This document shows positions 1 through 64,000 of a stretch of DNA of 64,000 nt, in pieces (position 1 is the first letter of the stretch; every line of letters starts with the position of its first letter). The notes beneath the pieces were generated by a model that did not search any database, was not told the DNA's origin, and saw only the letters and a program-made list of their open reading frames with translations. This DNA comes from Rufibacter roseolus (GTDB taxonomy: Bacteria > Bacteroidota > Bacteroidia > Cytophagales > Hymenobacteraceae): positions 1,827,028-1,891,027 of the forward strand of contig NZ_JAFMSU010000001.1 of assembly GCF_017916365.1 (NCBI RefSeq). The letters run 5' to 3'. Position numbers and translations under genes: made by a program.

Positions 1-172
1 TCTCCCCTTGAGGGGAGATAAAGAGGGTGTTTACACAGGAGAGCACGCATTGCTGATTTACATTACCTTGTCACCCTTAGCTATCTTTTCTTTTCCGGAT
101 ATCTAACTTCTTACAGTTGGGAACGCCATGATCAGCAGGTGTAAACACCCTCTACGCTCCCCTCAAGGGGAT
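1..172. repeat. Intergenic element with inverted ends
   Basis: The first 36 bases (CTCCCCTTGAGGGGAG, then AGAGGGTGTTTACAC) recur as an inverted copy at about 139-172 (GTGTAAACACCCTCT, then CTCCCCTCAAGGGGA). The pair encloses about 100 bases with no open frame. It looks like a non-autonomous repeat element or a long hairpin. The left end touches the window edge, so its true boundary is unknown. The 85 bases from 173 to 257 hold only a half copy of the P40 palindrome (about 231-256), just past the stop codon of the next gene. Confidence 0.6.
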
Positions 173-257
173 AATCAGCTCGTAGTTGATACACTCGGAA
201 TTGGGATCAATCTTGATTTCTTTTCTGACCTATTTTCTAAAAAACAGCCCTAAAACA

Positions 258-800
258 CTACAAGGTAGAAGAGTCTAACCTAGTCCAGGTAATGGCGCCG
301 TTGTTCACGGCGTAACGTAGGAGCAGGTAACCGCCGTTGTGGCCGTCCTCAAAGTAGGCGAGGGCGTGGCGGTCGTTGAGGATTCTCACGTCCTGGATGG
401 CCATGGTGCCGCCGGCCGTGCCAGTGGTGGGGAGCAGGGATTTCTGCTTGCGCATCAAATCGTTCATGAGGTCGGCCTCGGGGTTCTTAAGCCCCTTGTT
501 TTTCAGGCGTTGCACCTCACCTTCGCTCAACGTGCCGATCTCCTCCTCAAATGAGGTAGACTCCGGTGGGGTGACTTTCTCCTCAGCCTCTGAGGGGATG
601 GTATCGGGTTGGGTAGACTGGGTAGGCACGCGGGGTTCAGCGGGAACGTTGTGGGTATAGCGGCGGACCTGCTGCTCCAGGTTGGTGATTTTCTCGTTGG
701 CCATGGCCAGTTGGCTCTCGGCCTGGCTTTGCTTCCAGTAGAAGAAGATGGCCAGGAACAACAGAAAGGCGATAACCAGCAGTAAAAGGGCGTTTTTCAT
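258..800 (-). CDS. Membrane-anchored hypothetical protein
   Basis: 180 residues, family not recognised. Residues 3-21 form one hydrophobic segment (ALLLLVIAFLLFLAIFFYW) right at the N-terminus. A heptad-like stretch follows (about 25-47, QAESQLAMANEKITNLEQQV), suggesting a short coiled coil. Residues 50-90 are rich in Pro, Thr and Glu and probably disordered. The C-terminal 60 residues look like a small folded beta domain (DVRILNDRHALAYFEDGHNG). A single-pass inner-membrane protein with its bulk on one side is the simplest reading. It stands alone on the minus strand; the next gene on that strand is more than 200 bases upstream and has its own terminator. No function can be assigned. Confidence 0.75.
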   Translation of the reverse strand: MKNALLLLVIAFLLFLAIFFYWKQSQAESQLAMANEKITNLEQQVRRYTHNVPAEPRVPTQSTQPDTIPSEAEEKVTPPESTSFEEEIGTLSEGEVQRLKNKGLKNPEADLMNDLMRKQKSLLPTTGTAGGTMAIQDVRILNDRHALAYFEDGHNGGYLLLRYAVNNGAITWTRLDSSTL

Positions 801-883
801 AAATCAGGAACGGATAAGGTCGGGTTGAACCTCGGTAAGATAAGACTTTTACTATATTCTGCAGAGGTGGGTTGTGCTTTTCT

Positions 884-919
884 GTTTCAGGGCTGTTTTT
901 ACCAAATCGGGCTTAAAAC
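884..919. repeat. P40 intergenic palindrome
   Basis: Imperfect inverted repeat GTTTCAGGGCTGTTTTT / AAATCGGGCTTAAAAC in the gap between two minus-strand genes. It is one member of the P40 family found across the window. Confidence 0.55.
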
Positions 920-930
920 AAAGGGCATGA

Positions 931-960
931 AAAAGCCCCTCCTGAACAGGAGAGGCTTTT
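931..960 (-). terminator. Rho-independent terminator
   Basis: Stem AAAAGCCCCTCCTG / CAGGAGAGGCTTTT with a two-base loop, followed by a T run on the minus strand. It lies about 50 bases past the stop of the E2 gene and ends that transcript. Confidence 0.75.
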
Positions 961-1007
961 TATACAGAGAGATCATTTTCAAATCTCCCAATCTACAAAT
1001 CTTCAAA

Positions 1008-2387
1008 TTAGATGCTGGTATTCGGGTCGAAGGCTTCCAGGTAATCGGCTACGCGACGCACGAACATGCCACCCAGGGAACCATCTACCACGCGGTGGTC
1101 ATAGGAGTGCGACAGGAACATGAACTGACGGATCCCGATCAAGTCGCCCTCAGGCGTCTCAATCACGGCAGGCTTCTTCTTGATGGCACCCACGGCCATG
1201 ATAGCCACCTGCGGCTGCATGATGATAGGCGTACCCATCACGTTGCCAAAAGAACCTACGTTGGAAATAGTGTAGGTAGGATCAGCCAGATCTGCCGGAG
1301 TCAGTTTGTTGATGCGGGCGCGGTTGGCCAAATCGTTCAGGCGCTTAGAGATGCCGTTCAGGTTCATCTGGTCAGCGTTGTGGATCACGGGCACAATCAG
1401 GTTTCCGGAAGGCAAAGCCACGGCCACCCCTATGTTGATGTCGCGCTTTTTGATGATTTTATCGCCGTCTACGCTTACGTTGATCATCGGGAAGTCTTTG
1501 ATGGCTTTCACGATGGCCTCGATGAAGATAGGCGTGAAAGTGAGGTTCTCGCCTTCGCGTTTCTTGTAAGCGTCTTTGGTTTTGTTCCGCCAGTTCACAA
1601 TGTTGGTCACATCGGCCTCAACAAAGGAAGTCACGTGCGGAGAGATACGCTTGCTGTCTACCATACGCTGGGAGATCATCTTGCGCATGCGATCCATCTC
1701 AATAATCTCTACGTTGCCGCTGTAAGACTGGGCCGGAGCTGTAGAAACCTGGGCCGCAGGGGCTACCGGAACAGCCTGTGGTTGCGGAGCGGCTTGCGGT
1801 TGCGGAGCCTGTACCTGAGGCGCTGGCGCTGCGGCTGGTTGGGCAGCAGGTGCCGTGCCGTTCTGGCGACTGGCTACATAATCAAGGATATCTTTTTTAG
1901 ACACGCGGCCTTCTTTGCCGGTACCCGGAATGTACTCCAGTTCCTGCATGCCAATGCCTTCTTCACGGGCGATGTTGAGCACCAGCGGAGAGTAGAAACG
2001 GCCGGAGGCGGGTTGCTCCAGGCGCTGGGTAGCATGGGCCGCAGCTTGCGGTGCTTCGACAGCTTGTGCTACCGGGGCTGCGCTGGCCTGGGCTACTGCA
2101 GGGGCTTCCTGCTGGGCCGGAGCCGAGGTGGCAGGCTGGTCATCGCCGCCGGTGCTGATGATGGCGATAGGTGCGCCTACGGCTACTACCTGGCCCTCTT
2201 GTACCAGAATCTCCTGCAGCACGCCGCCCTGGATGGCAGGCACCTCGGTGTCTACTTTATCAGTGGCTACTTCCAGAACAGACTCGTCTTGCTCAATGGT
2301 ATCACCTACTTGCTTCAACCATTTCAGCACGGTGCCTTCCATGATACTTTCGCCCATTTTGGGCATCACCATTTCTACAAGAGCCAT
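1008..2387 (-). CDS. Dihydrolipoamide acyltransferase (E2) of a 2-oxoacid dehydrogenase complex
   Basis: 459 residues with the full E2 layout. The N-terminal lipoyl domain (about 2-78) carries the lipoylated lysine K44 in TDKVDTEVP. An Ala/Pro/Gln-rich linker follows, then the peripheral subunit-binding domain (about 130-170, SPLVLNIAREEGIG and GRVSKKDIL), a second Ala/Pro/Gln linker and the catalytic acyltransferase domain (about 225-459). The active-site motif HSYDHRVVDG places the catalytic His at about 431 and Asp at about 435. E2 moves the acyl group from the E1-bound intermediate to CoA. The opening MPKMGES and the single lipoyl domain resemble branched-chain or 2-oxoglutarate E2 proteins, but sequence alone does not settle the substrate. 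No E1 or E3 gene is adjacent, so the gene is transcribed alone here. Confidence 0.93.
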   Translation of the reverse strand: MALVEMVMPKMGESIMEGTVLKWLKQVGDTIEQDESVLEVATDKVDTEVPAIQGGVLQEILVQEGQVVAVGAPIAIISTGGDDQPATSAPAQQEAPAVAQASAAPVAQAVEAPQAAAHATQRLEQPASGRFYSPLVLNIAREEGIGMQELEYIPGTGKEGRVSKKDILDYVASRQNGTAPAAQPAAAPAPQVQAPQPQAAPQPQAVPVAPAAQVSTAPAQSYSGNVEIIEMDRMRKMISQRMVDSKRISPHVTSFVEADVTNIVNWRNKTKDAYKKREGENLTFTPIFIEAIVKAIKDFPMINVSVDGDKIIKKRDINIGVAVALPSGNLIVPVIHNADQMNLNGISKRLNDLANRARINKLTPADLADPTYTISNVGSFGNVMGTPIIMQPQVAIMAVGAIKKKPAVIETPEGDLIGIRQFMFLSHSYDHRVVDGSLGGMFVRRVADYLEAFDPNTSI

Positions 2388-2551
2388 AGATAAGAGTATG
2401 TCAGTTTTTTTGGGTTATTGAGATCAGAATACCGCAGTCAGGACAGGGAGCCGGTTGGTGCAATGTTACAGAAAAACAGCGAATAATCACTGGAAAGCCG
2501 TAAGCGGTTCTCGGAACCTAACTGTTGTTAGGCAAATTTAGGCTTTTTTGT

Positions 2552-3814
2552 TTATTCCTCAACCCGCCGGCGTAAACTTTGCCTTACCAGGTCCAGGACT
2601 TGCAGCGAGGTGTACTCAATATTGAGCAGGCGGGTTTTGTTGTAGCTGATCTTGCGGGCCACGGTTTGGTGGGCATCGGCGTAGGCGATCCAGATGGTGC
2701 CCACGGGTTTATCAGGAGTGCCGCCGTCTGGCCCGGCAATGCCACTGGTAGAAATCCCTATGTGGGTTTTCAGAAGTTTGCGCACGCCTTCTGCCATGGC
2801 GCGTACGGTTTCCTCGCTCACGGCGCCATGGTTTTCCAGTGTCTCGGCAGGTACTCCTAGCTGGGCTTTCTTGACCTCGTTGCTGTATGCTACCACGCTG
2901 CCCAGAAAATACGCCGAACTGCCGGGTACGCTGGTGAGTTTATGGGCCACTAGGCCACCGGTGCAGCTCTCGGCGGTGGCAATAGTGAGGTTCTGCTCTT
3001 TCAGGAGTTGTCCGATGGCTTCCTCCAAGCTGACTTCGCCGTAGGCAAAGATGTGGTCTGGGATGAGCGCGGTTAGCTTGTCTACCTGTGCCTGAAGTTG
3101 GGCTTCCAGGTCTTGCCCGTTCTCAGAAAACCCGGTGAGGCGCAGGCGCACGCCGGCAAGGTAGGGCAAATACGCCAGCTTAAGGTTAGCCGGCAGGTTG
3201 TCTTCCCAATCGGCAATCGTCTCTGCCAGAAAAGACTCTCCAATCCCGATGGTCTGTACTACTTTATGGATAATCTGCGGCAGGGCAAAATGCTGTTGCA
3301 AATAGGGCAGTACCGTATCAGTAACCATGCGCTTCATCTCAAACGGCACGCCCGGCATAGACACAATTACGGTGTCCTGCTCCTGGAACAGCATGCCCGG
3401 CGCGGTGCCCAGCACATTGCGGATGGGCGTGCACGTAGCCGGCAGAAACGCCTGTTGGCGGTTCACTTCCAGCATGGGCCGGTTAAAGCGTTTGAAGATG
3501 CCTTCCACATCGTCCAGCGAAGGTTGGTGCAGTTGCAGATCGGTGTTGAAGTAGCGGGCCAGCGTGTGCTTGGTGAGGTCGTCTTTGGTGGGGCCCAAGC
3601 CGCCGGTGATGAGTACCACATCGGCGCGGGAGATGGCTTGGGTGAGGGCTTCCGTAATAGCGTCTGGGTTGTCTGAGATGCTGGTAATCTGCTTTACCCT
3701 GATGCCTATTTTACCCAGTTCCTGCCCCAACCAGGCAGAGTTGGTGTCTATCACCTGACCATACAGCAGCTCATCGCCGATGGTCATGATTTCTGCCGAT
3801 ATTTCCTTTTTCAT
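2552..3814 (-). CDS. cinA: CinA-family nicotinamide-nucleotide amidase / competence-damage protein
   Basis: 420 residues, the usual full length. The N-terminal MoaB/MogA-like domain (about 5-170) opens with IMTIGDELLYGQVIDTNSAW and has VVLITGGLGPTKDDLT. The C-terminal CinA domain (about 255-415) has TIATAESCTGGLVAHKLT and GISTSGIAGPDGGTPDKPVG. Family knowledge: the C-terminal domain deamidates nicotinamide mononucleotide in pyridine-nucleotide salvage, and the N-terminal domain of CinA proteins hydrolyses ADP-ribose-type substrates. Both halves look intact. The gene lies 164 bases upstream of the E2 gene on the same strand and is probably separately expressed. Confidence 0.93.
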   Translation of the reverse strand: MKKEISAEIMTIGDELLYGQVIDTNSAWLGQELGKIGIRVKQITSISDNPDAITEALTQAISRADVVLITGGLGPTKDDLTKHTLARYFNTDLQLHQPSLDDVEGIFKRFNRPMLEVNRQQAFLPATCTPIRNVLGTAPGMLFQEQDTVIVSMPGVPFEMKRMVTDTVLPYLQQHFALPQIIHKVVQTIGIGESFLAETIADWEDNLPANLKLAYLPYLAGVRLRLTGFSENGQDLEAQLQAQVDKLTALIPDHIFAYGEVSLEEAIGQLLKEQNLTIATAESCTGGLVAHKLTSVPGSSAYFLGSVVAYSNEVKKAQLGVPAETLENHGAVSEETVRAMAEGVRKLLKTHIGISTSGIAGPDGGTPDKPVGTIWIAYADAHQTVARKISYNKTRLLNIEYTSLQVLDLVRQSLRRRVEE

Positions 3815-3886
3815 TTATTTGGCTTGATTTATGCGTATGCCCTTTCAGACCATCGTTGATCAAAAGTAATAAACATGTACGCACGT

Positions 3887-4633
3887 ATGAAGAAACTTGT
3901 CTCCCCGTTATTTGTTTTGGGTAGCTTCATTTTAATCGGATTGACTTCCTGCACTACCGCGCAGATTGAGCAGGCCCTAGGCACTGTGGCGCAGCAGACC
4001 GGACAAACAACTCAGTCTGGAGCACTAACCCAATCTGAGGTGGCCTCGGGCCTGAAGCAGGCGCTCTCGCAAGGCATTAACAAAGGTGCTACGCAGGCTT
4101 CCCAAACCGATGGTTTCTATAAAAACAGCCTCATCAGGATTCCTTTTCCGCCGGATGTGCAGCGCGTGGAGAACACCCTCCGCACTTTAGGTTTAGGTTC
4201 TGAGGTGGATAAATTCGTGCTGACCCTGAACCGGGGCGCCGAGGATGCTGCCAAAAGCGCCGCCCCTATTTTCCTCAACGCCATCAAGCAACTTACCTTC
4301 AGCGATGTTTGGAACATCCTGCGCGGCGAGAAAGACGCGGCCACCCAGTATTTGAAGCGCACCACCACGAGTCAACTGACCTCCGCTTTCAGCCCAATCA
4401 TGCGCAACTCGCTGGACAAGGTGAACGCCACCAAATACTACTCTGAATTGGTGAACCGCTACAATAAGATCCCGCTGGTGAAGAAAGCCGATCCTAACCT
4501 GGAGTCTTATGCCACCCAGAAAGCCATTGATGGTCTGTTTACCCTGGTAGCCCAGGAAGAAGCCAACATCAGAGAAAACCCTATCGCCCGTACTACTGAG
4601 CTCCTTAAAAGGGTATTCGGGTCAAGACAATAA
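3887..4633 (+). CDS. DUF4197-type lipoprotein
   Basis: 248 residues from the ATG at 3887; another in-frame ATG at 3875 would add four residues. I prefer 3887 because MKKLVSPLFVLGSFILIGLTS is a regular lipoprotein signal, with the lipid cysteine at C22 (LTSCTTAQ). No acidic run follows the cysteine, so the protein probably stays in the periplasm. The mature part matches the DUF4197 pattern: LTQSEVASGLKQALSQGI, IRIPFPPDVQRVENTLRTLG, and FTLVAQEEANIRENPIART near the end. The function of this family is unknown. It is divergent from cinA and followed by a terminator, so it is a single-gene unit. Confidence 0.85.
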   Translation: MKKLVSPLFVLGSFILIGLTSCTTAQIEQALGTVAQQTGQTTQSGALTQSEVASGLKQALSQGINKGATQASQTDGFYKNSLIRIPFPPDVQRVENTLRTLGLGSEVDKFVLTLNRGAEDAAKSAAPIFLNAIKQLTFSDVWNILRGEKDAATQYLKRTTTSQLTSAFSPIMRNSLDKVNATKYYSELVNRYNKIPLVKKADPNLESYATQKAIDGLFTLVAQEEANIRENPIARTTELLKRVFGSRQ

Positions 4634-4650
4634 TTTGTAATAAACCGGTA

Positions 4651-4688
4651 GAAAAGGGAAGCTGTGCAAAACATGGCTTCCTTTTTTT
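4651..4688 (+). terminator. Rho-independent terminator
   Basis: Stem GGGAAGC / GCTTCC with flanking A and T runs (seven T) about 20 bases past the stop of the DUF4197-type gene. The rest of the gap (4689-5017) is AT-rich and holds a half copy of P40 at about 4931-4957. No gene is visible in it. Confidence 0.7.
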
Positions 4689-5017
4689 GTGCCTTTTACC
4701 TAAAGAAAGTCAATAACTTAAACTTAGCTAAAAGCCCAGGCTAGTATCCTGTTTAGGAGGGTAGTTAATAAGTTTTAAATCGGTAAAAGGTTGGTGGTGA
4801 GTTCGCTATAAGTTAGTCCTGCCTTTGGGATATTTTGAAATAATGACACAATCCAAAGCTTTCGCTTAGAAAGGCCGCAGTAATTAGGTTATTCTAAGAA
4901 TGGAAATTGGCATCTACTTTCCTTTCTACCTTTTTCTGAAAAAATAGGCTAAAAACGGGTAAACTTTCCCAACGCATGAGGGGTAAAAGGCAGGGAGTTC
5001 ATTTTCCCCTATTATCC

Positions 5018-6298
5018 ATGACTTATTCAAAACTGCCGTACCACCGGCTGGAGAACAAAGCTGATCTAGATATTCTGCTGGACGATATTGGTGATGCCCG
5101 CATTGTAATGCTGGGAGAGGCCTCGCACGGCACCTCTGAGTATTACGCCTGGCGCACCGCTATTTCCAAGCGTCTCATAGAGGAGAAAGGCTTCACCTTC
5201 ATCGCAGTGGAAGGCGACTGGCCAGACTGCTACCAGATAAACAAGTTCATCAGAGGTTACTGCAAACCCGGCACCAAGGTGTCTGACGTGCTCAAGCATT
5301 TCAACCGCTGGCCAACCTGGATGTGGGGTAACTGGGAAGTGGCGGCTCTGGTAGAATGGCTCAAAGAGAACAACGACCGGCCCAATACCACTAAGGTAGG
5401 TTTTTATGGTCTTGACGTGTACAGCCTCTGGGACTCTCTGAACCAGATCATGAAATACCTGGAGAAGAAGGATGGCCACGCCGTGAAAGCAGCCAAGGAG
5501 GCCTTCAAATGCTTCGAGCCCTACAGCTCAGACCCGCAGGAGTACGCCCGGGCCGTGGCCTACGTCTCAGAAGACTGCGAAGACGAGGTGCTTTCCATGC
5601 TGCAGGAACTGGGCAAACGCGAAAGAGGTGAACCCTCCAACGCAGAAGCTGTTTTCGATGCTGAGCAGAACGCGCTGGTGGCCGTGAACGCCGAGCGGTA
5701 CTACAAAGCCATGGTTCGCGGCGGCGGCAATTCATGGAATGTGCGCGACAACCACATGATGGAGACCCTCAACCGCCTGCTTGAATTCCACGGACCCGAT
5801 TCCAAGGCGATTATCTGGGAACACAACACCCACATAGGCGATGCCCGCTTCACCGATATGGCCCGCGCCGGCATGGTGAACATCGGCCAACTGGCCCGCG
5901 AGCAGTACGGCCGCGAGAACGTGTACCTGGCTGGTTTCGGGTCTTATGAAGGCTCCGTGATTGCCGGTGATTCCTGGGGCGCGCCCATGAAAAAGATGGA
6001 AGTGCCGCCCGCGCGCAAAGGCTCCTGGGAAGACTGGCTGCATAACCTTGGCGCCACTGACAAACTTTTACTTTCCAGGGAACTGCGCGAGATAACCGAA
6101 GTGCGCCAGCAACTAGATCACCGGGCCATTGGCGTGGTATATGACCCCAACCGCGAGAAGTACGGCAACTACGTACCCACCATCATCCCGGAGCGCTATG
6201 ATGCCTTCCTGTACCTGGATGAGACCGAGGCGCTTCGGCCCTTCATCGTCAAAACCAAAGAGAAAGAGCCACCAGAAATGTACCCGGCCAACGAATAA
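5018..6298 (+). CDS. Erythromycin esterase-like protein
   Basis: 426 residues from the ATG at 5018 (MTYSKLPYHRL). An in-frame ATG at 4976 would add 14 residues (RGKRQGVHFPLLS) unlike the family, so the later start is chosen. Near the N-terminus is VMLGEASHGTSEYYAWR, the Glu/His motif of the EreA/EreB-like superfamily, followed by IAVEGDWPDCYQIN. Further on come MWGNWEVAALVEWL and IIWEHNTHIGDARF, which supplies a second conserved His, then YLAGFGSYEGSVIAG. Only some members of this superfamily open the macrolide lactone; most chromosomal relatives have no known substrate. No signal peptide, so cytoplasmic. Resistance should not be inferred from the fold. It is a single gene with its own terminator. 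Confidence 0.88.
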   Translation: MTYSKLPYHRLENKADLDILLDDIGDARIVMLGEASHGTSEYYAWRTAISKRLIEEKGFTFIAVEGDWPDCYQINKFIRGYCKPGTKVSDVLKHFNRWPTWMWGNWEVAALVEWLKENNDRPNTTKVGFYGLDVYSLWDSLNQIMKYLEKKDGHAVKAAKEAFKCFEPYSSDPQEYARAVAYVSEDCEDEVLSMLQELGKRERGEPSNAEAVFDAEQNALVAVNAERYYKAMVRGGGNSWNVRDNHMMETLNRLLEFHGPDSKAIIWEHNTHIGDARFTDMARAGMVNIGQLAREQYGRENVYLAGFGSYEGSVIAGDSWGAPMKKMEVPPARKGSWEDWLHNLGATDKLLLSRELREITEVRQQLDHRAIGVVYDPNREKYGNYVPTIIPERYDAFLYLDETEALRPFIVKTKEKEPPEMYPANE

Positions 6299-6358
6299 AC
6301 ATATATGCCATTTCTCTGTTGTAAAACAGAATCTGCGCCATCTTACTACATATATGGG

Positions 6359-6384
6359 AAAGCCACCGCTTGGGTGGCTTTTTT
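6359..6384 (+). terminator. Rho-independent terminator
   Basis: AAAGCCACC / GGGTGGCTT hairpin with a four-base loop, followed by a run of T, 60 bases past the erythromycin-esterase-like stop. Confidence 0.8.
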
Positions 6385-6390
6385 CATTTC

Positions 6391-6429
6391 AGGCGTTTGA
6401 AGGCTGGTTTTAAGAAAAGAGGCTGAAAG
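6391..6429. repeat. P40 intergenic palindrome (degenerate copy)
   Basis: GCGTTTGAAGGCTGGTTTT / AAGAAAAGAGGCTGAAAG, a diverged P40 copy directly after the terminator. Confidence 0.4.
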
Positions 6430-6438
6430 TGGATGTTG

Positions 6439-6671
6439 TGTAGCGGCAGTCCCTTGTGGTTGCCCTTGCGGTAGCAGGAGCATGATGGTTCTTGATGTGC
6501 TTTCGTCATCCCCCTACCCCCTTCAAAGGGGGACGAAATGCGTGCTTGTTTCCTTTGTTTGATGGGCTTGGTAATCTGCTGTTGAAAGGCCTTTGCCGTT
6601 GTTGGTGTTATCACCAACAACCAAAATTTAGATGGAATGCGAAAGGGCAATCACAAGAGATTGCCCCTACA
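6439..6671. repeat. Inverted-repeat element, copy A (GGGCAATC type)
   Basis: The ends are inverted copies: GGCAGTCCCTTGTGGTTGCC at the left and GGGCAATCACAAGAGATTGC, then CCCTACA, at the right. Inside is a second palindrome (about 6509-6536, CCCCCTACCCCCTTCAAAGG) and a short TTGGTGTTATCACCAA hairpin (about 6602-6617). A related element lies at 46924-47108. No coding frame of note; it fills most of the gap between the esterase-like gene and the ABC gene (6386-6735). It looks like a non-autonomous mobile element. Confidence 0.65.
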
Positions 6672-6735
6672 TTCACCTATCGTGGCCTGTTTTGGTGCCA
6701 CTTTTTCCAAACAGCCCCTAAACGCCTCGGGCGAG

Positions 6736-7377
6736 TTACCCTCTTTTCCGTTCCGGGGCTTTGTAGTGGTATTCGTTGATGGGCAGTTGTTCGTCGCAGA
6801 AACTGTATTCGTGGGGTACGTTGGAGCCGATGATGACCAGGCGGTTCTGGCGGTTGCGGGCCAGGTGTTCCAGGTACCAGGCTACGCCAGCTTGGTCCAG
6901 GTTGGTGGTGGGCTCGTCCAGTAATAGGAGCGGGGTGTCTGAGTACAAGGCAAGGCCCAGTTTCAGGCGTTGTCGCATGCCCGAGGAGAAATCCCGTACT
7001 AATTTGTGTTTGGCGGCCTGGAGTTGCAGCAGATCGGGGAGCTGCTGGGGCGTGATGCCGCGCAGTTGTTTGAAACGGGTATGGAAATGGATCATCTCCT
7101 CCAGCGTGAATTCCTCCAGCAGATCCTGGTAAGGGGCCGCCATGGAAAGATAGCGGTACAGATCCTCCACTGGTATGGCTTTGCCGCCTATCTCATAAAA
7201 AACGGAACCCTCTGTAGGTAGCTGGTACCCACTCAGGATAGAAAGCAAAGTGGATTTCCCGGATCCATTGTGCCCCAGTACGGCATACGCCTTACCCAAG
7301 ACAAACTCATAGGACAGATTCCGGAAAATCCACTCGTAATTATAGCGCTTGCCTAAAGAGGAAAGCTTAATCTGCAT
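6736..7377 (-). CDS. ABC transporter ATP-binding protein
   Basis: 213 residues from the ATG at 7377 (MQIKLSSLGKRYNYEWIFRN). A longer frame reaches 7422, but its extra 15 residues lie inside lpxA and do not resemble an ABC N-terminus. Walker A is GHNGSGKSTLLSILSG, the signature is FSSGMRQRLKLGLAL and Walker B is LLLLDEPTTNLD, so the ATPase should be active. The start overlaps the lpxA stop by 11 bases, so the two are translationally coupled at the end of the lipid A operon. No permease gene is nearby. It could energise an envelope-lipid or exporter complex encoded elsewhere, or serve a non-transport role; neither is shown here. Confidence 0.85.
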   Translation of the reverse strand: MQIKLSSLGKRYNYEWIFRNLSYEFVLGKAYAVLGHNGSGKSTLLSILSGYQLPTEGSVFYEIGGKAIPVEDLYRYLSMAAPYQDLLEEFTLEEMIHFHTRFKQLRGITPQQLPDLLQLQAAKHKLVRDFSSGMRQRLKLGLALYSDTPLLLLDEPTTNLDQAGVAWYLEHLARNRQNRLVIIGSNVPHEYSFCDEQLPINEYHYKAPERKRG

Positions 7378-8158
7378 CTCTCTGGTAACCTTTGATAATG
7401 CCCCGGCCAGAGTTGCGCACAAAGTTCACAATCTCATCACGCTCTGTGCTGGGCGCTAAGTCAATCTCAATCTTCTCCACCGCAGAGGCCGTGTTCAAGC
7501 CACTCATGAAGAGGATGCGGTAAATCTGCTGGATGTCGTTGATTTGCTCGTTTGAGAAGCCTCTGCGGCGCAGGCCAATAGAGTTCACGCCCGCATAGGA
7601 CAACGGCTCACGCGCGGCCTTGATGAACGGAGGCACGTCTTTGCGCACCAAAGATCCGCCGGACACCATGGCATGCGCCCCGATGCTCACAAACTGGTGT
7701 ACCGCCGAGGTGCCACCAATAAACACGTGGTCATGGATCACAATGTGGCCGGCCAACTGCACGCCGTTGGCCACAATCACGTTGTTGCCGATGATGCAGT
7801 CATGCGCCACGTGCACGTACGCCATAATGAGGCAATTGGAGCCAATAGCGGTGGTGTTCTTGTCCAGCGCGGTGCCCCGATTCAAAGTCACGCACTCTCT
7901 GATGATGGTATTGTCCCCAATGGAGACGGTAGAGGGCTCTCCTTTGTATTTGAGGTCCTGCGGTGGGGCAGAGATCACCGCACCCGGGAAAATCTGACAG
8001 TTCTTCCCTATGCGCGCACCTTCCATAATGGTCACATTGGGGCCAATCCAGGTGCCTTCGCCAATCTCCACGTTTTTAGAGATGGTGGTAAAAGGCTCCA
8101 CCACAACGTTGGTGGCGATTTTGGCTTCTGGGTGGATGTAAGCTAGTGGCTGGTTCAT
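7367..8158 (-). CDS. lpxA: Acyl-ACP--UDP-N-acetylglucosamine O-acyltransferase
   Basis: 263 residues, normal length. It catalyses the first step of lipid A synthesis, moving a 3-hydroxyacyl chain from ACP to O3 of UDP-GlcNAc in the cytoplasm. The left-handed beta-helix hexapeptide repeats run over residues 1-185 (IHPEAKIATNVVVEPFTTIS onward). The catalytic histidine is H119 in YVHVAHDCIIGNN, matching H125 of the E. coli enzyme. The C-terminal helical part has GLRRRGFSNEQINDIQQIYR. The start overlaps the lpxC/fabZ stop by four bases (ATGA), and the 3' end overlaps the ABC gene. This is the third gene of lpxD - lpxC/fabZ - lpxA - ABC. Confidence 0.97.
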   Translation of the reverse strand: MNQPLAYIHPEAKIATNVVVEPFTTISKNVEIGEGTWIGPNVTIMEGARIGKNCQIFPGAVISAPPQDLKYKGEPSTVSIGDNTIIRECVTLNRGTALDKNTTAIGSNCLIMAYVHVAHDCIIGNNVIVANGVQLAGHIVIHDHVFIGGTSAVHQFVSIGAHAMVSGGSLVRKDVPPFIKAAREPLSYAGVNSIGLRRRGFSNEQINDIQQIYRILFMSGLNTASAVEKIEIDLAPSTERDEIVNFVRNSGRGIIKGYQRDAD

Positions 8159-9549
8159 GCGTCTTTTCTTACGATACTTGCTAACATCTCGGCCTCCATC
8201 ACCAGTTGGCCGGCCACGTAGGCCTGACCCTGCATTCTGGCAATGCCGCGTTTAATAGGCGCCAACAGTTCGCATTTAAAAATAATGGTATCTCCGGGTA
8301 CTACTTTGCGGCGGAAACGGCATTTGTCCACGCCCATGAAGTAGGTCCAGTAGTTCTCTGGATCCGGAACGGTGCTGAGTACATAAATCCCGCCAGTCTG
8401 GGCCATGGCCTCAATCAGGATTACGCCCGGCATCACCGGATTGCCCGGAAAGTGACCCTGGAAGAAGGACTCGTTCATGGTCACGTTCTTCACGCCAGTC
8501 ACGGTGGTTTCATCCAAGTGGATGATCTTGTCAATAAGGATGAAAGGGTAACGGTGCGGCAACGTCTGCGTGATGCGGTTAATGTCCATCACCGGCGTTT
8601 TCTTAGGATCGTACACCGGCACGTTCTTCACAGACGTTTCCTTGATGTATTTCTTGATCTTCTTCGCAAACGCCACGTTAGACGCGTGCCCCGGCCGGGC
8701 CGCCAAGATCTGGCCTTTCAACGGACGACCCACCAGCGCCAGGTCACCAATCAAATCCAGCAGTTTATGGCGGGCGGGCTCGTTTTTATAGCGCAGGTCT
8801 ACGTTATTGAGAATTCCTTCCTTCTTCACGGCCACTTTGGGCTTTTTAAGAAGGTCAGACAAATAGTCTAGTTCGTTTTCTTCCACCACGCGGTCTACCA
8901 CCACAATGGCGTTGCTCAGGTCTCCGCCTTTGATCAGGTTCTGCTTGAAGAGCATTTCCAGCTCGTGCAGGAAGCAGAAGGTACGGCAAGAGGCAATCTC
9001 ATCTTTGAACTGACGAAGGTCAGTGAGAGAGGCGTGCTGAGAACCCAGAACCGGCGAGTGGTAATCTACCATCACCGTTACGCGGTAATCGTCAAGGGGA
9101 AGAATGGCGATCTCGGTCTCGCGGGAACCGTCGCGGAACATAATCTCCTCCGGCACCTCAAAGAAGTTACGCAGGGCGTTCTGCTCCTCCAGGCCTACTT
9201 CCAGCAATGGTTTCACAAAAAGGATAGAGGAACCATCCATGATGGGAGGCTCAGGGCCGTCAATCTGGATGAGGACGTTGTCAATCTCCAGGCCCACCAA
9301 AGCGGCTAAAACGTGCTCCACTGTATTTACCCGGGCGCCGTTCTGTTCAATGGTAGTTCCGCGGGAGAGGTCCACCACGTTGTCTACATCGGCGTCTACA
9401 ATAGGTTGTTCTGGCAAATCAATGCGCTGGAATTTATACCCGTGATTGATGGGAGCGGGCAAAAACGTCATGTTTGACACCACTCCTGTATGCAATCCAA
9501 TCCCGGATACCGTTACCGGCGCCTTTATGGTATGCTGTTTATCGTTCAT
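8155..9549 (-). CDS. lpxC/fabZ: Bifunctional UDP-3-O-acyl-GlcNAc deacetylase / 3-hydroxyacyl-ACP dehydratase
   Basis: 464 residues, a fusion typical of Bacteroidota. Residues 1-300 are LpxC, the zinc deacetylase that commits the pathway to lipid A: VSGIGLHTG, the zinc histidine in NTVEHVLAALVGL, the HKLLDLIGDLAL motif with the Lys and Asp ligand region, and the late histidine in GHASNVAFAKK. Residues 315-464 are FabZ, the hot-dog-fold dehydratase of fatty acid elongation: LPHRYPFILIDKI with the catalytic His and GHFPGNPVMPGVILIEAMAQ with the catalytic Glu. Joining the two may balance acyl supply between lipid A and phospholipid. It lies 31 bases after lpxD and overlaps lpxA by four bases. Confidence 0.97.
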   Translation of the reverse strand: MNDKQHTIKAPVTVSGIGLHTGVVSNMTFLPAPINHGYKFQRIDLPEQPIVDADVDNVVDLSRGTTIEQNGARVNTVEHVLAALVGLEIDNVLIQIDGPEPPIMDGSSILFVKPLLEVGLEEQNALRNFFEVPEEIMFRDGSRETEIAILPLDDYRVTVMVDYHSPVLGSQHASLTDLRQFKDEIASCRTFCFLHELEMLFKQNLIKGGDLSNAIVVVDRVVEENELDYLSDLLKKPKVAVKKEGILNNVDLRYKNEPARHKLLDLIGDLALVGRPLKGQILAARPGHASNVAFAKKIKKYIKETSVKNVPVYDPKKTPVMDINRITQTLPHRYPFILIDKIIHLDETTVTGVKNVTMNESFFQGHFPGNPVMPGVILIEAMAQTGGIYVLSTVPDPENYWTYFMGVDKCRFRRKVVPGDTIIFKCELLAPIKRGIARMQGQAYVAGQLVMEAEMLASIVRKDA

Positions 9550-9580
9550 GAAGCACTAAATAGGTAAAGAGGGGCTAAAG

Positions 9581-10603
9581 TTAAAGCTTTTCTCTGAGTT
9601 CCTCTACCTGTTTCTGTAACTCGGGGAGTTTCCGGAAAACGGCCATGGCCCTAAGATTTTGTTTATAGTCAAAGGCGGGCGCTCCCTGCACGAAAGTCCC
9701 TTCTTCTTTTATGTTTTTAGAGATACCGGATTTGGCTCCTACAATGGTTCTGTCTGCAATACTGATATGGCCTACCACGCCCACCTGACCGGCAATAGTA
9801 CAATAGTTACCCACCTTGGAGGAGCCGGCAAAAGCCGTCTGCGCAGCCACCACCGTATGGCGCCCGATCTCCACGTTATGGGCCACCTGCACCAGGTTGT
9901 CTATCTTGGTGCCGGTCCTGATGATGGTGGAACCCATGGTGGCGCAGTCTACCGTAGTGTTAGCGCCAATGCGCACGTGGTCTTCCAGCACCACGTTCCC
10001 TATCTGCGGGATGGCTTTATAGGAACCGTCTTTCTGCGGCGCAAAACCAAACCCGTCGCTGCCGATGACGGCACCCGCATGGATGGTGCAGGATGCCCCA
10101 ATCACGCAGTCGGCATAGATCTTGGCCCCGGGGAACAACACGGTGTTGTCCCCGATGGTGACATTGTCGCCAATATACACGTGCGGGTAGATGTGTACTC
10201 CCGTCCCGATTTTGCAATTCTTGCCTATGTAGGAAAATGCGCCGCGGTAATGCCGCTCTCCGATGCTGGAGTTCTCGCCTATGAAGCAGGGTTCTTCCAC
10301 GCCGGTACGGGCGGCGGCCACTGCCTGTTGGTACACTTCCAAAAGGGTGGAGAAGGAAGAGTAAGGATCATCCACCAAAATAAGGTTGGCAGAAACAGGT
10401 TGTTTGATCTCCAAGGTTTTGGCCACTATCACGGCCGTGGCGCCTGTTGAGTACAGATAGTGCTCATACTTGGCGTTGGACAGAAAAGAAAGAGAGCCCG
10501 GGGTGCCTTCTTCAATCTTCGCCAGGCGGTTTACCGTGGCGTTACCGTCTCCGTGCACCTGGCCCTGGAGTAAATCAGCAATCTGTTGTACCGTGAATTC
10601 CAT
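9581..10603 (-). CDS. lpxD: UDP-3-O-(3-hydroxyacyl)glucosamine N-acyltransferase
   Basis: 340 residues from the ATG at 10603 (MEFTVQQIADLLQGQVHGDG). A longer frame runs to 10774, but its 57 extra residues do not look like protein and include P40-like repeat DNA. The N-terminal uridine-binding domain (1-100) is followed by hexapeptide repeats (about 105-300), with the catalytic His region DNLVQVAHNVEIGRHTVVAA and GQVGVVGHISIADRTIVGAK. A short helix ends the protein (LPELQKQVEELREKL). It adds the N-linked acyl chain in the third step of lipid A synthesis. This is the first gene of the operon, so the promoter should lie in the 690-base gap upstream. Confidence 0.96.
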   Translation of the reverse strand: MEFTVQQIADLLQGQVHGDGNATVNRLAKIEEGTPGSLSFLSNAKYEHYLYSTGATAVIVAKTLEIKQPVSANLILVDDPYSSFSTLLEVYQQAVAAARTGVEEPCFIGENSSIGERHYRGAFSYIGKNCKIGTGVHIYPHVYIGDNVTIGDNTVLFPGAKIYADCVIGASCTIHAGAVIGSDGFGFAPQKDGSYKAIPQIGNVVLEDHVRIGANTTVDCATMGSTIIRTGTKIDNLVQVAHNVEIGRHTVVAAQTAFAGSSKVGNYCTIAGQVGVVGHISIADRTIVGAKSGISKNIKEEGTFVQGAPAFDYKQNLRAMAVFRKLPELQKQVEELREKL

Positions 10604-11295
10604 AGGGGCAAAGTTAAGGAAACAATTTTTAAACGAAGACACCTTCACCGTATTGGACAGCCCAAGGCCCAACCGTGAACTTTTTAGATTAGTACAAAAA
10701 TCATGCTCAGGTAACCTACAAAGGCTTAAATCTGTTTTGAAACAGTTTTCTGAAAAACAGGGCCAATACGCCACTGCCTTTAAAGAACTACCTGCGCGGA
10801 GAAGTAGCAGAAAGAAGGAACGAGCTTTTTTAGTAGGCGATGGGCTTGATGATGAACAATGGGCTGCATTGGGTTTTAAGCCAAGTTTTTAGAAAACAGC
10901 CCAGAATTTATCTAAGCAACCTGCAAAGGTGCGGGCTCATTTTTCTGCCCAAATGATTCAGACCCAGGTCTTGGTTGGTTTGCTGCGGGTTCTTCTCAAA
11001 GAAAGTCTATTTTACTTTGTTGCGTTTTTGGTAAAGAGGGGCAATAGAAGTGGGTGGTTACTGGGTCTTTGGAAGGAATTCCTTTAAAAATTTATTAAAA
11101 ATCTTATCTTGCAAGAGCTTTGAGAAGTGTTGGGTGGCTGTTCCTTCCAAAGGAAAGCCGCTCCGGAAAGGGTGAAAATCAGGCGACGGTCAAAAGCGTG
11201 GAAGGATTACTAGGAGAAGGCAGGTTCAGATGCTCTTTTCTGTAGCAGGCTGGTTTACAAAGGGAAGGGGTGTTCCCACAGGTGAAGTTTAAAGT
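10604..11295. other. Intergenic region between lpxD and the HTCS gene
   Basis: 692 bases between divergent genes. Two diverged P40 copies are visible (about 10733-10765 and 10871-10905). An AT-rich tract (about 11081-11110, TTTAAAAATTTATTAAAAAT) may belong to the HTCS promoter, but I see no clear Bacteroidota -33/-7 pair. No gene seen. Confidence 0.6.
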
Positions 11296-14200
11296 ATGTC
11301 AATACGTTTTCTTTTACATATTGCCTTTGCCTTAGCTTTACTGGCCAACGTTGAACCCGTGTTCGCTAACCAAGCCGATCAACGTAGGTTCCTGCATCTG
11401 GATGTGAACAACGGGCTATCCCATAACCAGGTCAACTGTTTCCTGAAAGACAGCCAGGGCTACATCTGGACTGGGACCTCGGCCGGACTCAATCGCTTTG
11501 ACGGTTACGGAGTCAAAGTTTTCCGCCACAACTCCCGGTCTGCCGCCTCACTCAGAGACAACAGCATCAGCAAACTCTTTGAAGACCCTGAAGGCAACAT
11601 CTGGGTTTCCTCCCAGAAAGGGTTGACAGTGTACCATCCGCGGGAAGACCGCTTCCAAAGAAATTATGCTCCGCTGCTGAAAAAGTATGCGCTGCCGCAG
11701 GCGCCGGTAGAAGACATTGTGCAGGACAAAGCCGGTAACTTCTGGTTTCTGCAGACCGGCCACGGACTCACCAGGTACAACCCTAAAACCAAGGTCTCCA
11801 CCTCGGTTCCCCTGGCGCAGGCCAGGCCGGTTGCAGGGAATACCCGCCTGATAGATGCCATTGCTTTCACGCCGCAGGGCGATCTCTGGATTCTGCACAC
11901 CTCAGGCCTGCTGGAGAAACGGAACGGGAAAACCCTGGACTTGGAGGCCGTGGAAAAAGGCTTGAAGGAACGGTTCAAGGGCCAGGCCATGAATTACGGC
12001 ATGACCATAGACCGTGCCGGTGACCTGTGGCTCTATTCCCTTTCAGAGAGCATCGGGGCTTTGCTGTACCGGCCTGCCACCAAGGCCTTTAGCCAGTTCC
12101 ATGAAAACGCTCCTCAGTTAAAGCTCAATTCCAACCTGGTGCGCGGCATCGTGGAGAACGAAGATGGCAACCTTTGGCTCGCCACGGACCACGGCGGCAT
12201 CAACATCGTGGATAAAAAAGACTTTTCGGTTCGATTTGTCCAAAACTGCCCCGAAATAGAAAACAGCCTCTCGCACAACAGCCTTATCTCCATTTACAAA
12301 GACCGCGAGGGCATTATCTGGCTGGGCACTTACAAAAAGGGCGTCAACTACTACCATAAAAACCTCCTCCGGTTTCAGCACCACCAGCACCAGATTCTGG
12401 TGAAAGGCAGTCTACCCTATGATGACATTAACCGGTTTGTGGAAGACCCCCAGGGCAACCTCTGGATAGGCACCAACGGCGGTGGCCTCTTGTACTGGAA
12501 CCGCAGCACAAACCAGTATACCCGTTTCCAGCACAACCCGAAGGACCCCAGCAGCCTCAGCAGCAATGTGGTGGTGAGCCTTCTGCTGGACAAAGACCAG
12601 AACCTGTGGGTGGGCACGTACTTGGGCGGCCTCAATAAGTTTGACGGGCAGAAATTCACCCGCTTCAGACACAACGCCCAGGACCCATTCAGCCTGGGGC
12701 ATGACAATGTCTGGGAATTGTTCCAGGACAGCCAAAACCGCATCTGGGTAGGCTCCTTGCGCGGCGGTCTGCAACAGCTGGATCCCGGCACCGGCAGATT
12801 CTATCCCTACCATAGGGCTCCCGGCCAGCCGGGCATTGACGCCCTTTACGTGGCTGCTATCGCCCAGGACCAGAAAGGCCGCCTCTGGGTAGGCGGAGAT
12901 ATTGGGGTGGAGGTTTTGGACCTGAATTCTAAAAAATTGCTCAAATACCAGAATGACCCCAAAAACCCGAAAAGCCTGAGCAGTAACGCCGTGCTCAGCA
13001 TTTTTCAGGACAGCCGTCAGCAGATGTGGGTGGGTACCAACGAAGGCCTGAACCTTTTCAATCCCAAAACCAATTCTTTCCGCCTGTTCACCAAAGAAAA
13101 CGGGCTACCGGACAACATCATCCTCAACATCTTAGAAGACCAAAATCGCCATCTCTGGATCAGTACGCCCAATGGTATTTCAAAACTGGAGATATCTGGC
13201 CGGCAGGCGGCTGATCTGTCCTTTGTGGTGCGCAACTTTGATGAGTCTGACGGGTTACAGGGCAAGGTCTTCAACGAGAACGCCGCTTTCCTCACCCGCA
13301 AGGGCGAAGTCGTTTTCGGCGGGCCCAACGGGTTCAACCTCTTCCAGCCTCAGGAACTCACTACAAATAAAGTCATCCCTAACATCGTCTTCACCGATTT
13401 TCAGCTGTTCAGCAAGAGCCTGAAAGTGGGCGAGGAGGTAGGCGGCAGCGTCATTCTGCCCCAGGCCTTGTCTGATGGAACCCAGATCACGCTCCAGCAC
13501 GACCAGAACATGTTCACCGTGGAGTTTGCTGCGCTCAATTTCTTCCACTCAGAGAAAAACAAGTACCAGTACAAACTGGTAGGCTTTGACAAAGAGTGGC
13601 ACACCACCGATGGGAACAACCGACGCATCACCTACACCAACTTAGACCCCGGTGAGTACCAGTTAATGGTGAAGGCCGCCAACAATGACGGCATCTGGAA
13701 CAAAAAAGGCATCGGTCTTGACATAGAGGTGCAGGTGCCGTTCTGGCGCTCAGATGTGGCCTACGTTTGCTATTTCCTGTTTGCTTTTCTGGGCCTGATG
13801 GTGGTGCGCCGGGTGGAGAAACAGAAAGCGAACCAGAAATATGAGCTGGACCGGGAGCGGCGCGAGGTAAAGCACATGCGCGAGTTGCACCTCATGAAAA
13901 TCAAGTTCTTCACCAACATCAGCCATGAGCTGCGCACGCCGCTCACCTTGATCTTGGCACCATTGGAGAAACTGTTGGCCGGCTCGCAGGATGAACAGCA
14001 AACGCGGCAGTTCCAGATGATCAATCGTAACGCCAAGCGCCTGCTGTACCTGGTGAACCAACTGCTGGATTTCCGCAAACTGGAAGTGGAGGAGGTGGCC
14101 TTTGCGCCCTCGCATGGCAACATTGTCAAGTTTATCAAGGAGGCAGTGTATTCCTTCACAGATTTGTCTGAGAAAAACCACGTGCACCTGTCTTTTGAAA

Positions 14201-15471
14201 GCAGCATCCAGGAACTGCAGGCCTCTTTTGACATGGACAAACTGGGCAAGATCCTGTTCAACCTGCTCTCCAACGCCTTCAAGTTCACCCCGGAAAACGG
14301 AAACATTAAAGTAGAGGTGAATTGCCATGAGAACGATTCAGATTCGGCCGGTCTGCACCTGCTGGAGATCAAGGTTTCAGATACAGGCATAGGCATTTCC
14401 AAAGAAAACCAGGAGAAGATCTTTGACCGCTTCTTCCGGGAAGACGTGCCTGATAACCTCATGAACCAGGGTAGCGGCATAGGCTTGTCCATCACCCGCG
14501 ATTTCGTGAAGATCCACGGGGGTATGATCCAGGTGCAGAGTGAACCGGGCCAGGGTAGTTGTTTCACCGTTACCCTACCTATCAAAGTCACCGGTTCTAT
14601 TGTGGAGGGTTCAGACGCAGACCTGCCGGAAGAAGTGCAACCGGTTCAGGAAGCCAAACCCGAGGCGCCGAAACGCACCACAGAAGACGCGCCGGAAAAT
14701 GAGCTGGTAGTATTGCTGGTAGAGGACAGCGAGGACTTCAGAACTTACCTTAAAGAAAGCCTGAGCGCCCACTTCACCGTGCTGGAGGCCAAAAACGGCA
14801 AAGAAGGTTGGCAGAAAGCTTTGTCCAGTCTTCCAGACCTGATTGTGAGCGACCTTATGATGCCCGAGCTGAACGGCATAGACTTCTGCAAGAAGATCAA
14901 GGCAGACGCCCGCACCTCGCACATCCCCTTCATCTTGCTCACTGCCCAAACTGCCGAGGAACAGAAGCTCAAAGGCCTGGGTATCGGCGCGAACGATTAC
15001 ATCACCAAGCCTTTCAATTTTGAGTTGCTGCTGTCACGGATGACCAACCTCATTTCGCAGTGCCAGTTGATGCAGAAAGCCTACGGGAAAAAGATCAGCG
15101 TGCAGACCAGCGCCATTGACATTGTCTCCCTGGACGATAAGCTTATCCAGAAAGCCATCAAAGTGGTAGAAGAGAACATTGACTGCCCTGAATTCTCGGT
15201 GGAGCTTATGGCCCGGGAACTGGGTATGAGTCGGGTTTACCTCTACAAAAAGATTGTGGCGCTCACGGGCCAGTCGCCGGTTGAGTTTATCCGGAAGATC
15301 AGGCTGGAGCGCGCGGCCCAGCTACTGGAAAGAAGCCAGCTCACCGTGGCTGAGGTGGCCTACGCGGTGGGTTTCAACAATCCCCGTTACTTTTCCAAGT
15401 ACTTCAAGGAGGCCTACCATATGCTGCCCTCCGTCTACGCCGAGAGTAAACAGTCCCATCCCATCGCATAG
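11296..15471 (+). CDS. Hybrid two-component system (HTCS) sensor / AraC-family regulator
   Basis: 1391 residues carrying a whole two-component pathway in one chain. A signal peptide (1-24) is followed by two-component propeller repeats to about 700 (GLSHNQVNCFLKDSQGYIW, and repeated blocks ending in LWVG or IWLGT). Next come a Y_Y_Y domain (about 732-805), a membrane helix (about 821-838), HisKA with H877 in FFTNISHELRTPLTLIL, and HATPase with N and G boxes (LLSNAFKFTPENG, VSDTGIGIS, GSGIGLSITRDF). A receiver domain has D1186 in IVSDLMMPELNG, and an AraC helix-turn-helix lies at about 1298-1380. Family knowledge: the periplasmic propeller binds an oligosaccharide from the target glycan and the HTH activates the adjacent PUL. 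All catalytic residues are present. It lies directly upstream of GH31 and very likely controls PUL1. Confidence 0.96.
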   Translation: MSIRFLLHIAFALALLANVEPVFANQADQRRFLHLDVNNGLSHNQVNCFLKDSQGYIWTGTSAGLNRFDGYGVKVFRHNSRSAASLRDNSISKLFEDPEGNIWVSSQKGLTVYHPREDRFQRNYAPLLKKYALPQAPVEDIVQDKAGNFWFLQTGHGLTRYNPKTKVSTSVPLAQARPVAGNTRLIDAIAFTPQGDLWILHTSGLLEKRNGKTLDLEAVEKGLKERFKGQAMNYGMTIDRAGDLWLYSLSESIGALLYRPATKAFSQFHENAPQLKLNSNLVRGIVENEDGNLWLATDHGGINIVDKKDFSVRFVQNCPEIENSLSHNSLISIYKDREGIIWLGTYKKGVNYYHKNLLRFQHHQHQILVKGSLPYDDINRFVEDPQGNLWIGTNGGGLLYWNRSTNQYTRFQHNPKDPSSLSSNVVVSLLLDKDQNLWVGTYLGGLNKFDGQKFTRFRHNAQDPFSLGHDNVWELFQDSQNRIWVGSLRGGLQQLDPGTGRFYPYHRAPGQPGIDALYVAAIAQDQKGRLWVGGDIGVEVLDLNSKKLLKYQNDPKNPKSLSSNAVLSIFQDSRQQMWVGTNEGLNLFNPKTNSFRLFTKENGLPDNIILNILEDQNRHLWISTPNGISKLEISGRQAADLSFVVRNFDESDGLQGKVFNENAAFLTRKGEVVFGGPNGFNLFQPQELTTNKVIPNIVFTDFQLFSKSLKVGEEVGGSVILPQALSDGTQITLQHDQNMFTVEFAALNFFHSEKNKYQYKLVGFDKEWHTTDGNNRRITYTNLDPGEYQLMVKAANNDGIWNKKGIGLDIEVQVPFWRSDVAYVCYFLFAFLGLMVVRRVEKQKANQKYELDRERREVKHMRELHLMKIKFFTNISHELRTPLTLILAPLEKLLAGSQDEQQTRQFQMINRNAKRLLYLVNQLLDFRKLEVEEVAFAPSHGNIVKFIKEAVYSFTDLSEKNHVHLSFESSIQELQASFDMDKLGKILFNLLSNAFKFTPENGNIKVEVNCHENDSDSAGLHLLEIKVSDTGIGISKENQEKIFDRFFREDVPDNLMNQGSGIGLSITRDFVKIHGGMIQVQSEPGQGSCFTVTLPIKVTGSIVEGSDADLPEEVQPVQEAKPEAPKRTTEDAPENELVVLLVEDSEDFRTYLKESLSAHFTVLEAKNGKEGWQKALSSLPDLIVSDLMMPELNGIDFCKKIKADARTSHIPFILLTAQTAEEQKLKGLGIGANDYITKPFNFELLLSRMTNLISQCQLMQKAYGKKISVQTSAIDIVSLDDKLIQKAIKVVEENIDCPEFSVELMARELGMSRVYLYKKIVALTGQSPVEFIRKIRLERAAQLLERSQLTVAEVAYAVGFNNPRYFSKYFKEAYHMLPSVYAESKQSHPIA

Positions 15472-16113
15472 GTTTTCCTTTTTAGCCAAAGTTCTACTTC
15501 TGGCTTTTGCTACAACCTAGCATCTCCAGAAATGCTGGTTCCTGTTTGGGCGTCATTTCTAAAAAGAAGCTCTTAAACGTTGTTCCCGCCAAAAACCTAT
15601 TCACCACCCCGCCCTTCGGGCATCCCTCCTAAACCAGGAGGGGAGTTGTAAGCTACCAAAGCCGTCTACTCAAAAGACCTCGCAGCGTCCGGAGGTCCTG
15701 CGAGCGTCTGTGCCAATCCCAGCTATGCCAGCTTCTGGCGGTTCTAACCTTCTTTCCCAAAAACGGCTCCAAAACAGGAGCCAGATTTTTCGTCGTCTTC
15801 AGGTAGACGACACTGCTTTAAAGAATCCCTTCCTCTTTATCGCCTCTTTTTCTGAAAACAAGCCCAAACCTGCCACTTCAAGGAGCAACTGTAGGGTTTG
15901 TTAACATTTTGTAAAAATAAACCTGCATTTAAACGTTAAAAATGCAGTTTTTTCATTTGTTAACGGATGCAACATAGATAGGAAACATTTGATACATATG
16001 CCCTCCTGGGGCCTTCCTTACCTTCATCCTGTTAATTTCTGAGCCCTTTGAGACCGCCAACTAAAGGCGAGTTGGCGCCAGAAAATCACACCTTAACCTT
16101 TACCATTTATCTA
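15472..16113. other. Repeat-rich intergenic region upstream of PUL1
   Basis: 642 bases without a credible gene. It contains a CCCTCCTAAACCAGGAGGG hairpin (about 15625-15645), a CTCGCAG / CTGCGAG inverted repeat (15679-15704), P40-like fragments (about 15555-15580, 15760-15785 and 15845-15875) and an AT-rich segment (15900-16000) that probably holds the PUL1 promoter. Confidence 0.6.
15923..15947. promoter_or_regulatory. Inverted repeat upstream of GH31
   Basis: CTGCATTT and AAATGCAG separated by nine bases, 167 bases upstream of the GH31 start and followed by six T. It could be an operator for the HTCS HTH domain or a weak terminator of the HTCS transcript. The sequence does not decide between these. 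Confidence 0.35.
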
Positions 16114-18969
16114 ATGAAGCTTAGAAACACGCTTTGTTTTGCCCTCGTCTCTACGCTGTTTTCCTTTAAGGAGCCGGCGGTGAAAAACTACCAGAAGCTG
16201 GCCGATGGGGTGCTTGTGAAGCTGGAACAGAAATCCAGCGGTGATCCGCAGTACGTGCAGTTACGGGTGGTGGCAGACAACATTGTGCAGGTGCAGGCCA
16301 CGCCCGAGGAGAAGTTCTCCCCGGATCCCAGTCTCATGGTACTGGAAAACAAAAACGTGAAAACCGATTGGCAATTCCAGGAGAAAGGCAAAACGCTGGT
16401 GCTGAACACCAAAGACCTGCGGGTGGAAGTTGGCGCCGAGACCGGGGCGGTGACTTTCTTCGATAGAAACGGCAAGGTGCTGCTGCAGGAAAGCAACCAG
16501 GGGCAGCAGGCTTTCGCGCCGGTGAAACTGGATAACGAGCAGAGCTATCGGTTGAAGAAAGCCTTCACCGTGGACAAAGACGAAGCCTTCTACGGTCTGG
16601 GTCAGCACCAGACTGGCCTAATGAACTATCGCGGCTGGCAGATAGACTTGACACAGTACAACTCGGTGGCCGTGGTGCCGTTCTCGGTATCCAGCAAAAA
16701 CTACGGCATTTTGTGGGACAACAACTCCATCACAAAATTCGGGGATGTGCGGCCTTACCAGCAGCTTTCCAAGCTGAAGCTTTACGGCAAAGACCAGAAA
16801 GCCGGCGGCCTCACCGCAACCTACGCTTTTGATAAAAAGACCGGGAAAGCGCCCATCGTGCGGCAGGAGTCTGAGATCAACTACGAGTTCCTGGAAGACC
16901 AGAACAAGTACCCAGCCGGTTACACGCTGGAGGGCGGCCTCATGACCTGGGAAGGTTTTATTGAGAGCGATGCCACCGGCGATCACCGCTTTGAGATGCC
17001 TTCCAGTGGCTACGTGAAGGTTTGGGTAGACAACAAACTGCTCCTGGACCGCTGGCGCGAAGCCTGGAACCCGGGCATGTCGGTGTTCAAGGCGCCACTG
17101 CAGAAGGGCAAGAAACACGCTTTCAAGATTGAGTGGAACCCAGACGGAAATGTTTCTTACCTGGCGCTGCGCTACCTCACGCCGCAATCGGCGGAAGATT
17201 TGAACAAGATCGGTTTCTCCTCTGAGGCCGGAAATAAAATGGCCTACTATTTTGTGTATGGCAAGAACCTGGACGAGGTGGTGGGCGGTTACCGCGAGTT
17301 GACCGGCAAAGCGCAGGTGATGCCTAAATGGGCTATGGGCTTTTGGCAGAGCCGCGAGCGCTACAAAACCCAGCAGGAGCTGCTGGATGTGGTGAAAGAA
17401 TTCCGCAAGCGGAAGATCGGTTTGGACAACATCGTGCAGGACTGGTCTTACTGGAAAGAAGACCAATGGGGCAGCCAGGAATTCGATAAAACCCGCTTCC
17501 CGGACCCGCAGGGCATGATCAACGAGGTTCATGCAAACAACGCCAAAATCATGATCTCCACCTGGCCAAAGTTCTACGAGGGCATTGAGGCCTACAAAAT
17601 GTTCAATGACAAAGGCCTGCTCTACAAAACTAGCATCAACGAGCAGATCAGGGACTGGATAGGCAAAGGCTACGTGTCTACCTTCTATGATGCCTTCAAC
17701 CCCGAGGGCCGCCGCATGTTCTGGAACCTGATTAATGAAAAGCTCTACAAAATGGGGATTGACGCCTGGTGGCAGGATGCCTCTGAGCCCGATATCCTTT
17801 CCAACTCCTCCATCGCGCACCGCAAGGCGCTCATGAACCCCACGTACCTGGGCTCGGCTGAGAAGTACTTCAACGCCTATGTGCTGCAACATAACAAAGG
17901 TATTTACGAAGGCCAGCGGGGCACCAACCCCAATGACCGTGTCTTCATCCTGACCCGCTCGGCCTTCGGAGGGTTGCAGCGCTACGGAGCCGCCACCTGG
18001 AGCGGCGATATCGCCGCCACCTTTGAGGAAATGGGCCGCCAGATTCCGGCCGGTCTTAACTTCTCCCTGTCTGGGCTGCCGTACTGGACCACTGATATTG
18101 GAGGGTTCTTCGTGGAAAACAAATATGACCGCGGACCCATGACCCCGCAGGCCCAGGAAGAGTGGCGCGAACTGCAGACCCGCTGGTACCAGTACGGTAC
18201 CTTCACACCGCTTTACCGCTCTCATGGCCAGTACCCGTTCCGGGAGGTATACAACATTGCCCCCGAGGACCACAAGGCCTATCAGTCTATTGTGTACTAC
18301 AACAAGCTGCGCTACCGCCTTTTGCCTTACATCTATTCGCTCACCGGGCAGGTGTACCATCAAAACTCCACCATCATGCGCCCCCTGGTGATGGACTTCG
18401 GTGGGGATAAAAACGTGCTCAACATCAGTGACCAGTTCATGTTCGGGCCTAGTCTGTTAGTGAATCCGGTGCATGAGGCCAAGGCCACGAGCCGCAAGTT
18501 GTACCTGCCTGCTAATACTGGTTGGTACAGCCTCTATGATGGAACTTACCAGAAGGGCGGTCAGCAGATCACGGCCGCAGCTCCTTATGAGCGCCTGCCA
18601 CTGTTCGTGAAAGAAGGCTCTATTCTTCCTTTCGGGCCGGAAGTGCAATACACCACTGAAAAGCCCGCCGAGGTTATCACCCTTTATGTGTACGGCGGCA
18701 AAGACGCTTCTTTTGAGCTCTACGAAGACGAAAACACCAACTACAACTACGAGAAAGGCAAATTCGCCACCATTCCCATCACCTATAACGAGGCCTCTAA
18801 AACCCTGACCGTGGGCAAACGCCAGGGCGAGTTCAACGGCATGTTGCAGAAGCGCACTTTCAACGTGGTGTTGGTGCAACCCGCCAAAGCCAAAGCCCTC
18901 CAGTTTGACGGCAAAGCAGATGCCACCATCGCTTATACCGGCAATGCTACCTCGGTAAAACTGAGATAA
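16114..18969 (+). CDS. Glycoside hydrolase family 31, alpha-xylosidase-like, with PA14 insert
   Basis: 951 residues from the ATG at 16114 (MKLRNTLCFALVSTLFSF, a signal peptide). An upstream in-frame ATG at 16048 adds 22 residues that precede the signal and is disfavoured. An N-terminal beta-sandwich is followed by a PA14-like insert (about 255-395, LMTWEGFIESDATGDHRFEM) and the GH31 barrel (about 410-740). The nucleophile is D555 in GIDAWWQDASEPD and the acid/base is D632 in WSGDIAATFEEM. C-terminal beta domains end at 951. Alpha-xylosidases of Bacteroides xyloglucan loci have the same PA14 insertion, so removal of non-reducing-end xylose from xyloglucan oligosaccharides is the best guess; alpha-glucosidase remains possible. 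It opens PUL1 and lies 46 bases before susC. Confidence 0.9.
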   Translation: MKLRNTLCFALVSTLFSFKEPAVKNYQKLADGVLVKLEQKSSGDPQYVQLRVVADNIVQVQATPEEKFSPDPSLMVLENKNVKTDWQFQEKGKTLVLNTKDLRVEVGAETGAVTFFDRNGKVLLQESNQGQQAFAPVKLDNEQSYRLKKAFTVDKDEAFYGLGQHQTGLMNYRGWQIDLTQYNSVAVVPFSVSSKNYGILWDNNSITKFGDVRPYQQLSKLKLYGKDQKAGGLTATYAFDKKTGKAPIVRQESEINYEFLEDQNKYPAGYTLEGGLMTWEGFIESDATGDHRFEMPSSGYVKVWVDNKLLLDRWREAWNPGMSVFKAPLQKGKKHAFKIEWNPDGNVSYLALRYLTPQSAEDLNKIGFSSEAGNKMAYYFVYGKNLDEVVGGYRELTGKAQVMPKWAMGFWQSRERYKTQQELLDVVKEFRKRKIGLDNIVQDWSYWKEDQWGSQEFDKTRFPDPQGMINEVHANNAKIMISTWPKFYEGIEAYKMFNDKGLLYKTSINEQIRDWIGKGYVSTFYDAFNPEGRRMFWNLINEKLYKMGIDAWWQDASEPDILSNSSIAHRKALMNPTYLGSAEKYFNAYVLQHNKGIYEGQRGTNPNDRVFILTRSAFGGLQRYGAATWSGDIAATFEEMGRQIPAGLNFSLSGLPYWTTDIGGFFVENKYDRGPMTPQAQEEWRELQTRWYQYGTFTPLYRSHGQYPFREVYNIAPEDHKAYQSIVYYNKLRYRLLPYIYSLTGQVYHQNSTIMRPLVMDFGGDKNVLNISDQFMFGPSLLVNPVHEAKATSRKLYLPANTGWYSLYDGTYQKGGQQITAAAPYERLPLFVKEGSILPFGPEVQYTTEKPAEVITLYVYGGKDASFELYEDENTNYNYEKGKFATIPITYNEASKTLTVGKRQGEFNGMLQKRTFNVVLVQPAKAKALQFDGKADATIAYTGNATSVKLR

Positions 18970-19015
18970 TCCTTACCTGATCCTATACCAAATTATTCAC
19001 GTCATTCTTTTACCT

Positions 19016-22000
19016 ATGAGAAAATACCTACTGCTTACCTGGTTGCTCTGTTTGTGCGGGGTAGCCTTCGCCCAACAAACCGTCAGGGGAAGAGTCACGT
19101 CCCAGGAAGACGGCGGGGCTGTGATTGGAGCCACCGTGAGTGTGAAAGGCAACGCCACCCTGGCCACAGGTACAGACGTGGAGGGAAACTTTCAGCTGAG
19201 TCTGCCCACCGGAAATGAAACCCTGGTAGTCACCTATATCGGGTTTGTCACGCAGGAGGTAGCCGTGAATGGCCGGCCGCAGGTGAACATTGTGTTAAAG
19301 ACCGATGCCAAGGCCCTGGAAGAGGTAGTGGTAGTAGGTTACGGGGTGCAGCAGAAGAAACTGGTGACGGGCGCTACTGCCCAGGTAAAAGGGGATGACA
19401 TCCAGAAGCAAAGCACCACAGATCCTCTGCAGGCCTTACAGGGGCAAGCCTCCGGGGTGCAGATTTCTTCCACTTCGGGGCAGCCCGGCGAAAGCATGCG
19501 CGTGGTGATCAGGGGGCTGGGTACCATTGGCAACGCCAGTCCATTGTATGTGGTGGATGGTGTTTTAACCGGTGATATCTCTTATTTGAACCCCGCCGAT
19601 ATCCAGTCCATAGACGTGTTGAAAGATGCGGCCTCCGCGGCGATTTACGGGTCGCAGGCAGCCAACGGGGTAGTCTTGATTACCACCAGAACCGGTAAAA
19701 AAGGGCAACCCGCCCAAATTACCTTTGACTCCTACACCGGGTTGCAGAACCTGGGCAGAAAGCAGGAGATGCTCAATTCACGCGAGTATGCCACCATCAT
19801 GAACGAAGCCAACGTGAACTCTGGCAGACTGCCCGCCTTCACCAATGAGCAGATCGCGGCCATGGGAGAGGGTACCGACTGGATTGACCAGATCTTCGTG
19901 AAAGATGCCGTAACGCAGAACTACTCTTTAGGTGCCACCGGTGGTACAGACATGACTACTTTCTCTACCGCCTTGTCTTACACCGGGCAAGAAGGCATAG
20001 TAGGCGGCAAGAACCTGTCCAACTATGAGCGCTACAACTTCCGGTTTAACTCTGAGCACAGCTTCTACAAGGATATCCTCAAGTTTGGTGAGCATTTAAC
20101 CTTTTCTTACATCAAGAGAAACGGCATCAGGGTAGGGAACCAGTACAACAACTCTCTGCGGGGTGCCTTCAATACCAGCCCTTTTGTTCCGGTGTATGAT
20201 GCAGAAGGCAATTTCTTTGATAACAGCAACTCTACCTGGTTCAACGGGGAGGCCAACCCTTACGCACAGCTGGTGTATGACAACCAGAACCGCCGTAACA
20301 ACCAGCGGCTGCTGGGCGATGTCTATCTGGTGTTGGAGCCCATCAAGAACCTGAGATTCAGAACCAGCTTTGGGATAGACTATAGCGCCAGTGAAAGCCG
20401 GTCCTTTACGCCCATCTACAAGTTGTCTATCTATGCGTTCAACAACAACTCACGGGTAAACCAATTCCAGGGCAAAGGCCAATCCCTTATCTGGGATAAC
20501 CTCTTAACCTATAACTTCAACGTCAACACAAACCACAACTTTGAGGTGATGGCGGGTACTTCTGCTTTCAGAAGCGACGGAGCCCAGCTCTCCGGAGCCA
20601 ACATCAACCTGGTGCTGAGTGACCTGGAACACGCCTACCTTACCAACGCTTCCAATACCGATGGCACAACCATAGACCTTACCGGTGAGCCCTGGGCCCA
20701 GGACAGAAGAATGTCTTACTTCGGGAGACTGAACTACAACTTTAAGGAAACCTACCTGATCAACGCTACCTTCCGGGCAGACGGCTCGGCCAGATTCGGG
20801 AGAAACAGACGGTGGGGATACTTCCCGTCCATCTCTGCCGGTTGGGTGGTAACGAATGAAACCTTCGCCGATGGGGCCGGAGATTGGCTGGATTACTTTA
20901 AACTGCGCGCCAGCTGGGGCCAGGTTGGTAGCCAGAACATTGATCCTTACCAGTTCGTGTCTTTGGTGACGTTTGCCAATACCAACTACATCTTCGGGGA
21001 CAAAGAGGGCATTCTCACTCCCGGGGCCTATATCAGCAGATTGGGCAATGATGATGTGAAATGGGAAACCTCAGAGCAAACCAACATCGGGTTTGATGCC
21101 AACTTCCTGGCGGGCAAACTGAGTGTCAACTTTGACTGGTATGACAAGACCACCAAAGATTGGCTGATCAGGGCCCCTATTCTGGCTACCGCCGGGGCCG
21201 ATGCTCCTTTCATCAACGGGGGGGACGTGAAAAACACCGGGGTGGAGTTAGCGCTGGCTTACAACAGTAACGTGGGCGACTTCAACTACAGCATTGGCGT
21301 AAACGGTGCCTACAACAAGAACCGCGTACGCGAAATCCCTACCAATGACCAGATCATCCACGGCGATCCCAACGTGTTGTTTGACAACTCCCTGGAGTTC
21401 TACAGAGCGCAGAACGGATACCCCATCGGCTACTTCTGGGGTTTGAAAACCGATGGCATTTTCCAGACCGAGGCAGACGTAGCCGCCTACAGAGGTGCGG
21501 AAGGCAACCTGATTCAGCCCACTGCCCAGCCAGGCGATGTGCGTTTCGTGGACCTGAACGGCGATGGTGTGATTGATAATGCAGACAGAACCCAGATCGG
21601 GAACCCGAACCCAGACTATACCTTCGGGATCAACCTGTCTGCCAATTACAAAGGCTTTGATTTCTCTTTGTTGGCATCAGGCGTGGCCGGAAACCAGTTG
21701 GTGCAGTCTTACCGCAACCAGGCCAGCCAGTATCCAAACTTTACCACGGCCATCCTGGACCGTTGGCACGGACCGGGCTCTTCCAACACCATGCCCCGCG
21801 TAACCACCGATAACAGAAACTGGGCTACTTTCTCAGACCTGTACATCCATGACGGCGATTTCCTGAGAATCAGCAACATTTCCCTGGGGTATGATTTCGG
21901 TAAACTGATCAATAAAAGCTATTTGCGCCAGGTGCGGGTGTATGCCTCCGTGCAGAATCTGTTCACTTTCACCAAGTATGAGGGAATGGATCCGGAGATT

Positions 22001-22090
22001 GGATACAGCAACGGCTTTGCCAGCGGGGTAGACTTGGGGTACTACCCACGCCCCAGAACTGTTTTGGTAGGCACAAATATTAAATTCTAA
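19016..22090 (+). CDS. SusC/RagA-family TonB-linked outer-membrane transporter (PUL1)
   Basis: 1024 residues, typical SusC length. The signal peptide (1-19, ending VAFAQ) leads into a carboxypeptidase-regulatory-like domain (about 22-95, GRVTSQEDGGAVIGATVSV). A TonB-box-like EEVVVVGYG and the plug (SPLYVVDGVLTGDISYLNP, IDVLKDAASAAIYGSQAANG) follow, then a long beta-barrel with the closing YYPRPRTVLVGTNIKF, whose terminal Phe favours barrel assembly. It imports large oligosaccharides across the outer membrane, driven by TonB, with the SusD partner as lid. The SusD gene starts 19 bases downstream. Expression presumably depends on the HTCS regulator upstream. Confidence 0.96.
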   Translation: MRKYLLLTWLLCLCGVAFAQQTVRGRVTSQEDGGAVIGATVSVKGNATLATGTDVEGNFQLSLPTGNETLVVTYIGFVTQEVAVNGRPQVNIVLKTDAKALEEVVVVGYGVQQKKLVTGATAQVKGDDIQKQSTTDPLQALQGQASGVQISSTSGQPGESMRVVIRGLGTIGNASPLYVVDGVLTGDISYLNPADIQSIDVLKDAASAAIYGSQAANGVVLITTRTGKKGQPAQITFDSYTGLQNLGRKQEMLNSREYATIMNEANVNSGRLPAFTNEQIAAMGEGTDWIDQIFVKDAVTQNYSLGATGGTDMTTFSTALSYTGQEGIVGGKNLSNYERYNFRFNSEHSFYKDILKFGEHLTFSYIKRNGIRVGNQYNNSLRGAFNTSPFVPVYDAEGNFFDNSNSTWFNGEANPYAQLVYDNQNRRNNQRLLGDVYLVLEPIKNLRFRTSFGIDYSASESRSFTPIYKLSIYAFNNNSRVNQFQGKGQSLIWDNLLTYNFNVNTNHNFEVMAGTSAFRSDGAQLSGANINLVLSDLEHAYLTNASNTDGTTIDLTGEPWAQDRRMSYFGRLNYNFKETYLINATFRADGSARFGRNRRWGYFPSISAGWVVTNETFADGAGDWLDYFKLRASWGQVGSQNIDPYQFVSLVTFANTNYIFGDKEGILTPGAYISRLGNDDVKWETSEQTNIGFDANFLAGKLSVNFDWYDKTTKDWLIRAPILATAGADAPFINGGDVKNTGVELALAYNSNVGDFNYSIGVNGAYNKNRVREIPTNDQIIHGDPNVLFDNSLEFYRAQNGYPIGYFWGLKTDGIFQTEADVAAYRGAEGNLIQPTAQPGDVRFVDLNGDGVIDNADRTQIGNPNPDYTFGINLSANYKGFDFSLLASGVAGNQLVQSYRNQASQYPNFTTAILDRWHGPGSSNTMPRVTTDNRNWATFSDLYIHDGDFLRISNISLGYDFGKLINKSYLRQVRVYASVQNLFTFTKYEGMDPEIGYSNGFASGVDLGYYPRPRTVLVGTNIKF

Positions 22091-22109
22091 TTCTAGGAGA
22101 TTCATAGAA

Positions 22110-23702
22110 ATGAAAAATATAAGCAAAGCAATTCTCTTGGCGGGCGTCTTATCCTTAGGTGCCTGTAAGGACAGTTTCCTGGAGGTTGACCCCATCACCA
22201 ACGTAACGGATACAAACTACTACAGAACCCCGGAAGATGCTTTCAGGGCGTTGGTAGGCTGCTATGATGGCTTACAAATCATTTGGGCCGAAGGGATTAG
22301 TTTACCGGTGGCTTCTGAGGTAATGTCAGACAATGCCTTCGGGGGTACCGGGGCCTCAGACGGATTCGGGTACCAGATGCTGGATGAGTTTGACAGGGCC
22401 CGCTCTCCCGCAGATCAGAACCTGTTCGGAGCTAACTGGACCGCCTACTACAAAGCGGTTTTCCGGTGCAATACCCTGATCGGGAAAATGGACCAGATCA
22501 ACTGGACCGGAAGCGAGCAACTGAGAACGGCCTATGAGGCAGAAGCCAGGTACCTGCGGGCTTTCCTGTACTTTGACATGGTGCGTCTGTGGGGAAACAT
22601 CCCCTTGATCACCGCTCCCACCACCGAGAACGTGCCCCAGGCTTCCCCGGACGAGGTATATAAACTGATAGCCGAGGACCTGAAGTTTGCCGCCGAGAAC
22701 CTGCCTGCTACGAATTATGCCGCGCAGGCGGTAGGTAACCGGGGCCGGGTAACCAAATGGGCCGCAGAGTCTCTCATTGGCCGGGTGTACCTGTATTATA
22801 CCGGCTACTACGGTAAGTCGGATTTAGTGGGTACCGTTTCTCAGGCCCAGGCTTTGGCTTATCTGGAGGATGTGATTTCCAACAGCGGGCATGGCTTGGT
22901 AGAGAACTTCGCTAACCTGTGGCCGGCCGCGTCGGTGGCCAACTATGCCGGCGAAGACAATAAGGAAACGGTGTTTGCGGTGAAGTACACCTACACCAGT
23001 GACTACAACGGAAACACCGACGGTAACCACTGGATGGTGATGTTGGGCATGCGTGAGCAATTCAGCTACCCTTACGGAAATGGCTGGGGTGGCGGCACTG
23101 TGAACCCTAAACTCTGGACGGCTTACAGTACCAATGATACCCGTAAGGCGGCTTCCATTATCTCCATCGCAGATGAGAACATCGCATTTGTGAATCAAGG
23201 AAAACAGCGGGAGTACACCGGTTACTACAACAAGAAGTACAGCCCCATGGTAGACGAGCAAGGCAACAGCATACCCGTTGAAAATGGCGCGGTGAACTTC
23301 ATGATCGGTCAGTTCCAGGACTATGTCGCCATCCGGTTTGCAGATGTGTTGTTGATGGCAGCTGAGTTGGGAAGCCCCAATGCCCAAAGCTATTTTGACC
23401 AGGTAAGAAGACGTGCCTACAAGGAGAACTTCACCCCAGTTGCTGTGTCAAAAGCGGCCATCATGGCAGAACGCCGGTTGGAGTTCGCCAACGAGGGAAT
23501 CCGATACTGGGATCTGCTCCGCCAGGGCATAGATGTGGCAGCCAACGCGATTGCCGAGAGCACGACCTTGCTCAATGCCGGCTCTCCGGTTTCTAAGGTG
23601 ATTGCGGCAAACAAAGTAAGGGAAACCCAGGGCTTGCAGCAGATTCCGTATACCCAGATCACCCTATCTAACGGAGTCTTGAAGCAAAATCCAGGTTGGT
23701 AA
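22110..23702 (+). CDS. SusD/RagB-family glycan-binding outer-membrane lipoprotein (PUL1)
   Basis: 530 residues. The lipoprotein signal ends at C19 (LSLGACKDSFLEVDP), and Lys-Asp after the cysteine fits a surface-export signal. The SusD signature includes YYRTPEDAFRALVGCYDGL, the TPR-like AEARYLRAFLYFDMVRLWGNIPLI, VTKWAAESLIGRVYLYYTG, and the C-terminal IMAERRLEFANEGIRYWDLL. Family knowledge: SusD covers the SusC barrel and binds the glycan through aromatic residues. It directly follows susC in the operon. The sequence does not tell which sugar is bound. Confidence 0.95.
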   Translation: MKNISKAILLAGVLSLGACKDSFLEVDPITNVTDTNYYRTPEDAFRALVGCYDGLQIIWAEGISLPVASEVMSDNAFGGTGASDGFGYQMLDEFDRARSPADQNLFGANWTAYYKAVFRCNTLIGKMDQINWTGSEQLRTAYEAEARYLRAFLYFDMVRLWGNIPLITAPTTENVPQASPDEVYKLIAEDLKFAAENLPATNYAAQAVGNRGRVTKWAAESLIGRVYLYYTGYYGKSDLVGTVSQAQALAYLEDVISNSGHGLVENFANLWPAASVANYAGEDNKETVFAVKYTYTSDYNGNTDGNHWMVMLGMREQFSYPYGNGWGGGTVNPKLWTAYSTNDTRKAASIISIADENIAFVNQGKQREYTGYYNKKYSPMVDEQGNSIPVENGAVNFMIGQFQDYVAIRFADVLLMAAELGSPNAQSYFDQVRRRAYKENFTPVAVSKAAIMAERRLEFANEGIRYWDLLRQGIDVAANAIAESTTLLNAGSPVSKVIAANKVRETQGLQQIPYTQITLSNGVLKQNPGW

Positions 23703-23822
23703 TCGCATTGATGCAGGCAAAATAAAAAGGAAGCTTTGGGCCTGATTTTCCACAAACGTGCTCTAAACGAGACCAGAAATTCAGCCCCAAAAAGCTGCCT
23801 TAGACAATCAAAACTTATAAAG

Positions 23823-24680
23823 ATGAAAAAGTTAAGAGCTATTTTCTCACTCATACTCCTGGGCATGTTTGGTGTAACTGCCTGTCAGGACGATGACCAT
23901 GAACTGGGGGCGCTGCTTTCCCCCTCGGATATTTCCATTAAGGTAGTCCAGGATTTATCCCTTGACCCCGGTGGGAACACGGTTATCCTGATCAACGAAA
24001 CCCCGGAGACCATTTCAATGTGGGATTACCAGACCGGTAGGTCTACCCGCACCATTGACACCGTTAGATACGCATTTGCGGGTGACTACACCATCAAGTT
24101 CTCGGCGGTGACCGGTGGGGGGATTGTGGAACTTCCGGCCAAAACCATAACGGTCACCCAGAACAACCTCAACTATGTGAATGACCCGCTGTGGACCGCC
24201 CTTTCCGGCGGACCGGGCAACGAGAAGACCTGGATTCTGGACATTGACGCCCACCACTTTGACGGTCCTTTGTACTTCTATGGCACAGACACCGGATGGG
24301 AGGGCGCATGTACCAAGGCCGGCGGGGACTGCTGGAACTGGAACCCAGACTACAAAGGCAATTCCTGGCTCATGCCGTACGGTGACTACGGCACCATCAC
24401 CTTCAGCCTGAAAGGGGGCGCTACGGTGACGGCTAACCATCCTATGATCCCCGGCAAAGGCACCGAGACCGGTACTTACTTCCTGGATGCTGCCAAGAAG
24501 ACCTTAACCCTAACCGGTGCTTCTATCCTGCATGATGCCGGCCGTGATGCCTGCGTAGCCGATTGGGGTAATATCAGATTGCTGACCCTGACCGAGAACT
24601 CCATGCAGTTGGCGGTGCTGCGCAAAAGCTCCTGCGAAGGACCTGCCTTGCTGGTGTATAACTTCGTGCCTAAAGAGTAG
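23823..24680 (+). CDS. PUL1 surface lipoprotein of unknown fold (SusE-position protein)
   Basis: 285 residues from the ATG at 23823 (MKKLRAIFSLILLGMFGVTA). An upstream in-frame ATG at 23736 would place about 29 unrelated residues before the signal. The lipid cysteine is C21, followed by QDDDHE, a strong acidic surface-export signal. Residues about 25-120 look like a PKD- or Ig-like domain (VILINETPETISMWDY, YTIKFSAVTGGGIVELPAKT). The rest (about 125-285) is a second domain rich in Trp, Gly and Asp (GDCWNWNPDYKGNSWLMPYG, ADWGNIRLLTLTENSMQLAV). The position after susD is that of SusE or surface glycan-binding proteins, so glycan binding is a reasonable inference from context. Part of a P40-like repeat lies in the 120-base gap before it. 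Confidence 0.75.
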   Translation: MKKLRAIFSLILLGMFGVTACQDDDHELGALLSPSDISIKVVQDLSLDPGGNTVILINETPETISMWDYQTGRSTRTIDTVRYAFAGDYTIKFSAVTGGGIVELPAKTITVTQNNLNYVNDPLWTALSGGPGNEKTWILDIDAHHFDGPLYFYGTDTGWEGACTKAGGDCWNWNPDYKGNSWLMPYGDYGTITFSLKGGATVTANHPMIPGKGTETGTYFLDAAKKTLTLTGASILHDAGRDACVADWGNIRLLTLTENSMQLAVLRKSSCEGPALLVYNFVPKE

Positions 24681-24819
24681 TACCTGAGAATATTTTAATT
24701 TATTGCCCCTTATTCCATTAAAAGGCAAAAAGCAGAATCGGTTGGTGGACATTTGTAAAGCTGGTGGTCGCTAGCCGATTCCTTTTAAACCATTTCACCT
24801 ATTATCCACTCCCACAAAC

Positions 24820-27249
24820 ATGATGCGGCAAAAACTGCACCTGCATACCCTGCTTATCACGCTATTGACTTTAGGAGCCTGTACTTCCACCGATACCTTG
24901 GTAAGAGAACGCTCTGATTTCACCAAAAACTGGTCCTTTAACCTCGGAGACAATGCCAGTGCCAAGGAAACCACCTTCAATGACAGCCAGTGGCGCAAAC
25001 TGAGCGTGCCCCATGACTGGAGCGTGGAAGGCAAATTTGACGAGAAGAACCCGGCCGGCGTTGGAGGCGGCGCTTTGCCCGGGGGCATCGGTTGGTACCG
25101 CAAAACCTTTACCGTAGACGCCAAAGACAAAGACAGGCTGGTTTACCTGGCCTTCGATGGCGTCTACACCAATTCTGAGGTCTGGGTCAACGGCCAATAC
25201 CTGGGCAAAAGACCCTACGGCTACATCTCTTTCCGGTATGACATCACGCCGCACCTCAAATACGGTCCGGAGCAGAACGTGGTAGCCGTAAAAGTGGACA
25301 ACGCCCAGCAGCCTAACTCACGCTGGTACTCCGGGTCCGGCATTTACCGCAATGTGTGGCTGGTGAAGACCAATCCGGTGCATGTAGACCAGTGGGGCAC
25401 CTTTGTAACTACGCCGCAGGTATCTGAGCAATCTGCGAGGGTAAACATCACCACCAGCATCAGAAATGCCAAACAGCAGGGCGGGAACATCACCTTGCGT
25501 ACGCTTGTGGTGGATGCCCAGGGCAAGGAAGTCGCCCGCACCGCCTCAGAGAAAGTAGCTTTGCAGAGCGAGGTTACGGAGGTGAAACAGGACCTGACCG
25601 TGACTGATCCTAAGTTGTGGTCAGTGGAGAGTCCGTACCTGTACAAGGTGGTGACGCTGGTGGAGCAGAATGGCAAAGTGGTGGACAACTACGAGACGCC
25701 ACTGGGCATCAGGACCTTCAAATTCGATGCGAAGACGGGCTTTACGCTCAATGGTAAACCCATGAAGATCAATGGAGTCTGTAACCACCATGACCTGGGG
25801 GCTTTGGGCGCGGCCATCAACGTGCGGGCGCTGGAGCGGCAACTGGAGATCATGAAAGGCCTGGGTGTGAACGGCATCCGGACCTCTCACAACCCGCCGG
25901 CCCCTGAGTTGCTGGACCTCTGCGACAAAATGGGCTTCATTGTCATGGATGAGTCCTTTGACATGTGGAAGAAAGAGAAAAGCAAGTATGATTACAGCCT
26001 CGCCTGGGACCAATGGCACAAACGCGATTTGGAGGATTTCATCAAACGCGACCGAAACCACCCCAGCGTGTTTATCTGGAGCATCGGCAACGAGATACCA
26101 GAGCAGTGGGCCCCGGAAGGAACCACCATCACCAAAGAACTGGTAAGCATCGTGAAGAACCTGGATACCACGCGTCCGGTGACGGTGGGCATCAATGAGC
26201 CCACGCCCAATAATACCATCTATAAATCAGGGGCGCTGGATTTGTTCGGCTTCAACTACCACCACCAGGATTTTGAGAAGTTCCCGCAGACCTTTCCGGG
26301 GCAGAAATTCATCGCTACCGAGACGGTCTCTGCTTTGATGACCCGCGGGCACTATGACATGCCCTCAGACAGCCTGCGCCGCTGGCCCATCAGGTGGGAT
26401 CTGCCTTTCACCACTGGCAACAAAGACCTCACCGTCTCGGCCTACGATAACGTGAGCACGCCTTGGGGTTCTACCCACGAGGAGACCTGGAAGGTGATGA
26501 AAAAGCACGCCTACCTGTCCGGACAATACATCTGGACCGGGTTCGATTACCTGGGCGAGCCCACGCCATACGGCTGGCCGGCCCGCAGCTCTTACTTCGG
26601 GATTGTGGATCTGGCCGGTTTCCCCAAAGACGTGTACTACATGTACAAAAGCGAGTGGACGAAGGGGCCGGTGCTGCACGTTTTCCCGCACTGGAACTGG
26701 GAGCCCGGCAAGACCGTGGATGTGATGGCCTACTACAATAACGCCGATGAGGTGGAGCTGTTTTTGAACGGCAAATCTGTGGGCGTGAAAAAGAAACAGG
26801 GCGATGACCTGCACGTGATGTGGCGCCTGCCTTTCCAACCGGGCACCCTGAGGGCGGTGTCCCGCGCAGGCGGCAAGGAAGTGCTTTCCAAAGAAATCAA
26901 GACTGCCGGCGCCCCGGCCAAAATTGTGCTGGAAGCCGACCGCACCCAGATTTCCGCCGATGGCAAGGACCTTTCCTTTGTGACGGTGAAGATCATGGAC
27001 AAAGACGGCAACCTGGTGCCCCGCGCCGATAACCTGGTTCACTTCAGTATAGACGGAAAGGCCACCATCGCGGGCGTGGACAACGGCTTGCAAACCAGCA
27101 TGGAGTCCTTCAAAGCCAATCACCGGAAAGCCTTCAACGGCCTCTGCCTCGCTATTTTGCAGGCCCAGGAAGAAGTCGGCACCGTGAAACTGACCGCCAC
27201 CTCTGAAGGGCTTGCCCCGGCTACCGTGACCATCCAACTGAAAAAGTAA
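24820..27249 (+). CDS. Glycoside hydrolase family 2 lipoprotein, beta-galactosidase-like
   Basis: 809 residues. The lipoprotein signal ends at C21 (LLTLGACTSTDT) without an acidic run, so a periplasm-facing anchor is likely. The layout is a GH2 sugar-binding domain (about 30-190, GGALPGGIGWYRKTF), an Ig-like domain, the TIM barrel (about 300-570) and a DUF4982-type domain (about 610-690, VDVMAYYNNADEVELFLNGK). The chain ends with an invasin-like beta domain (KIVLEADRTQISADGKDLSF). The acid/base is E425 in IWSIGNEIPEQW, and the nucleophile is probably E501 in FIATETVSAL. This architecture is common for beta-galactosidases in PULs, though some relatives act as beta-glucuronidases. In PUL1 it could strip galactose from side chains after import. 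Confidence 0.92.
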   Translation: MMRQKLHLHTLLITLLTLGACTSTDTLVRERSDFTKNWSFNLGDNASAKETTFNDSQWRKLSVPHDWSVEGKFDEKNPAGVGGGALPGGIGWYRKTFTVDAKDKDRLVYLAFDGVYTNSEVWVNGQYLGKRPYGYISFRYDITPHLKYGPEQNVVAVKVDNAQQPNSRWYSGSGIYRNVWLVKTNPVHVDQWGTFVTTPQVSEQSARVNITTSIRNAKQQGGNITLRTLVVDAQGKEVARTASEKVALQSEVTEVKQDLTVTDPKLWSVESPYLYKVVTLVEQNGKVVDNYETPLGIRTFKFDAKTGFTLNGKPMKINGVCNHHDLGALGAAINVRALERQLEIMKGLGVNGIRTSHNPPAPELLDLCDKMGFIVMDESFDMWKKEKSKYDYSLAWDQWHKRDLEDFIKRDRNHPSVFIWSIGNEIPEQWAPEGTTITKELVSIVKNLDTTRPVTVGINEPTPNNTIYKSGALDLFGFNYHHQDFEKFPQTFPGQKFIATETVSALMTRGHYDMPSDSLRRWPIRWDLPFTTGNKDLTVSAYDNVSTPWGSTHEETWKVMKKHAYLSGQYIWTGFDYLGEPTPYGWPARSSYFGIVDLAGFPKDVYYMYKSEWTKGPVLHVFPHWNWEPGKTVDVMAYYNNADEVELFLNGKSVGVKKKQGDDLHVMWRLPFQPGTLRAVSRAGGKEVLSKEIKTAGAPAKIVLEADRTQISADGKDLSFVTVKIMDKDGNLVPRADNLVHFSIDGKATIAGVDNGLQTSMESFKANHRKAFNGLCLAILQAQEEVGTVKLTATSEGLAPATVTIQLKK

Positions 27250-27258
27250 AAGACAACC

Positions 27259-27302
27259 CTCTGTTTTAAGCCTGATTCTGAAGAAATAGCCTTAAAATAG
27301 AG
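27259..27302. repeat. P40 intergenic palindrome
   Basis: CTCTGTTTTAAGCCTGATTC / GAAGAAATAGCCTTAAAATA, then GAG. It lies between the GH2 stop and the esterase start, inside the PUL1 transcription unit. Confidence 0.6.
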
Positions 27303-27334
27303 GGAAAAATATGCTCTTAAAGATGATTTCCTAC

Positions 27335-27991
27335 ATGAAAAAACAAGTATCGCTCTTCTTTCTGCTAGTGCTGTTGGTTTGCTACGGAGCCTCGGCACAG
27401 AACAAAATCAAGGTGGCCTGCGTGGGCAACAGCATCACCGAGGGGGCTGGTCTTACCCAGCCTTATCCCGTAGTGCTGCAACAACTCCTAGGCGATGGCT
27501 ACGAAGTGCGCAACTACGGCATGGGCGGCCGCACGTTACTGAAAAAAGGCGATTTCCCGTTCTGGAACGAGGCCAAATACCAGGATGCCCTTTCCTGGAA
27601 CCCAGACATCGTGATCATCAAACTGGGTACCAACGACTCCAAGCCTCAGAACTGGAAATTCAAGGACGAGTTCATCCCAGACTATGTCCAGTTTGTGAAC
27701 TCTTTCAAAAAATTGCCCTCAAAACCCAAAGTGTACGTCTGTACCCCAGTGCCGGTGTTCGAAGAGAAATTCAGCATCCGGAAAGAGGTGGTGAATACGG
27801 AGGTGCTGCCGGCGGTGAAAAAAGTAGCCAAAAAAACCAAGGTAAAGACCATTGACCTGTATACGCCGTTTCTGGGCAAGGCAGACCTCACCTATGACGG
27901 TATCCACCCCAATGATGCCGGCGCGGCTTTGCTGGCCCAGGAGGTCTTCAAAGGCCTGAAAATCAAAGCCCCGAAAGCCGCCAGCCGATAA
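27335..27991 (+). CDS. SGNH/GDSL-family hydrolase (probable carbohydrate esterase)
   Basis: 218 residues from the ATG at 27335 (MKKQVSLFFLLVLLVCYGAS); an earlier in-frame ATG at 27311 adds only eight residues. The signal peptide ends at about ASAQ. Block I is ACVGNSITEGAGL with the nucleophile Ser, block II has the Gly in NYGMGGRT, block III is IIKLGTNDSKPQNW with the Asn, and block V is YDGIHPNDAG with the catalytic Asp and His. All four SGNH residues are present. Family knowledge: such enzymes in PULs often remove acetyl groups from polysaccharides. It is periplasmic or secreted, and fits a role in de-acetylating the PUL1 substrate so that exo-enzymes can proceed. Confidence 0.88.
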   Translation: MKKQVSLFFLLVLLVCYGASAQNKIKVACVGNSITEGAGLTQPYPVVLQQLLGDGYEVRNYGMGGRTLLKKGDFPFWNEAKYQDALSWNPDIVIIKLGTNDSKPQNWKFKDEFIPDYVQFVNSFKKLPSKPKVYVCTPVPVFEEKFSIRKEVVNTEVLPAVKKVAKKTKVKTIDLYTPFLGKADLTYDGIHPNDAGAALLAQEVFKGLKIKAPKAASR

Positions 27992-27996
27992 CCCCC

Positions 27997-28032
27997 GTTT
28001 CAGGCCTGATTATGCCAAATCAGGCCTGAAAC
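27997..28032. repeat. P40 intergenic palindrome (perfect arms)
   Basis: GTTTCAGGCCTGATT and AATCAGGCCTGAAAC are exact inverted copies (15 bases each) around a six-base loop. The best-matched short P40 copy, six bases past the esterase stop and upstream of the GH95-like gene. Confidence 0.75.
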
Positions 28033-28116
28033 AGAGTTTTTGCTCAGCATAGTTCTGCTGAGAAAGGCTGCGTTTGCCCATTTTGTAGCCTATTCTTTAC
28101 CGTATTCCGCTTTTCA

Positions 28117-30534
28117 ATGCCGCTCCGTTACATTTTCCTTTTGCTGGTTTTACTTTTCACGGGAGGTTCGTTCACGGCCTCGGGCCAGGCAGATCTCTTC
28201 AGTCAGCCCAGGAAAGGCTTCGCCAGTTGGTTGCCGGCGGCCAGTTGGGAACACGCGCTGCTCAGCGGTAACGGGGCCATGGGCGCCATGGTCATGGGCA
28301 ACCCGCATGATGAGACCATCATCCTGAACCAGGCCCAACTGTATCTGCCCGCCACAGAGCCCAAGCCGCCCATTGACCAGGCTAGCAGGCTTGACGAGAT
28401 TCGCGCGTTGATTCTGGCCGGGAAAGGGGAAGAGGCCGCCATGGTTCCGGTGGAGCAGAGCATGAAAGAAGGTTACGGCGGCCACCTGTGGTCTAACCCG
28501 TACGTGCCCGCCTTTGACGTGCGCCTGCAGATGAAACCCTCTAACGTGCAGAAATACGTGCGCACCGTGGACTTTGAAACCGGGGAGGCCAACGTCACCT
28601 GGACCGATGCCAACGGCACCTACCAGCGCCGCCTGTTCGTCTCCCGCCCAGATAGCGCCATTGTCATTTCCATCAAAGGAACCGGAAAGATCAACGGCCG
28701 CCTGTCCTTCGCCCGCCGGCCCGTGGAATGGACCCAGTGGGAGCAGATCAACAAGACCGTGGAGAGCGTGAACATCGGCGCTGCCGATAACAAATGGCTT
28801 ACCTACAGAAGCGCCTACAAAAAGCGCTGGCCGGGCAGCCTGGAGGGCTACGAAGGCGTGGGCCGGGTAGAGGTGAAAGGCGGTAGCTCACGCACTGAGG
28901 GCAACGAGTTCATCGTCCAGAACGCCGATGAGGTGCTGGTATTCATCAAGATCAACGCCAACTATGACTACGCGCAATCGCAGGTAGACCGGATCAAAGA
29001 GCATTTGTCTGGCTTGCCCGCAGATTACCAAACCTTGGTTTCGCGCCACCGCAACGTGCACGGCGAGCTGTTCAATAGAGTAAAGCTTGATTTAGGCGGC
29101 GGGGCAGATGCGAACCTGTACACCGAGGCTTTGAACCTGAAAACCAAAACCGGGCAGGTGGCACCCGCCATCATTGAAAAGCAGTTTGATGCCGCCCGCT
29201 ATCACATCATCTCGGCTACCGGCATCAATCCGCCTAATCTGCAGGGTATATGGGGCGGTACCTGGTCACCGGCTTGGTCGTCAGATTTCACCCATGATGG
29301 AAACGTGGAGGTCGCCATCTCGGCGCTGCTCACCAGCCGGGTTCCGGAGTTGATGTTGGCTTACTTTGACTACCATGACAAGCGCCTGCAATTCTACCGA
29401 GACAACGCCAAAAAGATGTTCGGGACGCGGGGCATCCACGTGCCCTCGCACACCAGCAGCCACGGTTGGGACAACCACTTTGACCCCATCTGGTGCCTCA
29501 GCCTCTGGACCGGCGGGGCCGGCTGGACCGCCAGCTTTTACAACGATTACTGGCTGCACACCGGTGACCGCAAGTTCCTGAAGGAGCGCGCCTACCCGTT
29601 CATGAAGGAATCGGCGCTGTTCTATGAGGATTTTTTGAAAACCGACCAAAATGGAAAGTACGTTTTCAACCCGTCATACTCACCTGAGAACAACCCGGCC
29701 AACTTCAAGTCCCAGGCCAGCATCAACGCCACCATGGACGTGATGATCGCGAAGCAACTGCTTAGGAACTGCATCTCGGCCGCTCAGGAATTGAAGACTG
29801 ATAAAGCCCAGGTGAAGATATGGCAGGAGATGCTCACCAAAATGCCCGCCTATGAGCTGGATGAGGCCGGTGCTCTGAAGGAATGGCTCTGGCCCGGACT
29901 GCAGAACAACCACCAGCACCGTCACATTTCGCACCTGTACAGCCTCTATGACCAGGTAGACCCAGACTTTAAGAAGAACCCTCAGTTGCTTGCGGGAGCG
30001 CGCAAAGTGGTGGAGGAGAAAATGAAGTTCCGCTACAAAGAAAACGGCGGGGAGATGGTCTTCGGGATGGTGCAATTAGCTTTTGTGACCGCCAACCTGG
30101 AAGATGCGCCCACCACCGCCCAACTGATTGACTGGCTCTCGCGCTTCTATTGGACCAACGGCCTGGGCACCTACCACAATCCGGGTTCCTTGTTCAATAT
30201 GGACTTGAGTGGCGGGTATCCTTCGGTGATCATGCGGGCGCTGGTGTACTCAGAGCCGGGTTTGGTGAAGGTGTTACCGGCGGTGCCGGAAGCCTGGCAA
30301 ACCGGCAGCATCTCGGGATTGCTCCTGCGCGGCGGGGTGGAAGTAAAAAGCCTTGCCTGGAGTCAGGAAGAGGTAACCCTGGTGTTGCAGGCTCCTAAAA
30401 AGCAAAGTATCGCGCTGCAAGCCCCTAAAAACATGCTATTGGTTTCCGGCGCGAAAGCCGCCAAAAGACAAAGAACCACCAAAGTGGATCTATCCGCTAA
30501 TAAAGAAGTTAAGCTTGTTTTCCGGGCGAAGTAG
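28117..30534 (+). CDS. Glycoside hydrolase family 95-like enzyme
   Basis: 805 residues with a signal peptide (MPLRYIFLLLVLLFTGGSFT to about SGQA). The N-terminal beta domain starts with WLPAASWEHALLSGNGAMGA, a family hallmark. The (alpha/alpha)6 barrel has LQGIWGGTWSPAWSSDFTHD (about 379-398), NPSYSPENNPANF with the proposed acid E524, and NNHQHRHISHLYSLYDQ (about 597-612). The C-terminal domain ends with a beta region. GH95 enzymes are alpha-L-fucosidases or alpha-L-galactosidases. The usual Y-T-x-N-I-N-x-E motif is changed here to F-T-H-D-G-N-V-E, so the first catalytic-helper Asn is D394. Activity and specificity may therefore differ from the best-known members. It is the last enzyme of the PUL1 operon and is followed by strong hairpins. 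Confidence 0.85.
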   Translation: MPLRYIFLLLVLLFTGGSFTASGQADLFSQPRKGFASWLPAASWEHALLSGNGAMGAMVMGNPHDETIILNQAQLYLPATEPKPPIDQASRLDEIRALILAGKGEEAAMVPVEQSMKEGYGGHLWSNPYVPAFDVRLQMKPSNVQKYVRTVDFETGEANVTWTDANGTYQRRLFVSRPDSAIVISIKGTGKINGRLSFARRPVEWTQWEQINKTVESVNIGAADNKWLTYRSAYKKRWPGSLEGYEGVGRVEVKGGSSRTEGNEFIVQNADEVLVFIKINANYDYAQSQVDRIKEHLSGLPADYQTLVSRHRNVHGELFNRVKLDLGGGADANLYTEALNLKTKTGQVAPAIIEKQFDAARYHIISATGINPPNLQGIWGGTWSPAWSSDFTHDGNVEVAISALLTSRVPELMLAYFDYHDKRLQFYRDNAKKMFGTRGIHVPSHTSSHGWDNHFDPIWCLSLWTGGAGWTASFYNDYWLHTGDRKFLKERAYPFMKESALFYEDFLKTDQNGKYVFNPSYSPENNPANFKSQASINATMDVMIAKQLLRNCISAAQELKTDKAQVKIWQEMLTKMPAYELDEAGALKEWLWPGLQNNHQHRHISHLYSLYDQVDPDFKKNPQLLAGARKVVEEKMKFRYKENGGEMVFGMVQLAFVTANLEDAPTTAQLIDWLSRFYWTNGLGTYHNPGSLFNMDLSGGYPSVIMRALVYSEPGLVKVLPAVPEAWQTGSISGLLLRGGVEVKSLAWSQEEVTLVLQAPKKQSIALQAPKNMLLVSGAKAAKRQRTTKVDLSANKEVKLVFRAK

Positions 30535-30573
30535 GTTCACCTTCCGGTGATTTTGTGAAAAGCCATTGTTTCT

Positions 30574-30620
30574 AAAACAGCAAGGGCCGCAGTTTTCCAT
30601 ACTGCGGCCCTTGCTGTTTT
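30574..30620 (+). terminator. Terminator of the PUL1 operon
   Basis: AAAACAGCAAGGGCCGCAGT and ACTGCGGCCCTTGCTGTTTT are exact 20-base inverted copies with a seven-base loop, 40 bases past the GH95-like stop. A and T runs flank both sides, so it could act in both directions. A P40-like arm continues from it to about 30650. Confidence 0.85.
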
Positions 30621-30794
30621 AGACCTGTTTTCAGGAAAGTAGCCTTATAATGTGCGGACATCAGCATACTTATTTCGAAAACCCATGCAGATACTGGCGC
30701 TAGGATGTTCCTCTTTAAATCAGTTGGAAAAGTCTCGCCAGCGAACTTGAATGCTTCAGCGGCAATGGAGCTGTTTAGAAAGTGGTTTGCCACG

Positions 30795-30858
30795 ATAAAA
30801 GTAAATCCGATTCGGGGCTGTTTTCATCAAAACAGCCCCGAATCGGATTTACTTTTAT
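30795..30858. terminator. 30-base perfect hairpin, bidirectional terminator
   Basis: The left arm at 30795-30824 and the right arm at 30829-30858 are exact inverted copies around CATC. The inner part (CGGGGCTGTTTT / AAAACAGCCCCG) is P40-like. It lies 25 bases past the GH88 stop on the minus strand, between convergent genes, and probably stops transcription from both sides. Confidence 0.8.
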
Positions 30859-30882
30859 TGAGCTAAGCTGGAGGTTGAATAT

Positions 30883-32106
30883 CTATTTGATGAACGCCTG
30901 ATAGCGGCGGAGGGCCTCAATGTAGTAATAATCGCCGTAGGTGAGGGGCGTGTCTACTTCTGTGCCGGCTGGGTGGTGTCCCACGCCATGCTTCAGGATA
31001 AAGCCGCCGTTGGTGCCTGGTGCCGCACGGTAGGTGTCTGTTGATAAAGTTTGTATGATGGTCTCAGCGGCGCTGAAGTACTTGCGTGCCGCCGCATCCG
31101 GGGCATAGAGGCAGAGTTCCAGCAGGGCGGCCGCGTTGATAGCCCCGGCAGAGGCATCCCGCAGGGCATTCGGAATATTGGGAGCATTAAAGTCCCAGTA
31201 AGGAATTTTGTCTTCTGGTAGGTTGGGATGGTTCAGCATGAAGTCAGCCATATGAATGGCTTGGGTCAGGTACTTCGGGTCTTTGGTCTCGCGGTACATG
31301 ACGGTGTAACCATACAGGCCCCAGGCCTGTCCGCGCGCCCAGGCAGATTCATCAGCGTAGCCTTGGGCAGTTCTCTTTTGTTGCACCGCTCCCGTGGCTG
31401 GGTCATAATTGATGACGTGGTAGGAGCTATAATCTGGCCGGAAATGGTTTTTAAGCGTGGTGTTGGCGTGCGTAACGGCAAGTTTGTAGAAAGAAGAATC
31501 CCCGGTGGCCCGGGTGGCCCAGAACAGCAGTTCCAGGTTCATCATGTTGTCAATGATCACCAGAAACTCATTCTTGTCAGAGTCCCATGATTTAATGGCC
31601 CCAACTTTAGGGTTGAACCTTGAAGAAAGTGATTTGGCACTGTTTACCAGGATGTCTTTGTACTCGGCTTTTGGCGTTATCTCGTTTGCCTTGCCAAAAC
31701 TGCAATACATCATAAACCCCAGGTCATGGGTGGAAGTGTTGTATTGTTCTTTCTTCAGAGCCTCCAGCATGCGATTGGCTTCTGAATTCAGTTGCTTGTC
31801 GCCGGTGGCCTGGTAAAGGTAAAGCAAGGTGCCCGGGTAAAAACCGCTGCACCACCAATCAGAACCGCTGGTTTCCAAACTGTCTTTTTGGGCGTGATAA
31901 GTCTTCGGGAATCTGTTAGCCGGAAGCTTTGCTGCCAAAATTTTGTATTGAGCCGCGGCATCCTGGTAAAATCCGGAGATGGTCTTGGTGGGGATGTTCG
32001 TACTCTGGGGAACCTCTTTTAAAGCTGTTTTGCTGGAACTGCAGTTAAACTGCAGGAATAGCCCGCTTATCAAAAGCGCCTTCATTAAGATCCGGGTCAT
32101 TCGCAT
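30883..32106 (-). CDS. Glycoside hydrolase family 88 lipoprotein (unsaturated glucuronyl hydrolase-like)
   Basis: 407 residues. The lipoprotein signal ends at C22 (LFLQFNCSSSK) with no acidic residues after it, so it is probably anchored on the periplasmic side. The first ATG is used; in-frame ATGs at 32100 and 32085 are alternatives. The family features are the Asp in VIIDNMMNLELLFWATRATG, the aromatic site DESAWARGQAWGLYGYTVMY, the second Asp in RDASAGAINAAALLELCLY, and the C-terminal GHHPAGTEVDTPLTYGDYYY. Family knowledge: GH88 hydrates the double bond of unsaturated uronic acids left by polysaccharide lyases and so releases the sugar. No lyase is encoded here, so its partner must be elsewhere or its substrate differs. 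It is convergent to PUL1 and its co-regulation is uncertain. Confidence 0.9.
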   Translation of the reverse strand: MRMTRILMKALLISGLFLQFNCSSSKTALKEVPQSTNIPTKTISGFYQDAAAQYKILAAKLPANRFPKTYHAQKDSLETSGSDWWCSGFYPGTLLYLYQATGDKQLNSEANRMLEALKKEQYNTSTHDLGFMMYCSFGKANEITPKAEYKDILVNSAKSLSSRFNPKVGAIKSWDSDKNEFLVIIDNMMNLELLFWATRATGDSSFYKLAVTHANTTLKNHFRPDYSSYHVINYDPATGAVQQKRTAQGYADESAWARGQAWGLYGYTVMYRETKDPKYLTQAIHMADFMLNHPNLPEDKIPYWDFNAPNIPNALRDASAGAINAAALLELCLYAPDAAARKYFSAAETIIQTLSTDTYRAAPGTNGGFILKHGVGHHPAGTEVDTPLTYGDYYYIEALRRYQAFIK

Positions 32107-33652
32107 GGTTGGTCAGGGAGGAAGTGTTCTACCTGCAAGGATAAGGTTTTAGTTGTGAACCGCAATGGAGGGGTAGGTTGTTTTGGAGACTTGTATGGAC
32201 CTTTAAGTACTTGGGAGTATGATTTCCAAAACCTCAGCCTGTTTGTCTATGTTTTTCCAACAGTTCAAGCCCTTATAAGATATATCAGCAGCCCTTGGGC
32301 TTGCTGCTCCCTGCCAAAAAAAACAACTTACTTACCTTCTTTTTTAGCATTGATGCAATAGTTGTAGCAGAAGAATATAATGGCTGCTCATTTTGGGAGG
32401 ACCTATTATTGAAAAGCCTCTACCCTGTACTATGTCTAAGCTAAAGTTTAAGGGGTGCCTGCTCAAGCTCTTAGTAGAAAGGAACTGTTTTGAAAAATCA
32501 TTAAGCAAAAAGCATTATAGGTGGCTATTTAAGTGGTTTTACATTTAATGATTATCATAAATATAACAATGTCGTTGCTTTGATAAGGATAGGATAATTG
32601 GGTGTGCTTAAAAATGTTATAAACTAAAAGTAGGGAGGAAGGGATGATTTGTATACAGAAGAGTAGATTAATCCTTTTAAGAAAAAGTTGGTTCTGGTGC
32701 CATTTTGCTTGTTTGGCGTTAAAAATGAACCTGGTTTTTCTAAAATTTTCAATGGATTTAACATTTGATGCCCTACCCTGAAACATTGATGGGCGTTTTT
32801 GAAGAAAGAAATGCCTAAATTTATCATATTGAAAAAAGGAGAGTTGCCTTAGAAATATCTTGTTAAGTAGTATTTCAAGTTCCTCTCTAAAAGGGGAGAC
32901 TACTTTGCAAGGTGAAGTTCGTGCGAGGTATAAGAGTGAAGCCGCAGCAAGTAAGTCAGGCACGTTCGTTAGGATCTTCTCCTGGTTATTTCTTCGCTGG
33001 CTTTTCAACTACTTCCCAGCCTGATTACGATGAGGTATGAATGTTAAGTCAGCAATGGGTAAATAGGATAAAAGAATACCAGTTTAGAGGTCTTCCTTAC
33101 ACTTATATATAATCAATTACTTATCAGAAAAACACCTTTTTACTTAATTCAGGCAACATAGATACCTGTCTTGGTCTGTTTTTCTGCTTTGTATAAATTT
33201 GAAATAATCTGAACTGCATTATGAATTCTCTAAAAACAGATATTTTAAAGATGATTAAATTTTGTTTATGGAAATGGAATTTGTTTTCTATATTTATGCC
33301 AACGTTGGCGTGCATGGTTAGGTTAGACTGCCGCAATCAATCAAAGAATTGATAAGAAAGTATTATACGACGGCTTTAAATCTTCTTAGATTTGTAAGGT
33401 TACTGAAAGTGTTTGGAGGGTGTTGAAGGATGGAGAGGAACGTGACTGGCCTAAAAAGTGACTTTTGGTCCAAACAGGAACAAAACAAATGGAGGTTCTC
33501 CCCTAAAACCTCTGGTAGAGCATTAAAAGGCTTATTCTACTTGATTTTACTTGACACCATTTTCTTAAAGTTAATCTCCTGACTAGAGTGCATCTAGTGA
33601 GTTTTTATTATTCACCACTATACTATGTTTACTACCTAATTCAAATTACCCT
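32107..33652. other. AT-rich gene-poor region upstream of PUL2
   Basis: About 1.5 kb, clearly richer in A and T than its surroundings, between the divergent GH88 and PUL2 genes. The longest open frames (for example minus strand 32529-33008) have odd composition (FFLQKRPSMFQGRASNVKSI) and no family resemblance, so I do not call them. A CTCTCTAAAAGGGGAG repeat (about 32882-32897) resembles the intergenic repeats elsewhere. It may contain a long 5' leader, a small RNA or decayed DNA; I cannot tell which. Confidence 0.55.
33171..33201 (+). promoter_or_regulatory. Candidate Bacteroidota-type promoter for PUL2
   Basis: TTGG at 33171-33174, a 19-base spacer and TAAATTTG at 33194-33201 fit the Bacteroidota consensus TTTG - about 19 - TAnnTTTG. 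It would give a leader of about 440 bases before susC. A second -7-like box (TAGATTTG, 33387-33394) has no matching -33 element. A match of this size can occur by chance in AT-rich DNA. Confidence 0.35.
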
Positions 33653-36600
33653 ATGATTCAAAACTTATACTCAGACAAAAATTACCAAAAAAGTAATTAC
33701 GTCTTGAAATCTAAGAAAGTCTGGATGATGATAGCCATGGTATTGGCTATTCTGACCCAGGCTTTTGATGGTTTGGCCCAGACGGCCAGACGGACCATTA
33801 CTGGTAGAGTAACCGCGGCTGCTGATAACTCAGGTATGCCAGGCGTAAGTGTAGTAGTAAAGGGTACCACCACTGGAGCCTCTACAGATGCGAACGGAAA
33901 CTTCTCTTTGGAGGCAGGTAATGCCGATGTGTTGGTAGTAACCTTCATTGGCTATGTGTCTCAGGAAGTGCCGGTAGGGAACAACACTACTATTAATGTG
34001 AGTTTGAGAGAAGATGCTCAGACTTTGAACGAGGTAGTAGTAACCGGTTATGGTGAACTGAGAGCCAGTGATGTGCCTGCGGCGCAGACTAGTATCGGTG
34101 CAAAAGCCATTGAAAGAACTGTAAACACTACGGTAGAGCAAGCTATCCAGGGACGTGCACCAGGGGTGTATGTAACTCAGAATACAGGTGCTCCGGGTGG
34201 TGGTATCTCTGTGAACATCAGAGGTATCAACTCTATTAACGGATCTAACGAGCCATTATATGTAATTGATGGTGTTCAGGTTCAGGGTGCTACTTCTACT
34301 TCAGGTGTTAACCCATTGGCCTCTTTGAACCCATCTGATATTGAAAGCATGGACATTTTGCAAGGTCCTTCTGCTACCGCTATCTATGGTTCACGTGGTA
34401 CCAACGGGGTAGTTTTGATCACAACAAAAAGAGGTAAAGCTGGTGACTTGAAAATCAATTACTCTTTCTTGAACAGTGTGCAAACTTCACCTAAGCCACT
34501 GGATGTAATGAATCTGCGCGAATATGCCCAGATGGATAATGAGTACAAAGCGTTGGCAGGTGGTGCGGTACGCGAAGATTTCCTTGATCCTTCTATCTTG
34601 GGTGAAGGAACCAACTGGCAGCGTGAGTTATTCAACAACGCGCCAATGAACAAACACCAGTTGAGCCTGAGCGGCGGTAGTGAGAACACTAGATTCTATT
34701 TATCAGGTGAGTACCTGGATCAGGAAGGTGTGGCCGTAGGATCAGGATTTGATCGTGCTTCAGTTAGGTTGAACCTGGATAGCAAAGCCCGTAAATGGCT
34801 TAACTTAGGTGCTAACCTGAACTTTGCCCAAACAAACGAGCAGATTTCTACAACTCAGTGGGATATCATTAATAATGCCATTCAGTTATCTCCAGCCATT
34901 CCGGTAAGAAACCTGGATGGAACCTACGGTGGTGGTGAGCCTAGACTTAACCCAGATGGTAGTGTTTCTGAGGCTGAGCGTTTTACACCAGCTAACCCAA
35001 TTGGTTTAGCGAACATTATCACCAACGATATGGTGAGACGTCGGATCTTGGGTGGTCTGAATGCAACTGTAAACCTGGCTGAAGGATTAGAATTCCGTAC
35101 CTCGTTCAATGCTGATTACGGAACCGGGTTCGGTACCACTTTCTTGCCAACTTACACCTTTGGTTATCAGAGAAACGTAATTGCCCGTCTGGATATCCGG
35201 AACGAGACCAATACTTATTGGAACTGGAACCAGATGTTGCAATACGCCAAACAGTTTGGTAAGCACAGCTTGACTTTGATGGCCACTCACGAATCACAGG
35301 CCTCTACCTGGCAGAACACCACCCTTGGCAGAAGCGGTTTCAATACAAACGAAATCATTGATATCAATGCCGGTGAGCAAAATGCCAACCAAAGAACCGG
35401 TGGTGGACAAGGTGACTGGGCTATGGAGTCTTACCTGGGTCGTGTGAACTATAACTTTGGAGACCGTTACATTCTGCAAGGTGCCTTCCGTGCCGATGGT
35501 TCAGCAAACTTTGGTCCTGACAACAGATGGGGTTATTTCCCTTCCATATCCGCCGCCTGGCGCGTGTCTGAAGAGCCATTCTTTGCTATTCCGGTAGTAA
35601 GTGACTTGAGATTGCGTTTTGAAACTGGTTTAACCGGTAATCAGGGAGCTGGCGGTAACATCTATGCAAGACTTCAGCAGTACCCAACAGAGTGGGGATC
35701 TGGTTTCTTGGCAGCCAACTATCCTAACCCAAATTTCAAGTGGGAAGAGACCTTAACCAATAACGCTGGTATCAACCTGGGTTTATTTGAGAACCGTGTT
35801 CAGATTGAGGCCGACTACTACATCAAGAAAACAGACAACGTAATCGTTAGAAGCTCCCTGCCTTGGTACATGGGATCTACTGGTAGTGGTTCCGTACAGG
35901 CTCCTCTGGTGAACTTTGGCGCCCTTCAAAATAAAGGCTGGAGTGCATCATTGAACACTGTTAACATTGATAAAGGTGGTTTCAAATGGGAAACAAACCT
36001 TAACATCTCCCACTTCCAGGCTGAGGTTACTAAACTTTATACTGAAACCAGTGTAGTGGCCCGCAATGCCCCAGATTGGTATATCCAACCACTTTGGTCA
36101 CAAAGAACAGTAGTAGGTGAATCTCCTTGGTTCTTCTATGGTTACATTGAAGAAGGTATTTTCCAGACGGTAGAAGAGGTGCAAAACAGTGCCCGCCCTG
36201 CTGATAGCCAAGGAAAGCCTTTCCCAGTTGGAGAGAATAGTGTTTGGGTTGGTGATGTGAAATTCCGTGACCTGAATGGCGACGGAGTAATCACTGAGCA
36301 GGACATGACCAAGATTGGTAGCCCATGGCCTAAATACTTTGGTGGTTTCACCAATGATTTCACTTACAAAGGCTTTAACCTGAGTGTGCTTTTAACCGGA
36401 ACATTTGGTAACGATGTGTACAACTACGTTCGTTTCCGTAATGCAAACCCTAACAACATCAACGTAGGACAGAACATGTTCAGAGAAGCTCGGGACTATG
36501 CCAGAGTGAATTCAGAAGGTGTGTTGGAAAACCCTGGTACAATTGTGCCTCGTCTTTCTGGCGGTGATGTGAACAAGAACTTTGCCCGTCACACAACTAA

Positions 36601-36877
36601 ATATGTAGAAGATGGCTCTTTTGTGAGAATCAAGAACATCTCTTTGAACTACAGTTTACCTAATTCACTTGTTGCCAGACAAAAATTTGTGAAGGCAGCC
36701 AGAGTAGGTGTTAGCGCTCAAAACCTGTATACTTTCACTAAATACACCGGTTACGATCCTGAGGTTGGTACATATGTTGGACCAAATGTTGGAAATGATA
36801 GTGCACCAATTGGGGTTGATACCGGCCGTTATCCAATTACCCCTATCTATTCTTTCAACATTGGAATTGATTTCTAA
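33653..36877 (+). CDS. SusC/RagA-family TonB-linked outer-membrane transporter (PUL2)
   Basis: 1074 residues. The N-terminus is long: about 22 polar residues precede the hydrophobic signal (VWMMIAMVLAILTQAFDGLA). A regulatory-like domain (GRVTAAADNSGMPGVSVVVK) is followed by the TonB-box-like NEVVVTGYG, the plug (EPLYVIDGVQVQG, MDILQGPSATAIYGSRGTNG) and the barrel, which ends in YSFNIGIDF. It is only distantly similar to the PUL1 SusC. Codons end in T or A far more often than in PUL1 (for example GGT, GCT, ACT), which may reflect high expression or different origin. The susD gene starts 21 bases downstream. No enzyme or regulator gene accompanies it, so the imported glycan has to be inferred from binding proteins alone. 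Confidence 0.96.
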   Translation: MIQNLYSDKNYQKSNYVLKSKKVWMMIAMVLAILTQAFDGLAQTARRTITGRVTAAADNSGMPGVSVVVKGTTTGASTDANGNFSLEAGNADVLVVTFIGYVSQEVPVGNNTTINVSLREDAQTLNEVVVTGYGELRASDVPAAQTSIGAKAIERTVNTTVEQAIQGRAPGVYVTQNTGAPGGGISVNIRGINSINGSNEPLYVIDGVQVQGATSTSGVNPLASLNPSDIESMDILQGPSATAIYGSRGTNGVVLITTKRGKAGDLKINYSFLNSVQTSPKPLDVMNLREYAQMDNEYKALAGGAVREDFLDPSILGEGTNWQRELFNNAPMNKHQLSLSGGSENTRFYLSGEYLDQEGVAVGSGFDRASVRLNLDSKARKWLNLGANLNFAQTNEQISTTQWDIINNAIQLSPAIPVRNLDGTYGGGEPRLNPDGSVSEAERFTPANPIGLANIITNDMVRRRILGGLNATVNLAEGLEFRTSFNADYGTGFGTTFLPTYTFGYQRNVIARLDIRNETNTYWNWNQMLQYAKQFGKHSLTLMATHESQASTWQNTTLGRSGFNTNEIIDINAGEQNANQRTGGGQGDWAMESYLGRVNYNFGDRYILQGAFRADGSANFGPDNRWGYFPSISAAWRVSEEPFFAIPVVSDLRLRFETGLTGNQGAGGNIYARLQQYPTEWGSGFLAANYPNPNFKWEETLTNNAGINLGLFENRVQIEADYYIKKTDNVIVRSSLPWYMGSTGSGSVQAPLVNFGALQNKGWSASLNTVNIDKGGFKWETNLNISHFQAEVTKLYTETSVVARNAPDWYIQPLWSQRTVVGESPWFFYGYIEEGIFQTVEEVQNSARPADSQGKPFPVGENSVWVGDVKFRDLNGDGVITEQDMTKIGSPWPKYFGGFTNDFTYKGFNLSVLLTGTFGNDVYNYVRFRNANPNNINVGQNMFREARDYARVNSEGVLENPGTIVPRLSGGDVNKNFARHTTKYVEDGSFVRIKNISLNYSLPNSLVARQKFVKAARVGVSAQNLYTFTKYTGYDPEVGTYVGPNVGNDSAPIGVDTGRYPITPIYSFNIGIDF

Positions 36878-36897
36878 TTTTAACTGCAATACATAAT

Positions 36898-38640
36898 ATG
36901 ATTAATAGATATATTTTAGCCGGGGCCTTTGCCGCTCTGGCTATGTTCACCGGCTGTAAAGAAGACTTTTTAGAGAGGCCACCACTGGATACGCTTACTG
37001 ACGGCGCTTTCTTTAAGACCGATGCCCAGGTTCTGGCAGCTACTGCTCCTCTATACAACGTGGCTTGGAAAGATTACCATGATCAGGCTTCTTATTTCGT
37101 AGGTGATATCCGGGGTGGTACCTTGTTCTACCCATGGGAAGGCCCGGCAGAGCGCAGAGACAATGTGTTCTTCAGAGCTACCGGCGTTTCTAAATCCACC
37201 TTGTGGGCTTACCAGGCTTGCTACAATGTTATTGCGCAGTCAAACATGGCTATCTATAACATTAACAAGCTAGCTGGCCCAGATGTAACTGCTGCGGCTA
37301 AAAACCAGGCAATTGGAGAGGCTCGTTTCATGCGTGCAACTGCTTACAGCATTCTGGTAACCACCTTTGGTGAAGTTCCAATCATTACAGACAACGTTGC
37401 GGACTTAAATAACGCGGAGAAGGTGCGCAATACCATTCCTAGTGTATGGGAGTTCATTACCCGTGATTATTTGTTTGCAGCAGAGAATTTGCCTCTTACC
37501 TCTACCCAACCCGGAAGAGTAACCAGATGGTCGGCTGAAGGTATGTTAGCCCGTACCTATCTTACCCGTGCCGGGGTTGGTGCTTCAGGTGGTCAGAGAA
37601 ATCAGGAATTCTTAGACAAGGCTAAAGAATATGCTCAACGGGTAATTACCCAAAGCGGTAAAACTTTGATCAGACCTTACGAGAACCTTTTCAAATACCC
37701 ATACGACAACAACGCGGAGTCTTTGTTTGAAAACCAGTGGGTATTTGGTGAAAACTATGCGGCCGCTAACACCATGGCTTCTCAAATTTACCCAATGGGT
37801 GAAATAGCCGTGAACAACGATGGTTGGGGTGGCAACTACAGCGCTACCTGGTGGATGATGAGCTTGTACGAAGGCCTGATCACCAACCAGGAAGATAATG
37901 ACCCGGCTAACGATGGACTAGCCAAAGGCTTTACCATGGACCAGCGGTTAAAAGCCACCTTTATGCTGCCAGGTTTCAATTATCCTGAAATTACTGTGAA
38001 AGATCCTTCCGGTAAACCAAAAGAGAAGTTGACTTGGGCTGCACCAGGCGCAGGAGCCACCAACAACTACGCTGTTATCAAGAAGTATGTGGTTGGAAAT
38101 GAGTATGACTTGGGTGGACAGGCCGCTCAGCAAAGATATCCGCACAACACCTATATGTTGCGTCTGGCAGAGATGTACCTGACTTATGTGGATGCCGCGG
38201 TTGGAAATGCCGAGTCAACATCTGATCCGGTTGCTATCCAATACCTCAACGAAATCCGTACCCGGGCCGGTTTACAGCCAATTGCCGGGCCAATCCAGAT
38301 GAACCGTAACTACCCATTGTCTGGAGAAGACCAGGTGTTTGAAGAGTGGGTGAAGGAGTTTGCCATGGAAAATCTAACCTGGTATGAGTTAGTAAGAATC
38401 CATTACTATAATCCGCAGAAAGCATTCAATATCATCAACAACCAGGACCGTGCCTTGTTCCTGGCGGCGCCGGATCGTTTCCCTAACCCAACCGGTTGGA
38501 CATTTACCAAAACCTCTTGGGTTACTGAACGGACTCCAAATGTCAGCGATGCTAATTTCTACATGCCGCTGCCATCTGTGGAGCTTAGCCAGTCGCCAAG
38601 CTTAGGCCAACCAGCCGTTGATTATGAATTTAAGGACTAG
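36898..38640 (+). CDS. SusD/RagB-family glycan-binding outer-membrane lipoprotein (PUL2)
   Basis: 580 residues. The lipoprotein signal ends at C20 (LAMFTGCKEDFLERPP), and Lys-Glu-Asp next to the cysteine fits surface export. SusD features are LERPPLDTLTDGAFFKTD, the TPR-like IGEARFMRATAYSILVTTFG, RVTRWSAEGMLARTYLTRAG, RLAEMYLTYVDAAVGNAEST and EEWVKEFAMENLTWYELVRI. The last is the C-terminal family block, though more diverged than usual. It sits on the SusC barrel of PUL2 and captures the polysaccharide fragment. It is transcribed with susC and the two lipoproteins that follow. Confidence 0.95.
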   Translation: MINRYILAGAFAALAMFTGCKEDFLERPPLDTLTDGAFFKTDAQVLAATAPLYNVAWKDYHDQASYFVGDIRGGTLFYPWEGPAERRDNVFFRATGVSKSTLWAYQACYNVIAQSNMAIYNINKLAGPDVTAAAKNQAIGEARFMRATAYSILVTTFGEVPIITDNVADLNNAEKVRNTIPSVWEFITRDYLFAAENLPLTSTQPGRVTRWSAEGMLARTYLTRAGVGASGGQRNQEFLDKAKEYAQRVITQSGKTLIRPYENLFKYPYDNNAESLFENQWVFGENYAAANTMASQIYPMGEIAVNNDGWGGNYSATWWMMSLYEGLITNQEDNDPANDGLAKGFTMDQRLKATFMLPGFNYPEITVKDPSGKPKEKLTWAAPGAGATNNYAVIKKYVVGNEYDLGGQAAQQRYPHNTYMLRLAEMYLTYVDAAVGNAESTSDPVAIQYLNEIRTRAGLQPIAGPIQMNRNYPLSGEDQVFEEWVKEFAMENLTWYELVRIHYYNPQKAFNIINNQDRALFLAAPDRFPNPTGWTFTKTSWVTERTPNVSDANFYMPLPSVELSQSPSLGQPAVDYEFKD

Positions 38641-38670
38641 AAATTAAGATTCAGATAAGAGAATATTTGT

Positions 38671-39846
38671 ATGAAAAGTCAATTGAAATATTTCCTGTTC
38701 CTTTTTGTTGCCTTGGTGATGACAGGGACTTTCACCAGCTGTTCGGAAGATGATGATCTTCCGAACGGCGGTAAACCCATGATTAGCTATGTGCGGGTTA
38801 CCCGCCCAGCAGCATCTGATTCCCTTGTTGTGAAGGCCGGACAAGGACAAATGATCGCCATTATTGGTGAGAACCTGCAAGATGTCCGTGAATTATGGAT
38901 AAATGACCGTGAGGCAGCGCTGCAGTCTACCTTTATCACCAGCACTTCTATCATTACCCGTGTGCCATCAGACATCCCAACTGAAATCACAAACAAGATG
39001 CGTCTGATATTTGCAAACGGTGAGGTTTTGGAGCATGATTTCACGGTAGATATCAGCGAGCCATTGCCTACTTACATGGAAAGTGAGTTCGTAAACGCTG
39101 GTGAAGTTGCAACTATCAGAGGAAGCTTCTTCTATGAGCCGGTACACGTTTTCTTTACCGGTGCCAATGGGGCTCAGGTAGAAGGAGAGGTTGTTGACGT
39201 ATTGCCTAACGAAATCCAGGTAAGAGTACCAGCAGATGCCCAGCCAGGACCTCTTACTATCAAGAGCAATTTTGGCGAGACAGAGACTTCTTTCTGGTTC
39301 CGTGATAACCGCAACATCATTGCCGATTATGAAGACACTGATTTCGGCGGCTGGTGGCATGGTCCAACTTACATCACCAGTGGTGGATCAGGTATTGACC
39401 CAATCAGTGGGAAATTCCTGCGCATTGACAAAGAGAATACAGGCGGTTGGTTTGAGGCATGGGTTGGTGAAGGAACGGTAAAAGAAAAAACCAAAAACAT
39501 TCCGGCTGATGCTTTTGCAAACCCAGGTAACTACGTGCTTAAGTTTGAGATGAATACAGTTTCTCCGTTGGCTTATAACGGTATTCGGATCATGTTCAGC
39601 AGTAATGGTGGCCCTGGAAACAGAGATTTAGCTACTTATACCTGGGCAGCAAACATTGATACTAAGAACAAGTGGCAAACTGTAACTATTCCTTTCAAGG
39701 ATATCCATGAGGCTAATAACAAAAACGGTAACACGTTCACCTATAACGCCAGTGGTTACGCAGTTTCCTTCCATTTCGTAGGCCCAGGCACTAAAGCCCA
39801 GTTTGCGATGGACAATGTGCGAGTAGTACCAAATGTTATCCCATAA
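38671..39846 (+). CDS. Surface glycan-binding lipoprotein with TIG-like domains (PUL2)
   Basis: 391 residues. The lipid cysteine is C24 (TGTFTSCSEDDDLPNGG), and the acidic SEDDD is a clear surface-export signal. Two IPT/TIG-like domains follow (about 35-120, MIAIIGENLQDVRELWINDR; about 125-205, VATIRGSFFYEPVHVFFTGA). The C-terminal half (about 210-391) is a beta-sandwich with many aromatics (DFGGWWHGPTYITSG, GGWFEAWVGEG, and the closing AQFAMDNVRVVP). It resembles the SGBP-B class found next to susCD genes, whose C-terminal domain binds beta-glucan-type polymers in studied cases. It probably acts as a first contact for the polysaccharide at the cell surface; the exact ligand is inferred, not shown. 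Confidence 0.85.
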   Translation: MKSQLKYFLFLFVALVMTGTFTSCSEDDDLPNGGKPMISYVRVTRPAASDSLVVKAGQGQMIAIIGENLQDVRELWINDREAALQSTFITSTSIITRVPSDIPTEITNKMRLIFANGEVLEHDFTVDISEPLPTYMESEFVNAGEVATIRGSFFYEPVHVFFTGANGAQVEGEVVDVLPNEIQVRVPADAQPGPLTIKSNFGETETSFWFRDNRNIIADYEDTDFGGWWHGPTYITSGGSGIDPISGKFLRIDKENTGGWFEAWVGEGTVKEKTKNIPADAFANPGNYVLKFEMNTVSPLAYNGIRIMFSSNGGPGNRDLATYTWAANIDTKNKWQTVTIPFKDIHEANNKNGNTFTYNASGYAVSFHFVGPGTKAQFAMDNVRVVPNVIP

Positions 39847-39869
39847 CGAAACCCTCTGATAATTGACGT

Positions 39870-41423
39870 ATGAAGAACTTTTATAATATCAAGGTATTAC
39901 TACTGGTATGCTTGTTCGCGACATTCGGATTCCTGCAGTCATGTAATGATGATGAGGAAGATGTAAACTCAGGACAAGTAGAATTATTGAGCTTTGGTCC
40001 TACGGGAGCCAAGCATGGCGAGAAACTCAAATTCATTGGTCATAACCTGAACAAGGTTGAATCTATTGAGTTTGTAGGTGCTTCTGTTGCCAAAACTCAG
40101 TTTACCTCGCAATCATCTGACCTGATTGAGTTGGTTATCCCAAACACAGCTGAAGAAGGTAAAGTAACCCTGAAGGTTTCAGGTGGCGAGGATGTTGTTT
40201 CTAAAACCGTGCTCAGCTTTGAAGTGCCGGTGACTATTGCATCAGTAACGGCAAAAGCTAAGCCAGGAACCAACATTACTGTGACAGGTAACTACCTCAA
40301 CTGGGTAGACAGCGTTCAGTTTGGCACCCTGCAGGATAGCATCGTGACCACATTTGTAAGCAAGTCTATGACGGAACTGGTGCTTAGAGTTCCAATGAGC
40401 GCCAAAACAGGATCTTTGACTTTCTTTACCGGTGGTACTGAGCCAATGGCGATTGAGACTGAACAGTCGTTAGACGTAACTTTGCCTGCAGCTACCGCTT
40501 TTTCGCCTGCTTCTCTAAAACACGGCGAAAACCTGACCATCACTGGTACAGACCTTGATTTAGTAAAAGAGGTTGTGTTTACCGGGGTTGGAACTGCCAA
40601 AGCCTCCAGCTTCGTTAGCCAATCTGCTACCCAGATTGTAGTGACAGTTCCAGACAACGCCTCTGCTGGTACGCTTAAATTAGTGGCTAAGTCAGGTGTG
40701 GAAGTGCCTACAACCCAAAGCATCACCATTACCTTGCCGGCAATCACTAGTATGTCTCCTAACCCTGTGGATCCAGGAGCTAACCTGACCATTACCGGAA
40801 CTAACCTTGATCTTGTAAAAAGCGTGAATTTCACAGGTGGTGCTTCCGTTTCTACCTTCATCAGTAAAACGCCTACCCAGATTGTGTTGAAAATGCCTAC
40901 CCAAGATATCTTGAATGGTGTGGTTACTTTCATCACAACCCGTAATTATTCAGTAGCCACCGGGCAGACCCTTAGAATCAACATTGACCGTCCGCCGTAC
41001 TTCATTTACAATGATGCATTGAACTCTGAGTGGCAGTTATGGGGTGGTTGGGGTAAATCCTCCGAGGATGTAGCCAATACAGAGCAGGTGTCTAGAGGTG
41101 CTAAAGCAATCAAAGTAAGCTTCAATGATGCCTACGGAGCGTTCCAATTGCATCCAAACAATGCGAATGTGTTTGATGGGTATACTACCATTGTGCTTTA
41201 TGTACGTGGCACGGTAAATAGCCGCGGGGCAATCCAGATCAAGAATATGTCTGATGTTACCGGAACCGATGCACCGTTCGATATTGTAGCAGGTCAATAC
41301 AGGCGGATTGAAGTTCCGATCAGTGCTTTGGGTAATATCACTGGCGGAATCAAAGAATTCTACATAAAGAACTACGGTACCAACCCTAACACCTTCTACA
41401 TTGATGATATTGAGTTGCGGTAA
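39870..41423 (+). CDS. IPT/TIG-repeat surface lipoprotein with C-terminal carbohydrate-binding-like domain (PUL2)
   Basis: 517 residues. The lipid cysteine is C25 (FGFLQSCNDDEEDVNSG), with a strongly acidic export signal. Four tandem IPT/TIG domains cover about 36-375. Each has the pattern G-x-N-[IL]-T-[IV]-T-G-x-x-L; repeats 3 and 4 share NLTITGT(D/N)LDLVK. The last 140 residues (about 378-517) form a beta-sandwich like carbohydrate-binding modules (WQLWGGWGKSSEDVANTEQV, and the end NPNTFYIDDIELR). The stacked TIG domains probably act as a spacer lifting the binding domain away from the membrane. It is the last gene of PUL2, 24 bases after the previous lipoprotein, and is followed by a strong terminator. 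Confidence 0.87.
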   Translation: MKNFYNIKVLLLVCLFATFGFLQSCNDDEEDVNSGQVELLSFGPTGAKHGEKLKFIGHNLNKVESIEFVGASVAKTQFTSQSSDLIELVIPNTAEEGKVTLKVSGGEDVVSKTVLSFEVPVTIASVTAKAKPGTNITVTGNYLNWVDSVQFGTLQDSIVTTFVSKSMTELVLRVPMSAKTGSLTFFTGGTEPMAIETEQSLDVTLPAATAFSPASLKHGENLTITGTDLDLVKEVVFTGVGTAKASSFVSQSATQIVVTVPDNASAGTLKLVAKSGVEVPTTQSITITLPAITSMSPNPVDPGANLTITGTNLDLVKSVNFTGGASVSTFISKTPTQIVLKMPTQDILNGVVTFITTRNYSVATGQTLRINIDRPPYFIYNDALNSEWQLWGGWGKSSEDVANTEQVSRGAKAIKVSFNDAYGAFQLHPNNANVFDGYTTIVLYVRGTVNSRGAIQIKNMSDVTGTDAPFDIVAGQYRRIEVPISALGNITGGIKEFYIKNYGTNPNTFYIDDIELR

Positions 41424-41436
41424 TTGAGCGCTTAAT

Positions 41437-41488
41437 AGCTATAAACAAAAAGGGAGAGCAATTCTGCTCTCCCTTTTTGTTTATAGCT
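41437..41488 (+). terminator. PUL2 terminator, 24-base perfect hairpin
   Basis: 41437-41460 and 41465-41488 are exact inverted copies around ATTC. The inner GGGAGAGCA / TGCTCTCCC part is followed by TTTTTG on the plus strand and preceded by the matching A run. It is 14 bases past the PUL2 stop. Confidence 0.88.
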
Positions 41489-41595
41489 GAGTTTCACAAT
41501 TGAATTCCCATGGACAAGGCAATCTACAGGAATTCATGAGGCATCATTTTCTCTTGGTTTCCAGGAATTAGATACGCTTGTGCTTAATTGAAAAA

Positions 41596-41651
41596 GCCGC
41601 TGCCTGTTTCGGAGCTGTTTTCTTAAAAACAAACCCAAAACAGGCAGCGGC
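41596..41651. repeat. P40 intergenic palindrome (extended copy)
   Basis: The outer arms GCCGCTGCCTGTTT and AAACAGGCAGCGGC are exact inverses. The interior CGGAGCTGTTTTC / TTAAAAACAAACCCA is a diverged P40 core. It lies between the PUL2 terminator and the STAS-like gene stop and could also terminate that minus-strand gene. Confidence 0.65.
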
Positions 41652-41686
41652 AAAATCATCGGCTATCCAAAGCCGAAACAGATTAA

Positions 41687-42100
41687 TCAGGCTGGTTCTA
41701 CCAGGGTGCCCTTGAGCCAGGCGAAAGCCTCAGAGTAGTCTGTAAAAGTGCGCAAATCGATAGGGAAACGCAATTCCTGCCTAGCTTCTTCCACTTTGTT
41801 TTCGCGGGTGGAATTGGGCGTAAGGATGCGGGCCATCTTCTCCAACCTGGTCTGCATGAGGTTTTGCCCAAATTCTTTGATGACTTCTTTGTACTCGGCG
41901 CCGGGTATATCCAGAGAGGCGCGGCTGGAGTCAATCAACAGTTTCTTGATATCGTAGCTCTTGATGTGGTCTACCAATATTTGAAGTGCCTGCCGTATCT
42001 CTGGAACCAGAAAGTCTTGGATATCGGGCCACTTGATGAACAGAATGTCAGTGGCGGGGTCATAGTCTAGGGTGATTAAGCCACTCTGGTAAATGATCAT
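41687..42100 (-). CDS. STAS/SpoIIAA-like protein
   Basis: 137 residues, no signal or membrane segment. The protein begins YQSGLITLDYDPATDILFIK and continues with LVDHIKSYDIKKLLIDSSRA, which is the strand-helix-strand order of STAS / SpoIIAA-like domains. The C-terminal part (ELRFPIDLRTFTDYSEAFAW) ends like single-domain STAS proteins of Bacteroidota. These are thought to bind small molecules or act as protein-interaction modules; the function here is unknown. It is an isolated gene 87 bases after the HD gene on the same strand, with a P40 copy between them. Confidence 0.6.
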   Translation of the reverse strand: MIIYQSGLITLDYDPATDILFIKWPDIQDFLVPEIRQALQILVDHIKSYDIKKLLIDSSRASLDIPGAEYKEVIKEFGQNLMQTRLEKMARILTPNSTRENKVEEARQELRFPIDLRTFTDYSEAFAWLKGTLVEPA

Positions 42101-42140
42101 GGACTAGCTAAGGCGTTAGGTGCGTTTGTGATGGTTGGCT

Positions 42141-42177
42141 GTTTTAGGCTTGTTTTCGGGAAAATAGGTCTAAAATA
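42141..42177. repeat. P40 intergenic palindrome
   Basis: GTTTTAGGCTTGTTTTC / GAAAATAGGTCTAAAAT with a two-base centre, directly after the HD gene stop. It is close to the family consensus. Confidence 0.7.
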
Positions 42178-42187
42178 GGAAAGACAG

Positions 42188-43426
42188 TTAAAGGCTCATG
42201 CGCGTGATTTCCTTGGGATAGCACACGTAGTATTTCTCTACTTTCTTACTCAAAGCCTGAATATTGGGCAAGTCTGAGGCTTTGGCCACGTCCACCACCA
42301 GGCTTGCTTTTGTGAGCACGTTGATGTTCTCGCCGCCAGATTCATAAGCGTTGTTGCTGATCTTGCCTTCCACCACCATGTAGTGTGCCTCCTCTGGGGA
42401 AATGTTAAAGTGCTCCTGCGCCAGTTCGCGTACGCCCACCAGGAACTCTATGTCAAACGGGGTAGGGGAGAGCATGATCTTGAAGAGCTTCCGCTCCAGC
42501 ATGGAGGTTGACAGGTAACTCAGGATACTGTCGGGGTGTTCTGCCCAGGCTTTGATGGCGCTCCAGACATCGTAGTCATCCAGAGACACAAAGCGTTTCA
42601 TAATGCTGGGGTCCCGCTCAAAATCCAAAATGGAGAGGCTCTCGCGCAGGAAGAACTGCAGGTTGGGGCTAGCGGGTACGTGATCGCCGCGCCGGGTAAG
42701 TTCACGGGCACGTTGCATGATCTTCATTACCATCTGCTCGGCGCTGGTCACGGTCTTATGCATGTATACCTGCCAGTACATGAGGCGGCGGCTCACCAGG
42801 AAACTCTCAATAGAGTAAATGCCCTTTTCCTCCACCACTAGTTGGTCTTCATGCACATTCAGCATCTTCAACAGTCGGTCGGCGCCAATCTTACCTTCTG
42901 ATACACCCGTGTAGAAGCTGTCTCGGTTGAGGTAGTCTAGGCGGTCTACGTCCAGTTGGCTGGAAACCAGCTGGTGGAAGAAGTGCCGGTGGTAATTATC
43001 GGTGAAGATGTCAATGGCCAGTTGCAGGCGGCCGCCGAACTCCTGGTTCAAGAGTTCCATGAGGTGCAGCGAGATGCGTTCATGCGGCACCTGGTCAAAG
43101 ATGGCGGTCTCCAGCGCGTGCGAGAAAGGACCGTGGCCTACATCGTGCAGCAGAATGGCCGCCATGGAGGCTTCGCACTCTTTATCGGTAATGATGTTAT
43201 CTTTGCCGGCCAGGCTCTGCAGGGCTATGTTCATGAGGTGCATGGCGCCCAGGGCGTGATGGAAACGGGTATGCAAAGCCCCGGGGTATACAAACTCAGT
43301 CAACCCCAGCTGCTTTATCCGGCGCAGGCGCTGGAAATAGGGGTGTTGGATGATGTCAAACAGCAGGTCAGACGGAACTGTGATAAAGCCGTAAACCGGA
43401 TCGTTAAAGATTTTTTTCTTATTCAA
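42188..43426 (-). CDS. HD-domain phosphohydrolase
   Basis: 412 residues. It starts KIFNDPVYGFITVPSDLLFD, then YPGALHTRFHHALGAMHLMN and AAILLHDVGHGPFSHALE, which give the H...HD...D metal site near the N-terminus. DVDRLDYLNRDSFYTGVSEG matches the dGTPase/SamHD1-like subgroup of HD hydrolases. Family knowledge: these enzymes hydrolyse nucleotides, often dNTPs, but the substrate of this Bacteroidota branch is not established. It is divergent from porX across 144 bases. In many Bacteroidota I recall it directly upstream of lpxD; here about 31.6 kb separate them. Confidence 0.88.
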   Translation of the reverse strand: MNKKKIFNDPVYGFITVPSDLLFDIIQHPYFQRLRRIKQLGLTEFVYPGALHTRFHHALGAMHLMNIALQSLAGKDNIITDKECEASMAAILLHDVGHGPFSHALETAIFDQVPHERISLHLMELLNQEFGGRLQLAIDIFTDNYHRHFFHQLVSSQLDVDRLDYLNRDSFYTGVSEGKIGADRLLKMLNVHEDQLVVEEKGIYSIESFLVSRRLMYWQVYMHKTVTSAEQMVMKIMQRARELTRRGDHVPASPNLQFFLRESLSILDFERDPSIMKRFVSLDDYDVWSAIKAWAEHPDSILSYLSTSMLERKLFKIMLSPTPFDIEFLVGVRELAQEHFNISPEEAHYMVVEGKISNNAYESGGENINVLTKASLVVDVAKASDLPNIQALSKKVEKYYVCYPKEITRMSL

Positions 43427-43570
43427 GATAACTTAGTTCTTGTAGTGTCCGTTGTCGGTAAATGTAGCATTATGTAAATTCTACGGAAAGTGGCCTGGAA
43501 AGGCGAATTTTCCGGAAGAGCCGCTGGATGCGCAAGCCTAAACACAAGCTATGAAAACCAATAACTAGCC

Positions 43571-45133
43571 ATGCAAAGATATACTATTTTGTGGGCGGAC
43601 GACGAGATTGACCTTCTCAAGCCCCATATTCTCTTCTTACAGGAGAGAGGTTACGACATTACTCCCGTGAACAGCGGAGCCGATGCCGTGGAGAAGGTGC
43701 AGGAACAAACCTATGACCTTGTTTTTCTGGATGAGAACATGCCTGGCCTGAGTGGTCTGGAGGCCCTGGGTGAGATCAAAGCCGCGCGGCCCACACTGCC
43801 GGTGGTCATGATCACCAAGAGCGAGGAAGAGCACATCATGGAAGAGGCCATCGGGTCTAAAATCGCCGATTACCTCATCAAGCCTATCAACCCCAACCAG
43901 ATCCTGCTTTCCGCGAAGAAGATCCTGGACAACCGCCGCCTGGTGGAGGAAAGAACCAATAGCTCCTACCAGCGCGATTTCCGCACGCTGGGGATGGCCT
44001 TTGGTGAGCGCCTGAGTTACCAGGAGTGGGCCGATGTTTACAAGAAACTGGTGTACTGGGAACTGGAGATCGCAGATACCGCGGGCAAAAGTATGGCCGA
44101 GGTCATCAACATGCAGAAAGACGAGGCCAACACCAACTTCGCCAAGTTCATCATGGACAACTACGAGGAGTGGGTGAACGATGAGACCGATGAGATTCCG
44201 CTCATGAGCCACCGCATCTTCAAGGAGCGCGTGTTCCCCATGATGAAGGAGAGCGACACCCCGGTGTACTTTGTCTTGATAGACAACCTGCGCTATGACC
44301 AGTGGAAGGTGCTGGAGCCCATCATCACTGATTATTTCAACGTGGAGCATGAGGAGATGTATTACTCTATTCTGCCTACCACCACGGCCTACGCCCGTAA
44401 CGCCATCTTCTCCGGCATGCTGCCCGCTGATATCGCCAAGCGTTACCCCAACCTGTGGGTTTCTGACGATGAGGAGGAAGGCAAGAACCTGCACGAAGAG
44501 GATTTCCTGCAGATCCAGTTCCAGCAGAATAAGGTGAATGACAAGTTCAGTTACCACAAAATCACGAACAACACAGCAGGGAAAGAACTTCTGTCAAAGT
44601 TCAGCAACCTGGACAATAACAAGCTCAACGTGATTGTCTACAACTTCGTGGACATGCTCTCCCACGCCCGTACCGATATGCAGATGATCAGGGAACTGGC
44701 CGCAGATGAAGCCGCTTACCGGTCGCTCACCCGGTCCTGGTTCCTGCACTCGCCGCTGTTTGACACGCTCAAAGCCATCGCCGATAAGAAAGGCCGCCTC
44801 ATCATCACTACTGACCACGGTACCGTGCGCGTGAAAAAGCCGTTCAAGATTGTGGGCGACCGCAACACCAACACCAACCTGCGCTACAAGCACGGCAAGA
44901 ACCTGGGCTTCACCGAGAAGGATGTACTGGTATGCCGCAAGCCGGAGCGTTTCCACCTGCCCAAAAGCAACGTGTCCACGGCCTACGTCTTCGCTATGAA
45001 CGATGACTTCTTTGCCTACCCTAACAACTACAACTACTACGTGAACCACTACAAAGACACTTTCCAGCACGGCGGGGTGTCTTTAGAGGAGACCATCATT
45101 CCATTTATAACGCTTTCTCCTAAAAATGCCTGA
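43571..45133 (+). CDS. porX: PorX-type response regulator with PglZ/alkaline-phosphatase-like domain
   Basis: 520 residues. The receiver domain (1-120) has the acidic pocket WADDEID, phosphorylated D54 in LVFLDENMPGLSG, and the Lys in DYLIKPINP. A helical linker (about 125-205) leads to the PglZ domain (about 210-520), with the metal-site motifs VYFVLIDNLRYDQWK, the Thr cluster T270-T272 in SILPTTTAYARNAIFSG, IVYNFVDMLSHAR and IITTDHGTVRVKKP. In Porphyromonas and Flavobacterium PorX, with the kinase PorY, controls the type IX secretion system, and its C-terminal domain acts as a phosphodiesterase. No PorY or T9SS structural gene lies in this window. It is the first gene of porX - tsaE - ald, with an eight-base overlap to tsaE. 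Confidence 0.94.
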   Translation: MQRYTILWADDEIDLLKPHILFLQERGYDITPVNSGADAVEKVQEQTYDLVFLDENMPGLSGLEALGEIKAARPTLPVVMITKSEEEHIMEEAIGSKIADYLIKPINPNQILLSAKKILDNRRLVEERTNSSYQRDFRTLGMAFGERLSYQEWADVYKKLVYWELEIADTAGKSMAEVINMQKDEANTNFAKFIMDNYEEWVNDETDEIPLMSHRIFKERVFPMMKESDTPVYFVLIDNLRYDQWKVLEPIITDYFNVEHEEMYYSILPTTTAYARNAIFSGMLPADIAKRYPNLWVSDDEEEGKNLHEEDFLQIQFQQNKVNDKFSYHKITNNTAGKELLSKFSNLDNNKLNVIVYNFVDMLSHARTDMQMIRELAADEAAYRSLTRSWFLHSPLFDTLKAIADKKGRLIITTDHGTVRVKKPFKIVGDRNTNTNLRYKHGKNLGFTEKDVLVCRKPERFHLPKSNVSTAYVFAMNDDFFAYPNNYNYYVNHYKDTFQHGGVSLEETIIPFITLSPKNA

Positions 45134-45602
45134 GCCAGCAGCGCGCCAGAAAACTATTAATATTCTCACAAAAGCGGATTTACCCCGGGCCGCCGCCGAA
45201 TTATTGTCATTTATCGGACAAAAAAAGATAATTTTGTTTGAGGGTGACATGGCGGCCGGTAAAACCACCTTTATCAAGGCGATATGCGCCCAGAAAGGAG
45301 TCCGGGAGCCGGTCAGCAGCCCCACGTTTTCCCTCGTGAATGAGTACGAGGCAGCCGATGGGGAACTCATTTACCATTTTGATTTTTATAGGATCGAAAA
45401 CGAGGCCGAGGCATTGGACATCGGGGCGCTGGAGTACTTCAGCTCCGGGCATCTATGCCTCATTGAGTGGCCGTCTAAGGTAACTGACCTGTTGCCCCAG
45501 GAGGGGGTGGAGGTAACCATTGCAACCGGAGAAGCCGAAGAGGCGCGTATTATTAGTTTGAGAGTATATGATGGAGGAAATGACGGAGAAGACCGGGTTT
45601 GA
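45126..45602 (+). CDS. tsaE: tRNA threonylcarbamoyladenosine biosynthesis ATPase TsaE
   Basis: 158 residues. The P-loop is GDMAAGKTTFIK (about 40-51), followed by VSSPTFSLVNEYEA and the switch-like IYHFDFYRIENEAEALDIG, both diagnostic of TsaE. LCLIEWPSKVTDLLP closes the conserved region. TsaE is the ATPase that resets the TsaBD complex during t6A37 modification of ANN-decoding tRNAs; it is essential in most bacteria. The start codon overlaps the end of porX, and its 3' end overlaps the alanine dehydrogenase start by 35 bases, so the three genes are translated from one message. Confidence 0.95.
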   Translation: MPEPAARQKTINILTKADLPRAAAELLSFIGQKKIILFEGDMAAGKTTFIKAICAQKGVREPVSSPTFSLVNEYEAADGELIYHFDFYRIENEAEALDIGALEYFSSGHLCLIEWPSKVTDLLPQEGVEVTIATGEAEEARIISLRVYDGGNDGEDRV

Positions 45603-46806
45603 GGCCCTGACCAAGGCTACGGCCCGTGGTCTCATGCCCAAAGAGTCCATGCTGGCGATAGAAACCCGCAAGCGGAATCTTTTTATTGGTATCCCCAAGG
45701 AGTCTTCTTTACAGGAAAACCGTATCGGGCTTACCCCGGAGGCGGTAAAGCAGCTGACAGACCACGGCCACGAGGTATGGATTGAATCTGGGGCCGGCGC
45801 TCCCTCCAAATACTCAGACCACGAGTTCTCAGAGGCCGGCGGGCTCATCGTGTACTCCACCAAAGAAGTCTACGAAGCTGATATCCTGCTCAAGATCGCG
45901 CCGCCCACCTTAGCAGAGATGGATTACTTCAAACCGGGCCAAACTCTTATTTCGGCGCTGCAGATAGGTTCTCTCACCTCTGAATACATCAACGCGCTGG
46001 CCCGCAAGAAAATCAACGCCATCTCTTTTGAGCTGCTCAAAGACAAATCAGATACCAAACCCGTGGTGCGGGCCATGAGCGAGATTGCCGGCAGCACCGT
46101 CATGCTGATCGCAGCCGAGTACCTGAGCAGCAGCAATGAGGGCAAAGGCGTGATTCTGGGCGGCATCACCGGCGTGCCGCCTTCCAAAGTAGTGATTATT
46201 GGGGCCGGAACCGTGGCCGAGTACGCCACCCGCGCCGCCCTGGGTCTGGGTGCCGAGGTAAAGGTGTTCGACGATCATCTGTATAAACTGCGCCGCCTGA
46301 AACAAAACGTAGGCACCCAGCTGTTCACCTCCACCTTGGACCATACCATCCTCCACAAAGAAATCCAGGATGCCGATGTAGTCATTGGAGCCGCCATTGC
46401 CGAGGATGGTCAGGTGCCCTGCATGATCTCTGAGGATGTGGTAGCCAAGATGAACCCTGGCTCCGTGATCATTGACGTGAGCATTGACGAAGGCGGCTGC
46501 TTTGAAACCTCTGAGATGACTACCCACAAGCGGCCGGTATACCGGAAGTATGACGTGATCCATTACTGCGTACCCAATATTCCGTCCCGGGTGCCCCGCA
46601 CCGCCACCAAAGCCCTGAGCAACATTTTCACGCCCATGTTCCTGGAGATCTCCAAATACGGCGGCGTAAATGAAGCCCTCTTCACCCACGAGCATTACCG
46701 TAGCGGCGTCTACATCTACAAAGGCAGCCTCACCAACGCTTCCATCGCGAAGAAATTCAACATGCGCTACAAAGAACTAAGCCTGATGATTGCCGTGCGC
46801 AATTAG
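45568..46806 (+). CDS. ald: Alanine dehydrogenase
   Basis: 412 residues. The catalytic N-terminal domain has GIPKESSLQENRIGLTP with the substrate-binding residues, and EVWIESGAGAPSKYSDHEF. The NAD-binding Rossmann part has VVIIGAGTVAEYATRAALGL and GSVIIDVSIDEGGCFET. The reaction is reversible oxidative deamination of L-alanine to pyruvate and ammonia. The start at 45568 lies inside tsaE, a 35-base overlap. I keep it because the residues before GIPKE (FEALTKATARGLMPKESML) look like the N-terminal extension of Bacteroidota relatives; an ATG at 45634 is the main alternative. It is the last gene of the porX operon. Confidence 0.92.
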   Translation: MMEEMTEKTGFEALTKATARGLMPKESMLAIETRKRNLFIGIPKESSLQENRIGLTPEAVKQLTDHGHEVWIESGAGAPSKYSDHEFSEAGGLIVYSTKEVYEADILLKIAPPTLAEMDYFKPGQTLISALQIGSLTSEYINALARKKINAISFELLKDKSDTKPVVRAMSEIAGSTVMLIAAEYLSSSNEGKGVILGGITGVPPSKVVIIGAGTVAEYATRAALGLGAEVKVFDDHLYKLRRLKQNVGTQLFTSTLDHTILHKEIQDADVVIGAAIAEDGQVPCMISEDVVAKMNPGSVIIDVSIDEGGCFETSEMTTHKRPVYRKYDVIHYCVPNIPSRVPRTATKALSNIFTPMFLEISKYGGVNEALFTHEHYRSGVYIYKGSLTNASIAKKFNMRYKELSLMIAVRN

Positions 46807-46845
46807 TCCATCAGTACTTGAATTAGCCGCAGGTATTTATAACCG

Positions 46846-46895
46846 AAAAGCTGTTTTAGGCCTCCTTTCTTGAAAAGGTGCTTAAAACAGCTTTT
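46846..46895. repeat. P40 intergenic palindrome (extended copy)
   Basis: Outer arms AAAAGCTGTTTTAGGC and GCTTAAAACAGCTTTT with an inner CCTTTCTTGAAAAGG hairpin. It is 40 bases past the ald stop and may serve as its terminator. Confidence 0.75.
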
Positions 46896-46923
46896 TGCTT
46901 TTATGGTATTAACATGTAGAAAA

Positions 46924-47108
46924 TGTAGGGGCAATCCCTTGTGGTTGCCCTTTTGTTTGCCAACACAAAATAGGTTATTGGAAATAACCCAACAACGAAA
47001 CACGCATTCCGTCCCCCTTTGAAGGGGGTAGGGGGATGACAAAGACGCTGGAAGAACCGCTCTACTCTTGACACGGATAAAGGGCAACCACAAGTGATGG
47101 CCCCTACA
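46924..47108. repeat. Inverted-repeat element, copy B (GGGCAATC type)
   Basis: Ends TGTAGGGGCAATCCCTTGTG and GTGATGGCCCCTACA are inverted copies over about 27 bases. The interior has CCCCCTTTGAAGGGGG and GTAGGGGGATGAC, the reverse complement of the core of copy A at 6439-6671. The two copies therefore carry the same core in opposite orientation. Confidence 0.7.
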
Positions 47109-47138
47109 TTGATCAGATACCGTCTGCCTCATACCGTG

Positions 47139-47160
47139 GAGACAAGGCGTGCCTTGTCTC
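47139..47160. repeat. Short perfect palindrome
   Basis: GAGACAAGGC and GCCTTGTCTC are exact inverses around GT. It is distinct in sequence from P40 and from the GGGCAATC element beside it. Confidence 0.65.
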
Positions 47161-47219
47161 TACAATGAATATTTCTCTCATCCTTGCAATGCCGCGTTCA
47201 GCAAGATTTGAGCTAAAGA

Positions 47220-47258
47220 CGTTTTAAGCCTGTTTTTGGATAATTAGCAGCAAAACAG
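47220..47258. repeat. P40 intergenic palindrome (degenerate copy)
   Basis: CGTTTTAAGCCTGTTTTTGG / ATAATTAGCAGCAAAACAG, ending two bases before the flavin reductase stop on the minus strand. Confidence 0.5.
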
Positions 47259-47260
47259 AA

Positions 47261-48172
47261 TTAGGAGTTTCCCTTTGAGGAAAGAGTCAAAAGTGCTTTC
47301 CAGGCTTCTGTTACCCGGCCTTCTTCCAGGAACTGTTGGGCTAAAAGATGGATTTGGCGTTCTGCCTCTGGCGGGTTGTTTTGGTGCTTGTGGAGCAGGT
47401 AAGCGTAAAGGGGATCTTTGGTGAAAGCTTGTACTTCTTCTTGTGTGGGTAGGGAAGAGGTGTTGCCAAGCCGGGCGAGGTTGTTGCCGGTGAGTACGGG
47501 GCTTTGCCGAATGTGGACGGGCAATTGGTCTATGCCAATGCCCTGGTTCTGCAACGGTTTGGGCAGCTCAAACAGGCAATCTCCCTGCGCCCGGAGATAC
47601 CAGTTGCCGCCCAGGCGAGCCACGGCATCCAGTTTGAATGGATCAATGGTTTTGCCATCGGCGCCGATCACTTCCTCTTGTACGTGCAGGAGAACGGCTT
47701 CGCAGATTACCAGGTTGGCAGCCCCGCCTTTATCTCCAATTGGTTTTACCTCCAGCACTTTGCATTCAAAGGCGGCAGGAGTCTCGGCTACGCGGGGCGG
47801 TTTTACCATAGTGGAGGCCACGGGAGTAAGGCCAGACTTCACGAACTCATCCACGCCCTTGTCATACTCTGTGCTGGCCAAAGACATCTGCTCTACAATA
47901 GCGTAATTCCCGATGTTGATGACCACTTCGCCCGTTTCCAGCACATTGTCCAGCGTATGTTTGCCGGTGTTGTCCCGTACCCGGCGGGCGGGCGAGAAAA
48001 TAAGAATCGGCGGATTAGACCCAAAGCAGTTGAAAAAGCTAAAAGGGCTCAGGTTCACGTTCCCTTCTTTGTCTACCGTGCTGGCAAAAGCAATAGGCCG
48101 CGGCGCAATAGCCCCCAGCATGAGACTATGGAATTCACCGGTAGATATTTCTTTGGGGTCAAAAGTTCTCAA
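47261..48172 (-). CDS. Flavin reductase-family (FMN-binding split-barrel) protein
   Basis: 303 residues. The split-barrel domain covers about 1-200: GAIAPRPIAFASTVDKEGNV, then NLSPFSFFNCFGSNPPILIF and DNTGKHTLDNVLETGEVVIN. These are the FMN-contacting blocks of the flavin reductase / DIM6-NTAB family. About 100 further residues (QSPVLTGNNLARLGNTSSLP and a helical tail) form an extension seen in Bacteroidota members. It probably binds FMN and transfers electrons to a partner; the partner is unknown. It is upstream of no clear operon partner; the fumarylacetoacetase gene lies 240 bases away on the same strand with a repeat element between them. Confidence 0.87.
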   Translation of the reverse strand: MRTFDPKEISTGEFHSLMLGAIAPRPIAFASTVDKEGNVNLSPFSFFNCFGSNPPILIFSPARRVRDNTGKHTLDNVLETGEVVINIGNYAIVEQMSLASTEYDKGVDEFVKSGLTPVASTMVKPPRVAETPAAFECKVLEVKPIGDKGGAANLVICEAVLLHVQEEVIGADGKTIDPFKLDAVARLGGNWYLRAQGDCLFELPKPLQNQGIGIDQLPVHIRQSPVLTGNNLARLGNTSSLPTQEEVQAFTKDPLYAYLLHKHQNNPPEAERQIHLLAQQFLEEGRVTEAWKALLTLSSKGNS

Positions 48173-48232
48173 GGCAGATTTGGAGATTTGAAGATGAGGA
48201 GTTTTGAAGATGTGGAGATTGCTTCCCTTTTT

Positions 48233-48397
48233 GTCATCCTGGAAGGATCTTGTGGGCGAATTAGAAAAGCGGCCTTTATTGCGTTGATCATCAAGCAGCC
48301 ATAACAGAGCTTATGAAGATTTATGCCTGGATGTTTCTGACTTTACATCTGCACATGCCTTATTGCCGTTCGCTCACAAGGTCCTTTCAGGATGACA
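48233..48397. repeat. Inverted-repeat element (GTCATCCTG type), copy A
   Basis: TGTCATCCTGGAAGGATCTT, then GTGGGCGAA, at the left is answered by TTCGCTCACAAGGTCCTTTC, then AGGATGACA, at the right. About 110 bases lie between. It fills the gap between the flavin reductase and fumarylacetoacetase genes. A second copy with the same ends is at 62847-62935. Confidence 0.7.
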
Positions 48398-48414
48398 GGA
48401 GGAGGGTGCCTCAT

Positions 48415-49692
48415 CTAAATAGCAGGTAGAATCTGGGTGCGTACTTCGCCGAAACCTACCCTGATGCCGTTTTTCTCGGCGTAGCCGCGCATGGTGATGA
48501 TGTCGCCGTCGTGGAGGAACTTGCGTTCTGAGCCATTGGGCAGGTGGAGGGGTTGCGTGCCGCGCCAGGTCAGTTCCAGCATGGAGCCGTAGGAGTCTGG
48601 GGTAGGACCGCTGATGGTACCGGAGGCGTATAGGTCGCCCACTTCCAGGTTGCAGCCATTGATGGTGTGGTGTGCCAGCTGCTGGTTCATGTTCCAGTAC
48701 ATGTGTTTGAAGTTAGACCGGCAGATCACGGTTTCTTCTGGCAGGCTGGGTGCCTGTAAGGTTACCTCCAGGTTGATGTCCAGGTTCTTGTGGCCGCTGT
48801 ACTCCAGATAGGGCAGTACCCTGGGCTCCTGCACCGGTCCCGCTACCCTGAAAGGCTCCAGCGCATCTAGGGTCACTACCCAGGGCGAGATGGAAGACGC
48901 GAAGTTCTTGGCTAGAAATGGCCCCAGCGGCACGTATTCCCAAGCCTGAATGTCTCTGGCCGACCAGTCATTGAACAAAACCAGCCCGAAAATATATTCC
49001 TCCGCCTCTAAGGTGGTGAGGGAAGTGCCTAACTCGGTGGGCTGACCCGTGATAAAGGCTACCTCTAACTCAAAATCCAGCTGTTTGGTGGGCCCGAAGA
49101 CCGGAAAATCGGCATCGGCGGGTTTGGTCTGTCCTTTGGGCCTTCTGATAGGCACGCCGGAAGGCACAATGGAAGATGCGCGGCCGTGATAACCCACCGG
49201 CAGGTGTTTCCAGTTGGGCAGCAGGGCGTTGGCCGGGTCCCGGAACATGGAGCCCACGTTGGTGGCGTGTTCCATGCTGGAGTAGAAATCTGTGTAGTTG
49301 GGCACCCGCACGGGCATGAGCATCTGCACGTCTTTCTGCTTCAGGAGGCACTCGGCCATGAGGACGCGGTTGTCCCTGATCTCGGGGTTGTCGTTGCGGA
49401 GCAGTTCTGAGATGCGGCCGCGTACCTGCCGCCAGATGGTGCGGCCCAGCGCCATGAAGTCATTGAGGTACGGCCGGTGGAACACGGTAGGGTCTTCCAC
49501 GTCCAGCATGTCAAAAAGGCCGTGCTGCGTGAGCACGTACACGTCCAGTACATACTCGCCAATGGCCACGCCTACCCTGGGGTCCCGGTCCTGTGCCTCA
49601 AAAATCCCGAAGGGCAGGTTCTGAATCTGGAAATCACTGTTAGGGGCAATCTGAATCCAGGAGTGCAGCGAGGGGTCATTGGCGGTTAGCAT
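48415..49692 (-). CDS. fahA: Fumarylacetoacetase
   Basis: 425 residues, normal for the bacterial enzyme. It hydrolyses fumarylacetoacetate to fumarate and acetoacetate in the last step of tyrosine and homogentisate breakdown. The N-terminal SH3-like domain (FGIFEAQDRDPRVGVAIGEY) precedes the catalytic domain. The metal-binding residues are in NYTDFYSSMEHATNVGSMFR, LDFELEVAFITG and LFNDWSARDIQAWEYVPLGP, and WNMNQQLAHHTINGCNLEVG is the further substrate-side block. All the key acidic residues are present. No other tyrosine-degradation gene is adjacent, so the gene is expressed alone here. Confidence 0.95.
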   Translation of the reverse strand: MLTANDPSLHSWIQIAPNSDFQIQNLPFGIFEAQDRDPRVGVAIGEYVLDVYVLTQHGLFDMLDVEDPTVFHRPYLNDFMALGRTIWRQVRGRISELLRNDNPEIRDNRVLMAECLLKQKDVQMLMPVRVPNYTDFYSSMEHATNVGSMFRDPANALLPNWKHLPVGYHGRASSIVPSGVPIRRPKGQTKPADADFPVFGPTKQLDFELEVAFITGQPTELGTSLTTLEAEEYIFGLVLFNDWSARDIQAWEYVPLGPFLAKNFASSISPWVVTLDALEPFRVAGPVQEPRVLPYLEYSGHKNLDINLEVTLQAPSLPEETVICRSNFKHMYWNMNQQLAHHTINGCNLEVGDLYASGTISGPTPDSYGSMLELTWRGTQPLHLPNGSERKFLHDGDIITMRGYAEKNGIRVGFGEVRTQILPAI

Positions 49693-49796
49693 GGTGGTAG
49701 GGAACGGTGGTCAGGCAAAGATAAAAAGTCTGGGAGAAAAGGGAAGAGGCTTTCTCTTTTTGCCTCAGTTTACGCACAATAGCCCCAAAACAAAAA

Positions 49797-49840
49797 GCCC
49801 GCCGGGTACAGACGTCAAAAAACATCTGTACCCGGCGGGC
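49797..49840 (-). terminator. Rho-independent terminator
   Basis: GCCCGCCGGGTACAGA and TCTGTACCCGGCGGGC are exact 16-base inverted copies with a 12-base loop. On the minus strand a T run follows, so it ends the mrp - nifU transcript. Confidence 0.88.
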
Positions 49841-49864
49841 CTGTATCTGGTAAAAGCGGTTTGC

Positions 49865-50134
49865 CTAAACGTCCATGGGGGTGAGGTTCACGGCCTGGAT
49901 GCCTTTGATCTCTGGCACGGCGCGCATGATGGCTTGCTCAATGCCGCCCTTGAAGGTCATGGCAGACATAGGGCAGGAGCCGCAGGCACCCATCAGTTCC
50001 AGCACCACCACCCGTTCTTCCGTGATGTCCAGGACTTTCACATCGCCTCCGTCTGTTTTCAGGTACGGGCGAATGGAGTCCAGGGCCAGCTCTACCTGCT
50101 GGATTAAAATCTCTTTTAATGCGATCTCTGCCAT
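49865..50134 (-). CDS. NifU C-terminal domain-like Fe-S scaffold protein
   Basis: 89 residues, a single NifU/Nfu-like domain. The characteristic pattern is LALDSIRPYLKTDGGDVKVL followed by the CxxC at C51 and C54 (LELMGACGSCPMSAMTFKGG). The two cysteines hold a transient Fe-S cluster for transfer to target proteins. The gene starts four bases after the mrp stop, so both are probably co-transcribed for iron-sulfur cluster handling. Ends at a strong terminator. Confidence 0.93.
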   Translation of the reverse strand: MAEIALKEILIQQVELALDSIRPYLKTDGGDVKVLDITEERVVVLELMGACGSCPMSAMTFKGGIEQAIMRAVPEIKGIQAVNLTPMDV

Positions 50135-50138
50135 TATC

Positions 50139-51242
50139 TTACGCTTTAATTTCTACTACTTTGGTTTTGCCCAGACTGGCGTTCCTCACGGATACCTGCC
50201 GGGCCACTTCCTGCGCTACGCCTTCAAAAGCCTGCGAGGCGGGTGAGCCTTCCTGCAGGATCTGCGGCGTGCCCTGGTCACCGCTCTCGCGGATGCTCTG
50301 CACCAACGGAACCTCGCCGATGAACGGAACGCCGTAGCGTTCTGCCAGGTCGCGGCCGCCGCCTTGCCCAAAGATATAATATTTATTCTCTGGAAGCTCA
50401 GCCGGGGTGAAGTACGCCATGTTTTCCACCAATCCAAGGATTGGCACGTTGATCTGCGGCTGCCGGAACATCTGCAAACCTTTCACAGCATCGGCAATGG
50501 CAACTTTCTGTGGGGTAGTCACAATGATGGCACCCGTTACCGGTACTGTCTGTACCAACGTCAGGTGAATGTCGCTGGTTCCCGGAGGCAGGTCAATGAG
50601 CAAATAATCCAGTTCGCCCCAGTCTACCTCGGTGATGAACTGCTTCAGGGCAGAGCTGGCCATTGGGCCGCGCCATACCACCGCGCTCTCGGCCGGGGCC
50701 AGAAACCCGATGGACATGAGCTTGATGCCGTACTTCTCAATAGGCTCAATAAGGTTGCGGCCATCGGGCATGCGGTACACCGCCGGACGGGCATCTTCCA
50801 CCCCAAACATGGTAGGCACCGATGGACCGGAGATATCAGCATCCACCAGACCAACTTTAGCGCCTGATTGGGCCAACGCCACGGCCAGGTTTGAGGTCAC
50901 CGTAGACTTGCCTACGCCACCTTTACCGGATGCCACGGCAATGATGTTCTTCACGCCTTTGAGCAAAGCCTGGTTGTCTTGCCGCGCCGAGGTCACGCGG
51001 GAGGTCATGTTCACCGTCACGTTCGCATCCTTGTCCACCATGGTGTGGATGGCTCTGATGCAGGCGTTGCGGATCAGGTCTTTGAGCGGACAAGCCGGGG
51101 TAGTCAGGATCACGGTGAAGGCCACGTCCAGACCGTTTATTTGCACGTCCTCAATCATGTTCAGGGTCACCAGATCCTTGCCCAGGTCTGGTTCCTCTAC
51201 ATAGCTGAGGGCTTTTAATACGTCTTCTTGGGTAATTGCCAT
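50139..51242 (-). CDS. mrp: Mrp/NBP35-family Fe-S cluster carrier ATPase
   Basis: 367 residues from the ATG at 51242 (MAITQEDVLKALSYVEEPDL). A longer frame adds 11 residues (MYKRFFSAVEP) that match no family N-terminus. The N-terminal MIP18/DUF59 domain (about 3-80) has LTTPACPLKDLIRNACIRAI. The P-loop ATPase domain starts IIAVASGKGGVGKSTVTSNL, with GKGGVGKS at 106-113, followed by the switch regions LVDADISGPSVPTMFGV and YLLIDLPPGTSDIHLTLVQ. Family knowledge: it binds and delivers 4Fe-4S clusters. The C-terminal cysteine pair seen in many Mrp proteins is not visible here. It precedes the NifU-like gene in one operon. Confidence 0.94.
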   Translation of the reverse strand: MAITQEDVLKALSYVEEPDLGKDLVTLNMIEDVQINGLDVAFTVILTTPACPLKDLIRNACIRAIHTMVDKDANVTVNMTSRVTSARQDNQALLKGVKNIIAVASGKGGVGKSTVTSNLAVALAQSGAKVGLVDADISGPSVPTMFGVEDARPAVYRMPDGRNLIEPIEKYGIKLMSIGFLAPAESAVVWRGPMASSALKQFITEVDWGELDYLLIDLPPGTSDIHLTLVQTVPVTGAIIVTTPQKVAIADAVKGLQMFRQPQINVPILGLVENMAYFTPAELPENKYYIFGQGGGRDLAERYGVPFIGEVPLVQSIRESGDQGTPQILQEGSPASQAFEGVAQEVARQVSVRNASLGKTKVVEIKA

Positions 51243-51311
51243 AGGTTCTACAGCGCTAAAAAATCGCTTATACAAAGATACACACTATCTGTTTAACAAG
51301 CTACCAGAAGC

Positions 51312-51349
51312 CGTTTTAAGGCCGGTTTCCTAAAAGTAAGGCCGAAAAG
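51312..51349. repeat. P40 intergenic palindrome
   Basis: CGTTTTAAGGCCGGTTTCC / TAAAAGTAAGGCCGAAAAG between the divergent mrp gene and the lipoprotein at 51450. Confidence 0.55.
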
Positions 51350-51449
51350 AGAATTTGTGAAAAGGCCCGTGCAACCATTGAAGCCGGAGAGGGGTCATGA
51401 AGACAAAGGCCATATCCTGGGTTTGAGAATAAAACTTATAAACTCCCCT

Positions 51450-52001
51450 ATGATGCGTTTAGGTAAACCCCATTTCCGGCAAGTAAGATCCGCCCTGGTT
51501 CTTTTGAGTACCATCCTGGTTTTGGGCTGTTCTGACGCTTCTGAAGATCCTGCCCTTTCTTTGCAAGGTTCCTGGATGCTGTCACAGGTAGAGCCTATGG
51601 CCTACAACAATTATGCGGCCCCAGACCTGAGCATGTGCGCTGACCTGGTCTTCACCAAAGAGGAGGAGCCCGCAGAATCTAACCGGTTGTGGGGCTACAA
51701 AATGAGCGGGGAGATGCCCGTAAATTCTTATCAGGGGAACTACCAAGCATCACAGGATGCGCTTTACAACCAGGCCGGCGAGATAGACTTTGTAAACCTG
51801 GGAAACACTGAAGTGGCGGCTGCACCTCCTGTTAAGCAATTTGAAGCCTATTACCTCCAGACCTTACAGGACGTGGATAAGTTTGAGGTGAAGAACGATG
51901 TGCTCACGCTTTGGGTATCTGGGAAAAACCAGAAACTGGTGTTTGTGAGAGGAGCCTCCTCGTGCGGGAAAACAATTGATCTGTTTGGGGCTTCTTTTTA
52001 A
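51450..52001 (+). CDS. Small lipoprotein, lipocalin-like (paralogue 1)
   Basis: 183 residues from the ATG at 51450 (an ATG also follows at 51453). A longer frame from 51357 has 31 unlikely N-terminal residues. The lipid cysteine is C27 (LSTILVLGCSDASED), with acidic residues near it. The body has ALSLQGSWMLSQVEPMAYNN, then KMSGEMPVNSYQGNYQAS, TEVAAAPPVKQFEAYYLQTL and the closing LVFVRGASSCGK. The opening GSW...L pattern and beta-rich sequence resemble META/lipocalin-like lipoproteins. It resembles the protein at 52621-53163, which has the same order of blocks. No function known; probably an envelope protein. Confidence 0.7.
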   Translation: MMRLGKPHFRQVRSALVLLSTILVLGCSDASEDPALSLQGSWMLSQVEPMAYNNYAAPDLSMCADLVFTKEEEPAESNRLWGYKMSGEMPVNSYQGNYQASQDALYNQAGEIDFVNLGNTEVAAAPPVKQFEAYYLQTLQDVDKFEVKNDVLTLWVSGKNQKLVFVRGASSCGKTIDLFGASF

Positions 52002-52080
52002 AGAATATGACTTAAACGGGGCAAGGTAAAGTACCTCATTTACACTTTCAATTAACTGTCAAAACCTATAGCGGATATCT

Positions 52081-52551
52081 ATGAAACGGTTACTGTTTTA
52101 CTGTTTGGGACTGATGACCTTACTGGGCTGCGAGCCAGAAGACCAGTCTCCCTTTGAGCCGGATTATCTGGTGTTCGGGCATTTTTACGGTTTTTGCGGC
52201 GGCGAGCAGTGTGTGGAGATCTTCAAGATACAGGGCGGTCAGCTCTATGAAGACACCAAAGACCAGTACCCCAACAGGAATGGACCTTATGACGGTAATT
52301 TCGTGCGGAAGAGCGAGGTCTTGTATGAAAAGGTAAGGGATTTGCCTTTCAATTTCCCGCCGCGGCTGCTTCTGGAAAACGATACCATCATTGGTATGCC
52401 CGATGCTGCAGACGGGGGCGGCATTTACCTGGAGATCAGCAAAGATGGGCAACGGCGGTATTACTTCATAGACAAAACCAGGTACCAGGTCCCCGATTAC
52501 CTGCACCCTTACCTGGACCAGGTAGAAGCCGCCATTAATGAGTTGAAGTAA
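52081..52551 (+). CDS. Small lipoprotein of unknown function
   Basis: 156 residues. The lipid cysteine is C17 (LGLMTLLGCEPEDQSP), with Glu-Pro-Glu-Asp next to it, fitting surface export. The body has LVFGHFYGFCGGEQCVEIFK, with a Cys pair separated by Gly-Gly-Glu-Gln, then IQGGQLYEDTKDQYP and VPDYLHPYLDQVEAAINELK at the end. The CGGEQC motif might be a disulfide or a metal site. I recognise no family. It lies between two other lipoprotein genes on the same strand, with gaps of about 70-80 bases on either side. Confidence 0.7.
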   Translation: MKRLLFYCLGLMTLLGCEPEDQSPFEPDYLVFGHFYGFCGGEQCVEIFKIQGGQLYEDTKDQYPNRNGPYDGNFVRKSEVLYEKVRDLPFNFPPRLLLENDTIIGMPDAADGGGIYLEISKDGQRRYYFIDKTRYQVPDYLHPYLDQVEAAINELK

Positions 52552-52620
52552 TGAATCAGTCGCCAGGAATCAATTTTACTGCACCATATTCTATATTCTA
52601 TCGTCCTAAATTTAACCACT

Positions 52621-53163
52621 ATGCAAACTCCCCTAAAAAACCTTTTCCCTTTGCTGACGGTGTCTCTGTTGCTGGTTCTGCTCACCGGCTGTTGGGAGAA
52701 AGATGATCCGGTTCCTGAAGACAAAGATCTCTTTGGCTCCTATGTTTTGCAGTACATAGAACTGCCGCAGGAAGGCGGTGGCGTCACCCGGGTAGAAGGC
52801 CAGAACATCCGGTTACATCTCACCAATGTCTCAACCTACCAGCAGGCCAACGAGCCCTTTGCCTATGATCTGAACGGCGATATGCTGGTGAACCAGTATT
52901 TCGGGCGGTACAACATCACGGGTGCTCCCATTGTGCCCTCAGATGATCCGCTGGACCAAGTGCTGGAGGTACGCCAAGTGGGCACCACCAAGGTAGGCGG
53001 TACCCCAGAGCAAATGGCCTTGGAAGAGCTCTACCTGAGCGCGCTGGAAGAGGTGAACCTGTCCCGCCTAAGCAATAACGGGAACCAGTTGGTTTTTCAC
53101 TCCCGGTACCAGAACGCCCGCCTGTTTTTCGTGTCCCCAGAGTATTGCTCTCTCCCCCAATAA
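52621..53163 (+). CDS. Small lipoprotein, lipocalin-like (paralogue 2)
   Basis: 180 residues. The lipid cysteine is C24 (LLTGCWEKDDPVPEDKD), with a long acidic stretch, a strong surface-export signal. The body has LFGSYVLQYIELPQEGGG, DLNGDMLVNQYFGRYNI, QVGTTKVGGTPEQMALEEL, and LVFHSRYQNARLFFVSP. The order of blocks (G-x-M-x-V-N-x-Y-x-G-x-Y, then a T-x-V-x-x-x-P block, then Y-L-x-x-L) is the same as in the protein at 51450, so the two are probably paralogues. No known function. A terminator follows. Confidence 0.7.
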   Translation: MQTPLKNLFPLLTVSLLLVLLTGCWEKDDPVPEDKDLFGSYVLQYIELPQEGGGVTRVEGQNIRLHLTNVSTYQQANEPFAYDLNGDMLVNQYFGRYNITGAPIVPSDDPLDQVLEVRQVGTTKVGGTPEQMALEELYLSALEEVNLSRLSNNGNQLVFHSRYQNARLFFVSPEYCSLPQ

Positions 53164-53186
53164 GTAAACGCTTTTTCATAGAAGGA

Positions 53187-53225
53187 CTGTTTAGGGCTGT
53201 ATTCCTAAAATCAGCCCTGAAACAG
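53187..53225. repeat. P40 intergenic palindrome
   Basis: CTGTTTAGGGCTGTATTCC / TAAAATCAGCCCTGAAACAG, 23 bases past the lipoprotein stop and just before its terminator. Confidence 0.65.
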
Positions 53226-53234
53226 AAGTAGACT

Positions 53235-53264
53235 AACGCCAGCCTTTTAGGTTGGCGTTTTTAT
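53235..53264 (+). terminator. Rho-independent terminator
   Basis: AACGCCAGCC / GGTTGGCGTT hairpin followed by a T run, about 70 bases past the lipoprotein stop. Confidence 0.75.
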
Positions 53265-53373
53265 TATCCCTGGCTGAAATCGTCTACTGCAGCCTCAATC
53301 TGGAAGTGCTTACCATCTGAAACCAACCCCAAAATCTGTATCTTTGTCTACCGCCTAATTTTCCTGAGTACCC

Positions 53374-55368
53374 ATGGCCCTGATAAAGAAAGAAGTTGTT
53401 GACCAGATCATCCTGCAAGCCGACATAGTGGAGGTAGTGGGGGATTTTGTGAGTTTGAAGAAGAAGGGCCAGAACATGTGGGCTTGCTGCCCGTTCCACC
53501 ATGAAAAGTCCCCCTCCTTCAGCGTAGCGCCTAACAAAGGTATCTACAAGTGCTTCGGTTGCGGAAAGGCCGGTAACTCGGTGCAGTTTATCATGGACAT
53601 TGAGGGAACCAGCTACGTGGAGGCGCTCAAGTACCTGGCCAAGAAGTACAGCATTGACATTGAGGAAGACCAGAGCCCGGCGGCAGTACAGGCCCAGAAC
53701 GAGCGTGACAGCCTCTACATTCTATCTGACTTTGCGAAAAAATACTACGTAAACGCCCTCCACAAGCACGACGAGGGACAGAGCATAGGCGCGCCGTACT
53801 TCAAGCAACGGGGCCTCTCGGCGGCTACCATCCAGAAGTTTGAGCTGGGCTACAGCCTAGATTCCTGGGACGATTTCACCAAGGCGGCCCTGGAAAAAGG
53901 CTACCAGCTGAAATACCTGGAAGAAACCGGCCTCACCATCGTCAAGCAGGAGGAAGGCAAGCAGTATGACCGTTTCCGGGGGCGGGTGATGTTCCCCATC
54001 CACAACGTCTCGGGCCGCACCATCGGGTTTGGCGCGCGTACGCTTAAGACCAACGACAAGAAATCACCCAAATACGTCAACTCACCGGAGTCGCCTATCT
54101 ACCACAAAAGTGATGTGCTTTACGGCATGTACCAGGCTAAGCAGGCCATCCGGCAGGAAGATAACTGTTACCTGGTGGAAGGTTACCTGGATGTGCTCTC
54201 GCTGCACCAGGGCGGTATTGAGAACGTAGTGGCCTCCTCGGGAACATCGCTGACCGAGAACCAGATCAAGCTCATCGGGCGGTACACCAAGAACATCACC
54301 GTTTTGTATGACGGTGACCCCGCGGGGATTAAAGCCTCTTTACGAGGAATCGACCTCATTCTGGAAGGCGGCCTGAACGTGAACGTGGTCTTGTTTCCCG
54401 ACGGCGATGACCCGGACTCCTATATCCGGAAGGTAGGGGACACCGCTTTCAAGGAGCACCTGACCAAACACAGCCAGGATTTTATCTCCTTCAAGTCTGA
54501 GCTCTACGCCCAGGAAGCCAAGGACAACCCGGTCAAGAAAGCAGATGCCATCCGGGAGATGGTGGTCTCCATCGCCAAGATCCCAGATGCGATCAAGCGC
54601 TCGGTGTTTTTAAAGCAGTGTAGCATTCTGTTCGGGATAGACGAGCAGGTGCTTATCTCTGAGTACAACAAAATCGCCTTAACGGAGCAAAAGAACTCCC
54701 GGACGCAACAATCGCAGTCCTCTTCTTACAGTTCCGCCCCGGCTTCCTACGCGCCCGGTTCCTTTGAGGAGATGGCCGCTGAAGCCGAAGCCGCCGCTGC
54801 CGCGGAGGCCGCCATGTACGAGGAGGAAGACCAGCAGGAAACCGGCCAGAACGATTTGCTGCGCACCCGTGAGCGCGAAGTGATCCGGTTCATCCTCAAT
54901 TACGCCGACAAGGAAGTGGAGGAGGGCCTTACCGCGAGCCAGTTCATGCTGGGCGAGCTGGAAGACATTGAGTTTAAGACCCCTATTTATAAAAAGCTGT
55001 TTGATCTGTGCCGCCTCAAACTGGAGCAAGGGTTTCTGCCCACCGCCTCTGAGTTCATGCAGCACGAGGAAAAAGAGATCCGCACGGAGGTGGTGGACCT
55101 GCTCAGCGAGAAGTACGAGCTGAGCAAAGGCTGGGCCGTGCACGAGATTATTGTGCCGCACGAGAGCGACCTAGTTTCCTACGGCTCTGAGCGCGAAGTG
55201 CTGCGGCTTAAGTGGCGCAACGTGCAGCTCATGATCAAGGAACAGATGGACAGCCTGCCCCGCCTCACCGATGCCCAGGAACTGGACAAAACCCTGCGCA
55301 CCATCAAGGCCCTGAAGGAATTTGAGAAACAGATTGCAGATTTACTAGGCATAGTGGTAAGCAGATGA
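53374..55368 (+). CDS. dnaG: DNA primase
   Basis: 664 residues. The CHC2 zinc finger is near the N-terminus (CPFHHEKSPSF with C39 and H42; KCFGCGKAGN with C60 and C63). The catalytic core (about 120-350) includes the toprim motifs NCYLVEGYLDVLSLHQGG and VLYDGDPAGIKA. A disordered Ser/Ala/Glu-rich linker (about 434-490) leads to the C-terminal helicase-interaction domain (LLRTREREVIRFILNYAD onward). It makes RNA primers for replication. The stop codon overlaps the K+ channel gene start by four bases (ATGA), so the two genes are translationally coupled although their roles are unrelated. Confidence 0.96.
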   Translation: MALIKKEVVDQIILQADIVEVVGDFVSLKKKGQNMWACCPFHHEKSPSFSVAPNKGIYKCFGCGKAGNSVQFIMDIEGTSYVEALKYLAKKYSIDIEEDQSPAAVQAQNERDSLYILSDFAKKYYVNALHKHDEGQSIGAPYFKQRGLSAATIQKFELGYSLDSWDDFTKAALEKGYQLKYLEETGLTIVKQEEGKQYDRFRGRVMFPIHNVSGRTIGFGARTLKTNDKKSPKYVNSPESPIYHKSDVLYGMYQAKQAIRQEDNCYLVEGYLDVLSLHQGGIENVVASSGTSLTENQIKLIGRYTKNITVLYDGDPAGIKASLRGIDLILEGGLNVNVVLFPDGDDPDSYIRKVGDTAFKEHLTKHSQDFISFKSELYAQEAKDNPVKKADAIREMVVSIAKIPDAIKRSVFLKQCSILFGIDEQVLISEYNKIALTEQKNSRTQQSQSSSYSSAPASYAPGSFEEMAAEAEAAAAAEAAMYEEEDQQETGQNDLLRTREREVIRFILNYADKEVEEGLTASQFMLGELEDIEFKTPIYKKLFDLCRLKLEQGFLPTASEFMQHEEKEIRTEVVDLLSEKYELSKGWAVHEIIVPHESDLVSYGSEREVLRLKWRNVQLMIKEQMDSLPRLTDAQELDKTLRTIKALKEFEKQIADLLGIVVSR

Positions 55369-56393
55369 ACTGGCGGCGCCTGAGACTGTACCGGTTCATG
55401 TTGGCCTTCGGGCTGATCATGGCCAGTCTGGTGTTGGGCGTCTGCGTGTACCACCTCCTGGAAGGTTACTCCCTGGGAGAGGCCTTCTACATGACGGTGA
55501 TTACGGTCACTACCACGGGGTTTCAGGAGGTACAGCCGCTTTCTGAAAAAGGACGCCTGTTCACGGCCTTTTACCTGCTGCTCAACGTCTGCATCATCGC
55601 CTACACGGTATCGGTGATTACCACGTATCTGTTTGAAGGCGAACTAAAGGCCCTCTGGAAAAACTATATGAACGAACGGGAAATAAAGCGCTTCTCCGGC
55701 CACGTCATTGTCTGCGGCTACGGCCGGAATGGCTCCAAAGCCACCCGCGACCTACTGTCCTGCGGCGAGCAGATAGTGGTCATTGAGAAAGACCCAGAGC
55801 TTCTGAAAGGCCACCATGGCCGGGGCGATGAGAAGGTGAACTTCCTCAACGGCAACGCCACCGAGGATGAGTTGCTGGAGCGGGCGGGCGTGCGGCAGGC
55901 CAAAGCGCTCATCTCCACCCTGCCCACCGATTCTGACAACGTCTTTGTGGCGCTCACCGCCCGGGGCCTGAACCCAAACCTGCAGATTGTGGCCCGCGCC
56001 TCAGAGAAAACCACCCAGCAGAAACTCATCAGGGCCGGGGCCGATTACGTGGTCATGCCAGACGAGATTGGCGGCAGCTACATGGCCAGCCTCATCACCC
56101 AACCCGAGGTCATCCACTTTCTGGACCTTTTGAACGGCACCGGGACCAAAAAAATGCACCTGGAAGAAGTGCACCTTGACCAGCTTCACCAGGACCTGCG
56201 CGGCCTTTCCATCCAGGAACTGGACATCCGCAACCGCTCCGGCGCCACCCTCATCGGGCTTAACCGCAACGGCAACGAGTTCCTGGTAAGCCCCGATGCC
56301 GAAACCTGTCTCCAGGCCGGCGATGTGTTGATTCTGCTGGGTTCCCATGCCCAGATCCAGAACTTCACCCGACTCTTCTACAAAAACGGGTAA
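55365..56393 (+). CDS. Two-helix potassium channel with RCK (TrkA-N/TrkA-C) domains
   Basis: 342 residues. Two membrane helices (about 9-28 and 64-86) flank a pore loop with AFYMTVITVTTTGFQEVQP. The filter reads TTTGF instead of the usual TVGYG. The cytoplasmic RCK_N domain starts HVIVCGYGRNGSKATRDLL, a Rossmann-like nucleotide-binding motif, and the RCK_C domain (about 260-342) ends with ADVLILLGSHAQ-like sequence (QAGDVLILLGSHAQIQNFTR). Family knowledge: such channels pass K+ and are gated by ligands bound to RCK. It overlaps dnaG by four bases and is followed by a P40 copy. Confidence 0.9.
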   Translation: MNWRRLRLYRFMLAFGLIMASLVLGVCVYHLLEGYSLGEAFYMTVITVTTTGFQEVQPLSEKGRLFTAFYLLLNVCIIAYTVSVITTYLFEGELKALWKNYMNEREIKRFSGHVIVCGYGRNGSKATRDLLSCGEQIVVIEKDPELLKGHHGRGDEKVNFLNGNATEDELLERAGVRQAKALISTLPTDSDNVFVALTARGLNPNLQIVARASEKTTQQKLIRAGADYVVMPDEIGGSYMASLITQPEVIHFLDLLNGTGTKKMHLEEVHLDQLHQDLRGLSIQELDIRNRSGATLIGLNRNGNEFLVSPDAETCLQAGDVLILLGSHAQIQNFTRLFYKNG

Positions 56394-56768
56394 CATTGCG
56401 TTCTTGGGTCATTTCCAGTCAACAATGGTAAAGCGGTTTTGGGGCTGTTTTTCAGAAATCAACCTCAAAACCATTTGGCTTGCTGAATTGAATGCCTGAA
56501 CGCCTTCCGCTTCTTTCTGTTTATTACCTTTTACAGCTGAGCCTTTCATTTATCCTTCGCTTCCGGAGAAGGGCCAGTTTCCTCTAGAAATTTCCGGTTC
56601 TTTGTCACCAAACCCCGCACGTAATTGTTTCATCTATAGCAGGTATAACAAGCGTTAGTGCCTTGCCGCTGCATGAACGCACAAACCCGTCAAAATCCGC
56701 TATCTTTGCGCGCATGAAGGCGGGCGCAGCCGAACTTTATCGCTTGCCGCATAGTAGAAGAAAACACC
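56394..56768. other. Intergenic region upstream of ribBA
   Basis: 375 bases with one P40 copy (56435-56472). I looked for an FMN riboswitch upstream of ribBA and see none of its conserved blocks. No gene seen; the ribBA promoter presumably lies in the last 150 bases. Confidence 0.6.
56435..56472. repeat. P40 intergenic palindrome
   Basis: GGTTTTGGGGCTGTTTTTC / AGAAATCAACCTCAAAACC, 42 bases past the K+ channel stop. Confidence 0.65.
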
Positions 56769-57971
56769 ATGTTAGATAGAATAGAAGACGCAATAGAAGA
56801 TATAAAAGCCGGGAAAGTAGTGATTGTGGTAGATGATGACGACCGCGAGAACGAAGGCGACTTTATCTGCGCCGCGGAGAAAATAACTCCCGAGATTGTC
56901 AACTTTATGGCTACCCACGGCCGCGGCCTCATCTGCGCCCCCCTCACCGAGGAACGCTGCGATGAACTGGGCCTGGAACTGATGGTGGGCCGCAACACCG
57001 CCCTGCACGCCACCCCTTTCACCGTATCCGTTGATTTGCTGGGCCACGGCTGTACCACGGGTATCTCGGCCTCTGACAGAGCCAAGACTATCCTGGCGCT
57101 CGCCGACCCCAAAACCGATCCGGCCTCTTTGGGCAAACCCGGGCATATATTCCCGTTGCGCGCCCGCAAGGAAGGCGTGATCAGGAGAGCCGGCCATACC
57201 GAGGCAGCTGTGGACCTGGCCAAACTGGCGGGCCTGTCGCCCGCAGGAGTGCTGGTGGAGATCATGAACGAAGACGGTACCATGGCCCGCATGCCCGATC
57301 TGGAGAAAGTAGCCGAGCGTTTCAACCTCAAGCTGATCTCTATCAAAGACCTCATCAAGTACCGCCTGCAGAAAGAGAGCCTCATTGACCGCGAGATCGC
57401 CGTGGAGCTGCCTACTGACTGGGGCGATTTTGACCTGTATGCCTACACTCAGCGCAGCAATAACGCCAAACACCTGGCCCTGGTAAAAGGCAGCTGGGAA
57501 GAAGACGAGCCTATTTTGGTGCGGGTGCACTCTTCCTGCGTCACCGGCGATATCTTCGGGTCTTGCCGCTGCGATTGCGGTCCGCAGCTGCACAAAGCCA
57601 TGCAGATCATTGAGCGCGAAGGCAAAGGCGTGATTGTGTACATGAACCAGGAAGGCCGCGGCATCGGGCTCCTGAACAAACTAAAAGCCTACAAGCTACA
57701 GGAGCAAGGCCTGGACACCGTAGAGGCCAACCTGCAACTGGGTTTTGGGACTGATGAGCGGGACTACGGCGTGGGCGCCCAGATCCTGCGGGACTTGGGG
57801 GTAACCAAAATGCGGCTCCTCTCCAACAACCCCCGGAAACGGACCGGCCTCATAGGCTACGGACTGCAAATTGTGGAGCAGGTGCCCATTGAGATTGCAC
57901 CCAATGAACATAACCAGCGGTACCTCACTACTAAACGGGATAAGCTGGGTCACTTAATCTTGAAAAAGTAA
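56769..57971 (+). CDS. ribBA: Bifunctional DHBP synthase / GTP cyclohydrolase II
   Basis: 400 residues. The N-terminal RibB domain (about 1-205) makes 3,4-dihydroxy-2-butanone 4-phosphate from ribulose 5-phosphate: [20 protein letters not shown] with the metal-binding acids, [12 protein letters not shown], and [20 protein letters not shown]. The C-terminal RibA domain (about 206-400) opens GTP for riboflavin synthesis: [20 protein letters not shown] holds the zinc cysteines, and [20 protein letters not shown] and [17 protein letters not shown] complete the site. Both active sites look intact. The gene stands alone with its own terminator and supplies both precursors of riboflavin. Confidence 0.97.
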
Positions 57972-57974
57972 AAG

Positions 57975-58013
57975 AAGCAAAAAGGCGGGGGATTTTCTTC
58001 CGCCTTTTTGCTT
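57975..58013 (+). terminator. Rho-independent terminator
   Basis: AAGCAAAAAGGCGG and CCGCCTTTTTGCTT are exact inverted copies with an 11-base loop and a following T run, immediately past ribBA. Confidence 0.85.
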
Positions 58014-58241
58014 TTAAAGAACACAAGGTTTCTAATGTTTCCCTTTTTAAGTATATTTAATTGAACACAGGGCCAAGCAGAAGAACCAGAGCAAATTAAG
58101 GCTTTAGTGCCCAATCTAAGCCATACAAGAAAATACCTGCATTTGCGTTATAAAGTACTGGGAATAAGACAACCTTCTCAGTTTTTCAAAGTATATTTTT
58201 TAAAGAAGCGTATATCATTTTATTTGGAGAAGTATAAAGAA

Positions 58242-58952
58242 ATGAAGATGATGGTAAGAAAAGCGTGTGGGCTTTTGGTAATAGTTTTCCTGTGGGCAGC
58301 CAACGCGATGGCGCAATCCACCGGTTTGGTGGATGAGTGGCCAACCGGCAGGGTGTATTTGGCCAACGGGGATTCTATCAGCGGGAAAATCACGTATCAC
58401 CGGTCAGAAGACATGATCAGGGTGAACAAGCCGGACGGCTCAGTGGTGGCGTACTCACCCATCGCGGTGCGGGGGTTTGAGGCTGTGGACAATGACGGCC
58501 GTTACCGCCGGGTGTTTGTAACCCAACGCTGGAACCTGGGCAATGACTACAGTGATTTCCTGGCCCCGGCTTTCTTTGAGCAGATCGTGATTGGGAACTA
58601 TGGCCTACTTAAGCGTGAAACCATGACCCGCCGTGATGTGAGCCGTGACGCCATGTACAGAGGAGGCTATTATCCTTACGGAGGCTACGGAAGGTACCCT
58701 ATGGGTGGCCCCATGTACGTAGACCAGCGCCTGGATAATTTTTTCATCCTGATGCCCAGCGGCAAGGTGAAAGAGCTCCGCAACGTGAAGAAAGACCTGG
58801 AAGTGATCTACGGCAAGAAAAACAGCCAGATGAAGCAGTACGTGAAGCAGAACAAACTCAAGTACACCAGCCTGCCTGATCTAGCCAAGATTGTGAGCTA
58901 CCTGGGTGCCATTTCCCAGCCTGAGGTAAAAACCACTGCCGTAGACCAATAA
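58242..58952 (+). CDS. Secreted protein of unknown function
   Basis: 236 residues from the ATG at 58242 (MKMMVRKACGLLVIVFLWAA, ending at about NAMAQ). A longer in-frame ORF from 58107 adds 45 residues that do not look like a signal and is disfavoured. The mature protein has WPTGRVYLANGDSISGKITY and VVAYSPIAVRGFEAVDNDGR near the start, a Gly/Tyr-rich patch (GGYYPYGGYGRYPMGGPMY, about 148-166) and a Lys-rich C-terminal half (VKELRNVKKDLEVIYGKKNS). The two beta-strand-like stretches at the start resemble small periplasmic beta domains. I recognise no family; it is a single gene between terminators. Confidence 0.75.
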   Translation: MKMMVRKACGLLVIVFLWAANAMAQSTGLVDEWPTGRVYLANGDSISGKITYHRSEDMIRVNKPDGSVVAYSPIAVRGFEAVDNDGRYRRVFVTQRWNLGNDYSDFLAPAFFEQIVIGNYGLLKRETMTRRDVSRDAMYRGGYYPYGGYGRYPMGGPMYVDQRLDNFFILMPSGKVKELRNVKKDLEVIYGKKNSQMKQYVKQNKLKYTSLPDLAKIVSYLGAISQPEVKTTAVDQ

Positions 58953-58985
58953 GCGCTTTGGTAAAACATAACCACCCATAAACAA

Positions 58986-59023
58986 CAGAACGCCCCGTTA
59001 ACCTAAGTTAGCGGGGCGTTCTG
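58986..59023. terminator. Bidirectional terminator between convergent genes
   Basis: CAGAACGCCCCGTTAAC and GTTAGCGGGGCGTTCTG pair with one mismatch around CTAA. It lies between the secreted protein gene and the ABC-2 permease gene, about 30-40 bases from each stop. Confidence 0.8.
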
Positions 59024-59060
59024 CTTTAAAGGTATTATCCTGAAAATAGGCCTGAAACGG
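59024..59060. repeat. P40 intergenic palindrome (degenerate copy)
   Basis: CTTTAAAGGTATTATCC / TGAAAATAGGCCTGAAACGG directly beside the terminator. Confidence 0.45.
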
Positions 59061-59062
59061 CT

Positions 59063-59839
59063 TTACAGATCGCGGGAGCGGAGTAGTTGGTAGGAGAGGA
59101 AGCAGAAAAGCGTCACGTACAGCACCACCGGCATTAAGGCCTGCATGGGGGTAAGGACTTCGGAAGCGCCCAGAATCAGTTGCTCCACCTCGGCGTGGGG
59201 GTTAGGCGTAAGCGCGCCCAGAGATTTCATGGGAAAGTATTGGTCTATCCCGTCCGGGGTTTTCCACTGGATCAGCCTTTCCACCACCAGCGTGTAAGCC
59301 ATGAACAGCATAATGGCCAGACCGGTTTTCCTGACCAGAAACGCTATGAACATAGCCAGAGACATGTAACCCACCAGTTGCACCAGGTAATAGAAAATAG
59401 CCTGCACGTTGGTGAACATGGAGGTTTCGTTTCCGGTGTTGTTTCCGTAGAATAGCCCAAATCCGAGGCCCAAAAAGACCACATATACCGCGAGCAGGGC
59501 CGCGAGCAAAAGAATGACGCTGTACTTAGCCTGCACCAGGTTGGCGCGCGAGAAACCGTCAATCACCTGTTGTCGCAACGTGCGGAAAGCGTATTCGTCA
59601 GAGACAAGGATGATGATGAGAATGCCGGGAATGAGGTTGAGGAAACTGGACACATAGGCCAGGTGCATCCACAGCTTGGGAAATTGGTAGAGTTCGGCAC
59701 CGGCCATCTGCCCGTTCACCATCACGTTGCCCCGGGCGTAGAAGAAGACGAAAAGCAGAAAGCACTGCAATACCAACAGTACCCAGAAGGTGGAGTAAGG
59801 CAGCAGTTTACGGAGTTCTATTCTTAAAAGAGAGGTCAT
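59063..59839 (-). CDS. ABC-2-type transporter permease
   Basis: 258 residues with about six membrane helices, among them the N-terminal LPYSTFWVLLVLQCFLLFVF, NLIPGILIIILVSDEYAF, VILLLAALLAVYVVFLGLGF, LVQLVGYMSLAMFIAFLV and the C-terminal LTPMQALMPVVLYVTLFCFL. The sequence SDEYAFRTLRQQVIDGFSRA is a cytoplasmic loop typical of ABC-2 (multidrug/antibiotic or nitrous-oxide-type) permeases. It overlaps the ATPase gene by four bases and probably forms the exporter with it. The cargo is not evident. Confidence 0.85.
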   Translation of the reverse strand: MTSLLRIELRKLLPYSTFWVLLVLQCFLLFVFFYARGNVMVNGQMAGAELYQFPKLWMHLAYVSSFLNLIPGILIIILVSDEYAFRTLRQQVIDGFSRANLVQAKYSVILLLAALLAVYVVFLGLGFGLFYGNNTGNETSMFTNVQAIFYYLVQLVGYMSLAMFIAFLVRKTGLAIMLFMAYTLVVERLIQWKTPDGIDQYFPMKSLGALTPNPHAEVEQLILGASEVLTPMQALMPVVLYVTLFCFLSYQLLRSRDL

Positions 59840-60738
59840 ACAGAATCGGCTTTGATGATTTCCAGGAACTGGCTTTCCAGGCTTTTCTTGCGCACCACCA
59901 ACTGGCCCAGCGCAATACCCTGGGAGAAGAAGGCGCGGTTCAGCTCAGAACTGTCGGTCTCCGGTTGAAGTGATAGTTGCAGTTGCTGGTTTACGGGGCG
60001 GGCATCGGTCACGAAGGGCAAGGTGCGGGCTATCTGCAGCAATTGGTCCAGCGAGGCACCGCCGCTGATGAACACCAGGTCATTGGCCGCCATGATAGAA
60101 GAAACGGGCCCTTGGGCTTTGAGCTTGCCGCTGCGCAGCACCGCCATGTGGGTGCAGACTTTCTCCACCTCGTCCAGCAGGTGACTGGCCAGGATAATGG
60201 TTTTGCCCTGCGCCGCGATGTCAATGATAAGTTGGCGCACCTCGGCAATGCCTTCAGGGTCCAGGCCGTTCGTGGGCTCATCCAGCACCAGCACCTCGGG
60301 GTCACCCAAAAGCGCGGCCCCGATGGCCAGGCGCTGTTTCATGCCCAGCGAGTAGCCCTTGAACTTGTCTCCCCGGCGTTGGGCCAGGCCTACGGTCTGC
60401 AGCACCCCCGGAATGCGGGCGTGGTCCACGCGTTTCACATCGGCGGTGATGCGCAGGTTTTCTTCGCCGGTAAGGTAAGGGTAGAAATTGGGGGTTTCCA
60501 GCAGGGCGCCTATGCGGCGTTTGGTGCTTTGAGAGGCGGGCTGCCCGAACCACTGGTAAGTCCCGGCGCTGGCATTTATCACGTCCAGCACAATGCCCAG
60601 GGTGGTGGTTTTCCCGCTGCCGTTGGGTCCCAGCAATCCGTAGATGCTGCCCTCGGGTACTTTAATGGTCAATTGGTCCAGGGCCTGCACCGCGCCGTAG
60701 CGCTTGCTCAGTCCCTGAATATCTAAAATGTCTGCCAA
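59836..60738 (-). CDS. ABC transporter ATP-binding protein (ABC-2 exporter)
   Basis: 300 residues. Walker A is LLGPNGSGKTTTLGIVLDV, the signature is YSLGMKQRLAIGAALLG and Walker B is EVLVLDEPTNGLDPEG. The C-terminal 80 residues (ARTLPFVTDARPVNQQLQLS onward) are the DUF4162-like tail of export ATPases. It energises the permease encoded next, with which it overlaps by four bases. The substrate is unknown; related pairs export lipids, peptides or antibiotics. Confidence 0.92.
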   Translation of the reverse strand: MADILDIQGLSKRYGAVQALDQLTIKVPEGSIYGLLGPNGSGKTTTLGIVLDVINASAGTYQWFGQPASQSTKRRIGALLETPNFYPYLTGEENLRITADVKRVDHARIPGVLQTVGLAQRRGDKFKGYSLGMKQRLAIGAALLGDPEVLVLDEPTNGLDPEGIAEVRQLIIDIAAQGKTIILASHLLDEVEKVCTHMAVLRSGKLKAQGPVSSIMAANDLVFISGGASLDQLLQIARTLPFVTDARPVNQQLQLSLQPETDSSELNRAFFSQGIALGQLVVRKKSLESQFLEIIKADSV

Positions 60739-60808
60739 ATCGGTCTTGGTTCAAAAGGTTGATGCACAAAGCTAGAAGGATTTGTCAGAATTGCGTGAAG
60801 GAGGGGGT

Positions 60809-60857
60809 GTTTAAAACAGAAAGCCCACCAGCTATAGGGGGGCTTTCTGTTTTAAAC
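60809..60857 (-). terminator. Rho-independent terminator
   Basis: GTTTAAAACAGAAAGCCC and GGGCTTTCTGTTTTAAAC are exact 18-base inverted copies with a 13-base loop, 54 bases past the M56 gene stop on the minus strand. Confidence 0.85.
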
Positions 60858-60885
60858 CTGTTTTCCTGAAACTGCCGCTGAAACA
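60849..60885. repeat. P40 intergenic palindrome
   Basis: TGTTTTAAACCTGTTTTCC / TGAAACTGCCGCTGAAACA, sharing one arm with the adjacent terminator, as at the PUL1 terminator. Confidence 0.55.
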
Positions 60886-60910
60886 GACAGGAGTTCAGGG
60901 AAGCGACCGG

Positions 60911-62296
60911 CTACTTGTCTCTTTTGGTTTGGACCGGTGGCGGAGGAGGCGGTAGTTTGCCGTATTTTTTCTCAAAGGCAGCTCTTCCTGATGGGGTGTT
61001 GTCAAAGCTCTCTACTTCGCCAGACTTGTCCACCACGTAAATGCTTTCGTCGCTGATGCTCAACCCTTGAACCTTGGGGTTCCGCTGTCTGAAATCCTTC
61101 GTGACGTCTACGTTGAAAGGCGGTGGCGGAGGGGGCGGGGCTAGAGCCGCATCCGGGGCCAAGGGAGGCGCTGCCGGATCTGCCGGTACCGGAGGGGGTG
61201 GCGGCGGAGCAGGGAGGGTGCCGTATTTTTTCTCCAGGGCGGCAATACCCTCAGGGGTGTTGGCGTACTGCTCTGTTTTCCCCGATTTAAGGTTCACAAA
61301 GACTGTTTCATTGCTCCACCTCAGGTCCTTCACCATGGGGTTGCGTTCCATAAAGGTGCCATACTGGTCCTGCGGCTCCTGGCCAATGGATACTTGCTCC
61401 TGCGGAAGCATTTCTCCCAGCTCGGCGCTGGAACCCGCAATGCCATGGCAGGCGAGCAGCCCCGAGAGCAGCAAGGGAACAACCGCCACGAAACGGAATT
61501 TCTGGGCTTTGCCAGAAGGGGTTTTGTTCATCATCATGATTCGGTGTTTTAAAGATGGATAACTGAAAGAGGAGGTAAAGGAAAGCGGGGCCGCACCCGT
61601 GGTTTGCAGGAGCGAGAACTGGTATTGTTTGCGGTCAATGCCGGCTTGCAGGGTCTGGTGATCAGTGAGGAACTCTAGGTTCTGTTTCAGGTCCTGGCCC
61701 AGGAGCCACACCACGGGGTTAAACCAGTTGAAAAGCGTGGTGAGCTCCATGAGCAGGATATCCAGCGTATGCCACTGCCGCACGTGGGTATGCTCATGCT
61801 CCAGAATGGGCAGCCAGTCTTTGGGCGGGTGCTGACCGGGGTTGAAGTAAATGGCCTTCCCGAAGGAAAACGGCGCCAGGTCAGTCTCAATCTGCCGGTA
61901 ACGGATGCCCCCGTACGTAGCATATCCAGATTTCCGGTGGATGTTGTACAACGACGCCATCTGCACCACCAGCCGCACGGCCATCACGCCCACCCCCAAC
62001 CAGAAGAGCCCCACCGGAACAAGCCAGAAATCAAAACCAGGCCTTTCCGTTGCCAGGGTTTGCGGCATTTGCCAGGTTTTTGAGAAGCTCTGGAGGGTCT
62101 GGTAGATCTGTTGTTCCTTTTTGAAAAACCGGGTCAAGTCAATCAGCGGGAGCAAGGCGGGAACCACAAGGCCTGTCAGCAAAAACAGCCTATTGAGTTG
62201 ATGGAACGTGGTTTGCCGCAACACCAGCCGGTAAGTGGCGTAGAACAAGGCCAGGCCCACGTTCACTTGCAGAAGATAGAGGAGAAGTGCTGGCAT
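60911..62296 (-). CDS. BlaR1-like M56 metallopeptidase with duplicated C-terminal domain
   Basis: 461 residues from the ATG at 62296 (MPALLLYLLQVNVGLALFYA), which sits just past the blaI stop; a longer frame would start at 62320 and overlap it. Membrane helices run through about 1-25, 34-54 and 87-112. The zinc motif is HEHTH in LPILEHEHTHVRQWHTLD. After it comes a fourth membrane-like helix (FVAVVPLLLSGLLA). The C-terminus holds two related segments of about 60 residues, each with N-P-x-V-K/Q and NTP-x-G-x-x-A-x-EKKYG (NTPEGIAALEKKYG and NTPSGRAAFEKKYG), joined by a proline-rich linker. No penicillin-binding sensor domain is present, so the inducing signal is unknown. It is co-transcribed with BlaI. 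Confidence 0.88.
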   Translation of the reverse strand: MPALLLYLLQVNVGLALFYATYRLVLRQTTFHQLNRLFLLTGLVVPALLPLIDLTRFFKKEQQIYQTLQSFSKTWQMPQTLATERPGFDFWLVPVGLFWLGVGVMAVRLVVQMASLYNIHRKSGYATYGGIRYRQIETDLAPFSFGKAIYFNPGQHPPKDWLPILEHEHTHVRQWHTLDILLMELTTLFNWFNPVVWLLGQDLKQNLEFLTDHQTLQAGIDRKQYQFSLLQTTGAAPLSFTSSFSYPSLKHRIMMMNKTPSGKAQKFRFVAVVPLLLSGLLACHGIAGSSAELGEMLPQEQVSIGQEPQDQYGTFMERNPMVKDLRWSNETVFVNLKSGKTEQYANTPEGIAALEKKYGTLPAPPPPPPVPADPAAPPLAPDAALAPPPPPPPFNVDVTKDFRQRNPKVQGLSISDESIYVVDKSGEVESFDNTPSGRAAFEKKYGKLPPPPPPVQTKRDK

Positions 62297-62297
62297 A

Positions 62298-62663
62298 TCA
62301 TTCAGACTTTTGGTTCTCAATCATGTCCATGATCTCTTTCAGTTCCTGCGGGCTGAGCTGTTTCTCCTTCACGAAGAACGCCACCAGCTCTTTGTAGGAG
62401 TTCTGGAAGTAGTTGCCCACGAAGCCCTTCATGAACTTCTTCTTGTATTCCTCGGCTTTGATGAGCGGCGCGTAGCGGTAAGTATTGCCCAGTTTCTCGG
62501 CCTGCACGAAGCCTTTCTTCTCCAGGTTCTTCACCGTAGAGGCTAGGGTGGTGTAAGGCGGTTTGGGCTCCGCAAGTTTGTCCAGGAAGTCCTTGATAAA
62601 TCCGCCCTCCGTTTCCCAGATCACCTGCATGGCGTCCTCCTCCTGTTGTGTCAGTTTCTCCAT
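62298..62663 (-). CDS. BlaI/MecI-family transcriptional repressor
   Basis: 121 residues, normal length. The winged-helix domain covers about 5-75: LTQQEEDAMQVIWETEGGF, then DKLAEPKPPYTTLASTVKNL and EKKGFVQAEKLGNTYRYAPL. A dimerisation helix follows (YKKKFMKGFVGNYFQNSYKE). Family knowledge: such repressors bind palindromic operators and are inactivated when the paired M56 protease senses a signal. The gene precedes the BlaR1-like gene by one base, so the pair forms a small sensory operon. The operator probably lies just upstream, where TTACGA / TCGTAA half-sites flank the start. Confidence 0.92.
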   Translation of the reverse strand: MEKLTQQEEDAMQVIWETEGGFIKDFLDKLAEPKPPYTTLASTVKNLEKKGFVQAEKLGNTYRYAPLIKAEEYKKKFMKGFVGNYFQNSYKELVAFFVKEKQLSPQELKEIMDMIENQKSE

Positions 62664-62682
62664 AGCTGCATTATTTACGACT

Positions 62683-62702
62683 GTTTCGTAATTTTACGAA
62701 AA
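62683..62702. promoter_or_regulatory. Candidate BlaI-type operator
   Basis: TTTCGTAATTTTACGAAAAT, with the inverted TTTCGTAA / TTACGAAA arms, 20-40 bases upstream of the blaI start; a further TTTCGTAA is at about 62703. The position and dyad form suit autorepression. The sequence differs from the classical TACA/TGTA-type operator, so it is a guess. Confidence 0.4.
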
Positions 62703-62745
62703 TTTCGTAATAAAGTATCATTTAAGGAGAAATATTTTTCAGCGG

Positions 62746-62790
62746 AAATGAAAAAGCCTCTTTCTGTGGTGGAAAGAGGCTTTTTCATTT
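62746..62790. terminator. Hairpin with flanking A/T runs
   Basis: AAATGAAAAAGCCTCTTT and AAAGAGGCTTTTTCATTT are exact 18-base inverted copies with a nine-base loop. It probably ends transcripts from either side. Confidence 0.7.
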
Positions 62791-62846
62791 GAAGTAAGAG
62801 GTAAGCCAAAGCCTGGAATTCACCACCTTTAATCATCTCCCATATT

Positions 62847-62935
62847 TGTCATCCTGAAAGGATCTTGTGTGCGAACCGTAATAGTGGCTGTTCTTTATCT
62901 TTCTAGTTTGTCACCAAGATCTTTCCAAGATGACA
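62847..62935. repeat. Inverted-repeat element (GTCATCCTG type), copy B
   Basis: TGTCATCCTGAAAGGATCTT, then GTGTGCGAA, at the left; TCACCAAGATCTTTCCAAGA, then TGACA, at the right. It has the same type of ends as the element at 48233-48397, with a shorter interior. Confidence 0.65.
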
Positions 62936-62960
62936 GAAGGGGAATAAGTAAGGGCAAAAA

Positions 62961-62997
62961 AAGAACCCTAAAACCATTCAGGGTTTTAGGGCTCTTC
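62961..62997 (-). terminator. Rho-independent terminator
   Basis: AAGAACCCTAAAACC / GGGTTTTAGGGCTCTT hairpin, followed on the minus strand by a run of T, about 30 bases past the carboxypeptidase-like stop. Confidence 0.8.
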
Positions 62998-63023
62998 TAC
63001 AAAAATCGGCTTAAAACAAAGGA

Positions 63024-64000
63024 CTATTGCACCGGCAATGCCCCGCCTGTCCAGCGGGCAACCGGGTAGCGCATGTGGGTGTTCTCGTAGTGCGGGGTGT
63101 TGCGGTACACGAAGTTAAGTTGGGCCTGTGCACTTTTGGCCAGCGACGGGTCTTTGGCTTTGGCCTCTTCCAGGGCGGCTTTCAGTTTGGGGTCTTTCCG
63201 GAGGTAGTCCGCGGCAAGATCCTCGAACACGTAGGCTGAGAAATGCTCTTTCTGGCCCAGCATGGAGTCAAAGAAATTCCAGGCAAAATAAGAGTCCGGG
63301 GCTTGCGGCTCCAGGGTCTCCACCAGGAAACGGTTGCTCACCTGGTTCAGGTACACTAAGTAGTCGCCGGCGAAGTACTGGATGGGCTGCTGGATTTTAC
63401 GCACCTGCACATCGGTGTGCAGGTAGTGGCCCTCGTAGGGGCGCTGCCCGGTTTTGTAGTCGGTGATGTAGTAGGTTTCCGGGGTGAGGACGGTGTCTTT
63501 GCTCAGGCGCTTGAGTGCCACCTGGTTCTGCTGCAAGCGCTCAACCACCTCGGTCCAGGCCTGGGGAATAATATAGGCTACGGGTTTTGTAACGGTGAGT
63601 GTGGGCTTGAACGTGTCAAAGAACTTCACGGGGCGGGTGAACGGCGCCTTACGGTCATAGTACAGGCGCTCCAGACCGGAGACTTCGCTGGCTTTGTATT
63701 TGGCCTCAAAGCCTTTGAAGTTGATGGTTTCTACCTGGTTGGTATCGGGTTCCCAGTTCAAGACAAACTGCTGTTGGGTAAGCAAAGCGGCGCGGTCCTG
63801 CTGGCGGGCAGTTTGGATAGCCTTTCCGTTTTTGGCGGTGTAATCAAGGAACTCCAACATGAGGTCATAGGTAGAGGCCACGCGCTTGTCAAAGGCCTTG
63901 AGCATGTGCGTCTCGGGGATGAAACCCAGGGTCTGGAAAAGGGTGGTGTAGCCGCTGGCGTAGCGGGGCAGGTCGGCGAAGCCAAAGATGCCGGTCTCGG
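63024..64000 (-). CDS. M14-type zinc carboxypeptidase, C-terminal part (cut by window edge)
   Basis: 325 residues are visible and the frame stays open to the edge, so the start and the zinc-binding half of the protein lie outside. The first residues in view read ETGIFGFADLPRYASGYTTL, then TLGFIPETHMLKAFDKRV, which resembles the end of the M14 catalytic domain in large Bacteroidota carboxypeptidases. The remaining part is the long C-terminal region of that group (about YYITDYKTGQRPYEGHYLHT, SYFAWNFFDSMLGQKEHFSA). A start at 63905 would miss the first conserved block, so I do not use it. The zinc ligands cannot be checked here. Confidence 0.75.
   Translation of the reverse strand, partial: ETGIFGFADLPRYASGYTTLFQTLGFIPETHMLKAFDKRVASTYDLMLEFLDYTAKNGKAIQTARQQDRAALLTQQQFVLNWEPDTNQVETINFKGFEAKYKASEVSGLERLYYDRKAPFTRPVKFFDTFKPTLTVTKPVAYIIPQAWTEVVERLQQNQVALKRLSKDTVLTPETYYITDYKTGQRPYEGHYLHTDVQVRKIQQPIQYFAGDYLVYLNQVSNRFLVETLEPQAPDSYFAWNFFDSMLGQKEHFSAYVFEDLAADYLRKDPKLKAALEEAKAKDPSLAKSAQAQLNFVYRNTPHYENTHMRYPVARWTGGALPVQ

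Follow-up and report, generated by a model that had tools for sequence, protein, structure and literature searches.

P40, a genus-wide family of 40-bp palindromes in Rufibacter and a candidate recognition site in double-stranded DNA

The palindromic sites of nucleoid and global DNA-binding proteins have dyad symmetry and no strand bias, and known uptake sequences are short words whose single copies are non-palindromic. As set out in passages of PMC3630211, DNA uptake sequences (DUS) exist as dialects with a 3-nucleotide core and have intragenic copies, intergenic regions being particularly permissive for them. REP elements, according to passages of PMC3733652, lie near stop codons and favor convergent and unidirectional spacers over divergent ones. 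Here we describe P40, a family of palindromes of about 40 bases in Rufibacter roseolus and its genus, and we put at roughly 0.5 the probability that it serves a putative two-fold-symmetric protein as a genus-specific site of recognition on double-stranded DNA.

In the window, the whole 64-kb stretch of DNA that was analyzed, a consensus-dyad scan identified 30 P40 sites, compared with a total of 9 in 20 Markov shuffles (mean, 0.45), so that the palindrome family proposed by a first-pass annotation is real (Table 1). The eight single-element places which it cited, five good and three weaker, are present, with ends that differ by 0 to 5 bases, and the start of its finding, position 884, falls within a P40 copy. 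A symmetric 40-column matrix gave 26 window sites of at least 24 bits. Twenty-four of these are intergenic by our own gene caller. The annotation's statement that all copies lie between genes does not hold for the genome at large: in an 864-kb sample, 37 of 350 sites of at least 24 bits lie more than 60 bp inside genes longer than 200 amino acids, as delimited in the sampled DNA by our own hexamer-based gene caller. Altogether, 864 kb of this genome contains 469 P40 copies (control, 5), 358 of which are intergenic. The possibilities that the motif is no commoner than expected by chance or equally common inside genes, which the annotation had raised against itself, were examined with the matrix and with a degenerate pattern; P40 greatly exceeds chance expectation and has a strong preference for intergenic DNA.

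Table 1. P40 copies, P40-like sites and adjoining terminator-like stems in the window (scores from the 40-column matrix)
Feature	Position	Strand	Score or evidence	R. hautae
P40 copy, before the window's first gene	219..258	.	40.4
P40 copy	882..921	.	41.2 bits	kept
P40 copy, weaker	4919..4958	.	27.4 bits	kept
P40 copy	6393..6432	.	30.5 bits	kept
P40 copy, weaker	6687..6726	.	23.4 bits	kept
P40 copy overlapping 5' end of longest ORF 9581-10774 (gene start uncertain)	10732..10771	.	32.5 bits	
P40 copy, weaker	10871..10910	.	29.0 bits	
P40-like site within hybrid two-component gene 11296-15471	12220..12259	.	22.5 bits	ortholog 20 bits
P40-like site within the same gene	12911..12950	.	25.6 bits	ortholog 23 bits
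P40 copy, one of three in spacer behind hybrid two-component gene	15541..15580	.	28.0 bits	kept
P40 copy, one of three in the same spacer	15738..15777	.	33.0 bits	kept
P40 copy, one of three in the same spacer	15833..15872	.	31.0 bits	kept
P40-like site, weaker, where ORF 23736-24680 begins (gene start uncertain)	23731..23770	.	23.8 bits	kept
P40 copy, 61-bp spacer of codirectional genes	27261..27300	.	38.1 bits	kept
P40 copy	27995..28034	.	37.2 bits; 17/20 pairs	
Terminator-like 19-bp stem; the following P40 opens with its downstream end, CTGTTTT	30574..30620	.	direct sequence reading	
P40 copy, arm in common with terminator	30614..30653	.	35.0 bits	
P40 copy, near-perfect palindrome, outer core altered	30807..30846	.	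37.1 bits; 19/20 pairs	
P40 copy	41604..41643	.	42.3 bits	kept
P40 copy, top score of the window	42139..42178	.	42.5 bits	kept
P40 copy, convergent spacer	46851..46890	.	38.5 bits	
P40 copy	47219..47258	.	33.6 bits	kept
P40 copy, weaker	49754..49793	.	25.1 bits	
P40 copy, divergent spacer	51311..51350	.	31.6 bits	kept
P40-like site, weaker, overlapping 3' end of ORF 51357-52001	51981..52020	.	25.3 bits	
P40 copy upstream of dnaG	53186..53225	.	36.0 bits	kept
P40 copy	56434..56473	.	40.6 bits	
P40 copy, convergent spacer	59021..59060	.	33.5 bits	kept
Terminator-like stem; the following P40 opens with its downstream end, CTGTTTTAAAC	60809..60857	.	direct sequence reading	
P40 copy, arm in common with terminator	60847..60886	.	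36.4 bits	kept
P40 copy, weaker	62981..63020	.	26.1 bits	

The family has sharp taxonomic limits. The degenerate pattern found 518 to 2110 copies in 16 of 16 genomes of the genus, 0 to 4 in 184 genomes of the family outside the genus, and 0 to 1 in 287 further genomes of the order; the genus was assigned to Rufibacter on two grounds, namely that relatives of dnaG at 87 to 99% identity come from Rufibacter or Sabulibacter and that the count for G200 (R. hautae) equals that for G042. On a single plasmid-like contig (C4; 102 kb, of which 100 kb was read), we counted 2 copies where 54 were expected. One contig in a viral collection contains an exact P40 site. A de novo dyad search of the spacers around dnaG loci (13 to 114 kb of spacer per group) also returned enriched dyad words in Pontibacter and Hymenobacter, such as CCCTC with a spacing of 9 (z, 28); none has the P40 architecture, and we read them as probable terminators of orthologous loci, each entering the count once for every species.

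Within the genus, the density of P40 is 0.47 to 0.67 copies per gene in four species, and the annotation's phrase "near almost every gene end" was therefore too strong. In this genome, P40 occupies 74 of the 98 convergent spacers, 177 of the 326 codirectional ones and 40 of the 97 divergent ones, and its position within convergent spacers is nearly uniform. Copies are spread out over the available spacers: among the codirectional ones of genome G017, 97 elements fill 93 spacers, compared with a maximum of 80 in 500 simulations of random placement. No asymmetry of the arms relative to the gene strand was found. An orientation by replichore, as for KOPS or Chi, was considered and rejected; matches listed on contig C1 were mainly on the + strand, and counts in the sampled DNA had no clear bias.

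Each 19-bp arm of P40 contains two TT steps 11 bp apart, at positions 5-6 and 16-17, and the arms mirror each other about a 2-bp center, with AA steps as the mirror images. Outside this unit, the flanks in three species have no conserved sequence and no GT[AG]G foot, just a weak symmetric T/A at positions 0 and 41. Species differ in dialect around a constant core, position 8 being T in 91% of copies in G017 versus 24% in this genome. The matrix holds about 34 bits, whereas simple arithmetic gives about 12 bits as sufficient for marking some 2,700 places; an excess of this kind, characteristic of sequences that are copied or driven, counts against a simple site.

P40 is stable in place between this genome and R. 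hautae: 97 of 102 orthologous spacers are concordant for its presence, with 66 elements in register and 17 without an in-register partner above threshold (5 in this genome and 12 in R. hautae). In 8 of 8 other species compared, a P40 copy follows the same stop codon as the one at 46851, at a distance of 30 to 61 bp. Between the two species, with sites ascertained in one of them, mismatch at the TT/AA steps (5-6, 16-17 and mirrors) is 0.01 to 0.06, versus 0.12 to 0.40 at other positions and 0.16 to 0.22 in the flanks; a simulation of neutral change, ascertained in the same way, gave 0.15 to 0.17 at every position, its overall divergence being lower than that observed. Sites inside reading frames align with their orthologs without gaps. 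Nineteen such sites were found, 17 were mapped in R. hautae and 15 of these 17 are kept, a within-genus comparison being used since an outgroup alignment covered 3 of 42 intragenic sites. Synonymous change under the intragenic core steps is 3 of 41, compared with a background of 0.241 (one-sided P = 0.005), a result that may be somewhat inflated because the sites inside genes were chosen from a single species and have scores nearer the threshold. The TT/AA steps are thus constrained at the level of DNA in the spacers and, on a smaller body of data, in the genes as well.

We regard it as quite improbable that P40 acts at the RNA level, whether as a bidirectional terminator or by stabilizing mRNA 3' ends. 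Placement after stop codons is what such an element would have, and the two shared-arm terminators pointed out in the first-pass annotation, at 30574-30650 and 60809-60885, do each end in a P40 copy, which begins with the stem's downstream arm, itself finishing in CTGTTTT; sharing of this kind is uncommon genome-wide, however, being found at 19 of 639 tested element ends (0 in a shuffled-tail control). In this genome, a predicted terminator accompanies a fraction of 0.37 of codirectional ends with P40 and 0.18 of those without, yet the relation between terminator frequency and P40 is inconsistent across four species. The transcript 3'-end element that the annotation had suggested is further at odds with the absence of a G-U excess in transcript orientation (637 G-U and 658 A-C in 420 codirectional elements), with the lack of a T-run, directional or arm asymmetry, and with the 37 sites deep in genes. 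P40 has neither the directional G+C-rich stem and following U-run of an intrinsic terminator nor the pair-preserving change with G-U tolerance of a structured RNA, and the window has no match in Rfam. P40 as a replacement for terminators was also tried with 22 of 41 loci of this genome, and no consistent difference emerged. Retention as a DNA cruciform or single-strand hairpin, for which the equal tolerance of G-T and A-C speaks, seems to us the least credible reading. The annotation's view that the arms keep pairing while the sequence drifts is borne out in part by 39 compensatory double changes in all 66 elements, compared with 11.2 in shuffles, but 349 single changes stand beside them, and two elements contribute 13 of the 39. 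The signal is clear in the 21 best-paired copies (25 changes versus 3.7 in shuffles; maximum, 16), as a cruciform would have it, whereas the 45 less paired copies are within the shuffle range (14 versus 7.8; maximum, 18). Moreover, mean pairing is just 11.1 to 14.4 of 20, and in this genome ten of the 20 pairs (1, 3, 4, 9, 10, 12, 13, 15, 18 and 19) vary without covarying (z < 2), while four (7-34, 8-33, 2-39 and 11-30) covary by pairing. Most symmetric pairs are independent, and the central pair avoids pairing. The covariation and compensation also count against a simple protein site, as independent half-sites do not predict them.

Two further readings invoke the spread of the sequence itself, and we consider both unlikely, though far from negligible. 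P40 may be a self-DNA mark similar to an uptake sequence (DUS or USS), kept by biased uptake and recombination drive wherever a 40-bp site is tolerated. This would fit hundreds to thousands of copies over-represented in one genus, coding sequence included, and nearly missing from plasmid-like contig C4, as well as the dialects with a constant core, the intragenic sites without insertion, the nearly uniform position in convergent spacers and the information excess. It sits poorly with the length and palindromic form of P40 and with its being far more intergenic than coding. The PilM matches in relatives are weak and are presumably FtsA, giving no evidence of a competence pilus, and ComEC, found in 48 of 49 relatives, is hence non-discriminating; a literature search for uptake sequences in Bacteroidetes returned no title on the subject. 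Alternatively, an old REP- or MITE-type repeat may have spread in the ancestor of the genus and now be immobile and partly kept for function. P40 is indeed a short, dispersed, mostly intergenic palindrome of high copy number, placed after stop codons and more often in convergent than in divergent spacers, as are REPs; such an origin would also suit the high information per copy, the 17 elements lacking an in-register partner and the arm covariation, which could be the residue of founder palindromes. Y1 transposases are present in 15 of 16 genomes of the genus, but also in 33 of 43 relatives outside it, and none was detected in G017 despite its 1315 P40 copies. Six of eight Y1 loci examined, a count not compared with other genes, have P40 in the adjacent spacer and no array. 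Gaps of less than 400 bp between copies are few in G012 (14 of 137) and G017 (6 of 138), though there are 70 of 428 in this genome, and column-specific constraint is unlike neutral decay. No link to a Y1 transposase and no mobility or recent copies were found, and the mobile REP/MITE family that the annotation had offered does not hold as a present activity, given the agreement between orthologous spacers, the ungapped intragenic sites and RAYT genes that do not track P40. P40 may have been mobile at an earlier time.

Among the alternatives offered by the annotation, a two-fold binding or chromosome-organizing site fits best, and the dyad symmetry, column-specific constraint and strand independence of P40 together suggest that it is read by a protein. 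The 11-bp spacing of the TT steps is about one turn of B-DNA and would therefore place them on one face of the helix in successive grooves; given the mirrored arms, the simplest binder would be a dimer in which each subunit touches two grooves, or a tetramer. Such a binder would most likely be chromosomal, serving nucleoid or domain organization, and would hold roughly a single site in each gene-end spacer that is occupied, these being places that tolerate a 40-bp site without disturbing promoters. Species-specific column preferences are as expected if reader and sites change together. Copy waves from different founders could also produce position-specific preferences. More tentatively, the genus may mark its chromosome with some 500 to 2,700 long dyad words, read by a dedicated genus-specific protein, drifting in dialect, introduced even into genes through substitutions and all but absent from one plasmid-like contig, as a self-code for nucleoid organization, uptake of kin DNA or discrimination of self from foreign DNA. 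If so, P40 would be the first candidate self-DNA word in Bacteroidota to be found, as far as the literature searched goes. If the DNA-level reading is true, each sampled Rufibacter genome carries a genome-wide, genus-specific DNA-binding system with about one site for every two genes, and a REP-like place and shape need not mean a mobile or RNA element.

P40 has in common with the palindromic sites of nucleoid and global DNA-binding proteins the dyad symmetry without strand bias and the constraint on steps about one helical turn apart; unlike them, it is confined to one genus and carries information far beyond what the number of sites requires. With the DUS of Neisseriaceae and the USS of Pasteurellaceae, as portrayed in passages of PMC3630211, it shares lineage limitation, high copy number, dialects with a constant core, and intragenic and intergenic copies, but it is a full 40-bp dyad of about 34 bits rather than a short word and is strongly intergenic. 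REP elements, in the passages of PMC3733652 that describe them, are likewise short, dispersed, intergenic palindromes of high copy number that lie near stop codons and favor divergent spacers less; P40 differs from the REP/RAYT system in having no conserved flank and no tie to a Y1 transposase that we could find, and in its stable presence between two species, its column-specific constraint and its intragenic copies without insertion.

P40, a 40-base DNA site with two-fold symmetry, constitutes a real, very abundant and genus-wide site family. Scanning the window for a dyad of two 19-base arms yielded 30 such sites, compared with 9 summed over 20 Markov shuffles. When a symmetric 40-column matrix was refined on the window, it returned 35 sites at a loose threshold and 26 of at least 24 bits, 24 of which are intergenic. 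The eight single-element places cited in the first-pass annotation were all borne out, with ends agreeing to 0 to 5 bases, and its separation of five good from three weaker examples is mirrored by scores of 36 to 43 bits and 30 to 34 bits, respectively. The assembly comprises 5.52 Mb in 7 contigs. The window is Rufibacter DNA by its DnaG, which shares 99% identity with the R. hautae protein and 87 to 94% with those of the other Rufibacter/Sabulibacter loci. In a genome sample consisting of the window and 40 evenly spaced 20-kb stretches (864 of 5,516 kb), 469 P40s of at least 15 bits were found, compared with 5 in the reversed-sequence control; 358 of the 469 were intergenic, while 83% of the sampled DNA is coding according to our own gene caller. 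Individual locations are collected in the table.

Locations of P40-related features (window coordinates unless a contig or locus is named)
Location	Feature	Observation
C1:1827028-1891027	Window within the assembly	
11296-15471	Hybrid two-component sensor-regulator gene (Reg_prop, HisKA, Response_reg, HTH_18)	Carries two P40-like sites within its reading frame; R. hautae retains both
15873-27260 and 30847-41603	P40-poor stretches, ~11 kb each	No intergenic P40 of 24 bits; many polysaccharide-utilisation-type genes
30807-30846	Near-perfect palindrome, 19/20 pairs	Outer core altered (GATTCGG); some R. hautae copies resemble it, with both arms changed together
43427-43570	Variable spacer near dnaG	P40 in 1/3
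46806 (gene end)	Convergent spacer past this end	P40 30-61 bp after the stop in 8/8 other species
48173-48414	Spacer	No P40 in 7/8 other species
52002-52113	Variable spacer near dnaG	P40 in 1/2
57972-58223	Spacer	No P40 in 8/8 other species
L205:5360-5521 (locus on contig C4)	Spacer between putative McrBC and type I restriction genes	The only two P40s found on C4, together
L212:1275-1310 (39-kb viral contig, viral collection)	One exact P40	

The family has sharp taxonomic limits. With a degenerate 36-base pattern at up to three mismatches, all 16 Rufibacter genomes carried 518 to 2110 copies each; among 184 other Hymenobacteraceae genomes, 29 had 1 to 4 and the rest had none, and the reversed pattern gave 0 to 1. 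At up to two mismatches in an order-wide sample, four genus members had 221 to 1418 copies and 10 of 287 others had one each. When the window matrix was used, each of nine Rufibacter/Sabulibacter dnaG loci contained 4 to 15 sites of 24 bits, and no such site was found at 71 other dnaG loci (three have one 18-bit site). A search of relatives' loci revealed no other dyad family with the P40 architecture in related genera, and the dyad words enriched in Pontibacter and Hymenobacter are probably shared terminators.

The P40 matrix, built from 288 intergenic sites, holds about 34 bits. T5, T6, T16, T17 and their mirrors are almost invariant (95 to 99%), and the word YGTTT/TGTTT occupies positions 2-6 and 13-17, spaced by 11 bp, with inverted copies at 24-28 and 35-39. 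This TT/AA core was present in all four species studied (89 to 99%), and column preferences differed from species to species: position 8 is A, G, T or C in 34, 27, 24 and 15% of sites in this genome, and in another Rufibacter genome, G017, it is T in 91%, with T at position 7 in 97% and C at position 2 in 81%. The G017 dialect is sharp, 57 of 146 sites having CCAG/CTGG at the centre. At position 11, C and G are about equally frequent, and the central pair 20-21 avoids complementarity (0.20 of sites versus 0.26 expected in this genome; 0.13 versus 0.27 in the congeneric genome G006).

For 71 P40s ascertained in this genome, 2 of them not alignable, positions 5 and 6 mismatched R. hautae at rates of 0.04 and 0.06, positions 16 and 17 at 0.01 and 0.03 (mirrors pooled), and the remaining positions at 0.12 to 0.40. 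Ascertainment in R. hautae (78 P40s, 5 not alignable) gave 0.03 to 0.04 in the core and 0.13 to 0.38 elsewhere, and a neutral simulation in which sites were ascertained likewise, run at a lower divergence than that observed, gave 0.15 to 0.17 at every position. The flanks differ between the two species at 0.16 to 0.22. The TT/AA steps are thus conserved, with most other positions drifting at about the flank rate or more.

P40s also occur inside genes: the 864-kb sample has 37 sites of at least 24 bits that lie more than 60 bp within genes of more than 200 aa, and no site of 24 bits was found in 28 Pontibacter loci (~0.6 Mb, mostly coding). Of 72 deep intragenic sites of at least 18 bits, 24 could be compared with a homolog in the Rufibacter DNA fetched. 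Where protein identity was at least 77%, a score of at least 15 was kept in 13 of 15 homologs and all 15 alignments were ungapped over the site; the nine distant homologs had no P40, three being gapped. By a second count, R. hautae keeps 15 of 17 mapped sites (19 found). At third codon positions of unchanged residues, 3 of 41 core positions differed, as did 4 of 38 conserved positions outside the core and 25 of 120 remaining P40 positions, against a background elsewhere of 0.241 of 46,801 (core, one-sided P=0.005); the core result may be somewhat inflated, since intragenic sites were ascertained in one species and score nearer the threshold. P40s can therefore arise and vanish by substitution, and they appear to be maintained as DNA even within coding sequence, which argues against a terminator, a roadblock or an insertion.

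An RNA hairpin is unlikely: 420 transcript-oriented codirectional P40s from four species contained 637 G-U and 658 A-C mismatches (P=0.58). The P40 columns showed no directional arm difference beyond single columns and no U-run, and Rfam gave no match in the window. Intrinsic terminators were predicted at 0.26 to 0.37 of codirectional ends with P40 and 0.18 to 0.29 without (higher with P40 in three of four species), at 0.51 to 0.58 of convergent ends with P40 and 0.40 to 0.67 without (higher in two of four), and at 0.35 of codirectional and 0.74 of convergent ends in ten P40-less Pontibacter loci. In this genome, P40 is present in 74 of 98 convergent spacers, 177 of 326 codirectional ones and 40 of 97 divergent ones; across four species, the densities per kb of spacer were 3.3 to 5.0, 2.1 to 3.2 and 1.1 to 1.2, respectively. 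In codirectional spacers of 120 to 600 bp, the first 25 bp past the stop codon are used at 2.2 to 2.3 times the uniform expectation, whereas positions in convergent spacers are nearly uniform; the preference for gene 3' ends thus stems in part from keeping clear of promoters. According to simulations, P40 occupies more codirectional and convergent spacers than random placement gives. In codirectional spacers, 97 elements lay over 93 spacers in G017 (maximum of 80 in 500 simulations), 208 over 177 in this genome (simulated maximum, 167) and 76 over 67 in a further congener, G012, which equals the equal-weight placement maximum of 67; occupied convergent spacers numbered 30, 74 and 36 in G017, this genome and G012, the simulated maxima being 28, 67 and 34. 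For divergent spacers, there was no clear departure from random placement.

Four symmetric pairs covary through base pairing in this genome (mutual information z of 11-17 for 7-34, 8-12 for 8-33, 4-6 for 2-39 and 4-5 for 11-30), and ten other variable pairs do not; adjacent columns correlate too, with z up to 7.7 (32-33) and 10 (19-20). The standout pairs are those of positions 7, 8 and 9 in G012 and 7 and 10 in G017. Among 66 orthologous P40s, 39 compensatory double changes were counted, compared with 11.2 in arm shuffles (maximum of 27 in 1000). The 21 best-paired P40s account for 25 (3.7 shuffled), and the other 45 for 14 (7.8), within the shuffle range; two P40s supply 13 of the 39 changes, and there are none in 47 of the 66. 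Hence, the palindrome is preserved in some P40s but not in most, and this upkeep may reflect selection or arm-to-arm templated mutation.

Taken together, we regard P40 as a putative double-strand DNA recognition site whose likeliest reader is a symmetric protein, a reading to which we give a probability of roughly 0.5. It is conceivable, with considerably lower probability, that P40 is instead a self-DNA mark maintained by drive, and an old repeat put to use is an equally tentative explanation. Contig C4 (102 kb, 100 kb read as loci L201 and L205 to L208) carries 2 P40s versus 54 predicted from chromosomal density, with 5 to 15 in each of 40 chromosomal 20-kb stretches. Its G+C content drops from 0.53 over the first 20 kb to 0.42 to 0.44 over the remainder, and its proteins resemble, by eye, a ParA partition ATPase, UmuC, McrBC and type I restriction genes. 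C4 probably represents a plasmid or a large mobile region. Contig C5 (7 kb) carries 4 P40s of at least 15 bits. The comparison with R. hautae (360 genes called; 166 orthologous proteins, mean identity 88.6%) yielded 102 orthologous spacers, with P40 in both species in 61, in neither in 36 and in only one in 5. In register, 66 P40s matched, 5 here and 12 in R. hautae being partnerless, and 10 of these 17 align over at least 30 bases. Despite some gain and loss, this high agreement makes P40 unlike an active repeat.

Literature searches on Rufibacter palindromes, Hymenobacteraceae intergenic repeats and Bacteroidetes uptake sequences listed no title on the P40 family, and a word search of the main text of a REP survey (PMC12306157) did not find Rufibacter. 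According to PMC3733652 and PMC6006769, REP elements have placement and shape in common with P40, but P40 has neither a REP foot nor a transposase link. Genes for Y1 transposases, the RAYT-type family of REP elements, were found in 15 of the 16 genomes of the genus and in 33 of 43 relatives beyond it, and none was detected with PF01797 in G017, a 4.1-Mb genome with 1315 P40s. PMC6006769 also describes a TnpA-Y1 subclass, found mostly in Bacteroidetes, whose genes have atypical secondary structures on their flanks, and further copies of these structures lie elsewhere in the genome; a link between P40 and such a subclass is conceivable. DNA uptake sequences are short, unlike P40; according to PMC3630211, they share with it dialects, a core, intragenic copies and lineage limits.
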